This document shows, piece after piece, positions 1 to 64,000 of a DNA stretch of 64,000 nt (position 1 is its first letter; each line of letters starts with the position of its first letter). The position numbers and the translations under genes were made by a program. The notes under the pieces were generated by a model. It saw only the letters and a program-made list of their open reading frames with translations, was not told the DNA's origin and did no database searches. This DNA is from Sipunculus nudus (Eukaryota; Annelida; Sipuncula; Golfingiida; Sipunculidae), in NCBI GenBank assembly GCA_026874595.1, contig CM049307.1, positions 24,462,362-24,526,361 of the forward strand, read 5' to 3'.

Positions 1-390
1 CTTACACACTGATTTATGATGAAACTGTTTAGCAGATTGGTTTGAACTTTACAAGAATTATTCTATGGTAGGGTTCTGCCATTTTTATAAGAATAGATTG
101 GGTAAATACAGCTTTAAAAAAGCATTGTAGCCAATTGAAAAAGACTTTCTGTGTTTGAAAACAGATTTGACAACATGCTGAGTTTCAGCAGCCAAGTCAA
201 GAGGTCACTCAGTACAACCAGGTGGGGTCCAGACATCACCATGGCAACTGACCTGGCTCTGGCTGGTGTCAAGACAATGTGTCTAGATGTCTAGACACAG
301 CGTCTAGACATCTAGACATTGTCTAGACACAGAATTCCCAGATTATTGGATCTATATCTTTTAGCTGTTTGAAAAATTTTGGTTTGCATT
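1..390. other. Intronic or upstream sequence with a snapback repeat
   Basis: No exon is seen. The clearest structure is an inverted repeat at about 273-327: copies of GTCTAGAC and ATCTAGACAT arranged as two arms of about 21 bases around a short ACAGC loop, followed by one more GTCTAGACAC. Confidence 0.4.
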
Positions 391-1405
391 TTTAGCAAAT
401 CTGTGAGCTCTTGCAATGGTATTGCGTCGTCTGTCTTCCGTCGCATGTCATAGCTATCTCAAAAAGGGCAGGAGCTAGCATCACCAATTTTTTTGCAAAA
501 GATTTTTCATCTAAAAAAATTATCGGATTTTTAGTGAACCTGTGAGCTTATGCAATGTTGCTGCATCGTCCATCGTGTGTCAGTGCGTCGTGCGTCATCT
601 CTAGTTAACCATACCTATCTCAAAAATGGCAGGAGCTAGTATCACCAAATTTTTTGCAAATAATCAGTCATCAGTCATCATCTGTTTATTTTTTTTTCTA
701 ACTGCATTTTCTTAGATTTTTGCACAGCGTTTATACATCTTGGATAGCTTTCTCAATTTTGTGGCAGGTGGCGCCACCTACATTTATGTATACACTGCAG
801 ACATTCAGGCTTATATTTCAGGACTGGTTTGTCATATCCCCCTGAAATTTTGCATGTGTATAGATCTCATATAGCTCTTAATCATACACAAAAGTGGTGG
901 CGCCACCTGCCACCGTTTTTGCACAGCGTCCGTCTGTTTGTCTGCCATGGGCTAAAATCACTTACATCTCATTAGTGGTTTGACTTGTCTGCCTAAAATT
1001 GTGCATGTTTATACATCTTGGACAGCTTTCTGGATTTTGTGGTAGGTGGCACAACCGACATACACATTTCGGCTGCAGACTTCCAGACTATTATGCAACA
1101 CACCTCACTCTATCTCCCCATGCCACTCAATCCATGCCTCACTTCACCCGTCCCACTCTGATTTTGGCGGATACAAGTAGTTGCTTGTTGACTACCCGTA
1201 TTCTAGTTTTTGTGTTGTGTGCACTCATGCTAGAATTTCAGCAGTGATGTTTGTTTAATTGTTTCTTGTTCTAAGTGTTTAGTATTTGCATTGTTCATAT
1301 ACATGTTACACATGTTCTTGAAAAGTAATGGTCCAGCATTAAAGCATTATACCTGGTGTAATCTCATTGCACAGGTTTGCATTAGGCCTGTAGGCCTTGT
1401 TTTAG
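391..1405 (+). mobile_element. Family-B Helentron-like element, chimeric with a 5'-truncated family-A element
   Basis: The 5' end motif (GCAAATCTGTGAGCTCTTGC at 398; GTGAACCTGTGAGCTTATGC at 538) is present twice in tandem. The 3' end has CACAGGTTTGC at 1370-1380 and the hairpin AGGCCTGTAGGCCT at 1384-1397. Between them, about 725-1207, lies family-A material: GGTGGCGCCACC at about 767 and 894, then the family-A 3' signature TTTTGGCGGATAC, the GTAG...CTAC hairpin and CTAG at 1203-1206. The segment 1211-1405 is closely matched by 46729-46906. No protein is encoded. Confidence 0.65.
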
Positions 1406-1730
1406 AACTTCACTTTCTGTTTTCCACATCCTAGGACCTTTTCTAGGTTTTTCTCATAAATCCTTCTGGCAACCCCTCCTTTTCCAAAATCCTGGATCCA
1501 CCCGTGCCTTGTGTATATGGGCTAGGTATTAAGTTAGTACTTATGAACAGAATTTTAACCATTTGTGTTTAATACAAAATCAGTATTCTGAGTAGGGAAG
1601 GTTATAATGGACTTGTATGGCAATTATATATACAGTTATGAGGGATGGTTTTTAGGTTGATTTACTTGAGGGATATTTACTGCGATAATTTATTGTGATG
1701 AGGGCCTGCTTCAGCAGCATAATAGGACTA
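1406..1730. other. Intronic sequence, no gene seen
   Basis: AT-rich. It contains TTTTCCAAAATCCTGGATCC at about 1480, a short motif found again at about 60510 and therefore probably part of a dispersed repeat. Confidence 0.3.
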
Positions 1731-1875
1731 CAGTAAAACCCCACCTAAAGACCACCTCAGATTAAGGACCAGTTATTCACAGTCATGAATCTGTTTTGCA
1801 CTGTATTTAAGACCTAACATAGACGACCACCTTTATCAAAGTCCCCTTGGTGCTGGTAATTTTAGAGTTTTACTG
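1731..1875. mobile_element. Mariner-like MITE with TA target duplication
   Basis: The inverted ends are CAGTAAAAC (1731-1739) and GTTTTACTG (1867-1875), flanked on both sides by TA (1729-1730, 1876-1877). The 145-base interior has no coding capacity. TA duplication and the CAGT start fit Tc1/mariner-type MITEs. Related but degraded sequence (AAGGACCACC) appears near 11280. Confidence 0.6.
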
Positions 1876-1877
1876 TA

Positions 1878-3196
1878 TGTAGAGTGGGTTGTGCTATTTC
1901 CATAGCTTCTTCATAACATTACCTTAATCCCTTGGCATGCAGATGTTTTACATCATGTTATTATCAACTCATTTGCACTGATCTGGTTACTGGCTCTCAG
2001 GTGGGCATGTGTGCTAGATCAGCAGCAAACAGTTGTCAAATTAAATACCAAATCACCTTTGTTAAGCATGCCTGTGTATCTACAACACAAGGTATGTTTT
2101 GCTCCCTTTTCCTTGGTTCAGGATGTCATAAAACCGGAGGGTAAAATGCACAAAGGGGGTGAAAAAGAATAAAAAAGGGGTTAAAAAGGAGCTTGCTTAT
2201 CTCGGGATAGCATTAAATTGTTGGGGCTAACGGTCTGCTGACAGCAGCAAGTTGCTTTGACTGCTGAAGCACTCAGGGTGGCCCAGGATGCCAGTTTAAA
2301 GTTGCTGTATATGCAGCCCTGCCAGCGCTGCACTTGCTGTAGTGCTGGTAGTGTTCAGCGAGAGACAAGCAGCAAGCAGACCAGACCGCAGGCATCTCAT
2401 GTGTGAAACCCTAAGTTTTTGATCAGGAAGTCAGTGGTCTGGTGTGAACCGCGGCTGTAATTTTTTCTTCATTTCTGGCTTCATTGTGCCAGAGCATATC
2501 CCCACAGGGTCTCGTCCTGATAAAAACAGGCACAGTGTCGCTATTATCTTAAGTAGCATACTATCACTACTTGCAATGTCAGGCCTGGTGCAGAACATTT
2601 AATGTTCTGTTTAGGTCATCCTAAACAAGGTCATAACAAGAGTCAGAAACCACAGGGTCAAAACTACTGCGTGTGTGTGTGTTATCCTGTTTTTACAGTA
2701 TGTTTAACATTGATAACCAAAGTATCTGTGGATATGTTCATTTGTAAATGTTCCTAAACATATTGAACAGTTCAGACTTAATATCTTTGTTTTAAAAGTT
2801 CCCATTTATTGAATCTAATTGAAATAAAACAGAATCAAAATAAGAAGAGATCTATTTCTCAAATATTTATTTTATTTCCTTTTAGTTAAACCAGATTTAG
2901 ATGAAAAGAGGCTAAAACACTAACAGTATTGTTTATACATTTTGTAAATCTGCAGTGTTTGCATTATTAGGTGTCAGTAATTGTATAGCTTCAACCAGAA
3001 CACTTTAAACCCTGTGATATTGTAAACCTTTGTAATACTGCAAATAGAAAAGGTATAGGTTGATGCAGGTGTGGTTTTGATAGAAAAGAAGTTGACTGTT
3101 TATTAGGAAATTTTGTTTTCAGATACATGTTAATACGTGTAGTAAAATAAAATCCAGTACAATAATGAGTTACAATCAGTATTCATATTTCCATTA

Positions 3197-3250
<54 letters not shown>

Positions 3251-6200
3251 CCATGTGTGTATGGAATAATTTTTATGAAATGCATGTTTATTGCAAGCAC
3301 TTGCCTTCAAGTAAGCACCAAGAATCAGCTGGTTCTGTCTGTAGAATGAGGATGAAAGTCTCAGTATGAGAAGAATAATGTTATTGCGGTCTACAGAACA
3401 GGAATAATTCCAAAATAAAAAACTATGATTTAATTATTTACAGATATTCAATGTTTTGTTTGAGGCTGTAATAGGGTTTGATCCAGATTACTTCACACCC
3501 TCTAGAGTATTAACTAGTATTTTTTATCATCTGGTGTATGTAACAGGACTTTACTTTAGTGTTGGATGATGTGCCAGCTAAGCATTCAGGAGGCAGAGTC
3601 TATCATCTCTTGACGTATGTGTGACTGGCTACCAGAAGTGGAGCTTGTTATATACTCTCTTTAAGCATGAGGTGTGTCAAGTAGATACCACTTGTTATCT
3701 GTCTGTGGGATAAGCCTTTGGCCATAGAGCACTGACAATGTAATGGGGGTTGTCATCGTGGGTCAACAGGCCCATCCTGCTATCTACATTAATTCAGGTG
3801 AAGTGTTGTCCAACTTGTACCTGTAAGTGTACCTAATAAACCACTGCAAATAATCACTCCCTCTGTATAGCTAGATGGCCCCTGGTACACCAATATAGAT
3901 AATGCCAAGTGTGAAAAAGTCTAAGGAGTAGTGGATAAATGATAATAATTGGCACCAACAAGAGAATTTGAGGTGAAAATAAATACTTTTTGCAGTCTGA
4001 AGTGGGTGTGTATTTGTATATGGAGCATATCTGTTGTATAATCAGGAACCTTGATAAGTAGTCTGGGACCACAAGTATGCCTCAGCCAGGATCAGTATCA
4101 AACTAGGATGTGCTACACAGAAAAAAAGTAATTTCCTGTTTACCAACTCCATAGTTTGATCACAGGTAAGCTCTGCTGGCTAGAACAAGGGTGGCCCTCA
4201 TCCAGGATAAGCAAATCCCCTTATCTTGCTGTGGTAAAGATTTCTTTTAATCACATTGTGGCAATCCAATGGTATAATGATTCCTTTAAGACTTTTTAAG
4301 ATTCCTTTAAGAAAGGTTTATGGGCATTGAAATTCAAACCCCAGAATTCCTTCATGGGGCTTCTACATACATAAGGAGCATAGGTGTAAATGTAGTGAAT
4401 AGGGTAATGTAGTCCCATAGAATAAGTTTGATAAGCACTGATTCAAGGCAAATTACATAAACATAGGAGTTTGTGGTAAGGACCTCATGGAATTTATATT
4501 TTTAAGTATGCACAAGTCTGACATTTGAGACAAGTAGTCCTGGCCAGTCCCCAACCAGAACAGGTTCATTTTGAGTAGAAAAAATGTGATTATCTAACCG
4601 ATAGATAATTGAATCTATTATGATCTGCAAGTTACCATGTGCTACAAGTGTTATAGGTCTACCTTAGATATATACATATATGATATTAAGATAAGTATCA
4701 ATGCAGGCTTGACATTGGCAGAGGTTTTTCTTTTAGGTGACTCATATGCTTATAATAATTGTCTGCATGTGACCTGGTTTGATACTGTCTGTTCATTCTA
4801 ACATGTCTAGTCATACCAGATTAAATTTGCTGTCTGATTAAAGGAGGAAGGGGAACTTAATCCACCTACCCTTAAAAGCTGTCAGACAGGGATTTAACTT
4901 AAATGAAACCTGAACTGTGCAGAGGATTTCCAGATGCCCTGGGAAAGAATTTTTTCCCCAAAATTAATACAGTAATGTAATATTTAAATTAATAAATTTA
5001 TTTGAATTGGGAGACAACAATTGAGATAAATATGTTAACACTTAATCAAGTTTATGAAAAATGCATCTGCTGTTAGAGCTGATTAAACAAAAAGAGAAAG
5101 CTGTTAAGCTGAGTACTATAAGTTAAAACTGTAATGATGTAACAGTCCTTGTCACCAGCGAGGACCTTGCAGCATTTTTCGCCTACCAAGCAGGTGCCCT
5201 TGACCTTAAAGGTCATTATATGGCATTGTTGAAAGCTTTACATTGTGGTTGTGTAGGTGGCGTCAAGACCTGAATGACTTCTTTTTGTGTGCACAAACAC
5301 CTACGCAGATCAAAAACTCTTTAACGAGGTGACTGGTGTGTATAGATTTAGAACCTAATGCCAAGTGGCTAATGGATAACATGTCCCAGTGTTACACAGC
5401 AGCACTCTGACTAATCAAATAAGATAAAAAAAAATTCAAGTTCGTCACGTTCCATGGGTGCTGCTGTAGGGATCACATTAAATAAATGATAGACAAACAG
5501 TGATTAGGCTGCTGGGTTAGTTTAATAAGAGAACTGGTGTCTTCTCACTCAGATAATACTAATAATGTATTGTGTTACGTGTCATGTGACTTTAAGACAA
5601 AGGGAGTCACACACATTAAGTGACCTTATGATTAAATAAGTGGCTCAGTTGTTTTCCTTGTCATAAATTCTTATACGCAGTATATCTTAGAGATATATGA
5701 TGCCTGTGACAGCCGCTGTATGTTATCACTGAGTGTCATATTCCATAAACTGTGGTTGGCTTTTTGTTCGGGAGGGTTTCAATTTCACGATATTGGCAAA
5801 AAGGTAGAAAATCACGAAAATGGAAACCGCTGTGAATAAGGCATCTCTGCTACACAAGTGAATGGTCCTTTATAATATAGTCTCATTGCCATTATATGTA
5901 TGTTATCCATGTGACCACACCTTTTAACAGTCAAAAAGCAAAAGACTAATATCACAAATATTAATTAACATATATATTTTAGGTTACCTGTAAATCTAAG
6001 ATAGTCGCTACAAATAATATAAGATTTCATATTATCTGCCTATATATATACATGTATAGATAGAGAGAACAAGAATTTCTACTCCCTGTCATGGGCCTGG
6101 TCAGATTGTCAAAATTTAATGTGTATAATAAACAGTGTGATATTGGATATATATTTGTGTGGGCTACTGCATGTTCAGATTGCGGAAATTCAAAACTTGT

Positions 6201-6900
6201 GAAACAATTAGAAAAAGTGGAAATCTCGAAATATTAGATGAGCAAATATAAAGACAACCTCAGTAGTTTCTGTAGGAAGTAAATATAACAGGTATGAGGG
6301 TTCTCAGTACCTTGAATACATTAACATACAGTATATATCTGTGTTTAATGGTGGGGGCTCCTGACAGTGCACATGCGGGGTACTATATGATAGGATAATC
6401 TGACTGCTCTCCGGCCGCAAGATTGGGTTCAGCCATATTGGTTTTATTAGAAGTGCTTGGAATGCCGCATTCATGAGCCCCACCTGGACTATGTTGTGCC
6501 ACTAGTTTTTGCACATTTATACATGAGCACAAAAACTAACCCCTTACTGGCCTGGATCAGAGAGTGAGTCGGCTGGAGCACTTCCACATGTTGTGTCATT
6601 ATGTGATAGGCCCAGCCAGCTTTGTGATCCAGCTTCTCAACCTTTACCGGTACAACCTGAGATCGAGCCCAGATGCTGGAGGGAGGAGCAGTTCTCTTAG
6701 TGAAACAGTTGGCCAATATGCTACAGGATTCTATGTCGTTGAATTACATATTGTACTGTGGTTGCCTTCTTGTTCGTGAGGGTTTCAAATTTTCAATATT
6801 TGCAAAAACGAAATTTTCACGCAAATAAAATATTAGTGAATAAGAGGCCTATTTTGAGTAAGAGGCCCAAGATGAAAGGTAAAAGATTGATATTTGATAT
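1878..6900. other. Large upstream intron of tolloid, no exon seen
   Basis: Only short spurious frames. Visible items: an AT dinucleotide run at about 3196-3249; an everted TGACCT/AGGTCA pair at 5211-5225; and a diverged repeat pair, 5755-5842 and 6762-6848 (sharing TTGTTCG and GAGGGTTTCAA), the second adjoining the MITE at 6907. I looked for an astacin HExxH exon and did not find one. Confidence 0.4.
3196..3249. repeat. AT dinucleotide microsatellite
   Basis: A run of about 27 AT units with one G interruption (ATGTAT) near 3211. Confidence 0.9.
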
Positions 6901-6906
6901 ATATAA

Positions 6907-7183
6907 GGCCAAAAAAAATAAAAGGTATGGTTCTCAGGCACCGCCCGCGTCAATTTTAACCCCCCCGCATCAAAAATTTTTATTTTGATTTTTATCTTTC
7001 CAGAAGATAAATAATGCAATTTATGTAGTATTTAGCAAAATATTTGTAATTTTCATGGTTTTTCCTGATAATATGACATTTTTATCGAAACATCCAAAAA
7101 AAGGTCAAAAATAAAATACCGCCCACCCACACTGATTTCTGAAAAAAAGTGCCTGAGAACCATACCTTATTTTTTTTTTGGCC
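6907..7183. mobile_element. PIF/Harbinger-like MITE
   Basis: The terminal inverted repeats are about 35 bases: the left end starts GGCCAAAAAAAATAAAAGG and continues to TTCTCAGGCAC, and the right end is its near-perfect reverse complement. TAA lies on both sides (6904-6906 and 7184-7186). A 3-base TWA duplication with G-rich ends fits PIF/Harbinger MITEs. The 277-base element has no coding capacity. Confidence 0.75.
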
Positions 7184-7299
7184 TAATAATAGATCTTCCA
7201 TGTTAAAAGATTTTAAGTAATAAAATATTAACTATTATAGATATTAACTATATAACTAATATCAGCTCCTAAAAATTATCAGCCACCAATGCACAATTA

Positions 7300-8744
7300 T
7301 TGTATCCGCCAAAACAGAGTTTTGCGGATACTATGTTTTCAGCCGCATGCCGCCGCCGCGGCGTAGGTGTCTGGAGAACTCCTCCGTAACCGCTGGGCAG
7401 AATTTTACGAAACTCGGGATTATGTTCGGGTCACATGTGAACTGCTGCGCCCGGATTTTGTTTTGACCTCTGACCTTTCCTCTGTGCTCTGCGTCCATCT
7501 GTGCGTCTGTTTTGACACATTAAACCACATATCTCGGGAACCGTTTGACCAATCCAGAAAAAAAATTTTTGCCCAAATGTAGCCCTTGGATAGCTTTATA
7601 ACATAAATAAAAAATGGTGGCGCCACCTGCAACCATTTTTGCACAGTGTCCATCTGTTCATCTGCCTTGGGTTAAAATCACTCATATCTCTGCATTGGTT
7701 TGACTTATCCACCTGAAATTTAGCATGTGTATACATCCTGGACAGCTTTCTTGATTTTATGACAGGTGGCGCCACCTACATCACATTTACGCTGCAGACA
7801 TCCAAGCTCATATATCAGGAACCGTTTGACCGATTGGGCCAAAATTTTGCATGTGTATAGATCTCACATAGTTCTTTATCATATGCAAAACTGGTGGCAC
7901 CACCTGCAACCATTTTGCACAGCGTCCGTCTGTTTGTCTGCCGTGGGATAAAATCACTCATATCTCTGCACTGGTTTGACTTATCTGTCTAAAATTTTGC
8001 AGGTTTATACATCTTGGATAGCTTTCTGGATTTTGTGGCAGGTGGCGCCACCCACATAAATGTTTATGCTGCAGACATCCAGGCTTATATCTCGGGAACC
8101 ATTTGACCTATTTGGCCAAAATTTTGACTGTGTATAGATCTCACATAGCTCGTTATCATACACAAATCTGGTGGAGCCACCTTGAACCATATTTGCACAG
8201 CGTCTGTCTGTTTGTCTGCCATTGGATAAAATCATTCATATCTCTGCACTGATTTGACTTATCTGCCTAAAATTTTGCAGGTTTATACATCTTGGATAGC
8301 TTTCTTGATTTTATGACAGGTGGCACCACCTACATTCATATTTACGCTGCAGACATCCAAGCTCATATCTCGGGAACCGTTTGGCCGATTGGGCCAAAAA
8401 TTTGCAAGTGTATAGATCTCATATAGCACTTTATTGTATGCAAAACTGGTGGTGCCACCTGGAACCATTTTTGCAAAGGGTCTGTCTGTTTGTCTGCCAT
8501 GGGATAAAATTACTCATATCTCGGCAGTGGTTTGACTTTTTGCATTTGTATACAATTTGATAGCTTTCTGGATTTTGTGGTAGGTGGCACAACCTACATA
8601 CACATTTCGGCTGCAGACATCCATGCTAATATGCAACACATCTCACTCTATTTCCCCTTGTTACTCAATCCATGCCTCACTTCACCCGTCCTACTCTGAT
8701 TTTTGCGGATACACGTAGTCGCTTGTTGACTACCGTATTCTAGT
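7300..8744 (+). mobile_element. Family-A Helentron-like element with internal tandem repeats (copy A1)
   Basis: The 5' end, GTATCCGCCAAAAC then AGAG then TTTTGCGGATAC, is a hairpin at 7302-7330. The 3' end carries a near match to its reverse complement (TTTTGCGGATAC, about 8701-8712), a GTAGTCG...GACTAC hairpin and CTAG at 8740-8743. The core has 278-280-base units marked by GGTGGCGCCACC-type palindromes near 7617, 7893, 8170 and 8450. This layout matches Helentron-associated elements (HINEs). Minus-strand open frames in it (8005-8235, 8283-8468) repeat the same pattern and are not genes. Confidence 0.75.
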
Positions 8745-9779
8745 TACCTATAGCTTAAGAATTTGATAAGTCAGTTTAAGAAAATGGAGGCAGTAACCTC
8801 CACCAAAAATCTTAATAAAAAGAATGAAGAGCTGTTGGTTTTCCAGAACCGAACAGAGAGAGTGAATTGTGTGATTACTATAGGTATTTTGATTAGGAAA
8901 ATCCCATTTAATCACTTTGTAAGAAGTGTGTTTTTTGCAGACAAATAATAAATGGGAGGCAGGTAACTCAAGACTGATGCATAAATAAGTGAAAGATTTA
9001 TGTGAAAAAAAATGTGAATTTAATTGTTGCTGTAAATAACAAGAGTAGAGAATACCAATTAAAACATACAATATACTTCTTTATGGATGTTGTGCATGTC
9101 GCATTATATACAAGAATGATATAAACTTACGGTGCCAGATCAGAGGATTTGTAACCTTTTAATTTCTTGTAATATCACTCAAAATATCATGTCAGAATGC
9201 TAGAAAGATCAAAGAAACTGCTAAGGCTGACATATACATAAAATGTGATATAAAAAAATGTGTGACAAATTCATGTGTTAAGTGAGCACTGCCTGGTGAA
9301 CTTTCTACCCATACCTCACTGTTTATTTCATCTCAGCATTCACCCTGTGTATGACGGGCTTGGGTGGTAATTTTTGTCAAAGTTTGTCAAATTGTGGTTG
9401 AGTTTTTAGAGATATAGGAGCATGATAAAGCACAAACCTTGATGTTGCCATGCCACATGTTATGAAGTACTGCACACCCAGAGTGTAAAGTCTGCTGTGT
9501 TTTACCTCATTTCATCTCCTGCCACCATTAGTCTGTCTGTTGGCAGCTTAGCTCAACATGGGTTGTGTTAGGGTAAAAGTTCAACAATTTTTTAACATAT
9601 TTAAAAAAAAATATGGGGGATGTTATGGGTAAAAATACTGTAATATCTGCATTAGTTCATGTCCTGCTTTACTTGGTACGTCCTATATTCTCCAGAAAGA
9701 TACTTTAATAGAAGATTCCCAAATCTTGATCACCACTAGGATCCTTACCATGAGGGTGAGATCCTTGTCACACACTTTA
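8745..9779. other. Intronic sequence, no gene seen
   Basis: The overlapping frames at 8748-9071 (-) and 8763-8948 (+) have no recognisable domain and average intron composition. Nothing else is supported. Confidence 0.3.
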
Positions 9780-9792
9780 GCATTTATAAAGG

Positions 9793-10968
9793 GATATCTG
9801 CCAAAATGAAGTATTGCGGATACTATGTTTTTGACTGGGTTCCACCGCGGCGGCAGCTTTCGTTTGTGGAGAACTCATCTGAGACTACTGGACTGGTTTT
9901 ACCGAAACTTACACCAATTATCAGGTCACATGTGAATTGGTGCCTAACCAGTTTTAATTGACCTCTGACCTTTCCTCTCTGCCCAGCGTCCATTTGTGCA
10001 TCTGTTTTCACACATAAACCCACATATCTCGGGAACCGTTTGACCGATCAGGAAATTTTTTTTGGTACAAATGTAGCCCTTGGATAGCTTTATAACATAC
10101 ACAAAAATGGTGGCACCACCTGCAACCATGTTTGAACAGTATCCATCTGTTTGTCTGCCTTGGGTTAAAATCACTCATATCTCCGAAGTGGTTTGGCTAA
10201 TTCACCTGAAATTTGACATGCATATACATCCTGGATAGCTTACTTGATTTTATGACAGGTGGCGCCACCTACATTCACGTTCACGCTGCAGACATCCATC
10301 CTTATATCTCCGTACTGGTTTGACGTATTTTCCCTGAAAATTTGCATGTGTATAGATATCACATAGCTCTTTATCATACGCAAAACTGGTGGCCCCATCT
10401 GCAACCATTTTTGCACAGCGTCTGTCTGTTTGTCTGCCGAGGGATAAAATCACTCATAACTCGCCAGTGGTTTGACACATCTGCCTAAAATTTTGCAGGT
10501 TTATACATCCTGGACAGCTTTCTTGATTTTATGACAGGTGGCGCTACCTACATTCTACTTTACGCTGCAGACATCCAAGCTCATATCTTGGGAACCGTTT
10601 GACCAATTGGGCCAAAATTTTGCATGTGTATAGATCTCATACACAAAACTGGAGGGGCCACCTGCAACCATTTTTGTGCAGCATCCATCTGTTTGTCTGC
10701 CTTGGGCTATAATCCATCATATCTCAATAGTGCATGGTTTGACTTATCTGCCTAAAATTTTGCGTGTTTATACATCTTGGTTAGCTTTCTGGATTTTTTT
10801 TAGCAGGTGGCGCCACCTACATACACATTTCGGCTGCAGACATCCATGCTAATATGCAACAAACCTCACTCTATTTCCCCTTGCCACTCAATCCATGCCT
10901 CACTTCACCCGTTCCACTCTGATTTTGGCGGATACACGTTGTCGCTTGCCGACTACCTGTTTTCTAGT
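9793..10968 (+). mobile_element. Family-A Helentron-like element (copy A2)
   Basis: It has a degraded 5' end (GATATCTGCCAAAA then TTGCGGATAC) and a well-kept 3' end: GATTTTGGCGGATAC at about 10921, GTCGCTTGCCGAC hairpin and CTAG at 10964-10967. The core palindromes are near 10110, 10257, 10389, 10538 and 10650. A 20-base direct repeat (GCATTTATAAAGGGATATCT) lies at 9780-9799 and 10978-10997, flanking the element. Confidence 0.7.
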
Positions 10969-10997
10969 TTTTCAAAGGCATTTATAAAGGGATATCT

Positions 10998-12509
10998 TAA
11001 GTGTTAATTTTTCATGGGGGTGAAAGTTTCAGTCCACATACATGCCAAGGTGTCACTATATTGGAACTGCCTATGTTCTGGAGGGCATAGCTGACCTGTG
11101 ATGCAGCCATTCAGTTGAAGACAATGACACACATTTCTCTCAGGTTGGATTTATATGTTTCCGGTACTCATATATGCTACATACCAAAGTTTGATCAGGA
11201 TACTTGTGATATATACTGGATCTGGTGACACTGAATGTTGTTGGAGGTATAATAGAACCTCACCTCCTGACCATCACAGTTTAAGGACCACCCAAAATAA
11301 TGAAGACTTGGCCATGGTCCAGATTCTTTTTTGCTGTGTATAGGATACCTCGCTAAGCCACCTCAAGATCTATACTAAAATAACAATTTAGTATACTGGT
11401 ACATATGTCTGGATAAATATTTTAAAATGCAAAACTCTAATGAGGATAATAAACTAAAGTTTAATAGCTTTAAAACACAGTATTGTTATATTATTTAATC
11501 AGCAATACAAATGAAATCAGTGATAATTTTGAGTGAGTGTTACAAGATTGGACCCCGAATTAGGAGACCCTTCAAGGCATAATAATCCTGTAGAGGGCAT
11601 ACATACAGAGGAATTGCTACGTAGGTATTAATTGAACTTATATCTTAATAAGATTTACTTTATTGTCTGAAGAGAGGCTTATCATAGCATCAACATATTT
11701 TGTTTTATTAAAGTAAAATTATTGTTACTTTCAGGAAACCCAAGATATAGATAGAGCAGTGTTTGTCATTTGATTAAGAGTCGGCTTTCATATGAGTTTC
11801 CTTTCACAAAAAGCTGCCAGAAAAACATGTGGGGCGGCAGCAGTTTCCTGTGCCCCAAAGGACAATATTTTGACAGGCAGCAGGCCGTATTTTAACGGGT
11901 GTTTTATCAACAGTCCCAGCGATGTCAGGAAATGCGTCAGTATCGGAATAGTGACAAATCAAACTACACAGGAAACATTTTGATCAACCACTTATCCTGT
12001 CGTTGTCAGTGAGGAGGGGAAACTGAGTTGTCTAACGGCAACATTGGGCTCACAGAATGGCCCGGCTAAATCTTTGTAACATGTGAAATGTTTATACTTG
12101 ACATGTGGATGCTTCTTAGAGAGGAAAAAAAGGACCTCCCTTGAACAAAAGACATTAGCTGTAGTGGCCAGTTGGTTTTCTGTAGATCTTCGGAAGTTGT
12201 GTTCCTCACAGGTTTTGTTTTAGTATTTTTTGTGCATGGGTTGAGGGGGGGGGGGGGAAGTATGTAAATACCTCTGTTTGATATTTTAGTCCTTTGATTT
12301 TTTTTTTTATTAAGGTTTTCGTTTGTTTCTTAGATACTGTGGGGTTAGGACATACATTATAACCTGGTGGTTATGTTTGATTATGTTTGAGTAATGCTCA
12401 TTTTACTGTATTTGAATCCAAATAATGAATGTCTGACCTAAACCGCTATGCATATCTGTTGATATCTGAAATCGGATGTCTTTTTCATCACGTCTTTCTT
12501 TACTTTCAG
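10998..12509. other. Intron just upstream of the astacin exon
   Basis: No exon is seen. A degraded TE-like stretch lies near 11245-11300 and a 13-base G run at 12245-12257. The splice acceptor for the exon ends at 12509. Confidence 0.35.
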
Positions 12510-12743
12510 GCCAGGATTATAATTTTAATAAACTGACACCTAGTGAAGTGAATTCTCTTGGAGAACCTTATGACTATGAGAGTATTATGCACTATGCAAG
12601 GAATACATTTTCCCGAGGAACTTACCTAGATACCATATTGCCAAGACAACAGACTCATACATTAGTGCGACCTGAAATAGGTCAACGGGTACAGCTAAGC
12701 AGTGGAGATATTGCACAGGCAAACAAGTTATACAGCTGCCCAG
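12510..12743 (+). CDS. BMP1 (tolloid): Tolloid exon: C-terminal end of astacin protease domain
   Basis: Encodes window residues 1-78, beginning GQDYNFNKL, the stretch that follows the zinc site in tolloids. The motif [15 protein letters not shown] holds the astacin Met-turn (SIMHY), including the Tyr that is a fifth zinc ligand in the family. The exon ends at KLYSCP, the junction to CUB1. The acceptor is TTACTTTCAG and the donor GTAAGG; it starts and ends in phase 1. The open frame reaches further on both sides, but homology stops at the splice sites. The catalytic HExxHxxGxxHE exon is not seen upstream, so the preceding intron is longer than 12.5 kb. Confidence 0.95.
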
Positions 12744-15700
12744 GTAAGGCTGTTAATTTAATTATTACCTTTTATGAATGTTTCTAGATTTAAATGCCTT
12801 ATGCTTTTTGTGTGTGAATGATGTTTGTACAGATTAATGATACTATCACAATTATTATTTTTATTTATTTTCATTTTTTATGGAGTTTAATGGTTCAACA
12901 ACACTTATTTATTATGAATGATGTTCATGGAGTCTAATTCTCGAGTAGAGTTTATATATACAACCATATTACAAGATCTTTTTGATAAAACTTCATGTTT
13001 AAGGCAAACATTAATTAAGATAGACAATGTGAGGAATACTCTGCATGTTTATACTGTAAAACGTTTTCTCAGCAAGTTAAAAATAGCAACACAGTAAAAG
13101 CATTACTGGTATTACATCATTTCTCAGTTCTTTGTTTTATTTGCCTGGTCCATTATCTTTGGTGTAACTGTGATAATTTGGAAGGGATTTGATGGATTTT
13201 CATTAAACAATAAATTTTAAATATTAACATATCCTGCCTAAGACTGATTCTCAGCAAAATCCATGCATATATTCAGTGATGTCAGAGGTCACAAGCCTTT
13301 ATTTTAACTATAACCATTAATATCTTTGATTTTTGTTAAACTAAGTTATGTTTGGCAATAAAGTATCTCTCTTTAGTGTGAATTGTTGCAAAACTCAGCA
13401 ATACATAATAAAAAAAAATTCATTTAAATGTTTAATTGTATGTGAATTTCTTTTCTCACACAATCACATCCCTGCAAATATTCCTTAATCTTATTCCCTT
13501 ATTAATCTTAAGTTTTCAGCTTATATTTATATTTGATCATGCAACTTATAATATTTTAATAAATTGTTCACAAAAATTGGATACTCTGACAGAACATGTA
13601 TTCCTTTCCTGTAAAGGCATATCTTAATTGCTGTAAGTCATTTCCCAATTTCCCCTGTCATGTTGAATGCTCACAAATATTACTGAACTTTAATGCATTG
13701 AACAAGATAGTGATAAGTCTGCTATATTTACTCTAATGATAAAACTGCACATTCACTGGATGATTTGCTGGTAGCTTTTCAGTAAGGAAATACTGTGTTC
13801 CATGTATCAGGAGTGCTGGGCGCTAGACCTTTTTTGTATGTGACATACTGATCTCTAAAGATGGCCCCACCTTAGAGCCCACATTTACCTGTATTTTACA
13901 AATTACTGAATTTAATGGCTTACCTTTGGAGCATCCCTGTGGTGCATTTGCAAAGTACATCAACTCACAATATCAAAATTCAAATCATGAGTGCATAGTG
14001 TCTATTTGAACAAGGAAATATAATTGATTTTATCATTTGTGGGTGCAAGAGATGGCCAAATTAGGATTGCTGGCATGCAGTGAGCAGTTTGTCAGGAACT
14101 ACAAAATCATGAGGTAGGACAGTTACAGGAGCACTTTTAAGGTCAAATACAACAGGTCAGAATATATGAATTTTGAAAATTCATCTGCTAGGAAAACTAT
14201 TGGTTTTAACCATTTCCACTCAAGAGATATATCATGAGTGTTCATTAAAAATCATCTGTTATATCTGACTTTGCTGCAGCCTGTGGCAGAACGTTACAAG
14301 AATCAAGTGGCATATTTTCCGCACCTGCCTTGAAAGAAGGGGAGGTGTCAAAACAAGCCTGTCAGTGGAGGATAAGTGCCACCCACGGCGAGAAAATAGT
14401 TCTCCAAATCTCAAGCTTAAATGTAGAAGAAACACCAAATTGTGACGAAAACTACCTCGAAGTCCGGGACGGTCATTGGCGGCAGTCACCGTTACTTGGT
14501 GAGTAATTTAAATGTATCATTGATATCAAATTAAGTTGATTTTAGACTGTATTATTATTCATCTCTCACCCCCCCCCCCCCCCAGAGAGACATGTTTTTC
14601 GGTCATATTATCTGTCATCATCTGTCGTCTGTAGGATCTTTTGTTAACATGATCATGTTTGAAGTATTGTGCTCATGTTTCTTTCCCTCAGATTTGACAC
14701 ACAAGTTGTTCCACCAATTGAGGTCTCAGAAAAGGTTATGAATTGGTGACCTTGACGGTCAAATGTTGATGCCTATTTCTGTAATTGTGGAGATAAAGCA
14801 TATTTTTTTGTCTAAAATTTGGGGTGTTGGTATATGTAGGGGTTGGGGAGACATCTATCTGTTTAAGCTATGTGATTATTTTGTTGTCTTAAGAGAGATA
14901 ACTCATAAACAATAACTCCATCCATTGTAAACATTTATTTCAGACCATTGCTTTGTTTTCTTTATACAAATATTCCATAAACAATAATCCCTGGCCAAAG
15001 CTGAGTTTAGACTTTTGTTGCCTTGTTTTTCATTGACTGATGGTATGTCTACACAGCAGGTGAAATGAATGTTTCTTGGAAACATTTTACTGCAAATTCA
15101 GATACTATGTATACGGTTATAATGGAAACTGTTTTAAAGACAAAACACAAGCTGGACCAGTGACATGGACAGTGGAGAGGTCTGTAGCTTAACCTGGGGC
15201 CTGTAGGATGGTTACAGATTCCCTGTTTATGTTAGGTTTGCCGGTTATAAAAGCCAGGAAGGCTGTTCTGTTTGGCTGGCAGACACTGGTACATAACCCC
15301 TGTGAACCCCTGTTTTCTCCTGTTAGCCTCACCTGTTGTAACATTGATGCGGATGTACTGGTGTTAGATATATCATCCTCTCCCGCAGGTAAACACTACC
15401 TGGAGGGTTTGATTGACCACCAAGGCTGCTGGCTGTGATACTGCAAAGGTTTAAAACTTCCTGGCATATATCAGTATGATTCAAGCTCAATGTAAAAAGG
15501 TCATAGGTGATTTAAGATCCGGCAGTGGTATAGATTGACTCTTGATAGCTATCATTGAACATTGTAACTTAAATGGATTTAATTTTTATCATGGTGTTAA
15601 GTGATATTTCAGATTATAGTTTTAAATACAAGAAAAAGTCCAGATTTCTCTGAACCTGCTTGTTGCATTTTTTAGGGATTTATCAAATTAATTTAGCTGA

Positions 15701-18700
15701 CTTCATAATGGTCCTTTCAAGTTATATTGTAGCAGTTGTTGTAATTCTGCTGGATTGCCTAACTCCATAACAGTTTTAGAAATCTAGGTGAAAGCTAGTA
15801 GTATCAGGCAGAAAACCCTTAAATTGATGTGTAAATATGTGTATTTGTGAATATGAAAATGTTCTTTAATAACGATCACCTCTCTGGGTCCCTTGTGATT
15901 TCATCAAAACAACCAGCAATGAAAGCCTGTTCAGGCTCTGAGCACACTATATATAAAAATATATATATTTGTTAAGGTCTGTACATTTTTACTAATGATG
16001 CAAGATTTCTTGTTATAATCAGATACAATAGATTTACAAATCTGTCTAAAATTTATGCATTCAGTATTTCAGAAATCAGCTGTATATACACTGTGACAGT
16101 CTGTCATCTTGTATGTGCATTTACAGTATACAAGCAGACAATACCCTGACAGATTGGTTATATCGCAAAACAGCCTCAGTGCACCTCAAACCTTGCTATA
16201 TGAGTCCTTGAAATTATGCTCTTCCATGTATATCCCATAGTGTACATCATATCAGAGTCTCATTGTTGTGTCATGAGTAGAAAAAGTAGCCATGCTGGAA
16301 TCCAGCCATGCCTTAGTGCATTTGCATTTGGAATCAACCTCTGAAGGGTTTTACTGTCAGATGGGTGGTCTGGTGGCAGTGTTCACTCCTATACAGCCAT
16401 TTACATTCTGATCTTGGTTTAAGATCCCAGCACAGGCATACTGGGTAAAGTATATCCATGGGCCCCAGTGGAGGTGATTGTGCTCTGGTGACTGCTCTTT
16501 ACTATGTTCAGTATGTGGGCCTAATTGTTAAGCTCTGGTGGTGGTGTTGTGCTCTGCTGAGGGCCCTCTAACTTGCTTTTCAAAGGCCATGATTGCCCTT
16601 TTAGACAATCTGAGCCTCAATCAGGCGGTAAATTGTTTCAATCCTTTTCAAGTTGTGTTATCAGCACCTGTTGTTTGGTTGACTGCAGTGCTTGTGAACA
16701 TTGTACATTGATGATTTACCCATTAGAAGATTAATCATGCCCAATTATCTCCCAGTCAGTCACCAGTTTATAGCAGCTTTTTTAGGTAAAAAGACTTCTG
16801 GAGATAAGCCAAACAGCCTATTTATATTGACCCCTTTACTTTGTATGCAATGAAGGCTTTTATCTGTATTGTTCCGGCCCCATAGAGCGAATTATCATAC
16901 CATAATTTACAAATGCCAGGCTTTGGTACTGATATCAGTGTAGTCTGAACCTAATTAACTATCTGTCCTGTTAACTGTCCTGTTAAATATGAAATGTCAT
17001 GTATTTTTTACTTTGGCATTTGGGCTGAATCTAGGTAAATTTTGGTCTCGTTCTTTTTAACAGTTTATGGGATACAGTTTATGAAGGATTTTGTATCTGC
17101 CAGTTTGAGGTTCAGTAAGTTTATTGAAGAATTTGGGTTGCATGTTAGCTGAGCATTTGATTGGTAGTAAGGAGGAGTTTTTTGTGCACCGAGGATATGG
17201 TAATCTTTTGATGGAACCTTGTAAGGTGTAAAACAATTGTTTCTCATGTGACACAGTCAGAGCTTATCTTTTCTTGGTGAGATTAAAAATGCAGTCTATG
17301 GTGGGTATTATGATATATTTATTTGATTATATCACAGAATGCATTATCTCTAACCTTATCTAAATTCCACTAGTCTATTACAGGGTTCATATGCATCCTT
17401 GAGTTCCTGGAAAGTTCTGAAGAATGACCAGGACTGGAAAGTCCTGTAAAAAAACAAAACTTTTAGAGCATTTGTCCTAAGATGTAGTAGAGACCTGTAG
17501 AGCATTTGTCCTGGGATGTAGTAGAGACCTGGAGATCTGTTTAGATCAGAGTTGAATATACAAATCAAGTCAAATTCACAAAACCAAAAAATAAAGTTTT
17601 ATATTGTTAGAATGGATCTAACAACTCATGGATTGTCATCTATATACTACCAAAATTGTCATGTCTGTATGTTTGTCTCGGAACTTCCGAAGAAACAGGC
17701 CATGACAGTGGGCCAGTTTTGCTGTCCGTGTCAGTCAGATGACCTGACTTACAGAATGCACACCAGTTTGGCCCTTCCACTTGCAAACAGTTGAATTCCC
17801 GGCAGCATCACATCACAGCTCCGTCTCATAACATCACTGTGCCTGCCATTGCTGACCTTCACCTTGGACCATTACCACAAAGAGGTATATAGATTGGTTC
17901 CTATGGTTTACCAGAAGTTGCTACCTTATGGGTTTGGGGACTTTGCTACCTTACAGGTCTGGCCACACAATGTGAGGCAATATACCCTTCCCCTGCAATG
18001 GGACCCGCCAGGTCCTCATTTTTTATTTCTTCCTAATTTTTAATCATACATTGATTTATTAAGTGACCAAAACCTTTGTTTTAAACCTAAATTTTGTTGA
18101 TTTAGTGTCATTTAATTGAGTGAAACCTATGTAATAAGTACCCCTGTGCATAGGACTGGCCAAATTAAAATGGTCTTGAATTCCTGTCTTTTGCTAGAGT
18201 TGTTTATGAAGAGTCACATGCAATCAATAATTGCCTTAAATTGTTGCATTAACCACTGTATCCTGTTAATTATTTTGCCCTGCAAATGACAAATGAGGCC
18301 TGCAAATCTCCTTTAAATTTATAAGTCTTTACATGTATGAAAAGAGCCCTGTTTAAGAAGTACTTGGTTCCAAGCCATCCATGTAAACATGGAGAACAGT
18401 ATAATCATTCTCCAGTGAGGGTATGCTCCCGAGGCAGCAGAAATCTTGCGCTTCTAAAGAAGCTACTGATTTTCCTGCTGCCTGGTTTGACCATTTATGA
18501 TACATTTAGACACCAGGTGTTTGGTCATAGTCTGGCAGCCAACCAAATGCCAGTTAAAAAACACTCGACAGGCATCATGGCTCCGCCCTTAGCTGCGCTT
18601 TAAGTTCGCTTCAAGTGCACTCAAGTGGTTACTCTTAGTAAAAAAATTTTAATTGCTCCCTCTTAACATTCTTGCATCATTGACCAATTCGATTATGACA

Positions 18701-21700
18701 TTACGACTATGTTAGCATATCCATGTATCCATTTGCCAGCAAAACAGAAACGAGCCAGTGAGGTGTGCACGGAACCTATGTTTCATTTCGTTTGAATTAC
18801 AGCTCACCAGCCGGGCAACATATGTACACAAGAACCTGTGAAAACCACATGTGGGGCCATTCTCTCTGAGCCTGTGGCCTGTTCAAATGGTCGCCGGGAT
18901 GATGAGCTGTCACTCAAAACAAAATGAACAACATTGGCTCCTTGTATTCCCCGCTTGGCTGGTAAACTGTTTTGTCTTCCAGCACAGGGTCTCATCTGAT
19001 TGGACCAAAATACATTGCTCCCCTCTGGTGTAGCGATTCAGGATACGAGGTCAAAACAAACAGCTCTTACGATATATAGGTAGTAGGCCTATAGGTAAAG
19101 CCCTGTGTAAAGATGGTACAGTGAGGGAAAGTCAAGGATTTGTCAGGGTAAATGTCCCAGGATGCCCCAGGATCCATCTGGATAATCTCCAGATAGATGC
19201 CATAAAATTTGTTCCTAATGCCCTTTCTTGATGTTGGCATTGAAACATCTTCCTAAAGCTATCCCAGAAACCAAAAGTATGTGAACCTATGCTACAGTGT
19301 TATAATACAGAATCGTTTTGTAATTCTTAAAACAGGTTTATGCCTGCAGACAGGCTTGTAATTCTGTAGATAGGTTTGTAATTCTGCAGAAATACTTTCA
19401 GCCTCAAGATTTCCCTATATGCACCTTTGAATTAATGTGGAAATGACATGAATCTTTGCATCAGTCCCTTCTGGAAGGACAACTGACAGCAGATGTCACA
19501 TAACAAAAATTCATTATCTAATTGAAAGGATAATTAAAACTTTAATTACAGTTATTAAAATAAAATTAATTATTGCAATACACTTAAGTGAGTAATATGG
19601 TATTGGTGAGGGCTGTGGTTCTGGTTCTAGCTGATAGTCGGTAGGGCCCCAAATCTTTGGGCATCATACCAACAGGTTTGTGTGCTTATGGTTTTTGCAC
19701 AGGCGCTAACTGTATTGTGCCTCAGAACTGGCTGACACTATATCGTCTGTGACAGAGCATTCCACTGTAAGATTGTCCTAGGACTAAATGAATATTTAAA
19801 TTCTTCTGATATGGCTCATATAACTCTAATTTTATTTTGATTCATATCTATACCATGTGGAGGGCTATTTGAAAATATTATATATCAACAGAAGCTGCCA
19901 GCACCGCCAGCGTTTTATTGAGTACCTCATTCATCAATAACAGTCTTTGATTCTGCCTCCTATCTTGTAATGCATCCAACTTTAAGTCTTTTAATATGGA
20001 GGTAACACTAGTCCTTGGTGCATGTCGCTGTATTCACTCTAGTTTATCTGAACTCACTTTTTTGTGAGGGTCCCAGATTGCAGAGGCGTATTCCATACAG
20101 CAATGGGCAAGAGAAATATAATCCCCCTGTTTTTTACATTCTCTGGGAGCCCCCCTTAGGTTCCATCTGATGAAACCGAGTTTACGAGCTGCTTTATTAG
20201 GTCCTTGGTCTTGATTTAGATGTACTCCAAGATATTTTTCACTCGAGACTGTAGATAATACAGTGCAACATAGATCATTGAAATGTAAACGGCTTGTTGA
20301 CGAGCGTGATATATGCATCATATAACACTTAGATGCATTAAATACCATGCCCCATTAGGTAGCCCTTTTCTCTTATCTATTGAGGTCCTGCTGTAGATTA
20401 ACTTGATCCTCAGTTTTAGATATTGTTCTATAAATTCGAGAATCATCAGCAAACAATCTTATGGTTGTTTCGGGATCAACTACTGAAGTAGTCATTTATG
20501 TGTAATAGAAATAGAAGAGGACCTAACCCGTTCCTTGTGGAACTCCTGATGTGACATCTGTATAATCTGAGTATACACCATCACAGATAACAAGTTACCG
20601 CCGGTGTTTAAGGAAAGACTTTATCCACTGTAGTATATTACCTTCGCGCCTACAAAGTCAAAGTTTATTTAAGAGTCATTTATGTGGCACTGTATCAAAA
20701 GCTTTGCTAAAATCAAGTATTCCAACATCTTTACTTGTTGACCTTTATCACGTGATTTTAGTAAATAGTGAGTAGTTAGAAGAAGTTGAGTTTATCATGA
20801 GTGACCAGATCTGAATCCATGGTTTGTCGAGGTCAGTATGCCATGTTTATCAAGGTGGTCTCTGATATGATTACAAAACGTGTTCCATTAGCTTGCATAC
20901 TATGCAAGTTGACGAAACAGGTCTGTAATTGGTTGGGTTGTTCCTTGCACCCTTCTTGAAAATCCAGGCATCTTTCCATGCTTTTGGTAGCATGCTTGTG
21001 GATAATTATAGATAATTAAAAGGGTTACAACTGAAGATATTTCAGTTGCAAGCACCTTCAGTTGACATGTAGGAATTTCATCTGGTCCCGAGGCCTTATT
21101 CAGATTTAAATTATTTAAAAGCTTAAAAATACCAGAATCTCTGATATGCAAGGGTTTGATTTAATGGGTATGACTGTCTTTCTAGCCCAGTATCAGCTTT
21201 GTCAGGGTGGTCCCCTGCCAGACCTGGGAGCCGGCCGTTAACCTGTAAATAGGCTGGCTGGAAGAAAAAATGGCTGGCTAGCCGGCTGAGCCGGCTCAGG
21301 TCTGAAAACAATGATGATGGCTGAGTGGACAACATTGTGGCTAGCTAGCCGGCTGAGCCGTAAAGATGAGGCAAATATCTAAGGGACAAAAGTTGTCTAA
21401 GTCTAATGCAATTATAGTTATATGAATAATAATATAAAACAAACGTAACGAATATTTTGACAAGTTAATTACCCTTTGGATAAATTAATTTTATTCAATA
21501 TCACGCCGGGCGTGTACAAGGACAGTGAGTGGGAACGTGAGATTGGGGGTTCCCCCGTTGTGTTTTCAGATCTGACAATATAGCGTGTTTTGGTGAAGCT
21601 GACTGCTCATTTAATCAGATGAAAATTGTTATGGTTTTCCTCATTTCCTTTGACAGACGTTGGTTTCACATGAATTATTTGATCTCAACTGATATAACGT

Positions 21701-21935
21701 TAAATTGCTAAAAGCATCTTGAAAAATCGAAGGTTTCAATTCAGCTATTGAGATACATGTATATAGATATCATTGTTGCATCCTCTAAGCAACTGTTTTT
21801 GTGCGCTCACTTGCATGACAGTTCAACCGGATAATCATTTTTCGTGTGCTGAACTTAAAGTGTCATGGCTTGACGTACTGTGTGCTTCATTTTTTAACTG
21901 TATCAAATGAGGTTATGTGAAAGGGCAGGATATTT

Positions 21936-22024
<89 letters not shown>

Positions 22025-25000
22025 TGTGTACAGAAAGTCATGCTTCACCCGCGAGTGTCTCTAAATTAATCAAAACATTTGGTAATAATCTGTCATTTGA
22101 GGAGGGAGAGAGGTGACATAATCATACAAAATCGAACCCCAGCCAAAGAGTTTTTATAATAATCATGAAAATTTGATTACTAAAAACATATTGTGAATTC
22201 TTCTTGATGTAATGTGAACAGACCAACTCACTGCCACAACTACAAAATCTCTAATTCCTTTTGGCCTAGCCTATGATCAACATGTTTTTTTCCTGCGCAG
22301 AACTTTCCAGGTTGCAATCGTATACGTAATTTGTCACGTGTCATAATTGAAATAGGAATTCTGTCATGGATTTTCGCAGGTTTCAGCCTCAATCATCCCC
22401 GTGACCCTTAATATGTTCATGCAGTAATATGTTTGTCAGTGGTTGAAACAACTGGTGTCTGCAGCTGTTTGACACGGATTTGGTCTCGCGTTTTAAATTC
22501 AGATTGCTGACCAATCAGACTAATTTAAAAGTTTAGTTCTACTCGAGGATTTTATGACATTTATCCATATGTGTTAACGCGAATGATATTTGTAGCATGA
22601 TTATAATATGAGGTAGTAATGAATGGTCGCTGGCTGCCGACATGGTTACACATATACTAAAATGTCTTATATTGACTGGAAACAAAGATAACAAAAATGC
22701 ATGCATATTTTCTCCATACAAATAATAGCTTTTTCCGATGGTTTTCGTTCATTTAATCCTGAATTTTAACCGAGCAGTGTATAATTTTTTTTAATATTGC
22801 ACATCGACCTCAATAACTTTAAATGATCAAGCATCAGTATCTAACTGAATAAACTTGGGAATTATCTGGATTCTGGCATTTTTTCTCTTTATTTTGAGTA
22901 ACCAGGTTTAGAGAAATGCCCTTGATCAAACGGGGAGTATGCCAGTTATCCCGTCTGAAAAAAAGGGCTTGCGGGAACCTTGCTAACTGTCTAACATAAT
23001 GACATAAAATTAATCATTCATTACCATTGCGAAGGCATGCAGCTCGGTGATATCTGCTTGAGACGAGTTCGTGTTAACATGTTACTGTAGTAACTATTTA
23101 CAAGCTGAAGTATGCAAGCGAAGATCCCTTTTTTCATCAGCTTATCAGTATTTCACCGGCGGCTGAGCCGGTGTTTAATAATCGGCGGCGGCTGGCGCAA
23201 TTCGGCGGCTCAAGAAAACTATCGGCGGCGGCTTGCTTATAAAATAAACAGCGGCGGCTGGCGCAATTCGGCGGCGGATCCCTGGTCTGTCCCCTGCTAA
23301 AACTGAACTGTTTACTGAGCAACTCAGTTTTTATGGTCGCATCAGAGTGAACTTATTTCCTTCTCTTAATGCAGACACATCTTGGTTGTCCTGCCTCTTA
23401 CCGCGGTTTTAGCGCCAGGATTTTTGATCACCATCTCTTAGTCCCTGTGTTAAAATCCTGTATATGTTGCCAATCCTCTTTATTTAATGTCCTTTGCATT
23501 TCCTTCTGAAAACTTAAAAATTTTGACCAGTTTGATTTATTATTGGTTTTTTTTTTTGCCTTAACCCTTTTTTCTTGCACGTAGGTTTTAGGCGCTGGTT
23601 TATCCAAGCTTGATGATACCTTGAACCAGTAGACTTGGTTGGTATGGGTTTTGCCATCAATTCTTTCATTTGCTTCTCGAAACGAGCCCAGTTTTGGTCA
23701 ATACTGTAAGATTGATATTTACATGAATAATCATTTGCAAAAGCCTGTGCTTCCCGTTTCATGCTTTTCCAGTTTGCTCGTGACTATGGGGGGGGGGGGG
23801 TGCATGTGTTAATTTACCAGTATACCATACAAGTTTAAAATGATTCTTAACATGTGGGAGCCTTTCCATTGCTGAAACTGATGGTCAAGGTGTTTTGAGA
23901 AGGTGCGACATTTTCATCTGAAAGTGAATGGGAATTTGTTGTTGGATTTTGACAACTGTGGAACAGGCAGCCTTTCAGCAGCTGTAATGGCTATTTGGGT
24001 TGTATGCTCTGCGGGGAGCCAAGGAAAGTTGAAAGAAAATACACACCTGTAAAGACTAAGATGGTAGAGTGAAAGTATATCAGACTGACAAAGTATGCAA
24101 ATTCACAATATTAAACTCACCATCATTACTTCAGTTAAGGTATATTGAATAAAATGTATGGATAAAAATAGAGATGGATTTTATACTAGTACCATATAGT
24201 TATACTTCAACCAGGTGAGAAGCATTATAATGTGTTACCCTTTGTAATTTGTTTAGCAATGTTATTTTACAATTTATTTGAATTAAAATTTTAAATTTCA
24301 GTTTAAAAGTTAAGGAACTACTGAGGCAATAGTGGTTTCAGTCAAGGATGCTACCTTGAAGGTATACATATAAATATATATATATACCTTCGAAGCTCTA
24401 AGTTTCAAAAGCTTGTGAATAAAATAAACAGTTAGTCTACACTAAGGTGTCTTCATCCTGTATATATATATTGAGATGATCTATGATTTTTTACATAAAC
24501 AATGCTGATAGAATAGATCTCAAGATGCTGTGAGTACAGAGTACTAAAATGTCCTGGTTCCCTGGTCTGATCTGGGAGGTCACACTTTCCCTATTTATCA
24601 GTAGCATAATCTCCAAGTCACTCTCAGATAAAAAAAGGAGAAATAGCCCACAACATGTGCAGTACACATGTGTACCAGTTGCTGGATATGTGAAAGTGGG
24701 GCTAAGGACACAGTTTGTCAACATGGGGGAAATTTAGCCGTTGCCCATATTAAATGGATTATTGGCAATGTATAATTTTTGTATGATTTTGATTATTTCC
24801 ATGTACCGCGGTAGTCACCGTATCCTTTGGAAGGAAGGGAGGAAAACTGCTTCACAGCCTCAGACAATGTGCGAAATCACATCTGGTGGTAGTCATCTCA
24901 AACACCAGTGTCAGCTATAAGTTTAGAACTGATATCTTTTTGTTGTTGTTTAATTTATCAATTTTTATCATTTTCTCACTATAATCCCTAGTGTCTTCAC

Positions 25001-28000
25001 TTGAAGGTTTAGATTGTACCTGTGCTGAGGAGGTTTGCGTCTTTACTAGTTATTGTATCTTTTTCATTGGGTGATGTATGTGATAAAATTGTGAACATGA
25101 CTTCAAAAGTTGATGATTTGACCCTGGCCTCAGTAGACCACTGGTCAGGTTACATTCATTCTCTAATTCAGTTCACTCAGCCACTGCTTTCAGAAACAAA
25201 GAGAGTCTGCTGCATACTGTGGCTTGGTAGTTGGCACAGGGCCAGAAATGTTCTGACAAGTGAGAGTGGGGTATTGCAGATTTCAGAATTTTCCAATCAA
25301 ATTTCAGACCAGTGATACCATTGATTTGAACATATTTTATTTGAAAAACTTCCAGTGTATTTTGAGAGTTGGCCTTTAGATAAGGAAGTGTTATTAAAAC
25401 TTTGGAAGGGGATTTTGTGAAAATAAATCCCTTGAAGGAGCTATGTGATCTGTGAGTGCTCTTTTTGTTAACATTGTCATCTATGTCTCTGTAGTGTGGC
25501 AAAATGTTTGGTTCTGTCATTTTACTTGGCACAAGCAGGGGGGTCCGAATGTGTGCCTGTTTTCTATGTGATGATCTTGTTTGGCCTTGTATAGTCTATG
25601 TAATGGGCATGTTTGTCCTTGTAAACAGTATGTATGGGGCATGTAGTTTTTAAGACTGAGTACACAAAAGTAGGTTTGGCCATCAGAAGACTGCTTATGA
25701 GACATGTTTACAGGTGACAGTTGTGACTGCTTTGGGGAAAACAACAGCGCAGTGTATAAACATGTGGTTTGAAGAATGATATTCACAGGCATAGTGCTTT
25801 CTGAATGGCTTGGGCCTGCTTAGTTCTTGTTTTTCCTAAATACCAGATGAGGCAGGGAGAGAAAAGCTGAGAGGCTACTGGTACAAATGGGTCTGAGTCG
25901 CATGGCCTATTGGCATTTGGTGAAGTGGCGGCAGATTGGTTCAGAAGGAGCAGACTTCTAACTCCCCACCCTGGTGGGGATATCCCAGTGCCTGCAGCGA
26001 CTGACTTTCGTCTGACTGGCTACATCAGGCTCCATTACTCCCGGGCTCATCATGGCTTTTCCATGCATCAGGCCCGGTATTAGCACCAGCCTTTTTATGC
26101 AGCCTTATAATTCAATTACACATGGATGTATCACAGAGGCCAGCTCAGCTGATTTGCTTTGAGCTTTTCCACCACCCAGCGCTGCTCGATACCAAAGGCC
26201 CAAGTTTGCGATTATATCACAATAATTGACTGGTACAAGCCACGCTGGAGTGACTGTTGTTATGCGTCTGACATTTGCCCGGAATCTTCACGGGGTATGC
26301 TCCATCCCAGTTGGTATTTGACATATTTTGGGCACTCAGTTTGGCTCAGTGCAGATGAATGATTTGACACATGGACAGAGGAGCTTCTGTGTACACCTTC
26401 ACATATTAGTGGAGCAGTATATCTTGGTCTGCTCTTAGTAACTTCCCCACTGATAAAAAACTGACAAGCTCCCGTGTCATGAGCAAAGAGAGAGAGAGAG
26501 AGGAGGAGAAAAAAACATGCTTTTTCCACATGTGAGTTCTGTGTATGTAATACACAGGAATAAACATACATAGTTGTTTTCTTACGTGGAGCACCTGCCT
26601 GCTTTCTGTTGGGTCTGTTTTTCCTTTGATGTGAATGTAGTCTTACCTGACTCTCAGTTTATAAGAATTAAAAAATTAAAAAAAGTTGAGCTGAACGATA
26701 ACTGGTTTCATCTTCAGCTCCAATGCCTGGGGGGTATAAATTTATAAATTTTCAGACTCATTGAAATGTTGAAGTTGGAGTTCCATTTCACACTCACCGA
26801 TCACCTGTTGTTTACCCAGTGAATCTTGTAAAGAGCGTGATACTTTACCAATAGTTGTTTATATGATAGGGCTGGCCACATGTTTATCATTATGTTTATG
26901 GATGAAAGAGGACCACTTAATTAATTACACTTTCAGCCACCAGAATCAGGTCCAGAGAGTTCACTGAAGTGTTCATGTGTTTGAAAATAGTGTAATCCTT
27001 TAAAATCACAAAAATACAATATGAAATTAAATAGTGTGAAATTAAAATTGTTATATGATAATCTATATAGTGTCTTACTGCATCCCTGAGTGGAAAGCAG
27101 TACAGACAATCATTGGACCACAGGCACAGGAAATGGTATTTTTATAAAGTAGCTATGTCACATTCAGATAGAATTAATAAAAAATAACATAGGTTCCCAT
27201 TTTTTGGCAGATTCCACTGTAATAATTTCTCCTGCAGGTGATGTCATGTTTTTATAACTGTTAGTTCGTTGGTTGATTAGTTAATTGTTTTGAAGGTTGG
27301 TTTGACTGTCAGTGACTCCTCAAAAAGTGATGAACAGATTTTATTTGTCTGGAGGGTTATGATAACACACAAGGAACAGTAGAGGTTATCTGGATCGATC
27401 ACCATGATTTATTTTTACCACTGCATTGTCACTCAGTTGTATTTTGGAAACCACAAGTGTAAATTTGTGAACAAGGTAAATGTGCATAGCACCTTATTGA
27501 AGCCACCTTTGTTCAGAAAAGAGGAGCTGACCTGTGATGAAACCATGGAGTTGGTAAACTCTAATATAGATTACTCTTTGCTTTGACTTATTCATTTCCT
27601 ATGCACTAATAGCATATCCACCCCATTTTGAGTAGGATCTTGGTAATATTCCAGATCTGGTGATCCATAATGTTGGTTGAGGTAGATATGCAGTCTCTGA
27701 CTACTTACTAGTTGTGCATCTGATGCTAGACATTTTGATAAGTAACGAATGTCCAGCCCTAAGCTCTGCTTGCTCTCTTAATTCTTGAGTATACCAGTGG
27801 TTATATACAAACAATTCCTTTTGAATTGTAACAGATAGTCATCAGATTATGATTTATGAAATACATGCTGTGAACATCAATACTCAACCAGATATTGAAA
27901 GTCTATTAGGTAGTCATTGAAATAGGACAATATTGTATGTGAAATGTAAAAAATATGCACAGATTGATTTTTCTTTTTTTTAAATGCATAGAAGTTTTTT

Positions 28001-31000
28001 TGTTAAATATTTAATAATAGTAATAAGCTACTGTTACCTCTGTTATATTACAGGTCGTTACTGTGGAACCAAGGTGCCTGAAAGCTTACTGACCTCGTCA
28101 GATAGCAGATTATGGGTAGAGTACAAGACTACAGACAGCAGCAAAAACAGAGGCTTTGAAGCCAAATATGAAGGTGAGTTACCGCTCTCCTGTTATGTGG
28201 CAGGCTGGATTAGGTGTTTTGGCAGCAAAAGTATGAATTCTCAAGATATACTTTTTCTGCATTAATTCAAGTTGTGATAAATCCCCTAAGGATAAGTTTA
28301 GGGAGAAATATTATTGTCAAAGATAGGCCTAGCTAGGTTTAGGCAGTTGGTTATTGACAAAATTATAGATGTTTAGTTTCACAAAGGCATTCATGTGTGA
28401 TTGTTCATAAGAGTAAACAGGGCTTTCAGGAACGTGGGGGTAAGTATATCTCTGATGCTCAAAATCTCTTACGGACAATTTCGTCATCAGGGTCCAAGCG
28501 TCAGATGGGATGAACAAATTGTTGGCTTGAGGAACAAGATGATAAAAGTTTGTTTTGTAGCAGTTACCAATCACTGCTGACTCTGCAGACAACTGACCCT
28601 TAAATGTAATCCAATAATCATAATAGCACCATTTCTAATCAAATAACGGTATTACACTGACATGAAATACAAAAAACTTATTTTAGATAACCCTCAAAAT
28701 TTGACACATATCACCTATCGTTAGGGTGCTCTAATCTCAGATGGGACCCTTCAATGTTTTGACATGAGTGTCCCAGACTCTTCAAATTTGCTTCCTATTG
28801 GAAGCCCTTATTAAGTAATTTGACTCGAGGATCAAGTCATGAGTGAAGGCTGGGGTTTCATTACTGCACTATAAAGGTACCCAGAGTCTTCATTTCAAAG
28901 TGCTCCTTTTACAACAAACATGACTTAAATATCACTTGTATCTTAATTTGGTCCATGTAAAAACATTTAGACTATATTTTTAGCTCAGCTGACTGTAAGT
29001 CATCTGAGCTATAGCAATCACTCTTTGTCCGTCGTCCGTCTGTCCGTCCGTGCGTCCGTCTGTCTGTCCGTCTGTCTGTTAACCTGGCACAAATCGTAAC
29101 CGCTGGACCTAGAATCTTATAACTTTACATTCTGAGAGGTCCATGAATAATCTCCTTGGAAACCAGAAATTAAGTCTCTGTTACCCATATCCTTCAAGCT
29201 ATGGGGCCTCAAAGTACCCCCCAGAATATTCAAAAATTTCATACAAAAACTTCAATATCTCATTAACTACATCACTGATGGTCATGATTTTTTGCATACA
29301 TATTGATCATGAGAAGCTTCATCACTGCATGCAGACTGGTGGCGCCACCTGTATTTATAGATTTTTTACGAATTTTATTCTCTATTTTTGAGACCTTAAA
29401 AAATGTGAACATCTGTTAACAGGGCACAAATTGTAAAGACTGGACCTAGAATCTTAATTCTTGACACACTGAGAGACCTACGAAAAGTCTCCATTGAAAC
29501 CAGAAATTTGGTCTCTGTTACCAATATCCTTCAAGCTATGGGGCCCCAAAGTACCCCCCAAGAATAGTCAAATATTTCATACAAAAATTTCAATATCTCA
29601 TTAACTACATCACTGATGGTCATTATTTTTTGCATACATATTGATCATGAGATGTTTCATCAGTGTCTGCAGACTGGTGGCGCCACCTGTATTTTTCCGA
29701 TTTTTTTCCGATTTTTTTTCTCTATTTTTTGAGACCTTTAAAAATGTGAACATCTGTTAACAGGGCACAAATCGTAAAGACTGGACCTAGAATCTTAATT
29801 CTTGACACAATGAGAGACCTATGAAAAGTCTCCATGGAAACCAGAAATTAGGTCTCTGTTACCAATATCCTTCAAGCTATGGGGCCCTAAAGTACCCCCC
29901 AAGAATAGTCAAATATTTCATACAAACATTTCAGTATCTCATTAACTACATCACTGATGGTCATTATTTTTTGCATACATATTGATCATGAGATGTTTCA
30001 TCAGTGTCTGCAGACTGGTGGCGCCATCTGTATTTTTCGATTTTTTTACGATTTTTTTTCTCTATTTTTGAGACCTTTAAAAATGTGAACATCTGTTAAC
30101 AGGGCACAAATCGTAAAGACTGGACCTAGAATATTCATTCCTGACACAGTGAGAGACCTATGAAAAGTCTCCATGGAAACCAAAAATTAGGTCTCTGTTA
30201 CCCATATCTTTCAAGCTATGGGGCCCCAAAGTACCCCCCCCCCCCCAGAATAGTCAAAAATTTCATACAAAAACTTCAATATCTCATTAACTACATCACT
30301 GATGGTCATTATTTTTTGCATACACATTCATCATGAGAAGTTTCATCACTTCCTGCAGACTGGTGGCGCCACCTGTATTTTTCGATTTTTTATGAATTGT
30401 TTTCGCTATTTTTGAGACCTTTAAAAATGTGAACATCTGTTAACAGGGCACAAATTGTAAAGACTGGACCTAGAATCTTCATTCCTGACACAGTGAGAGA
30501 CCTATGAAAAGTCCCCGTGGAAACCTGAAATAAGGTCTCTGTTACCCGTATCCTTTGAGCTGTGGGGCTCCCAATTAACCCCCAGAATAATGGAAAATTT
30601 GATAAAAACAAACTGCAACATCTCAATAACTACAAAACTGATGGTCATGATTTTTGGCATAAAAATTAATCAAGAGGTGTTCCATCAGTTCCTTCAGACT
30701 GGTGATGCCACCTGTATTTTTCAAATTTTTACAATTTTTTTTCTCTTATTTTTGAGACTTTTAAGGATGTAGTTATCTGTCAACAGGGTACAAATCGTAA
30801 CGACTGGACCTAGAATCTTCATTCTTGATACACCGGGAGACCCATGAAAAGTCTACATGGAAACCTGAAATTAGGTCTCTGTTACCCATATCCTTTGAGC
30901 TATGGCACTCCAAAGTACAGCTCAGAATAATGGAAAAATTTATACAAAAGCTGAAGTATCTGAACAACTAATGCAGCAATCGCCATAATTGTTTGTATCG

Positions 31001-34000
31001 ATGATCAGTTTCTGCAGACTGGTGGCACCACCTGTATTTGTTCGGGGTTTTTTTTTTCAAATTTTTTTCTCTATTTTTCAGACCTATAAAAATATGAACA
31101 TCTGTTAACAGAGCACAAATCATAACAACTGGACCTAGAATGTTCATTCTTGACACACTGGGAGACCCATGGAAAGTCTCCATGGAAACTTGAAATTAGG
31201 TCTCTGTTACCCATATCTTTCCAGCTATAGGACTAGGAAGTATCCCTCAGAATAATGGACAATTTGATACAAAAGCTAAAGTTTCTGAACAACTAATGCA
31301 GGGATCACCATGATTCTTTGCATGGATATTGATTATTGAATGTTTCATCTGTTTCTGCAGACTGGTGGCACCACCTGTTTTTGTTCAGGTTTATTTTTAA
31401 CAAATTTTTTTCTCTATTTTTGAGACCTTTAAGGATGCTGTCATCTGTTAACGTGGCACAAATTGTAACAACAGGACTTAGAATCTTCATTCTTGTTATG
31501 CAAGGAGGCCCATGAAAAGTGTCTGTGGAAACCTGAAATTAGGTCTCTGTTACCCATATCTTTCAAGCTATAGGACTCGGAAGTATCCCTCAGAATAATG
31601 GAAAATTTGATACAAAAGGTGAAGTATCTGAACAACTAATGCAGAGTTCACCATGATTCTTTGCATGGATATTGACCATTAAGTGTTTTTATTAGTTCCT
31701 GCAGACTGGTGGAACCACCTGTATTTTTTTTAAAGTTTATGCATTTTTTCTCTATTTTTGAGATATAAATACAGTCACAATCTTGGCCTGTTGGTTAATC
31801 TGTTTGATGCTTCAGTTGAATGGGTATATACTACGATTCAGATGATAAAATTTCCTTTGGCAAATCTCTTCCTAGTCAGCTGAGCGTCATGACCCATGGG
31901 TCACTTGTTAAAATATTGTCTTATGTATGAAGTATAGAACTTCAGAACCCATATTTTGTAGACATTTATATCACTCCGCTCTAATGTGCAGCCATAGATT
32001 TCAAGGACCTGTGATTAGCTTTCCATGTGTTATCGACCATCAGGAGTTTAATGACAGTTATACATCTGACTGAGTCAGACTTCATGGCAGGTTAACGGTG
32101 TAGAATATCATGTGGGAAAAGAGACACTTCTTTACGGGGCCTGTGTATACAGTAAGAAGCCATTACAGATTAGATTAGAGCCTGGGTTATCCTGGTGCAA
32201 GCAACCACAGGGGTTGAAGGGGAGTGTAGCAAGTTCACATGATTCACGCGTCAAGTCGATCTAATTCCTTTTACCAGACAACGTAGTAACTTAGTTATCT
32301 GTAAAGAGAGGTTTCACATAAGGCATTCTTGATGTGTATACCAGTCTGGCCTACTGGTTCTGAAAACCATAGCGAGCAGCTTGTTCATTGGGCCACAGTT
32401 TCTGTCATGGCTGCTGAAACTAGTGCTGGAGCTCTGTATATATGGGTTACCCCACTTCAGTTAATGGTACATGTTTTACCTACAAGATTCTCCACTTAAC
32501 ATTGAGTTGTAGACACATGTACACTTGTTGTCCATTAATTATGGTATTTCTTTTGTTTGTTAAGTCATCAGGTCCGTTTTTTGCACACATTGTAACTATT
32601 TATTTGGGCTGTACTGTTTTCCCTGGTGAAGTACCTGCCACTCTTTTATGTCAGTCTGAATCAGCCAAACGTCAGGTTTCTTGTGACTAATAGTTAATGG
32701 ACATTGTTTTGCTGTCAGGTATGACTGTGCATATACTGATTGGTTGTAATTTGACTTAAAAAGCAACAAGACATCTGCTGGTTCACAGAGAGAAGTACAC
32801 AACATGGCATGTTCATAACTTCATATTAGCAATGTATTTTTCCTGCCTAACACTGGTAGCTGATGAATATTGTTATTAAAGGTCACATAATTCATTTGTT
32901 TGTTATTTTCAGGATATTATAAATTCCTTATGTCATTTTTACACGCAGTTGATAAGTTCATCAGTCCATTGCTGATGTCTCTACAATAAAAATTCTTTCA
33001 GTCCGTTGCTGATATCTCAATGATATTGATTCTTTCAGTCTATTGCTGATATCTCAATGATATTGACTCTATCAGTCCATTGCTGCTGTCTCAATGATAT
33101 TGACTTTTTAGCCCATTGCTTACGTCTTAATGATATAGACTCTATCATTCCTTTGCTAAAATCTCAATGATATTGATTCTATCAGTCCATTTCTGATATC
33201 TCAATGATATCTGTAGATTCTATAAGTCAATTGCTGATATCTCAATGATATAGACTTGATTAGTCCATCGCTGATATCTCAATGTATAGACTCAATCAGT
33301 CCATTGCTGATATCTCAATGATATAGATTCTTCTTGTCATTGTTGGGAACATACACAAACTTCATTATGTCTTAGCTGACAATCCACTCCTCAGGCAGTG
33401 GTTAGATGTTGCAGCCATTCTTTATCTCCTTCGCTGTAACCACTGCATGTAAAGCAAGATCTCTCAGCTTCCCCAAGAGGCTGGCAAAAGGGAAAAGAAT
33501 TGTAAACAAACCAGTGAGAGCCAGGTGTCATATTGTGCATCAAACTCCAAGTATCGAACCTGCGACACCCTGTACCACGTTGTAATATCACTCTCTCATT
33601 AGTCTGATTACAATTCTTGGCATTGTGTCAGCCCTGGTGTAGAAACCTTGAAAAAATTACTATGTAAAACATTGGTTGTTTCAAAGGAGATCTGGAACAA
33701 CTAACAGCCAACTATAAGGATTACCTCTCAGGAAAACTCTTCATGTCATTGAGGAAATGATGGTTGACATGAATTTAATGCATTTTATATCAGTGTTGAC
33801 TTCACTTTGATTCTTTATGTCATTGTACATGAATTTGTTATGTCACTGTTGACATTACATGATGAAATTTACTGTATTAGCTGGCACATATCATGATTAT
33901 TGATATATTGACATGATAATGATGAATTATCTATATTTTTTCACTACAGCTGTATGTGGAGGAGAAATAGAAAAATCTGAGGGACATCTGTCAAGTCCCA

Positions 34001-37000
34001 GTTACCCAGACATCTACAAACCTAACAAAGATTGTGTGTGGAAAATTACCGTTCCTGAGAAGTACACAGTAGCCCTTAAGTTTCAGTCATTTGAGGTAGG
34101 TCATCCTGATATAGCTATTTATTGTGTGGCCTCAGACTGTTAATCTAAATTTCTTGTCATCATGCAAACCCCACAGGTTAATATATTATTTCTGATTCTG
34201 AAACAACTCCAACTAAAATGAATGCAAGCCGCCATTATCCCAGGTTCATTTGTGCACAAGTGACTGTGCATTTGTAAATATTCCTTGGTGATGTTCCTGA
34301 ATTCGGATCATGTGCCAGATCCACACCAACATCCAATCAATTCTTCATTGGCCATTTCCCACAAATTCTGTTCAAGAATGCGTGAGCTATGTTGTGAAAA
34401 AACTCTCACACTAAAATCACACACATGAACACAAGATGGATGCATACTCTCCTGGTGGATCAAGACAAAAACCTGTGCAGAGAAAAGGAGAAACTTCAGC
34501 TATTAAAAAGATTCTTTGTGCATGGAATGTGGATATGGCACCTAGAATATGAAAAGAAGTATCAAATACATTAATAAAGGGTGATTCCATATGTGTATTT
34601 GATGGCTGGCAGTTTGCATATTTCTATTTGTGGTAATAGTTTCATTAGTGATTTTTGCCTAATCCTCACAGTGTACCAGATGTGACAGAAAATATATATA
34701 TATGCAGGCTATACTGTACATATAACATCTGTCAACATTCACATCTGCATACTGCAGTCTGTTCCACATTCTGTCCATATAAAATCTTAGCTTGGGACAG
34801 CATCAAATTCATTGAAAAAATTGTGCATTTATTCCTGTTTACAGTTACTAGGCCAACTCAAGGGCAGGAAACCTTGAAAATATATATAAATTTATATTGT
34901 CATAAATGCTGTTTTAACAAAGAATTGACAGTTCTAATTTTATTAATTATATATAATAATTCCTAAACAGACCACTACTAACATGCTGATACTTGGAGTG
35001 GTATTTGAGATATGAGAGTTGCAAAGTCTAAAAAGAAATACATATAGTGTTTGTTCTGTGTAATAACTGAAGCTGTACAAACAGACAAAGAAAACACTTA
35101 ATCTGAATCAACTCCTTATCAACAAGGTTCCTCCAACAGGTGTCAGCACTTATGGTTATTCAGTTTAAAAAGGTCAAGCCAGATATACAAGAAGGCAGAT
35201 CTATCTTGCCAAAAGAACCAACTTTGCAAAATATGTAAAATACATTTTAAATACATATCTTTTGAGATGTGTTTATAGACAGATAAATGGAGAGCCAATG
35301 ATATCTAAATTTGCAGAGCTAAATTCAATAAACTCATGCATTTTTGCCACAAGAGCCTCAATGAGTCATCTCTGAACCATTTAAATACATTTATCCTTTT
35401 TTTGATCTTGTGTCCACAGACAGACAGATGGAGAGACAATGGAATCTTAAACTGGCAGAGCTAAAAAAAAACAACTGGTTGAAAACTGCAGAACATTTGA
35501 TGGTTCTATTCTAATACATGGGTGGTACAGACTGGCAGACTGTGGGGCTGAAACTTGATACAGTTTTTTTATATAGAACCAGTCAGGGGTCCTTAAGAAG
35601 TGTTAATTATCTGTGGCACAAAAAGCCAGAACAGACACCCTAGGGGATAACTTGATATGCTTCAAGGCCGTACTGTTTATGCAGTGTATGGCTTTGTGAC
35701 TAGGAGGACAGCCGTACCTGTAATGTATATATGTTCAGTGTCTGATTCAGTAGTAAAAACTCTTGGTTGTTATGGTTACATCAGACGAAGACTCATAACT
35801 CTGTGATTGCTGGTTTAGCTTTAAGTATAACAAAAACAGATGATAGCCTGTGAATGTGAAATTTTTTTAACCTTTTCATATCTTGTCTTTTGTCATTGAT
35901 TAGTCCCCCAGCACCATAGGAGGGAGGACTACTAAAATGGTCCACGTCCATCTGTTTCTCCTTCAATCTGTCCATCCATCCTGCATTTTTCTTTAACCAA
36001 ATATCCACATTCCATATAAGGAAACTTGAGCTTTAGGGACCAATTAATTGGCATTTTAATTTTGTAGAACATAGACAAAATTAAATTTTATAGGAAGTGC
36101 AGTATGGTATATGTTTTGACCCCTTCAATATTGTAGGCACAAGGGATAGAAAAAGGATAAATGAAATAGTAAAAATGATTTAATATTATTTAAGCTGTAT
36201 TTTGAATTATTAAAACCATGGAGAGTGTTCAAGTGATAATCAGTTTTCAAAATAATTAAAATTACCAGGTTTTGCTGGAACATACAATTCATTTGAATGC
36301 CCCAATAATTCTGGGTGGCAAATTAAAAAAAAAAAGCAGTTGTGATCAGAAATATCTGAAGAATGAAAGACTCTGGCTGATATATCAAGGTAAAGGACAT
36401 GAAAATACAAGTTCAGCCTGAATAATCTTAAGAATTTTTCCTCACCATTTATGGAGAGAATTCTTATTAATAGGTCAGTTTAATGTTTCAATCCTTTTCC
36501 CAGTGTATGAGTTGTTAAGGAGTCCCCCTTGTAAAATTATTGCTAAATTTCAGTAGATTCTCCAGTGGAGGAACACTTCATATTGCTGTTGATGATTATT
36601 ACTTTCACTAAATCTGCTCTGGGTCAGTTAAGAGGCTTGTCTTATCACAGAATCACTGGTGTAATTTGTTTTTCTAGTGTTGCCTTGATCCCATCAAATA
36701 GTATAAGCCCTGTCTGGTTGTCCATTTACGTCTAATGGACCTCGGCAGGTCCTGCACCATATTAATAGCGGCCAGCTGTGATGGAGGCAGGGGTTGAGTG
36801 TGTTGATTAATCAAAGGTTAGACACAACTCAGCAGCCAGTTGGAGCTTATAAAACCCTCCTCCCTCATCTCATGCTTACTTGGTTCTATTTCAGAAACCC
36901 ATTATTCCAATTGTGTCAAAAGTGGTGGCTTTTCTTGGGCTGCATGCCAAGTGCTGGTTGCCAGCTTTTTACAGGGTATAATAAAATGATCTGCCTGGAG

Positions 37001-40000
37001 CCTAGGCTTTGATTGAGTGCTGTTTCACCAGAGCTAATGATCCTAGCTGGTTCTTCTGAAAGCAGTGGGACTCGGCAGAACAGGGGGCTAATTGAAGGGC
37101 ATTATACAAGTAAAACACTAGCACAAATCTAGCAGTGACTTTAACAGGTGTTTAATTATCAAATAGCAGTGGAACCAGCAGTAAATTAATCATTTTCATA
37201 GTCCTGTTCTCTGCAACAACCAATGAACAAGCCAACCCATAAACAACCCTTACAAAAGTGTGAAAGCAAACATATTGTTACACTCCAAAATAGGAGCATG
37301 GACTCTCCAGAACTTCAGGAATTTCAAATATTTTAAGAATTTTGATGTTTTCATATTTGAAAAAAAAAACACGGATTGTGAATGTCAGCGTTTGACATGA
37401 TGTCAGAGTTAAATCAATTATGTCATAATCAATAAAAGTGTAAGATAACAGTGTCTGAATTCTTTCAAGTGATTTTGATTTATTGATTCATGAGATAACA
37501 TACTTTGATGAAATATTACAATGCATCAAATTTCACATGTTACTTTAAACTTTTAGAAAAAGATATATTTTCTTCAGAAAATTCAGATATCCTTGGATTT
37601 TATAGACAATTTTATTTTCCACAGGTAGAAAACCATGACTCTTGTATATACGATTATCTGGAGGTTCGAGACGGCCACCAGGAAGACTCGCAACTTCTTG
37701 GAAAATTCTGTGGATATAAAATACCTGAAGATATTCAGTCTACATCCAACAAAATGTATGTCAAGTTTGTCTCAGATAGTTCTGTCAACAAAGCGGGTTT
37801 TGCAGCCATGTTTGTTAAAGGTATGTGTCTTATATTGTGATGTTAAATAACATCAGTAATTGAAACATTTGCCCTCCTAGCATCGTATATGCTATTATGT
37901 CTTGTAATATTTTTTTCAGGAGAGTTGTCCAATAACATTTTTTACATTTTTCAACAATTTGTACTCTTTTTTTTTTTTTCAAAAAAGGTTTTATACCTAA
38001 TTCGCAAATAATACTCGCATGTATAGCATATATGTAAGGCTTGTCCCAAAAATCGTTACTGACTTTTTAATCAATATTTATCATGAATGAAGGAAATGAA
38101 GAAATATCATCTTGTAAAAGTCAGATAGGGTGCAGATAAATTCTTAAATTTAGATATTTTAAATATTTTATATTTTACATATATTTTAGATATTATTGTA
38201 GATTGCAAATGATGAGCTGCAACAGTGTAGAATTAATTCCCCCATTGCCAAAGTATGCAGTCATTTGAATATCAAATTTTTTTAGATGACAAGATAGAAG
38301 ATAATAAGAGTTAACCAAATTACCCATCTGTGTCAAAATCTGCAGGGTAAAATAATCATGTGGCTTGAACTTCTTGCCTGTATAATGCAGTGAGTAATAT
38401 AATGTCTGTGGCTGGACATGAATTGATATAATCCTGGCATTGTTATTTCAGAGTTTAATATAAAGTCTGCGGCTGGACATGAATTGATATAATCCTGGCG
38501 TTGTTGTTTCAGAGTTTTTTATAGCGTCTGTGGCTGGACTAGACTGGCCCAGTCAATGAAATGGCTCTTAATTGTTGCCTCTGACAGAGAAACCCAACGT
38601 TCTCTCACTGTATCGCACTCTCTGACCCTCTTATAAATTTCATCCACTGGTAAACTTGGGCCGTACCGGACAGTCAGCGCCACACATTACCGCCACGCTA
38701 AACTTTAAGGTCTTTCCTAGTGACATAGGGAGTAATTATAGTGGTCTTTCCCAGAATCTTTTTTTCAAAACCAACATGGGTTATCCAGTAACCGCTTATT
38801 TAGGGCTTCTAGCTTGCTATTTATATACCCATTGGATCAGTCTTAATATTTTAAGGTCCTCAGCTATTTTGAGTACGGCAAGACTTTCAACACTATATAT
38901 AACCCTCAGACTCAGAGCCAGTGTGTCACCGTTTATCAGACCATCGCTTTTCAAGGCAGGCCGGTTTGAAAATGTATCCCTAGCTCAGCCAATCAGCGTG
39001 AGATATTCAGGACCACAAGCGACAAACGCAGTCATGAACCGGCTGGCTGAAATGATCACGGCGATCAGCGTGTTGGCAACTTAACAGGTGCAAGACTTTC
39101 AAGTGTAACTTGAACACAAACAAATACACAGTACAAAATAGATGTGACAGTGTCTACAATGCACTTTCATTTGGCCCATGGACCGTAGTGTTCAACAGCG
39201 GAGATATATCATAGGACACGAAGATCCATGTATGGACTTTCTGAAAACATGATTTCAGTGCAAATGTTACCAAGCGGGTTGAGCTGACTATTACCAGTGT
39301 GACCGCTGCTGGCGCCCACATAGCAACAGGAGCCGTGAAGGCCTGATATGCAAATGTGAGGGAATTGTCAGGAGCCTTGTGACACCCTAATATGTAAATA
39401 TCAGGGATTCACCATGCGAACATTACAGGGCTTTATTGATAAGAGCTGGTACTTAGTTACGTCTAACGGTACATGAAACAAGGTTTTATTTTAAGCATTT
39501 TAGTAGTAAACGTAAATACACTAAAGCCCAGGCAGGGATATGGCTGAACATGAATTGATATAATCCTTGCATTGTTTTTTCAGAGTTTAATATAATGTCT
39601 GTGGCTGGACATGAATTGATATAATTCTGCCTTTGTTGTTTCAGAGTTTGATGAATGCTCCACCAGTGACCACGGTTGCCATGACATATGTGTGAATACA
39701 TTAGGGGGATTCCGATGTGAATGTGGCATTGGCTATGAGCTTAAATCTGATGGAAAAACATGTGAAGGTAGGTATCGATATGGTCATTTCATCATGAAAA
39801 TACAAACTCAGTGAATTTCTGTCCATATGAGTTGTAGGATACTCATTGTAAATCTCATTTTGAGCCTGTTTAGTTTAAACAATCATTTGATGCAAAGGGA
39901 GTTTATATGATATTGATCGTTAGTGTGTACTCTGATTGGGATGGTTGCAAGGATTGGTTTTGAGAATATATAGCTTTTGGAGTATGATTATAGTCAATTT

Positions 40001-43000
40001 CCACTTTGGAAATGGGGGTGTGGGGGGCTGTCTATTGATTTTTAGCTCAGCTGACTGTAAGTCATCTGAGCTATAGTCTTGGTCCATTGTCCGTCGTCTG
40101 TCCGTCCGTCTGTCCGTCTATCCATCCGTTAGACACATTTTGAAACCGTTAGACCTATGAATAAAAAATTTGGCATACTATTAGATGTCCCCAAAATCTC
40201 CTACCATACCGAAAATTGGGTCAATATGACTTCGTTCCTTTGAGATATTTAGGAAAAACCTCAAATTTCCTTTAAAAACCTATTATCATGCTTCAGGACT
40301 GCCTAATATCAAAACCACTTATCTGTTTTTCTTAATATTTACCAGAAGTAATCTTCTATATATTTCCTATACACATGCCAGAAATTAAGTCCTTTAAATA
40401 TAATTTCTTGAAGTTATTGGCCTGAACATAATGGACTTTGCAAAAAATCAGGAAAATATTACTCACTTAACATGAAATATTTTGAAACTAGAGTATTTTC
40501 CCAAGTATATAACTATGTTTAATTAAGATTCAATTTTTTACCGAAAATTAGATCTGAATTTTGTAATTTTTTTAAGTTATTAACATAAAAATAAAATCAG
40601 TACCTTAAATTTTGCCCAACTTTGACCATGGCACTTTTTTCCTGTAAGTACCATTGATTTTATTTTCACAGCATGTAAACATAAATATTTAATTTGTTTA
40701 AATCTGAAATTTGAAAATAAAAGCTTGAAAATTAAGCTAGTTATTGATTTTTATTCTAGAGGCTCTATTGTAGTCATTTGCTTTGATTACAGATTACAGA
40801 TGCAGGGTCCCACTCCAGGTCACTGGAAGTCAGCTATGCCAGGGTTTCTGATTTGTAACAGTCACTGGGGGAGATCCCCTGCTGTGACTGGTGTACAGTT
40901 ATTCTCATATCACCACCCCAATCACCCCCCCCCCCCCCCCACAAACCCAACCCTCCAAGTGTTATGCAGTAATTGTTATTGTTTTCACTGTATCTCCTTA
41001 ATTGTAATGCTGTATCAACTCCGATATGCAAAAACTTTCCTTGAAAAAGTAATTCAAGGTTTAATCCAGAAGATGGAATGTTGTGTAATGTAGCATTTTT
41101 AAAGAAATCAATTTTCTTTTAAATGATTTGAACAAATATAATTGAACCCATCAGTATGCTTAAATTTATAAAATATGAAGCACATTAGGATAAATAAAGA
41201 CACAATTAAAAATTGTGAAATCTAAATCAAGTATTATTTTTAGATATTTATTGTTTTGCAGATTTAAAAGATATATTTTTGTGGTAAAAAATAAATAAAC
41301 ATTTGTATGCATGATGTGGTGTTATCTGACAAGATTGAGATTTGTGATGATGCAATATATGTTTTATTGGAAATGTATAGAAATATAAACTTAAATTTAA
41401 AAAAATTGTTGTGATAAAAAAATGAGGATTTAATACAAACATTTGTTCATTATTTTCCTGCCTCAGCAGAATTTGAGATCAGGCTTTGTTTGCTCTGTTT
41501 TATGCTGTTAATTAGTTATATTTCAACTGTATACATTTCATAAAAAAATACATATATATTTAATAATATATATTATACAAAAAATAGATTCAATTGAACA
41601 AATGTGTAAACTACTGAAATGTCAACAGTTAATCAAAAAACCAACTATTGATCATGGTAATAGTTCAGATCATTTGTTCACTAACTGCTTCAGTTTCAAC
41701 ATTAGGAAACACATGGTTAGGTCACAAAAAATTATTTGCAACAATTTCTTGCTCATCAATACAAACCAATCATATAAATCAACCATGGCCTTTATTATCT
41801 CTTTCTCTTACACTTTATCTCCATTTGATATTATTTTAGATTTTTACCTTCAAGGTCAACTTCAGCTGAGCACAGTGACCCATGGGTCCCTTGTTTTTTA
41901 TTAATTATGGAAACTTTCTGTTCATTATGTGACAATGACAAAATGTGTACTTTGTCAATAGAGAATAAAATGTTTAGTTAAAATCAATTAATCTGATGCT
42001 TTAATTAAATCATACTGGATACCTGTAAGTCTTCCTTGAATGATGGATGGTATCTTTTGGATGACACTTTAACTGATCATATTTCTGTAACTAACAGAAT
42101 TACATTAAATCAATATCTGTCACTTGGCATCCTTGACCAGATCACTTCAGTCAACATCACATGACAGAATAAACATTTTTTTTTTCAGTTATTCATTGTT
42201 TTACTCAAATAGTTTGTAAGTTATGGCCATGTTTTCCATCAATATATTTAACAGCTTACCTGATTGTTTGACTGATATGTTTCAGTATTTAATTGACTTT
42301 TTACAAAAATATATAAAAAAAAAACCTGATTGGGAGATGCATGCATACAGGAGGAACTAAAAAATGTCCATGTTAATGTTCAGTTTTATAATACTTGTTA
42401 ATGCATCACAAACAGACTTGGTGACTAATGTGACATGTGCTATTCATTAGACCTTTCCCCATATCAAATGATAAGAGAACTGGATCTTGTTAGGAAACAG
42501 CTGAGGGCAGATAATCATTGTATTTGTAAATGAACTAAACACTGTGCTAGGACTGCTGATAATCCAACAGAAATACCACTGAACTTGATATCACAAAGGG
42601 GCTGCAACCAGCAAAAGCCAGCCTCTGACAGATAATATGCCACTGGTTGTCTTTTTTTACCTCTCAATGCAGGAAATGTGGTTGTATTAATTTCACAGCC
42701 CAGAGTACCAATATTAATGCAGCCTCCTTTGAACAGACATATGCAATCTGTATGAACTTGTTTTCAGGCCTGTCCAATGTTTTGATGGGTTCAAAAGTTA
42801 TGTTGAGCCCTGTAGGGTGACAGATCCGTGAAGGATCGTGAAGGATCACAAACAGGTATACATACAGGTGTGAAAATCTCACCTTGTAAATTTACATCTG
42901 TTAGGCACCATTACTGTAATCAAAAGAATTACACTGAAACTGCTAATTGTTCTCATCATGTTCTATAAGCATATAAATATTATTAATTATAATTAATAAA

Positions 43001-46000
43001 TAGAAGCATAGCTGAAATAACTGGATTGCATCAGAATACTGGAATAGTCAATGGCATTGAAATAATGGTGAAACTCCATGTATAAACATTGAAGAGGTGT
43101 TATTGTTAAGGGTTACCTTGGCTTTTTAGCATGTTTATTATACCCTAACACTTGGAACTTGTTTGGTGTACATCTGGTCACAAGGACCTGTTCATACTTT
43201 TGTATGGATTTTATCTTACTTGTTTTGGCATAACAGCTTTCATTGAAACAGATCAAGATATGGTAATGTGAGAAGGATACAGTTCTTGGTTTTCTGTAGA
43301 AAAGAACTTGCATGGAACTAAAAGTTTCTATACAGTATCATAGTCCTAATCAACTACAATTATACATAAATACCCTTGAATCTTGATGGTTAAAAGTTTA
43401 AGCATTTTTAAATACAGTTGCTGTTGGGTCAAGGTCTCTGTAAAAAAAACTCAAATTGAAATAGGCCTGCTTAGGATCTGACACAGCAAACGTGATGTAC
43501 TCTTTTTATACCATATAATACCTCTACAAATATCTATATGTTAAAATGTCAAATGCTGGTTTTATAAAAAATTTTGTCATCTGAGAGGCACAATTTTGAT
43601 TGCTCATTATCTGTGACAAGAAGTGTGTAGCGCCTTCTGATATAAACACTTTCTGGTCAAAACCTCCCAAACAGTGTACTCGCCAGAACACAACCTAGGT
43701 TGCACTGAGACTAAGCTTGTACGAACATCATGTCTTATTAATGACTCCATCAGGTACTAGCACCTGCACATGCATCGCAAGGTGACTGCAAACAAGGTCA
43801 AAGCTGACTCATATCGGGCAGCTTAAAAAACCAATCGCCACTTGTCCAGCATCCAGAGAGGCTATTTGCTTTCCATAAAAACAGTAATTACAGCAGCGCA
43901 AGAGAGAGGGATATTGATTACATGACTACACCAGGTTATTAGGATTTGGATGGATTAATTTGCCCCAGCAACAATGGTTCTGGTATTGGCTGTGGCTGGC
44001 TTTTGTAAATAAATAATTATCTGAAGAAATGCCATTTTACAACTGCCCGCCACACCTGCTGTTGCCAGAACTGAACTACTGTAACGATATTGTTTTGACT
44101 CGCTGATTAAGCAAACCTCTGTAGGTTGTTATCGTGTTGGCAAGCTGATTCGGGTGTATGTTTCCCTTCACTGATTATCATGACATGGGCGCCATGTGTC
44201 ACTGTTGTGGAAAAAGCATATTTCACTGATCGAACTTCTGTTATTAGATCAGGTACTTGGCCTCCGACATCACTACAGTTGTTTTTGAAACATCTAACAC
44301 CCCATTACGTCATATTTATAACAGTTTCTGGTAAGAAGTCATAATTTTAATTCAGTGGAAAAAAGCAGATGTATAAACACATCACAAATAACAATTAACA
44401 GTGAGTAAGGGAAAATATTTATATATATGCTAAACATTTACGATTTTATATAACACTGGAATTTTTAGCGAACCTGTGAGCTTATGCAATGGTGCGGAGG
44501 CGTCCGTCGTGCGTCGTCTGTACGTTAACCATAGCTATCTCAAAAATGGCAGGAGCTAGCATCACCAAATTTTTTGCAAATAATCAGTCATCCAAAAAAC
44601 TATATCGGATATTGTTTATTTTTTTCTAACTGCATTTTCTTAGATTTTATAGGGAAAAAGCTAAAAAAACTTTAAAAATCTTCTTCTCCGAAACTGTCCA
44701 GCCAAATTGTCCAATATTTCACAGAAATGATCCCTGGAACAATCTTTCTCAAATTTGTTTGAATGGTTCCAGTTCGGTGATTTTTGGCCGAGATACAGGA
44801 GGTTGAACTTTGTTAACTGTGCAGAAAAGCATATTAAAATTTAAATCTCAGAAACGGCTGTAGCTATCATCACCAAATTTTATGCCAGTGTTGGTCACAT
44901 AGGTCATATCTGAAATTGAGGTATTGGTGGTGCCACCTGCATCGACCTTTTTGTACAGGGTCATCAGTGCCTGTATCACACTGAGGGCTACAAAAAACTT
45001 CTTCTCTGAAACCATATGACCACAATGTTTAATATCGCACAGAAATGATCCTAGTGTAGTGCTTTCTGAAGTTTGTTCAAATGGTCTCTTTTCAGTGACT
45101 TTTGGCTAAGTTATGGAAAGCTGAATTCAGTCATATGCCATAACAGCCCATTTTAGCTCAGTGGCTACAAAGATCTTCTTCTCGAAAACCACTGGACCAA
45201 ATTCTTAAATCTCACATATTAATTATCCTCAGATGTTGATAATTCAAGTTTGTTCAAATGGTTTTGGTTCAGTGCTTTTTGGCTGAGTTACGGGAAGCTG
45301 AACTAAGCCAGTTTGCTGTATCGTCCTATATGAGTCATAAACCTGCGAAACCTTTTTCGACTGATGCCACTGAAGCCAGTTTGTTAAATATTTTACAAGA
45401 ATATTTCCTACAATAATTCTTATAATAATTGTCATTAATGGTTCCACATGAATGATTTTTGGCTGAATTATGGAGATTGAATTTAGTCATTTTACCATAT
45501 ATGTTAGCTGTGTGATGCTGTTACATCTAGCCTGGCACCAATTTATCAGCATCTATTTCATCATGCCACTAGACATTTAGATTTCAGGTTATCTTTGGTT
45601 AATATTGACAAGAAAGTTTTTTTAAAAGCTTTTAAAAAATTTCGATTTATGATTTAAGTTATTCATCATACCAGGCAATGTTACAATCATGGATATTCAG
45701 CTCTCTGGCTATATAAAGACAACTGTAGGTGGATTATAAATTATTGGTATCCCTACTCGACTTAATTCAAGAATTTGCCATCAATGAGATATATCTGTAT
45801 TTTAATTTTGCATTAGGTATGCATCTGTAATAATTTTACATATATTCCTGATTTCTTTTTTATAAAAAGTCAGCTGAAAAGCATTTTGTATTGGGAAAAT
45901 AAATTTCAAAGTTTTTTCAAGTAGGGACCACTTTTGTGTTCAGATGGCAGCACTTGGTTTACCATTGGCAGATTGCCAGTGCCTTGATGTTGGCCATTAG

Positions 46001-49000
46001 CCAAGATGATGTCAGCTCCATAAATAGTTTTGGCACAGTGCCGGGATTGGAAGAAATGCAGCCAGCTATAGGTCAAGAGTTCACTCCGTGCAATAGCTGC
46101 ATTCTATTTATAGCTTTGGCAGACTGCTCACTGCATCATATTTGGCACCAAAGTTCAGCCTGAATCTATTTATAACTTTGGCAGACTGCCAACTGTGTCA
46201 GATTATGCAACTGGTAAAGAGTTCACTCAGTGCAGCCAGGTACAGGTCAAAAGTTCACTCAGTCTAGCCAGTTGCAGGTCAAGAGTTCACTCAGTGCAGT
46301 AGCTTGAGGCAACAATTTGTCACAGGTCACTGCCTTACTCACCTAAGTCTTGTCAGCCCAGTGCATCAACCTCTGGGGAAGTTTGATGTATTGGACTGAT
46401 ATTTTGACCTGTCTATGCGTCTTTGATGGTATTCTCATTTACAAGACAGGTGGTGCCACGTACATTGACTTTTGCACAGTGTATGTGCCTGCTTATTTCT
46501 ACAGAGGAATTTTATATATCAGCCTAAAATTGGGCTATTCATACATATCGAATAGCTTTGTCATATACAAGACTGGTGGTGCCGCCTACAATAATTTTTG
46601 CATAATTTGTGTCCCTGCTTATTTCTCAGGAGGGGTTTGATATATCAGTCTGAAAATTGGCATATGTGTATATCTCTGATAGCTTTGAAGTATACAAGAC
46701 TGGTGGTGCCAGCTACAATCATTTTCGTGTTGTGTGCACCCATGCCAGAATTTCAGCAATGATGTTTGTGTAACTGTTTCTTATTCAAAATGTTTAGTAC
46801 TTGCATTGTTCATATACATGAAAAGTAATGGTCCAGCATTGAAGCATTATACCTGGTGTAATTCCCAATGCACAGGTTCGCATTAGGCCTGTAGGCCTTG
46901 TTTTCCAATCAAATATTTGATATGCATGTATTGTACAGTGTGTGCAGGTTGTTTTAATCATGCCTGTGTGACTTTGAATGTAAAAATATCTTTGAATGTA
47001 AAAATAACTTCATGTGCTAATCTGCACTTTAGTAATAGTTGTCATTTCAGTCAATTACCTTTTTTCAATCAGATATTCAATATGCCTGTATAATACAATG
47101 TGTGCAAGTTTTTTTAATCAGGCTTCTGTGAATGCTAAGTATTTAGTTGTCATTGCAGGCAATTCCCTTTGTATTACTGTTTGTTATTGTATCCGCCAAA
47201 ACAGAGTTTTGCGGATACTATGTTTTCAGCTGGTCGCCGCCGCCGCCGCCGCCGCGTAGGTGTCCGGAGAACTCCTCCGTAACCGCTGGGCGGAATTTTC
47301 CGAAACCCGGGATTATGTTCGGGTCACATGTGAACTGCTGCGCCCCGATTTTGTTTTGACCTCTGACCTTTCCTCTGCGCTCTGCGTCCGTTTGTGCGTC
47401 TGTTTCCACACATAAACCCACATATCTCGGGAACCGTTTGACCGATCAGGAAAATTTTTTTGCACAAATGTAGCCCTCGGAGAGCTTTATAACATACACC
47501 AAACATGGTGGCGCCACCTGCAACCATGTTTGCACAGTGTCCATCTGTTCGTCTGCCTTGGGTTAAAATCACTCATATCTCTGCAGTGACTTGACTAATT
47601 CACCTGAAATTCGGCATGCGCAAACATCCTGGATAGCTTTTCTGATTTTATGACAGGTGGCGCCACCTACATTCACGTTGAGGCTGCAGACATCCAAGCT
47701 CATATCTCGGGAACCGTTTGACCGATCAGGAAAATTCTTTTGCACAAATGTAGCCCTCGGAGAGCTTTATAACATACACCAAAAATGGTGGCGCCACCTG
47801 CAACCATGTTTGCACAGTGTCCATCTGTTCGTCTGCCTTTGGTTAAAATCACTCATATCTCTGCAGTGACTTGACTAATTCACCTGAAATTTGGCATGCG
47901 TATACATCCTGGATAGCTTATCTGATTTTATGACAGGTGGCGCCATCTACATTCACGTTTACGCTGCAGACATCCAAGCTCATATCTCGGGAACCGTTTG
48001 ACCGATCAGGAAAATTCTTTTGCACAAATGTAGCCCTTGGAGAGCTTTATAACATACACCAAAAATGGTGCCGCTACCTGCAACCATGTTTGTACAGTGT
48101 CCATCTGTTTGTCTGCCTTGGGTTAAAATCACTCATATCTCTGCAGTGACTTGACTAATTCACCTGAAATTTGGCATGCGTATACATCCTGGATAGCTTT
48201 TCTGATTTTATGACAGGTGGCGCCACCTACATTCATGTTTACGCTGCAGACATCCAAGCTCATATCTCAGGAACCGTTTGATTGATCAGGAAAATTTTTT
48301 TGCACAAATGTAGCCCTTGGAGAGCTTTATAACATACACAAAAAATGGTGGCGCCACCTGCAACCATGTTTGCACAGTGTCCAGCTGTTCGTCTGCCTTG
48401 GGTTAAAATCACTCATATCTCTGCAGTGGTTTGACTAATTCACCTGAAATTCTGCATGCTTATACATCCTGGATAGCTTTTCTGATTTTATGACAGGTGG
48501 CGCCACCTACAATCAAGTTTACGCTGCAGACATCCAAGCTCATATCTAGGGAACCGTTTGACCAATTGGGCCAAAATTTTGCATGTGTATAGTTCTCACA
48601 AAGCTCTTTATCATACGCTAAACTGGTGGCGCCACCTGCAACCCTTTTTTGCACAGCGTCCATCTGTTTGTCTGCCAAGGGCAAAAATCACTCATATACA
48701 ATATAGTGGTTTGACTTATCTGCCTTAAATTTTGCATATGTATACAACTTGGACGGCTTTCTGGATTTTTTGGTAGGTAGCGCAACCTACATACACAATT
48801 TGGCTGCAGACATCCATGCTGATATGCAACACTTCACCCGTTCCACTCTGATTTAGGCGGATACAAGTAGTCGCTTGTCGACTACCCGTATTCTAGTTAA
48901 AAATGATCATGTCCAGACCCATATTATTGATGGGCAGAATAATTTATTATTACAGTATAATATTACAGATAAAGGATACGTTCAGTTGTTATATTAACAG

Positions 49001-52000
49001 ATGGGATTCTTAGCCATGATGATGATGTTACTGGAAGGCATAACTGACATTTCTGTATGTCAAGCCATTTACAACAGATATGGTAATTATAAGGGCTGCA
49101 TGTGTATTACCTTTAAAGTATTACCAGTAATTACTTCATGCTAAAGCTTTGAAATTGTGTTAAAGTGATCCATTAAAAATTAAAATTTCATGAAATTCAA
49201 ATTCTTAGAATTGTATTTATAATGTATCAGTAGATGGTTTATTTTATATTATCAACATAGCTACCATTAGACCTTTATGAGGAAAGAAATTAATTACATA
49301 TAATGATGTAAATAATATATGTAATTGTAAATAAGGGGAGCTTTAAGTAATGCAGTGTGCCCTGGTAAATATATTCTGCATTAGAGAGAATGCATGATTT
49401 AAAATTTTTTTCTATTAATGGAGGCCAGTTTGAAATTGTATCCTTCAAAAGCAATTGTTTGTTGAGCTCAAGAATTAATTGCCCACAAATTCCATAAAAC
49501 CAATAACCGCACAAATAATGATGAATCCTGTTAAAAAATGAATACATATATGTGGTTTACTGGGCAAGTCTGTGGAATTTCATTCCAGGGTGTGTAAAAA
49601 ACTAGTCAAATTTTTACCCCTATTAACATACACATCAAACAAACCATACAGATTAGTGATATGTTATTGTGAAGCACTGGTTGGTTATTTACCAGTATCA
49701 AAGACTCCCAGAGGAAATGCTATAGGTGTGTACAAAGTACAAGTTTAGATCAGGAAATTAACTGAAACCACTGTGTAATGAATTCACACTGAGACGGCCT
49801 TAATTCATTACATTAATTTACACAGAATTCCAGCATTCCAATAAAGAATACGGTACTAACAATTGTACAAATTTTAAATTCACCGTAGGTGTAAGATCAC
49901 TATAGGTTTTCCATATTACAATGATAATTCATGCCTGTAAGGAGTGTTTGTTGTTCATTCTAGCTGTTAGACCTATAGGATGTTCTTACATAGCATCTAG
50001 ACAGATCCTGCTCAAAATCTCCATGGAAAACTGACTTTTTACAATGGTTTCCTTTATTCTGCAAACTGATGTGAAAATAAAATACTGATCACACTTGAAA
50101 GATGCACAGTGTTCTATAAAATCAGACGAAATCTGGTTCACCAGTTTACTAATCAGTTATGTAGGACTCATGTGTGGACTTGGACTCGAGTCCAGACTCA
50201 TCCACTTTTTCAAGGACTTGGATTCAGACTTTGACTTGGGTCCTGGACTGGGCTTGTACTCAGACTTGGAAGTAAGGACTTGAGAAATCAGGCCAAGTCC
50301 ATCTCAAGTCCAGTAGAAAAGAAAACTCTGTCACATATTATATAAAGATTGTGCACACGGGTGAACTACTAACAGAATATTACAAGAAAATAAGAATTGA
50401 AATAACTCTTTTAAGGAGAAGATTTGTATTGAATTCAGACTTGGACTCGAGTTCCAAATGATTCAGATTTGATGAAGGTGGACTTGGACTCAGACCTCAA
50501 GGACTTGGACTCGAGTGGCCTTGTCTCAGACTTGCACTCAGACTCTGATGGTGTGGACTTGACTACATCATTGCTATGAGGTGAAAATAAAATTCCGATC
50601 ACACTTAAAAGATGCACACTTGCCAGTAATCCATAAGTTCATATGAAATCTGGTTCACCAGATTTCTTAATGGTATGTGGTTTTAAACTGTGACTATTTC
50701 TAACCCTAGATGCCTGTGGCGGAGAGATTCGCGAGGCCAACGGAACCATCCAGAGTCCGTCCTTCCCTGACTTGTACCCTCCTCAGAAAACCTGCATGTG
50801 GAGGATTGTAGCCCCGGAACAATATCGCATCACCATCAACTTCACACATTTTGATCTTGAAGGAAACAATGTGAGTACAAATATAAGTATATATATGTAT
50901 ACTGTAATTTATAGATACAGTGAAGTCCTGTCTGATGAAAACCTCACTTTCACGACATGCAACCCCACTAAGACGACTAATATTTTAGGTCTGGGACTAA
51001 TGTGATTTAAAAATCCTACATAACATCAAATTTCTCAAGAATTGGTCGTCTTGTTCTGGTATTTGACATGAGTGAATATCTTGGAATTATAGTTTAGCCT
51101 AAGCTGACATCTCCTTCACTCCCTCTAATACAAGATTATAAGTTGTGTTTCCCATCAACAGAGCAGCGTAAGTAAAGGTTTCAGTGGACATTCTCTTCTT
51201 TGCTTATTTAAGATTTCACATTTAGTGTTATTGTAAGGATTGATATGCTAAAGCATTTTTATTCTCAGAAAAACATTGAATTTGCTTTTAAAGCTGAGAA
51301 AGTTTAGGTCTGATTTGTTAATAAGTTGCATTTTGGCACCTATGTGTTGTGCTGCCATCTGCTGAGCTTTGCAGAAACTAACATTGACTCAAAATGCACT
51401 GAGTGAAGACATGGGTCTTCAATAACTCACCATCATACATTGTATATATTCATAGCCTTTTTATTAATCAATAAACCTACATGTTTTGAGAATGTTTTAG
51501 TGTGTAATAATTGGAAGAACCATTTTGTATTCAATACAAAATATTATTATTTTATATTATGGTCAAAGTGTCTGCTCTTCATCAGGAAATAAAAATATTT
51601 AAAAAAAATGCAAGGCCATATTTTGGGGTTCCATTACTGGTTCAGTTTTCAGCTCAGCTGATGGAAAGTCATCTGAGCTATAGCGATCACTATTGTCCTT
51701 TGTCCTTTGTCCGTCGGGCTGACCTCCTTCCGTTAACAGAGCACAATTCATTTCTCTGTTTTTGATACCTTCAAAGAGCTGTCATCTGTTAACAGGGCAC
51801 AGATCATTTCTGTTTGACCTAGAATCTTTTAACTTGACATCCAGGGAGGTCCATGGAAAGTCTTCATGGAACTTGAAATTAGGTTTCTGTTATCCATAAC
51901 CTCTGAGCTATGGGGCTCCAAAGTACCCCCAGAATAATGGAAAATTTGATACAAATCTCATGTATCTGAACAACTATTGCATTGATCACAATGATTCTTT

Positions 52001-55000
52001 GCATGCATATTGATCATGGAGTCTTTCATCAGTTCCTATAGACTTTTGGTGCCACCTGGATTTTTTTTCCAATTTATACACGTTTTTTTTTAAATTTTGG
52101 ACACCACTCTGTGAGTCATGTTGCCCATTGTTCAATTTCCCTGAATTCAGCTGAGCATCCTGGCCCATTGGCCACACTGGTTCAGAGATGAATAAATAGA
52201 AATTAGCATGCAAAATGTTGAATGGAAGGTACCAAGGATAGTACTTTTAAAGTATAACAGAACACTTATTAATTAATTTTGCAGTGCATGAATATTCATG
52301 ATTATCATTACCATATATTGATGTTAAGGTATAAAGATATGAATAAAGAAATAGAAGTACATCATAATGACTGATAAATGTGCAAATTAAATTACATCTG
52401 CTTCATAATTTAATAGACTATTATATTGCCTTGGCCCATGTTCCACGCTATAAGTTCCATTGAAATTATACAGGAGTTGGTTTAAGAAATTGGTTGAGTA
52501 GTTTGTTTTGGAAATAGGTTGATTGAGTGGTTGGTTTTGGAAATTGGTTGACTTAGCAGTCAGTTACAATGTTGGTATAGAAGTTGGTTTTGGAAAATGG
52601 TTGATTAGGTGGTTTTGGAAATTGGTTTATTGAGTAGTTAGTTTTGGAAATTGGTCGATTGAGTGGTTGGCTTTGGAAATTCGCTGATTGAGTAGTTGGT
52701 TTAGGAAATTGGTTGACTGAGCAGTTATTTAAGGAAATTGGTTGAGTGGTTGGTTGTCGAAATTGTCATGTTCCTATATGTACACTTACCTGTTGCAGCA
52801 AGACTGTGCATATGACCACTTGGAAGTAAAGAGCGAGAAGGAGACGGGAGAGAAGATCCTGCATGGTTCATTCTGTGGGTCTCAGTTACCCGCTACCATC
52901 ACGTCACACTCCAACATCCTCCTCATCAATTTTGTATCTGATGGTTCAGTGCAGAAGCCCGGCTTCTCTGCTGTCTTTTTCACAGGTAGGCCAAACTTCA
53001 CCATCTGTATTTGCATCTTTTATGCATATTGAAAACTACATTTCCTCTGATGGGTCCAGCAGTTAAGATATGTTGTGCTTAACAGACTTGCACTTCAGTT
53101 CTTGTTACCATGGTGACACCTTAAATTGATATATTACAAAAGCTAAACCTGTTTACAAATGGATTTCTGTTTTTTTTTTCTTTTTTTTTTTGCCCTGGAT
53201 ATGCCTTTGTTGTTTTCTTATATGAAAGTATATAGGGTTATATCCTTTGATGGCAAAATTAGATGATTTTTTCGTATTTGATTCTGTCACACTAAAAGAT
53301 TACATGAACTCCTGGTAAATATTTTATATGTACTTCTTTCAGGGTTAGAATTATGGGAATGTAGGGACTCAAGTGCTTCTTTCAGCAATACTTTGGCCCA
53401 AGGATATAATTGGTGGTTAGCAGTTTCAGATGTAGTAGATGATGACAGGTCAAGTCCAGTCAAAAGCACAGAGAAGAAAACACTGTTGTAGATACACTTG
53501 TTGATTTTAATCCAGGATTCCAAAGTCTACAAAGATGTGACTTTGTGGGAAGTGCTATAGTTCATGTTAACTATGAGCTAATTACTCTGGTAGCCTATTT
53601 CCTCTATGTCCGGACTCACCACATGCATGTCGGAAGGTGTTCTCACCTATCAGCACCCCTCTATGTAGGGATCACAATTAAGCAGGCAGTAATCTACAGT
53701 GCCCTAACTGTCTACCCCTTTTAACTAATTTGTATTACCTAACCGGCTGGGACAGTATCTCCGGTCATGTTGTGATACATCATTAGTGATATCTACCAGA
53801 ATCCGCTAACAAAGCTGCGTTCATGCTTTTATAATTAATTGGGCTTGTGACTGGCGTGACCACCTGGCCTGTCATAGTGTTGCCTTTGATAACTAATCCC
53901 CCCACCCATACTGTGGTAAGTACAGCATTTGTGACATTCCCTTACTGCTACTAATATATAAAGTTCAATGCAGAATTTAAATCTTAATCTATAAACTATA
54001 ATGATACTACTCCTACTTTATGTGACACTCCTACTATATAGCCATTAATATTTCTATGATTACACAAATAATGCACATGAAATGAAAATGGATAGTACAA
54101 TAATAATAATAATAATAATAATAAAAATAATAGTAGTAATAATCATGAAACTGACATTGAAGTGGATAGTACCTGCTTGCGTTTTGTATGTATGGACTTT
54201 ACAAGGTGTCATCACTGTGTATACAGTTATATTCATATACACTGTAGTAGATGGCATATATTAAATTGATTGAAATTACTCCTGTTTTGAAACTTTAACT
54301 CTGTCTACAAGAAACTGAATATATGACTGATGTTAAAAGACTAAAGAAACTTATCTCACATCATTTTAATCATTTTCATAACACTGACCAGAAGATACTT
54401 TGCAGTCAATCACTGGTCATCATCAAACAAGCATCTCTCCTGATTGGAAATTTAGCCAAGGCACAAATTATTTTGTTTCAGTGTCTTCCAGTGTTCTTAT
54501 ATGTGTCTTTCATGAGCCAAATGGAATAATATGGGTTACTTTTACCAGTAGTAAGATGAACTTAAAATATGTGCAGACATATTCCATTAAAAAGATATCC
54601 ACCATGTGGACAAGTCAACCAAATTTCTTTTCATATTTTTTTCTTTTGCATTTCAGAATTTCTTTCTTTTAACATCTTCATGCAATTCCCCATTTCTACA
54701 TACAGTTCCATATTTACTTATGCTCTGCCATTCTCTCTCTCTTCCTTTCTCTCTCTCTATGTTTATATATATGTAATGGAATATTGCTTTACTAAATGTT
54801 TGTTTACAGACAAGGATGAGTGTGCGGTGAACAACGGTGGTTGTCAGCACATCTGCACCAACACTGTGGGTAGCTACCAGTGTGGGTGTCACAATGGGTA
54901 CATGTTACATGAAAATCAACATGATTGCAAGGAAGGTTAGTCTCTGTAAAAATGGCCTGTACTAAATGTCTGCACAAGTATTGTGTGTGAGGATTCTGTA

Positions 55001-58000
55001 CCAAAATTCTGCACCAATATTGTTTGTGAGGATTTTGTACCAAATTTCTGCACCAGTATTGTGTGTGAGGATTCTGTACCAGAAATTGCACTAGTATTGT
55101 GTGTGAGGATTTCATACCAAAATTCTACAAAAATATTGTGTGTCAGGATTCTGCACCAAAGGTCTGCACCAGTATTTTGTCAGGATTCTGTACCAGAATT
55201 CTGCTCCAGTATTGTGTGTGAGGATTCTGTACCAAAATTCTGCACTAGTATTTTGCGTCTGGACTTTGTCCCAAATTTAACATCAGTATTGTGAGGTTTT
55301 GTACCAAAATTCTGCACTAGCATTTTGTGTCTGGACTCTGTACCAAAATTCTACACCAGTATGGTGTATGAGGATTATGAACCAAAATTCTGCGCTAGTA
55401 TTTTATGTCTTGGCTTTGTACCAAAATTGTGCACCAGTATTGTGTGTCAGGATACTGCACCAAAATTCTGCACCAGTATTGTATGTCTGGACTTTGTACC
55501 AAATTTGTGCACTAGTATTGTGTGTCAGGATTCTGTACCAAAATTCTGCACTAGTATTTTGTGTCTTGAATTGGTACAAAATCCTGCCACAGTATGCACC
55601 AGTAGTCTCTATGTGTCAGGGTTCTGTACCAAATTTCTGACTAGTTTTCTTTACCAGGAATCTGTACTAGTATTGTGTACAAATATTATGTGTCATTATT
55701 CTGCTTTACTAGCAACACATGTCAGTGTTAAGTGGTGAATAAGTTGCAGGAAATATTTATTTATATTCTTTCTATTTTTTATGTATGTAATTTTGGGGAA
55801 TTTTGAGGTGACATCCCTGGTTGCAAAACATACATACAAGCAGAATGAAAATTTTAAATGTATTGTCTTTCTCAGTGTTAAAACTAATATTTACATTGTT
55901 CTTTTCAGTGGTTCATAATAATATTGTGGAATTGAAACCGGAAATAAAACAAAATGCAAAAATTGCCCAGAATATATATCAGCCTTTATTGGTCATAAAT
56001 ATAAAAAAGTAGACTGTGTCGTGTGATTTGTTTATTTGATCACATGATTTTGAGCATAAAGTGGTTGTTTGCTTGTATTAGAGGTTCCAATCAATGACGT
56101 ACCCATCGAGGGTCTGGATGGTATGTTAATTTTAGCATGGGCATGATGGGTAAAGGTGCATTCAGAATGCTTCTGCTCGAATTTACATAGAAATCACAGA
56201 AAGAGACTTCACACTTCTGTCATTACCAATACATGTATAATTCTGATATTTACATTAGAAGAAATAATCCTTATGTGTTTTCATATAAATGGGCAGTTTG
56301 TATCCACAGTTCATTAACTTTATAATTCTGTATATTGAAGATTTGTTAAAGTAACTGGAATCAGTCTGCCTGTATGAAGATACAGATGTGTTAGAATGAT
56401 CTGGATTAAATTTGAGACTCTACCATTCTTGAGAAGCCCATTTTTTTTTATTTTACATGATACAGATTGAGAAATCCAGAAGGTTTAATAATGGTTTATC
56501 ATATGCCCATCAAAAGGTTACCTTACCTTTTTTCAGTAATATTAGCTTCACCAGGAGAACATGGAACTATCTTATTAAAAAACAAATCCTCTCAACCATA
56601 TAATCTGCATGTTCTTTTGTATAGTATTGGATGTATATTTAATTGTAAATGGCTAATTTGGGAAGTATGTTTCCAGTTATCTTTCATAATAATATCTAGA
56701 GTCAAATTATCTGTTTAGTTTCTGTGGTATTGATACTGGTATTAGCTAATACATTATGCCCTGGAGTTTATTGTTGAATTATTGGGGAATTTCTAGAAGC
56801 ACAAAACATCAGTACAAATCAATAGATGCCTGTAAATGTGCAGTCAGGCTTGTAGTATGGTGTCAGGGGCATGTTCAGGTCAAGGTAAGGGGCATGTTTG
56901 AGGTCAAGGTCACAGGATAGGTCAATAGGTCACCAAGCATGGTCACACATTTCTGACTCAAATTTTCTTCCAGGCCTGTTTAAAGCCACATAATAATGTT
57001 ATATATGTATAAACAGTATAAAGCATGTTACAAGGTTATTAGTCAAACAAGAACTGTGTGAAGAATGTAGATTAAGATTTTAATGTTCTTCATTGGTTAT
57101 AGAAATGTAATCAGAATATGCCCCCCCCCCCCAAAAAAAAAAAAATTATAAAAATCATAATTAAAATTTACTGTCAAACAATATGCCAGTCAGATATTCC
57201 TTTCATAGAAATGACATTTCACTGTACATGCCGTATTTGGTGCTGAGGACCCTTTTTTTATGTTAAGAAGTTGCCTTTCATTGTATAATAGATAACATAT
57301 CAGTGTTTCAATCAAGGGACATCTGATGATAATCATGCAATATTTGATTTTCTATTGTGACTATAGTAAATTTTCAGACATATTGGAATCATAAAAATGA
57401 CCACTTGCGAAACATTTAAAGAGTCATGAGTTATATTATATTATATTCTTCCTTTATGATATCTCCTTTGTGTAATAAGATGCAAATCATATGCTTTGTT
57501 TCTGTGGTCTTTTATGGAAAATTTATTTAATTTATATATTTTTTTTTATACTGAAATTGCAAAATTAATGATAGAATTGGCTGAATATCAGAAAATCAGA
57601 TTTCAATATCTTTGTATGATTTCTTAAACACACACAAGTTAACTACTGATAGGCCTGGTTTTTAAAATTCTTGTATAAATCTGATGAATTTCTAAGGAAA
57701 GTTTTATCCTCCTGCCCTGAATGTTTGAAATCTGGTCATTTATTTGTATTTGTAGGTAAGTAGAAACAAAGCAGATGGTATTTAATTGATTGTTTGCTGT
57801 ATGGGAATAGATCCAAACAAAACCAGTTTGTACATTTAATCTGAAGGTAAAACTGTAGTCATGCAGAAATATCAGAACTGCCTTCTATCTGTACCAGTAC
57901 AACAAAAGGGTCTATTTTACAATACATAGTGCAGTTTTCATCTGGTTTTGGGACATCCTGAAAGGATATATTATCTTTGCGTTAGCAGGTGGTTGCCGTC

Positions 58001-61000
58001 ACAAGATCACCAGCCCGGAGGGTGAGATCAGCAGTCCAAACTGGCCGGACAACTATCCCAGTCGCCAGGAATGTAACTGGCAGTTGATTGTAACTGAGGG
58101 CCATCGTGTCAAACTGGTGAGCTTTCTACTGATTCACTGTACTTATTATTTACAGCAGTGTTGTTCTCCGAAAAGCTTTGTGTACTGGGTTTGTTCAGAT
58201 AAACAATGCTGTACAATTCACCATGATTCCCAACCTGCTGCCAAGCACTGGACTTCACCAGAGATTGACAGACATAGATTAATGAAGTTAGTCCAAATAA
58301 ACATTAACAACAGCATTTTTGTTGGGTTTTCAGTCAGTTTAATCAATTTAACATGTAAAATACATTAACATTATTGTTAATTGGCCATGAAAAATAAGAT
58401 TTCAATTAATTGTTGAATATATTTAATTTTTATTATTTCACATAAACAGTTAAAATTTCAGATAAATGTTTTTGGATAAATGGTATTTAGATAAACAATG
58501 CTCTACTGTACACTATATGGTATTAAAAATATCCTAAAATGTATGAAATACGATTTGCAATAACCATAAAAAACAGATAAAGTAAGCAAAAATAAAGCTG
58601 TGTTTCACAGCAGAAATATGTGCATTTCATGAAGGATTGAATTTAACAAGGGAAAATTCAGTAAAATTTAAATAAAGAAAAAACAACACTTAAGAAGTCT
58701 TAAGAAGATCGACATGGATCAAGGAATTAAAAAATATTGAAAAGTTCTCACAGTCCTTAGTATGTGAACCTGTTATTTTCAAATAAGTTTATTCTCCTCC
58801 ACACCACAGTTAGTTTGTTGAAATATTTAGTTAAAGGTTTTATAAAATATATCAGTGATATGAAATTTGTCTTGTACACATTTGTTTAGAAAAAGCTTGA
58901 ACAGGTAAGACAGTTGTGCAAACACATCTAAGGTAACTCCAAAATTTGAATTTTTGCTTCAAGGCCAACTTTAGTGATAAAAAACTCCCACAAATAACAT
59001 TGTCACACAAAAAGGTAAATAGAAGACGAATAAATGGAAACTTCAATGCAATCCTGTGTTGCTGGGCAGCACTCATCAGTTTGTAAGGTGCTGCTACCTG
59101 TTGAGCATGATGTCAACTAAAAGTTTCTTCAGACTGCAAGAAAGGGGGAAACTTCATGCAGGGTGTTATGCTGATGCAGTGATTGAAAAGCCAAGTTAAC
59201 TTTGCTTTTTGAGGATTTTACTCTTAAGGACACCTAATAGACATACTAATAGAGTTAGAATGTATTCAAACAGCATTCAGCTGCATAATGTTTGAATATA
59301 TTTGGCGGCAGGAAACAGCCTAGATTTATTGGTGCCATGGACCCTGTCCTGGAGCTGCTGCCCAAGCAAGCCATTGCTGATTATTAGAAACTGGCTGAGC
59401 TGCAGGTGAAATACGGAACTATTGAATATCAAGGGGTTTTGGAGATTAGTAGGCATGCAGGGTAGGGTTCATATTAGTGCCAGATCGGCCCTCTGACATT
59501 TTGGCCAGATTACTGGCTTGCCGGAGTGCCAGGACATATAATTCTGAGGATCGAGTTAATGAGGATGCAAATATTTTTGTCATTTTTGACAACGCCTCAT
59601 TGCTTACAAGTATCGTGTCACTTCAAATAAACCCACTAGACATTTTAATAAGTTTCTTATCTACCCATATGACACCTACCATGTTTGTGAAATATTCCGT
59701 TATAACCCAATATGTTCTTATATTGTTCTGCATGTATGGGAGATTTCTGCCTGCAGTCTGCCTGCTGACTGTATGCGGAGATATGGTTATAAAGCTTGGC
59801 GTGGACTTGCAGGTGGTTCTAAATTTGGCTTGTGTCACGACTCAATATGGGGTCCTAAATGAGTTGTGTTTGTCACGGCTAGGTTCATATGTCAGCTGCT
59901 TGAAAACCCATTTCCCAGATCCAGTATCTGTAAAGCACAGCAGTGTTATAAGTTTTCCATGGCAGATCCAGGGGGGGGGGTCCAGTGGGTATGAACCCCC
60001 TCCTTTTGAGCTGGAACAAAGCAGTTTTTTAGGTATTTAACCATTTTTTTTCTGGCCTGGACCCTTCCTATTCTGGATCTGGGGACCTCTTGATACACCC
60101 GTCATATGACTGGAGTATTATGGTATACCCACCGTCCGTCCGTTAACTTTTAGTGTTGCTCCAATAACTTTCTGGGGTTTAGATGGATTTTCACCAAACT
60201 CACCATAATTTCTTACCATCATATTATCTCGCCTAAGTTTGATTTCCAGCAAAATCCACATATATTTAACGAGGTCAGAGGTGACCACACTTTGGAGGCC
60301 CAATGGTGACTTAACAAAAATCCTATGGATTTTCATGAAACTCATATACATATTTACCAATAAATTTTCTCACCAGAATTACCTTCTCATCAAAATTCAT
60401 ACATATTTAATGAGGTCAGAGGTCACCTGATACACCATGGACATATTATGCACGTTTGCAGTGCTCTTGTTAAGGTTTTCTAATGATATTTCCTGAGTTG
60501 GGGCCCCCCTTTTCCAAAATCCTGGATCCCCTGTTGGCTTACAATATTTTATTTTACTCTTATACACAGATACTTCAATTATACTGAGCGAGTGTCCTAA
60601 TAATAGTACCGATATATCTTTTTTTTTCAGTCCTTTAACTCCTTTGAGCTGGAGCCACACCAGGAGTGCTCTTATGATCACATTGCTCTGTACGACGGTC
60701 TCAACTCAAAGGCTCGGCTGTTGAACAAGTTCTGTGGCAGTAAAATTCCCAATCCCATACTAGCCAGCGGTAACGTAATGTACATGCACTTATATACAGA
60801 TGCCTCAGTACAGCGCAAAGGATTCCATGCTGAGCACACTACAGGTAGATGGCACTTGTTCTTTATGTGTTTCCCACTAGATTGTTGTGATTGATTTGAT
60901 ATTTTAGACAAATTCTGATGCTTATATTTAAATTACAGGTTATAGCTCCCTAAGTCATTAGAGAATCTTTACAAAATTTTCAACAGTTACTACAGAGGAG

Positions 61001-61925
61001 ATGGGCTTTAAGGAAATTTTTAGAATTGAGGCAAATTACGCATCATGCTTGTCTGCAGAAGATCCAGCTTTATGAAGTTCTAAATGTCTACCTTAGTTCT
61101 GCGTTAGTCTCTGAGCAGTCAGGAGCTTAAATTAGAATGACCTTGACACAACTGGTTTTAGTCGGGGGGGGGGGGGGGGGGCGGGGGGATATGATTTTGA
61201 TGATATGTTTTCAGACATATCACAAAATAAAGTGTGATCCAGGTGATACTAATTATATACATTAATGTTGCTCTAAAGTATATCTATATGCTCCTTGTGT
61301 GCCAGTCCACCATGTCTGAGGGTTCTTTAATAAAATGGAGAGAAATAAGATAAAAAGCTTAATTTATACCATGAAGCATCATGTATTGTGAATGGTTTTG
61401 TTTTTGACAGTGTGTGGAGGCAAGCTCATGGCCACAAACAAAGTGAAACACATTTATTCACACGCCAAATACGGTGACCAGAACTACAGCAACAAGGAGG
61501 ACTGTAACTGGCATATACTGGCCGATCCCGAGTACAGGATTAGAATACGATTCCTGGCATTTGAGGTTGAAGATGAGGTGGATTGTGGGTAAGAAAGCTG
61601 TTTATCCAATCATAGGTTAATTGTCCCCACATGTGGCAGAGGATCAGTCAATTATGTAGGTTGAGCGTTGTATAGAGGATTGACCAGTTGTAATAGGTTG
61701 AGCATAATGGACGCAGATATGACCTTACACTTGAACTTATACTGAGGAAACTCTAATTTTAAGTTTATCATGTTTTTCATGTATACACTATATTTTAGCT
61801 GGTTAATTGAATATTATAAGAGAACACAGATCTCAGGATCAACTCCACATATAACTGACTGGAATGTCTGTAATATACAAAATGCCCATAATGACCTTAG
61901 TTTTCCCATTGTGTATCTGTCGTCC

Positions 61926-61982
<57 letters not shown>

Positions 61983-63123
61983 TTTTTCAAATAGTTAAAA
62001 TAGATTTATTTATAATCACATAAGCATTTTAAGAGCAGAAGCATCTTTGTCTGGAATCTACCACCTGACAAAGATGCTTATACACATATATAAGCTCAGC
62101 TTGATGTAAACTATTTAAATATCACATAATTAATACAAATTTGAAAGGGAATCAACATTTCCTTCATTGTATGTGCTGCTCATACTACATACAGATCCTG
62201 TTTTATCATGAAGTTTCTTCTTATTTGAGACTTAATGCTCAAGGTGAAGATTAAATGCTGGTACAAGTAAGAGGAAATGATGATCAGCATGTAGTGGTAC
62301 AGGCTTCACGTGTCATGTTTTGTTCTTCCAGGTATGATTATGTAGAGGTGTATAATGGAAAAACAGATGACAGTGGTAAAAGGATCAATCGCTTCTGTGG
62401 AAATACTGTAAGTTCATGCAGAGGTCATACAGTACACATTTCATATATTTGTATACAATCACATCAAATACATTGTAAACAATTTACACAAAGCACATTT
62501 CCTTGATATTATTTCAGTTGTAAAACTAAAATTATCCTAGAAGTTTATATCCAAATGTTTAGGTTTCCTCCAGAGCTGTAAATTTAAATGAAATACATAT
62601 ATCCTTAGCTATAGTTATAAATCTGCAGATTTCAGCATTTCCTTCAAGCAGGCTATAGGATGTTATTTATTTTCCATTAAGGATGAGTTTCTCTCATGCC
62701 AAACATATTGAAGGCAAAAATTTCTGTTAGCAAAACCTCAAAACTGTCTCTGAAAGATCTTCTTTGATTTAATTTCTACTTGTATAGTTATTGAGGAGTA
62801 ACTGCATACAGCAAATACTGAAGTTAATTTTCTTTTTTAATGGATGACATTAAACCTTTTTATTAATCAACTTAATCTATGTCACATGTATTTATATATA
62901 TATATAATTTGACATGTATTTCCAGGTGCCTCCGGAGATAGTGTCAGATTCAAATCACCTTCTCATTCGGTTCATATCTGATGACACAATAAACTGGAAA
63001 GGATTTGCAGCTGCTTTTGTCCTGGCTCGAGGTGACAAACCTCCGACATCCACTGTTACAGATAAAGTAATAACAACTCGAATCAAACCAACCCCAAAAC
63101 CAGGATACAGCAAGCATTCTTAG
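12510..63123 (+). CDS. BMP1 (tolloid): Tolloid/BMP1-like astacin metalloprotease, 3' part of gene (14 exons)
   Basis: Coding segments: 12510-12743, 14280-14498, 28054-28173, 33950-34095, 37625-37820, 39645-39767, 50710-50870, 52799-52985, 54810-54935, 57989-58116, 60631-60844, 61411-61588, 62332-62407, 62926-63123. All borders are GT-AG and the phases chain without a break to the TAG stop, giving about 768 residues. Domain order is astacin end, CUB1, CUB2, EGF1, CUB3, EGF2, CUB4, CUB5, tail, which is the long tolloid form. Family knowledge: these are secreted zinc proteases that cut procollagens and Chordin-type BMP antagonists; CUB and EGF modules bind substrate and calcium. The 5' exons (signal peptide, propeptide, HExxH zinc site) are not seen in the window. 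BMP1, TLL1 and TLL2 are vertebrate duplicates, so orthology to one of them is not claimed. Confidence 0.95.
12744..14279. other. Tolloid intron (1.5 kb)
   Basis: AT-rich. A diverged repeat at about 13180-13300 (GATGGATTTTCATTAAAC, AGCAAAATCCATGCATAT, GATGTCAGAGGTCAC) is related to 60170-60430. Confidence 0.4.
14280..14498 (+). CDS. BMP1 (tolloid): Tolloid exon: first two thirds of CUB1
   Basis: Encodes window residues 79-151. It starts ACGRTLQ and holds three of the four CUB cysteines (Cys80, Cys106, Cys133), the CQW core strand and the acidic YLEVRDGHW motif that supplies calcium ligands in CUB domains. Acceptor TTTGCTGCAG, donor GTGAGT, phase 1 at both ends. The loop between the first two cysteines reads [15 protein letters not shown], where CUB domains usually have an SPxYPxxY motif, so this part is divergent. 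A 15-base C run starts 70 bases after the donor. The next intron is the longest complete one in the window (13.6 kb). Confidence 0.94.
14499..19880. other. 5' part of the 13.6-kb tolloid intron
   Basis: It holds a C run at 14569-14583 and a 34-base tandem duplication at about 17465-17532 (TAGAGCATTTGTCCT...GTAGTAGAGACCTG). No exon or intact mobile element was recognised. Short frames such as 15208-15438 and 18337-18603 have no domain support. Confidence 0.35.
19885..21210 (-). pseudogene. Decayed non-LTR retrotransposon reverse transcriptase (3' part)
   Basis: Read on the minus strand, the hallmarks appear in order from high to low coordinates: [15 protein letters not shown] (about 21060-21120), a [12 protein letters not shown] block (about 20910-20950), motif [12 protein letters not shown] (about 20680-20716), the GVPQGTG block (about 20530-20555), the catalytic FADD (20442-20453) and the C-terminal EKYLGV and [12 protein letters not shown]-type region (20034-20348). 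Frameshifts and stops separate them, so no intact protein exists. The order and motifs fit Jockey/CR1-type elements. It is continuous with 23298-23790 once the hAT-like insert is ignored. Confidence 0.85.
21211..21218. repeat. Left target-site duplication of the hAT-like element
   Basis: TCCCCTGC, repeated exactly at 23290-23297. The 8-base length is typical for hAT transposons. Confidence 0.7.
21219..23289. mobile_element. Non-autonomous hAT-like DNA transposon inserted in the retrotransposon
   Basis: The left end CAGACCTGGGAGCCGGC and the reverse complement of the right end, CAGACCAGGGATCCGCC, match at most positions. 8-base duplications of TCCCCTGC flank it, and CAG-starting inverted ends with 8-base duplications define the hAT superfamily. 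Subterminal G/C-rich repeats occur on both sides: GCCGGCTGAGCCGGC near 21285 and 21350, and GGCGGCGGCTGGCGCAATTC near 23185-23270. The 2.07-kb interior shows no transposase frame, so it is non-autonomous. It contains a large palindromic microsatellite at 21935-22024. Confidence 0.75.
21935..22024. repeat. Compound palindromic microsatellite (TC)n(TA)n(GA)n
   Basis: About 14 TC units, 18 TA units and 12 GA units in series. The GA arm is the reverse complement of the TC arm and TA is self-complementary, so the whole 90 bases can fold as one hairpin. The open frame across it (Ser-Leu, Tyr-Ile and Glu-Arg repeats) is an artefact. Confidence 0.9.
23290..23297. repeat. Right target-site duplication of the hAT-like element
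   Basis: TCCCCTGC, identical to 21211-21218. Confidence 0.7.
23298..23790 (-). pseudogene. Decayed non-LTR retrotransposon, endonuclease-RT linker part
   Basis: The minus-strand frame 23762-23514 reads [43 protein letters not shown], the layout of the region between endonuclease and reverse transcriptase in Jockey-type elements. A second frame ([13 protein letters not shown]) and then [10 protein letters not shown] lead towards the RT. It lies in the right order and orientation to be the upstream part of 19885-21210. The 5' end stops near a G run at 23788-23800, so the endonuclease is missing (5' truncation). Confidence 0.75.
23801..28053. other. 3' part of the 13.6-kb tolloid intron
   Basis: No exon is seen. 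A small palindrome, GAAGGTATA...TATACCTTC, lies at about 24358-24390. The open frames at 25022-25315, 25173-25532 (-) and 26260-26571 (-) have no recognisable domain, and the last runs through a GA-rich tract. Confidence 0.35.
28054..28173 (+). CDS. BMP1 (tolloid): Tolloid exon: last third of CUB1
   Basis: Encodes window residues 152-191, beginning [10 protein letters not shown] with the fourth CUB cysteine, then [12 protein letters not shown] and the closing GFEAKYE strand. Acceptor TTATATTACAG, donor GTGAGT, phase 1 at both ends. It joins in frame to the exon ending at 14498. CUB1 is therefore split by a phase-1 intron after LLG, unlike CUB2, CUB3 and CUB4, which are split by phase-0 introns earlier in the domain. 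Confidence 0.95.
28174..28980. other. Tolloid intron before the family-C element
   Basis: AT-rich intron sequence with no motif or domain that I recognise. Confidence 0.35.
28982..31909 (+). mobile_element. Family-C Helentron-like element with eight 340-base repeats (copy C1)
   Basis: The 5' hairpin is AGCTCAG (28982-28988) to CTGAGCT (29004-29010), followed by CCGTC/TGTC repeats. The 3' end has TCAGCTGAGC at 31876-31885 (reverse complement of the 5' GCTCAGCTGA), the palindrome GACCCATGGGTC at 31891-31902 and ACTTGTT. The interior consists of about eight units, marked by GGCACAAAT-type starts near 29086, 29423, 29764, 30103, 30447, 30786, 31112 and 31455 (spacing 326-344). Units carry GGTGGCGCCACC or decayed forms of it. 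Short frames inside recur from unit to unit and are not genes. Confidence 0.75.
31914..33949. other. Tolloid intron after the family-C element
   Basis: It contains the tandem array listed at 32958-33332. Nothing else is recognised; the frames at 32442-32690 and 33391-33591 have no domain. Confidence 0.35.
32958..33332. repeat. Minisatellite, 37-base unit, about 9-10 copies
   Basis: The unit core is AGTCCATTGCTGATATCTCA followed by ATGATATTGAYTCTWTC. Copies are diverged, with one small insertion near 33215. Each unit carries a GATATC palindrome. Confidence 0.85.
33950..34095 (+). CDS. BMP1 (tolloid): Tolloid exon: first half of CUB2
   Basis: Encodes window residues 192-240. It begins [12 protein letters not shown] and shows the classic CUB opening: [19 protein letters not shown] followed by the hydrophobic strand VALKFQSFE. 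Acceptor TTTTTCACTACAG, donor GTAGGT; it starts in phase 1 and ends in phase 0. CUB2 is the domain most like its vertebrate counterpart. The frame stays open into the intron for 15 more codons without homology. Confidence 0.95.
34096..37624. other. Tolloid intron (3.5 kb) with a possible element 5' end
   Basis: At 35901-35931 a hairpin (TAGTCC...GGACTA) is followed by GTCCACGTCCATCTG, resembling the 5' ends of families A and C. No 3' partner was found. The rest is AT-rich without recognisable features. Confidence 0.4.
37625..37820 (+). CDS. BMP1 (tolloid): Tolloid exon: second half of CUB2
   Basis: Encodes window residues 241-305. It carries [14 protein letters not shown], with the third cysteine and the calcium-site acidic residues, then [12 protein letters not shown] with the fourth cysteine and [17 protein letters not shown] closing the domain. 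Acceptor TTTTCCACAG, donor GTATGT; phase 0 in, phase 1 out. The frame is open upstream of the acceptor for 40 codons, but that stretch is AT-rich and shows no domain similarity. Confidence 0.95.
37821..39644. other. Tolloid intron upstream of EGF1
   Basis: It contains two pairs of a 61-base repeat (about 38390-38545 and 39523-39644). The interval 38580-39090 is richer in G+C and has a 142-codon open frame (38656-39084) with no domain that I recognise. Confidence 0.5.
38390..38545. repeat. 61-base repeat carrying a copy of the EGF1 splice acceptor (upstream pair)
   Basis: The unit includes CTGTGGCTGGACATGAATTG, then TTGATATAATCCTGGC and TTGTTGTTTCAGAGTTT. Acceptor-like CAG-AGTTT junctions fall at 38451 and 38512. 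Confidence 0.75.
39523..39649. repeat. 61-base repeat ending in the EGF1 splice acceptor (downstream pair)
   Basis: The same unit as at 38390-38545. One acceptor copy lies at 39584, and the next, 61 bases later, is the acceptor of the EGF1 exon itself (39645), whose first bases AGTTT belong to the repeat. Confidence 0.75.
39645..39767 (+). CDS. BMP1 (tolloid): Tolloid exon: EGF1 (calcium-binding EGF)
   Basis: Encodes window residues 306-346 as a complete EGF module with six cysteines (DEC, GC, DIC, FRC, EC, TC). The spacing [12 protein letters not shown] fits the Asn/Asp hydroxylation consensus of calcium-binding EGF domains, and the leading FDEC matches the usual calcium-binding start. It is a symmetric phase 1-1 exon; acceptor TTGTTGTTTCAG, donor GTAGGT. 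The sequence just upstream of the acceptor is a copy of a 61-base repeat that also carries the CAG-AGTTT acceptor motif, so decoy acceptors lie upstream. Confidence 0.95.
40044..41895 (+). mobile_element. Family-C Helentron-like element, different interior (copy C2)
   Basis: The 5' end matches C1: AGCTCAGCTGACTGTAAGTC, CTGAGCT, then CCGTCCGTCTG repeats. The 3' end is TCAGCTGAGC (41862-41871), GACCCATGGGTC (41877-41888), then CCTTGTT. The interior lacks the 340-base array of C1 and is AT-rich with a C run at 40925-40940. No protein is encoded; the frame 40725-41093 runs through the C run and has no domain. Confidence 0.7.
41896..44459. other. Tolloid intron between repeat elements
   Basis: No exon, RNA gene or intact mobile element was recognised. 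Open frames are short and without domains. Confidence 0.35.
44466..46904 (+). mobile_element. Family-B Helentron-like element (copy B2)
   Basis: The 5' end GCGAACCTGTG (44468-44478) is the exact reverse complement of CACAGGTTCGC at 46871-46881. The hairpin AGGCCTGTAGGCCT (46885-46898) and TTGTTTT follow. The interior has loosely repeated units (CTTCTTCTC, GAAACC, TTTGGC blocks at about 44680-45470), a TTCACTCAGTGCAG array near 46060-46310, and GGTGGTGCC palindrome remnants near 44928, 46449, 46575 and 46702. No protein is encoded. Confidence 0.7.
47187..48896 (+). mobile_element. Family-A Helentron-like element, best-preserved array (copy A3)
   Basis: The 5' hairpin is GTATCCGCCAAAAC then AGAG then TTTTGCGGATAC (47189-47217). 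The 3' end has GGCGGATAC (about 48856), the perfect hairpin GTAGTCGCTTGTCGACTAC and CTAG at 48893-48896. The core has almost five units of 280 bases, with palindromes at about 47507, 47787, 48067, 48347 and 48625, and a second palindrome about 148 bases into each unit. A GCC trinucleotide run lies at about 47235-47255. Frames in it (47657-47869, 47937-48149) are repeat copies. Confidence 0.8.
48900..50070. other. Tolloid intron, no gene seen
   Basis: AT-rich; no exon, repeat array or mobile element end recognised. Confidence 0.35.
50071..50666. repeat. Direct-repeat-flanked cluster of GACTCGAGTC-type palindromes
   Basis: Direct repeats of about 75-85 bases (GTGAAAATAAAATWCYGATC ... AATCTGGTTCACCAG) lie at 50071-50146 and 50581-50662. 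Between them are many copies of GGACTTGGACTCGAGTCC and variants. The second copy ends about 45 bases before the CUB3 acceptor. Confidence 0.6.
50710..50870 (+). CDS. BMP1 (tolloid): Tolloid exon: first half of CUB3
   Basis: Encodes window residues 347-400. It begins [19 protein letters not shown], keeps the CUB opening ([16 protein letters not shown]) and the strand [14 protein letters not shown]. Two N-glycosylation sequons are visible (NGT and NFT). Acceptor TTTCTAACCCTAG, donor GTGAGT; phase 1 in, phase 0 out. In vertebrate BMP1, EGF1 and CUB3 follow the same order. Confidence 0.95.
50871..51649. other. Tolloid intron within CUB3, first part
   Basis: AT-rich. No exon or intact element is recognised; the frame continuing from the CUB3 exon to 51005 loses domain similarity at the donor. 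Confidence 0.35.
51651..52180 (+). mobile_element. Short family-C element with one core unit (copy C3)
   Basis: The 5' AGCTCAGCTGATGGAAAGTC, CTGAGCT hairpin at 51651-51679 is followed by GTCCTTTGTCC repeats, one diverged 340-type unit (CTGTTAACAGGGCAC near 51790) and a decayed palindrome (TTTGGTGCCACCTG near 52048). The 3' end is TCAGCTGAGC (52147-52156), a variant hairpin GGCCCATTGGCC and CTGGTT. Confidence 0.7.
52479..52763. repeat. Minisatellite, about 29-base unit, next to the CUB3 acceptor
   Basis: The unit is approximately GGAAATTGGTTGATTGAGTR then GTTGGTTTT, in about nine diverged copies. It ends about 35 bases before the acceptor at 52798, leaving only a weak pyrimidine tract. Confidence 0.8.
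52799..52985 (+). CDS. BMP1 (tolloid): Tolloid exon: second half of CUB3
   Basis: Encodes window residues 401-462: [19 protein letters not shown], then [12 protein letters not shown] with the fourth cysteine, and [19 protein letters not shown]. The start was set at CAA-GAC after TGTTGCAG because it joins in phase 0 to LEGNN of the previous exon; the frame is also open upstream. Donor GTAGGC, phase 1 out. A 29-base tandem repeat ends about 35 bases before this acceptor. Confidence 0.94.
52986..54809. other. Tolloid intron before EGF2
   Basis: It contains a T-rich tract near 53167-53190, an AAT trinucleotide run at about 54097-54125 and CT-rich sequence at 54726-54762. No exon is seen. Confidence 0.4.
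54810..54935 (+). CDS. BMP1 (tolloid): Tolloid exon: EGF2 (calcium-binding EGF)
   Basis: Encodes window residues 463-504: [16 protein letters not shown], then the hydroxylation-type motif [12 protein letters not shown] and a sixth cysteine in HDCKE. This is a complete six-cysteine calcium-binding EGF module. Acceptor TTTGTTTACAG, donor GTTAGT, symmetric phase 1-1. A 39-base minisatellite begins about 30 bases after the donor. The frame is open far upstream, but that part is CT-rich intron. Confidence 0.96.
54965..55705. repeat. Minisatellite, 39-base unit, about 18 copies
   Basis: The unit is TATTGTGTGTGAGGATTCTG then TACCAAAATTCTGCACCAG. Because 39 is divisible by 3, long stop-free frames arise (54983-55294, 55299-55640, 55325-55738, and 54804-55115 on the minus strand). 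They are Cys/Val/Phe-rich repeats without a domain. The array starts about 30 bases after the EGF2 donor. Confidence 0.9.
55706..57988. other. Tolloid intron between EGF2 and CUB4
   Basis: AT-rich. A C run followed by an A run lies at 57121-57145. No exon or intact element was recognised. Confidence 0.35.
57989..58116 (+). CDS. BMP1 (tolloid): Tolloid exon: first half of CUB4
   Basis: Encodes window residues 505-547: [19 protein letters not shown] then [16 protein letters not shown] and GHRVKL. The [14 protein letters not shown] block is the standard CUB opening and closely matches tolloid CUB4. Acceptor TTTGCGTTAGCAG, donor GTGAGC; phase 1 in, phase 0 out. The start methionine and the tail of the longer open frame here (58084-58368) are not real gene ends. 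Confidence 0.95.
58117..60630. other. Tolloid intron within CUB4
   Basis: It holds a repeated block at about 60120-60430 (ACCGTCCGTCCGTTAAC, then two copies containing ATATTTAAYGAGGTCAGAGG at about 60265 and 60400), related to 13180-13300. The longest Met-initiated frame of the window, 59477-60040 (187 codons), lies here; its end runs through a G run in a repeat-like stretch and no domain is visible. Confidence 0.4.
60631..60844 (+). CDS. BMP1 (tolloid): Tolloid exon: second half of CUB4
   Basis: Encodes window residues 548-618: [39 protein letters not shown], and [17 protein letters not shown]. It contains the third and fourth CUB cysteines and the acidic calcium-site region, here YDHIALYDG instead of the commoner YDxLEVxDG. 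The acceptor follows a T-rich tract (TTTTTTTTCAG); donor GTAGAT; phase 0 in, phase 1 out. No Met-initiated open frame marks this exon; it was found by reading on from the previous exon. Confidence 0.95.
60845..61410. other. Short tolloid intron between CUB4 and CUB5
   Basis: It contains a G-rich run (about 61164-61188). Nothing else is recognised. Confidence 0.4.
61411..61588 (+). CDS. BMP1 (tolloid): Tolloid exon: first half of CUB5
   Basis: Encodes window residues 619-677. It begins [19 protein letters not shown] and has [15 protein letters not shown] and [13 protein letters not shown]. The [12 protein letters not shown] stretch is characteristic of tolloid CUB5, which lacks the SPxYP motif. 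Acceptor TTTTTGACAG, donor GTAAGA placed so that the split Gly codon (GG-G) joins to YDYVEV in the next exon; phase 1 in, phase 2 out. Confidence 0.94.
61589..62331. other. Tolloid intron within CUB5, with AT run and hairpin
   Basis: An AT microsatellite at 61929-61973 continues into a T run. Just after it lies a 13-base perfect inverted repeat: AAGCATCTTTGTC (62039-62051) and GACAAAGATGCTT (62067-62079) with a 15-base loop. Confidence 0.6.
62332..62407 (+). CDS. BMP1 (tolloid): Tolloid exon: middle of CUB5
   Basis: A 76-base exon encoding window residues 678-703: [18 protein letters not shown] then INRFCGNT, with the calcium-site region and the fourth CUB cysteine. Acceptor TTGTTCTTCCAG, donor GTAAGT; phase 2 in, phase 0 out. 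It is the smallest exon in the window. CUB5 is thus split over three exons, while the other CUB domains use two. Confidence 0.93.
62408..62925. other. Last tolloid intron
   Basis: AT-rich, with a short TA run at about 62893-62906 just before the acceptor. No other feature is seen. Confidence 0.4.
62926..63123 (+). CDS. BMP1 (tolloid): Tolloid last exon: end of CUB5 and C-terminal tail
   Basis: Encodes window residues 704-768 and the TAG stop at 63121-63123. [19 protein letters not shown] then [12 protein letters not shown] closes CUB5. A 32-residue tail follows (from [11 protein letters not shown] to KPGYSKHS), rich in Pro, Thr and Lys, with no domain I recognise. An RGD tripeptide lies at the start of the tail (ARGDKPP); whether it is functional is unknown. 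Acceptor GTATTTCCAG, phase 0 in. Confidence 0.94.
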   Translation: MPPEIVSDSNHLLIRFISDDTINWKGFAAAFVLARGDKPPTSTVTDKVITTRIKPTPKPGYSKHS

Positions 63124-64000
63124 TGTCTGGACCTCACCTCCCTAATAACGACTTAAGTCAACACCTCAGTGCCAAGAACGGACGGGCTTTCACGTTTGTG
63201 TTAGTACAGGACTTTTTTTACACTAGTGATTTAAGGGTACAGTCTGACTCAGTTATCTCAGACAGTACTGGCAGTATTTTTGCCTTGGGCACCTGGTGTC
63301 TTAGAAAACATTGGGTTCCTGTACTCTTCTCCATGCATTTATTAACTGGATACCACAATGGCAGCACATTCACATCAGGTTCCCCCGAGCTTGTACATGG
63401 TTTAAAGCCTCACATCTTTACAAATCAGCATTATATACAAATTTAATAGGGACATCATGTGTATTTATATTTACATATTATTTCATCTGCAGTGGGTTTG
63501 ACTGTGCTGTTTCCTTGGATGATTCCACCACTAAAAGTGGTGATTAACTCAAGTGCCGTGTGCAAAATTTCTGAGAAACAGTCATTATGAATAATTGTCT
63601 CACTTGCAGACTGTTATACATTTGACATCTGCATAGTATGTATACATTTAAATACAATTTTATACAAACAGTGACTGCAATGCGTTTAGTTATTGAAGAT
63701 GTAGTTGGATATTCTGTTTTGCATTTTACCATCAATTTTTTAATGACATTAACCTCTCATCCTTACTACAAAGTCAGATGAAATTCAGCTACGGTCACAT
63801 ACTTGTGGTCTGTTGAGAACGTGTGTATCAGGCAAAAGAAATAATCTGGTCGCAGGAGGCAGTGTTATCCTGTAAATGTGGATGCCATTTTTCTAGATCA
63901 CGTGAACATGAGTGCCATCTGTTAGGAGAAACTGATGTATAATTCAGATGTCAGAACTCTCTACTTACATAACAATTTTATCCTATAAATGTGCATTTTG
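63124..64000 (+). other. Tolloid 3' UTR and/or downstream flank
   Basis: No further tolloid frame follows the stop. I see no AATAAA or ATTAAA signal between 63124 and 64000; TATAAA at about 63994 is the nearest variant. The mRNA probably continues past the window or uses a variant signal. The small open frames here (for example 63123-63446) show no recognisable protein. Confidence 0.5.

Follow-up and report, generated by a model that had tools for sequence, protein, structure and literature searches.

Three repeat families of Sipunculus nudus carry Helentron-type ends

What kind of element recurs eight times, in three families (A, B and C) with different end sequences and one end plan, within a 64,000-nucleotide stretch of Sipunculus nudus DNA (the window)? 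The initial annotation proposed Helentron-like ends, and the proposal stands: the anatomy, insertion into T-rich DNA, copies across the genome whose ends are fixed, and the presence of Helentron proteins in the same genome argue that the three families are non-autonomous members of the Helitron2/Helentron group of rolling-circle transposons (HINEs), with a probability of about 0.93. The shared plan is real: a 5' terminal sequence has its complement (together the ATIRs) 19-33 nt inside the 3' end, a palindrome adjoins it there, and in each of the three families a short 3' tail runs into T-rich DNA. Three repeat families are thereby settled as Helentron passengers with exact ends, one of them with more than 21,000 matching 5' ends. 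They are mostly ordinary HINEs, the exceptions being a few target-duplicating copies and one region of nearly uniform orientation.

All eight window elements lie on the same (+) strand. A copy 1 (7302..8743) opens with the 5' hairpin GTATCCGCCAAAA-CAGAG-TTTTGCGGATAC and a (GCC)n stretch; its core is composed of ~130/150-nt monomers closing in GGTGGCGCCACC, and its 3' part runs from the ATIR through a hairpin to CTAG. A copy 3 (47189..48896) is complete, and A copy 2 (9795..10967) has a shortened 5' end. The A 5' end is exact at 7302 and 47189 and is present near 9795 with 5 mismatches over 33 nt. The pair of A ends quoted in the initial annotation is a composite, with at least one mismatch to every window A copy. 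B copy 2 (44462..46900) extends from TTTTTAGCGAACCTGTG to CACAGGTTCGC, the palindrome AGGCCTGTAGGCCT and CTTG; the B 5' end is exact at 44468 and degenerate at 391. B copy 1 (389..1399) has tandem 5' ends at 389 and 528 and a B 3' end at 1369-1399, and its B core is replaced by an A piece (718..1206) consisting of A core and a complete A 3' end. This piece closes CTAG|TTTTTGTG, at the place where B copy 2 has CATTTTCGTG. C 5' ends are located at 28983, 40045 and 51652; a fourth exact GCTCAGCTGA, at 26143, is without the rest of the plan. C copy 1 (28977..31907) combines a T5-AGC 5' hairpin, a GTCC/GTCY microsatellite and 340-nt core repeats with a 3' part made up of a 12-nt ATIR, GACCCATGGGTC and CTTG. 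C copy 2 (40039..41893) has C ends around a 1.8-kb interior that lacks core repeats and whose two longest open frames match nothing in Pfam. C copy 3 (51646..52175) is short, its 3' tail is altered, and its hairpin is GGCCCATTGGCC, not the one previously assigned to it.

The inverted ends were compared with 1000 shuffles of the last 80 nt of each element, and matches as good arose 1, 4 and 0 times for A copies 1 to 3, 0 times for B copy 2, and 1, 3 and 3 times for C copies 1 to 3. The ATIR of B copy 1 is weak (35 or 134 of 1000 shuffles, according to which of its 5' ends is chosen). Folding of the 5' end on itself, claimed for A and C generally, is found in A1 and A3 (z of -7.4 and -7.0) and in C1, C2 and C3 (-5.8, -6.9 and -3.4) but not in A2, which is near background (-1.1), as is B (-0.3 to -1.8), a family without a 5' hairpin. 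The exact majority 5' hairpin is present in 21 of 37 A copies. Window copies have a palindrome behind the 3' ATIR, and so, allowing for point changes, do the A and B 3' ends retrieved; for C, the 3' ends covered are those of the window and of a handful of loci. Compared with shuffled sequence, these 3' palindromes gain little or nothing in folding (z -2.4 to 0.0).

The 1.43-Gb genome contains 3,049 family A 5' end patterns (1555+1494 on the two strands), 422 of family B (203+219) and, with the 3-nt loop left free, 21,691 of family C (10691+11000); reversed-pattern controls gave 0 for each. The 39 A copies examined with both ends have CTAG exactly in 37, TT after the end in all 39 and T at -5 in 37, and divergence from the majority left-flank sequence is 4.2% at the median (37 copies). 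TTTTT precedes the AG of the C 5' end in 18/19 (19 of 40 scored), and the B right boundary reads CTTG|T in 20/20 and CTTG|TT in 19/20 (20 of 40 scored). The termini of B and C are near-equal, T5-AGC ... CTTG|TT, and A closes CTAG|TT. It is the A terminus that gives some purchase to the notion of canonical Helitron1 derivatives, elements that close in CTRR with a hairpin about 10 nt inside: the A 3' end is indeed a hairpin followed by CCGTATTCTAG. We nevertheless consider such an origin very improbable. Of the Helitron1 hallmarks (5'-TC, CTRR-3', an A^T target and no 5' hairpin) the families do not show the set: CTAG is the rule in A only, B and two of the three window C copies close in CTTG, A and C have a 5' hairpin, and the target is a T-run with flanking TT rather than A^T. 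A 5' ATIR with hairpin and a subterminal 3' ATIR are, moreover, features ascribed to Helitron2 in the relevant passages of PMC3627910.

Target duplications, which the initial annotation had counted against Helentron insertion, give a mixed answer, being absent from most copies tested and present in three: direct repeats of 10, 12 or 20 nt flank two of the 39 A copies and a single C copy. The longest flanks A copy 2 as GCATTTATAAAGGGATATCT, at 9780..9799, its final nucleotides overlapping the element start, and identically at 10978..10997, where 10 additional nt precede it; none of 300 random flank pairs has a repeat as long. C copy 3 is adjoined on the left by the 10-nt ACTGGTTCAG (51636..51645), which recurs at 52176..52185; 2 of 300 random flank pairs match that length, with nine elements tested. 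No duplication beyond chance is seen in the remaining 37 of 39 A copies, nor in the window B and C copies other than C3, and no fixed duplication length emerges from either set. The duplicated flanks of three copies, together with inverted ends, small size and absence of coding capacity, are what MITEs of cut-and-paste DNA transposons would present, the inverted repeats then lying inside the 3' end by chance. That duplication length varies and is not above chance in nearly all A copies argues against this origin, as do asymmetric ends, the 3' palindrome, the tandem core and the T-run target; it is even less credible than descent from Helitron1. Target duplications have, besides, already been described for Helitron2 elements themselves, in the alga treated in the pertinent sections of Bao and Jurka 2013 (PMC3627910). 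Finally, that the core arrays are captured satellite DNA and the end architecture incidental, for which the kinship of A and B core monomers and a like transfer proposed in the discussion of oyster HINEs (PMC7492417) might speak, is just as hard to credit, with ends fixed in dozens of A copies at any length (0.88-3.33 kb) and with C copy 2 possessing C ends without the core.

Helentron-associated identity also brings the families close to described systems. Crassostrea gigas Cg_HINE, in the description given by PMC7492417, has a like plan, with an 11-12-nt subTIR, a nearby inverted repeat, a tandem core, a 3' subTIR accompanied by a palindrome, and insertion into T-rich sequence; its GTCY-type microsatellite has a counterpart in family C. 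The same account gives no indication of target duplications, unlike the two A copies and one C copy above. DINE-1/HINE-Mo and Helentrons, as portrayed in the sections of PMC4067079 on their ends, likewise have a subTIR of 12-15 nt that starts close to the 5' end (within a few nt), a subterminal 3' copy, a 3' palindrome, a TT target and T-run boundaries; they differ in the placement of the 3' subTIR (~38-60 nt from the 3' end), and no autonomous partner sharing the ends was found here. Helitron2, according to the corresponding portion of PMC3627910, shares an ATIR of 8-15 nt, an ATIR-built 5' hairpin, a 3' ATIR that directly precedes the hairpin, a TTTT ahead of the insertion point and target duplications of variable length (~7-19 nt, mainly in 5'-truncated copies); that system is an alga's, whereas here the host is an animal, the coding elements have an endonuclease and B has no 5' hairpin.

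The genome has at least 143 Helitron_like_N matches (150 of 195 candidates scored). Open Helentron frames are 2,229-2,426 aa long, and one contains OTU, Helitron_like_N, PIF1 and Exo_endo_phos domains; OTU, Rep, PIF1 and endonuclease constitute the Helentron set in the summary of Thomas et al. 2014 (PMC4067079). Since the coding elements carry the endonuclease, they are of the Helentron type. Two RepHel places, C7:31578448 and C11:50385293, agree at 99.7% over 3.6 kb. The anticipated autonomous Helentrons with matching ends did not turn up in 20 RepHel loci (3.4-3.6 kb each) or in the flanks of two Helentron groups, in scans that stopped short of the group ends themselves and tolerated roughly 30-40% mismatches. 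The window and 47 loci give 0 tblastn hits to Helentron protein at 1e-3. Within 20 kb of a RepHel place lie 0/40 A, 0/40 B and 1/40 C scored copies; this count used 125 of the 143 places, the 18 omitted being mostly second pieces of a listed one, with four lying 17-42 kb away. The single C copy, which lies at a distance of 13 kb from its RepHel gene, was rejected as a clue to a partner, being nested in another C core. Also set aside were 26 places where the A 5' end has another continuation: the one read (L125), with a core as in A and about 85% alike, is an A subfamily. Since the search turned up no autonomous element sharing the ends of A, B or C, we infer the partner, as we do the termination step and any present activity; 'several active lineages' goes too far, the open Helentron frames existing without being linkable to these ends.

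Movement of A, B and C would begin with the Rep-helicase-endonuclease of an autonomous Helentron nicking the element's 5' end. One strand would be peeled off, coming to a halt once the 5' and 3' ATIRs pair in place of the 5' hairpin, and the freed strand would enter a T-run, as a rule leaving the target unduplicated. Nested sites suggest the same for complete copies, their empty sites having no target duplication. Nesting and recombination may then swap core modules among families. Module exchange itself is demonstrated: one B copy holds an A 3' half, and at another locus (L034) an A copy sits cleanly inside the T-run of a C core.

Placement of all these elements in introns of one gene is borne out for half of them. 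Host exons, all on the + strand, were detected at ~37.6 kb (CUB; open frame 37499..37840), ~54.8 kb (EGF-type; 54566..54940) and ~58.0 kb (CUB; 57859..58368). C2, B2, A3 and C3 lie between the first two; B1, A1, A2 and C1 precede the first exon detected, and an intron placement is therefore not demonstrated for them.

The least expected result, outside anything the initial annotation had claimed, is a one-strand region at the left end of chromosome C1. Strand was followed on C1 only, for each pattern at its first 100 listed places, and the p values given here are uncorrected for many tests. At the left end, 85 of the first 100 C ends listed are on one strand, and C orientation switches 10 times vs 25.5 expected; 10 of 12 A copies match the strand of the C closest to them, and both families switch near 1.15-1.25 Mb. 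Further along C1 the strand effect is weak. From 1.5 to 3.2 Mb, C switches 6 times vs 10.0 expected (p 0.026); beyond 3.2 Mb, A and C merged switch 69 times vs 83.3 (p 0.016). A-C pairs at most 50 kb apart agree in strand in 35/47 cases over the ~30 Mb listed (p 0.009) and in 22/33 with the first 3.2 Mb excluded (p 0.083). A alone beyond 1.5 Mb is at expectation (44 switches vs 44.9, p 0.47), and no significant effect is found for all 100 A places (p 0.25), for the GTA-loop subset of C (p 0.17, or 0.23 past 3.2 Mb) or for switches among the 100 C places thinned to a spacing of at least 50 kb (p 0.10). By hand count, other families' ends or cores in A stretches are on A's strand in 8/10 (p 0.11).

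A doubtful reading is that Helentron insertions are strand-coherent over tens of kilobases to ~1 Mb. Elements whose ends differ by family would then be alike oriented, as if the circle were inserted only into one strand, exposed as single-stranded DNA. The target might be the lagging-strand template at a fork, or the strand that transcription exposes in a gene. Bacterial IS200/IS605 elements insert into single-stranded DNA of one strand; to our knowledge, target-strand choice by eukaryotic rolling-circle transposons is unsettled. Were the reading true, repeat orientation would preserve a fossil record of the direction in which forks or transcription run across an animal genome, and coherence genome-wide would provide tens of thousands of insertions with which to probe target-strand choice. 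On strand bias of Helitrons, none of the literature matches listed (PMC5876387 and PMC5371812 included) is on point by title or abstract.

The families are also less unrelated than they had appeared: A and B have a common core monomer, and GGTGGCGCCACC occurs in the cores of all three, 39 of its 40 places at up to 2 mismatches falling in elements. As a selected site it was rejected, its within-family conservation in unit alignments being not unusual (in C it ranks 108th among 327 windows, in A 20th and 233rd among 268, the 233 probably affected by the alignment edge); the high palindrome identities between units carry a selection bias, since the palindrome itself served to pick the units. A CTCF-like reading fared little better: the longer consensus fits no place, the 9-nt core fits 38, of which 35 are in elements, and the reading stays a weak lead. 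No transposon paper is among the matches listed for end and palindrome strings in the literature. In viral contigs two end patterns have 0 matches; the core pattern has 3, which by our own estimate is about chance for so large a collection. Part of the palindrome string is in print as a silkworm guide target and in a guide RNA used in alpha-globin insulator work.

The window lies at C2:24462362-24526361 of its own genome (G000; 1.4265 Gb, 153 contigs), where the ends of repeat families A, B and C were examined (window copies A1-A3, B1-B2 and C1-C3). The initial annotation had credited all three with one Helentron-like end plan, and this is confirmed, with the ends it quoted lying where it placed them. 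Each 5′ terminal sequence has its inverted complement placed subterminally at the 3′ end (ATIR), 19-33 nt before the element end. Best ungapped pairing of the first 40 with the last 80 nt of each copy was reached by few of 1000 shuffles (1, 4 and 0 for A1, A2 and A3, 0 for B2, and 1, 3 and 3 for C1, C2 and C3); it is weak in B1 (window 389-1399; 35 of 1000 with the second 5′ end, 134 with the first). The 5′ end folds on itself in A1 (z -7.4), A3 (-7.0), C1 (-5.8), C2 (-6.9) and C3 (-3.4); no such fold was found, by folding z, in A2 or the B copies of the window. The 3′ palindromes are evident by eye, yet, being short, they give weak folding z values (-2.4 to 0.0). None of the window's A copies carries, by itself, the perfect end pair quoted earlier.

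A 501-nt A query yielded 6,828 first-look candidates in the genome, of which 40, including the window's own, were scored. The 39 fetched stretches and three window copies, one copy per stretch chosen by best 5′ match, make a boundary set of 42. Both ends fall within mismatch limits in 39 (L016, L040 and the window copy at 7302 were left out on 3′ pattern; L045 was retained despite an altered 5′ end). These 39 copies span 0.88-3.33 kb, and all have TT directly after the 3′ end, which is exactly CTAG in 37 (CTTG and CTAT in the others); in 37 of 39 a T stands five nt upstream of the first G, and the intervening bases are mostly (A/T)ATT. Five T precede the 5′ AG in 18 of 19 C copies, and 20 of 20 B copies end in CTTG, followed by T in 20 and TT in 19 (each set drawn from the best 40 scored). 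The termini of A, B and C are real element ends. At locus L034 an A element sits within a T-run of a C core; in B1, TTTTTGTGTTGTG comes after the A terminus CTAG, and B2 has CATTTTCGTGTTGTG at the corresponding position. These nested copies serve as paralogous empty sites. At L023, C-like 3′ ends finish in CTAG rather than CTTG, which shows that neither the A-type nor the C-type terminal tetranucleotide is strictly confined to one family.

Judged from sequence, A, B and C are very probably (about 0.93) Helentron-associated non-autonomous elements (HINEs) of the Helitron2/Helentron group. In the available part of the oyster Cg_HINE study (PMC7492417), compared by description alone, the ends, tandem core, palindrome and T-rich target are alike, and the GTCC/GTCY microsatellite of family C agrees as well. 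The mechanism with the best support would have a Helentron mobilise these elements in trans by rolling-circle transposition; pairing of the ATIRs would end the process, as proposed by Bao and Jurka (available text of PMC3627910). In A1, A3 and C1-C3 the calculated stability of the ATIR duplex exceeds that of the 5′ fold (for example -18.4 versus -10.9 in A3); a duplex that outcompetes the fold would fit the termination proposal.

Target duplications had been held to speak against Helentron insertion, and three copies do have flanking direct repeats. A2 (9795-10967) lies between 20-nt repeats at 9780-9799 and 10978-10997 (14 at most in 1,482 mismatched flank pairs); its first 5′ nucleotides are missing and it has 10 additional 3′ nt. 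A 10-nt repeat abuts both ends of C3 (51646-52175), at 51636-51645 and 52176-52185, a length reached by 2 of 300 random pairs, with nine elements tested; the 3′ tail of C3 is altered. The A copy at genome locus L028, apparently complete, is flanked by 12-nt repeats (at least 12 in 1 of 1,482 mismatched pairs). The Helentron reading is not refuted by this, since such variable duplications occur in Helitron2 elements: in the accessible portion of Bao and Jurka 2013 (PMC3627910), copies whose 5′ end is exact lack them, and most others, above all 5′-truncated ones, have duplications of ~7-19 nt. By that rule A2 fits, C3 perhaps, and L028 does not. The accessible text on oyster Cg_HINE (PMC7492417) reports no target duplications, unlike these three copies.

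The families had been called unrelated, which is not borne out. With the palindrome and all sequence 3′ of it removed, B core monomers show homology to those of A (0 of 500 shuffles with either A monomer type), A against C is marginal (3 and 91 of 500 for the two types), and B against C shows no homology (375 of 500). Aligned in palindrome register, one A monomer type agrees with C at 0.34 (rank 1 of 47; 0.26 out of register); the second shows no special agreement (rank 38). The B 5′ region resembles that of C1 and C2 (z 4.9 to 8.6), partly through a common GTC microsatellite, with no clear likeness to C3 (z -0.6 to 2.6); B and C termini are identical (T5-AG, CTTG). The sequence GGTGGCGCCACC occurs in A, B and C cores, and 39 of its 40 places (≤2 mismatches) are within elements. 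It is read as probable common descent of the monomer; a selected site was dropped because conservation within families is not unusual. B1 also carries two tandem B 5′ ends and, mid-element, an A core with an A 3′ end; a head-to-tail B-B junction recurs in L028.

Genome-wide, the 5′ end patterns, which exclude degenerate copies, match on the two strands at 1,555 + 1,494 places for A (30 nt), 203 + 219 for B (26 nt) and 10,691 + 11,000 for C (33 nt, 3-nt loop free); the same patterns backwards give 0 matches each. Divergence of A from the majority over the first 215 nt has a median of 4.2% (1.0-9.0%, 37 copies), and the family may be older than this implies because the sample consists of best-scoring copies. 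A-type 5′ hairpins with a different continuation (mostly TAGTAA) occur at C7:47872170 and 25 other places; one of the 26, L125, is ~85% identical to A and has the A core. In a C subfamily (L095, L102, L085) the 5′ hairpin reads AGCTCAGC-TGACT-TTC-AGTCA-T-GCTGAGCT, re-forming a pair mismatched in the main C form, possibly a compensating change.

Helitron_like_N (PF14214) matches at least 143 places in the genome (150 of 195 candidates scored) and none in 14 control genomes. Seven matches lie in open frames of 2,229-2,426 aa; in one such frame a stretch of 1,764 aa has OTU, Helitron_like_N, PIF1 and Exo_endo_phos domains, and OTU, Rep, PIF1 and endonuclease are the Helentron combination in the available text of Thomas et al. 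2014 (PMC4067079). Ends of A, B or C are absent at 20 Rep-helicase loci (~1.5 kb either side of the match) and in the fetched flanks of two Helentron groups, whose own ends lay beyond those flanks; tblastn found 0 Helentron coding matches within elements of the window and 47 loci. A single C copy, nested inside another C core, lies no more than 20 kb from a Rep-helicase gene (125 of 143 places used, 40 copies scored per family). The autonomous partner is thus only inferred, no Helentron protein having been joined to A, B or C ends. Helentron copies at C7:31578448 and C11:50385293 (L071, L073, L075-L080), the latter with a 2,235-aa open frame, share 99.7% identity across 3.6 kb. A ~69-nt tandem repeat surrounds the start of the frame, with more repeats downstream; since the homology has not ended at the fetched edges (~15.8 kb), the pair represents a very long element or else a segmental duplication.

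All eight window elements are on the + strand. T-runs of at least 4 outside them stand at 53:47 (+ versus -), so that all eight would fall on + with probability 0.007, a post hoc value for neighbours within 52 kb that may be dependent. Of the first 100 C places listed (contig C1, 0.096-3.18 Mb), 85 are on -, with 10 strand switches where 25.5 are expected (p 1e-5, the lowest value attainable; 3e-4, 0.014 and 0.10 after thinning to one per 10, 20 and 50 kb). Ten of the 12 A copies there match the strand of the nearest C: every A copy as far as 1.08 Mb is on -, those at 1.23 and 1.40 Mb are on +, and C changes to + at that point too, a common switch near 1.2 Mb. The only exact B of the region is on -, and C density at 0.10-1.15 Mb is 3.5x that of the genome. 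Farther along C1, the one contig covered, the effect is weak: A alone shows no strand clustering beyond 1.5 Mb (p 0.47), and beyond 3.2 Mb 22 of 33 A-C pairs at most 50 kb apart share a strand (p 0.083), A and C merged giving 69 switches versus 83.3 (p 0.016). Four explanations, unranked, may account for the coherence: transcription; segmental duplication at the chromosome end; strand-specific insertion into single-stranded DNA, by analogy with IS200/IS605, for which the accessible part of PMC5371812 describes it; and self-reinforcement. The last is possible because T predominates on the strand of the elements themselves (runs of at least 7 inside them number 20 T versus 6 A) and the target is T-runs.

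Other window repeats are minisatellites at 54919-55621, 32922-33332 and 52469-52775 (39-, 37- and ~29-nt units); the 39-nt array adjoins an EGF exon and is open in frame for 114-147 codons.
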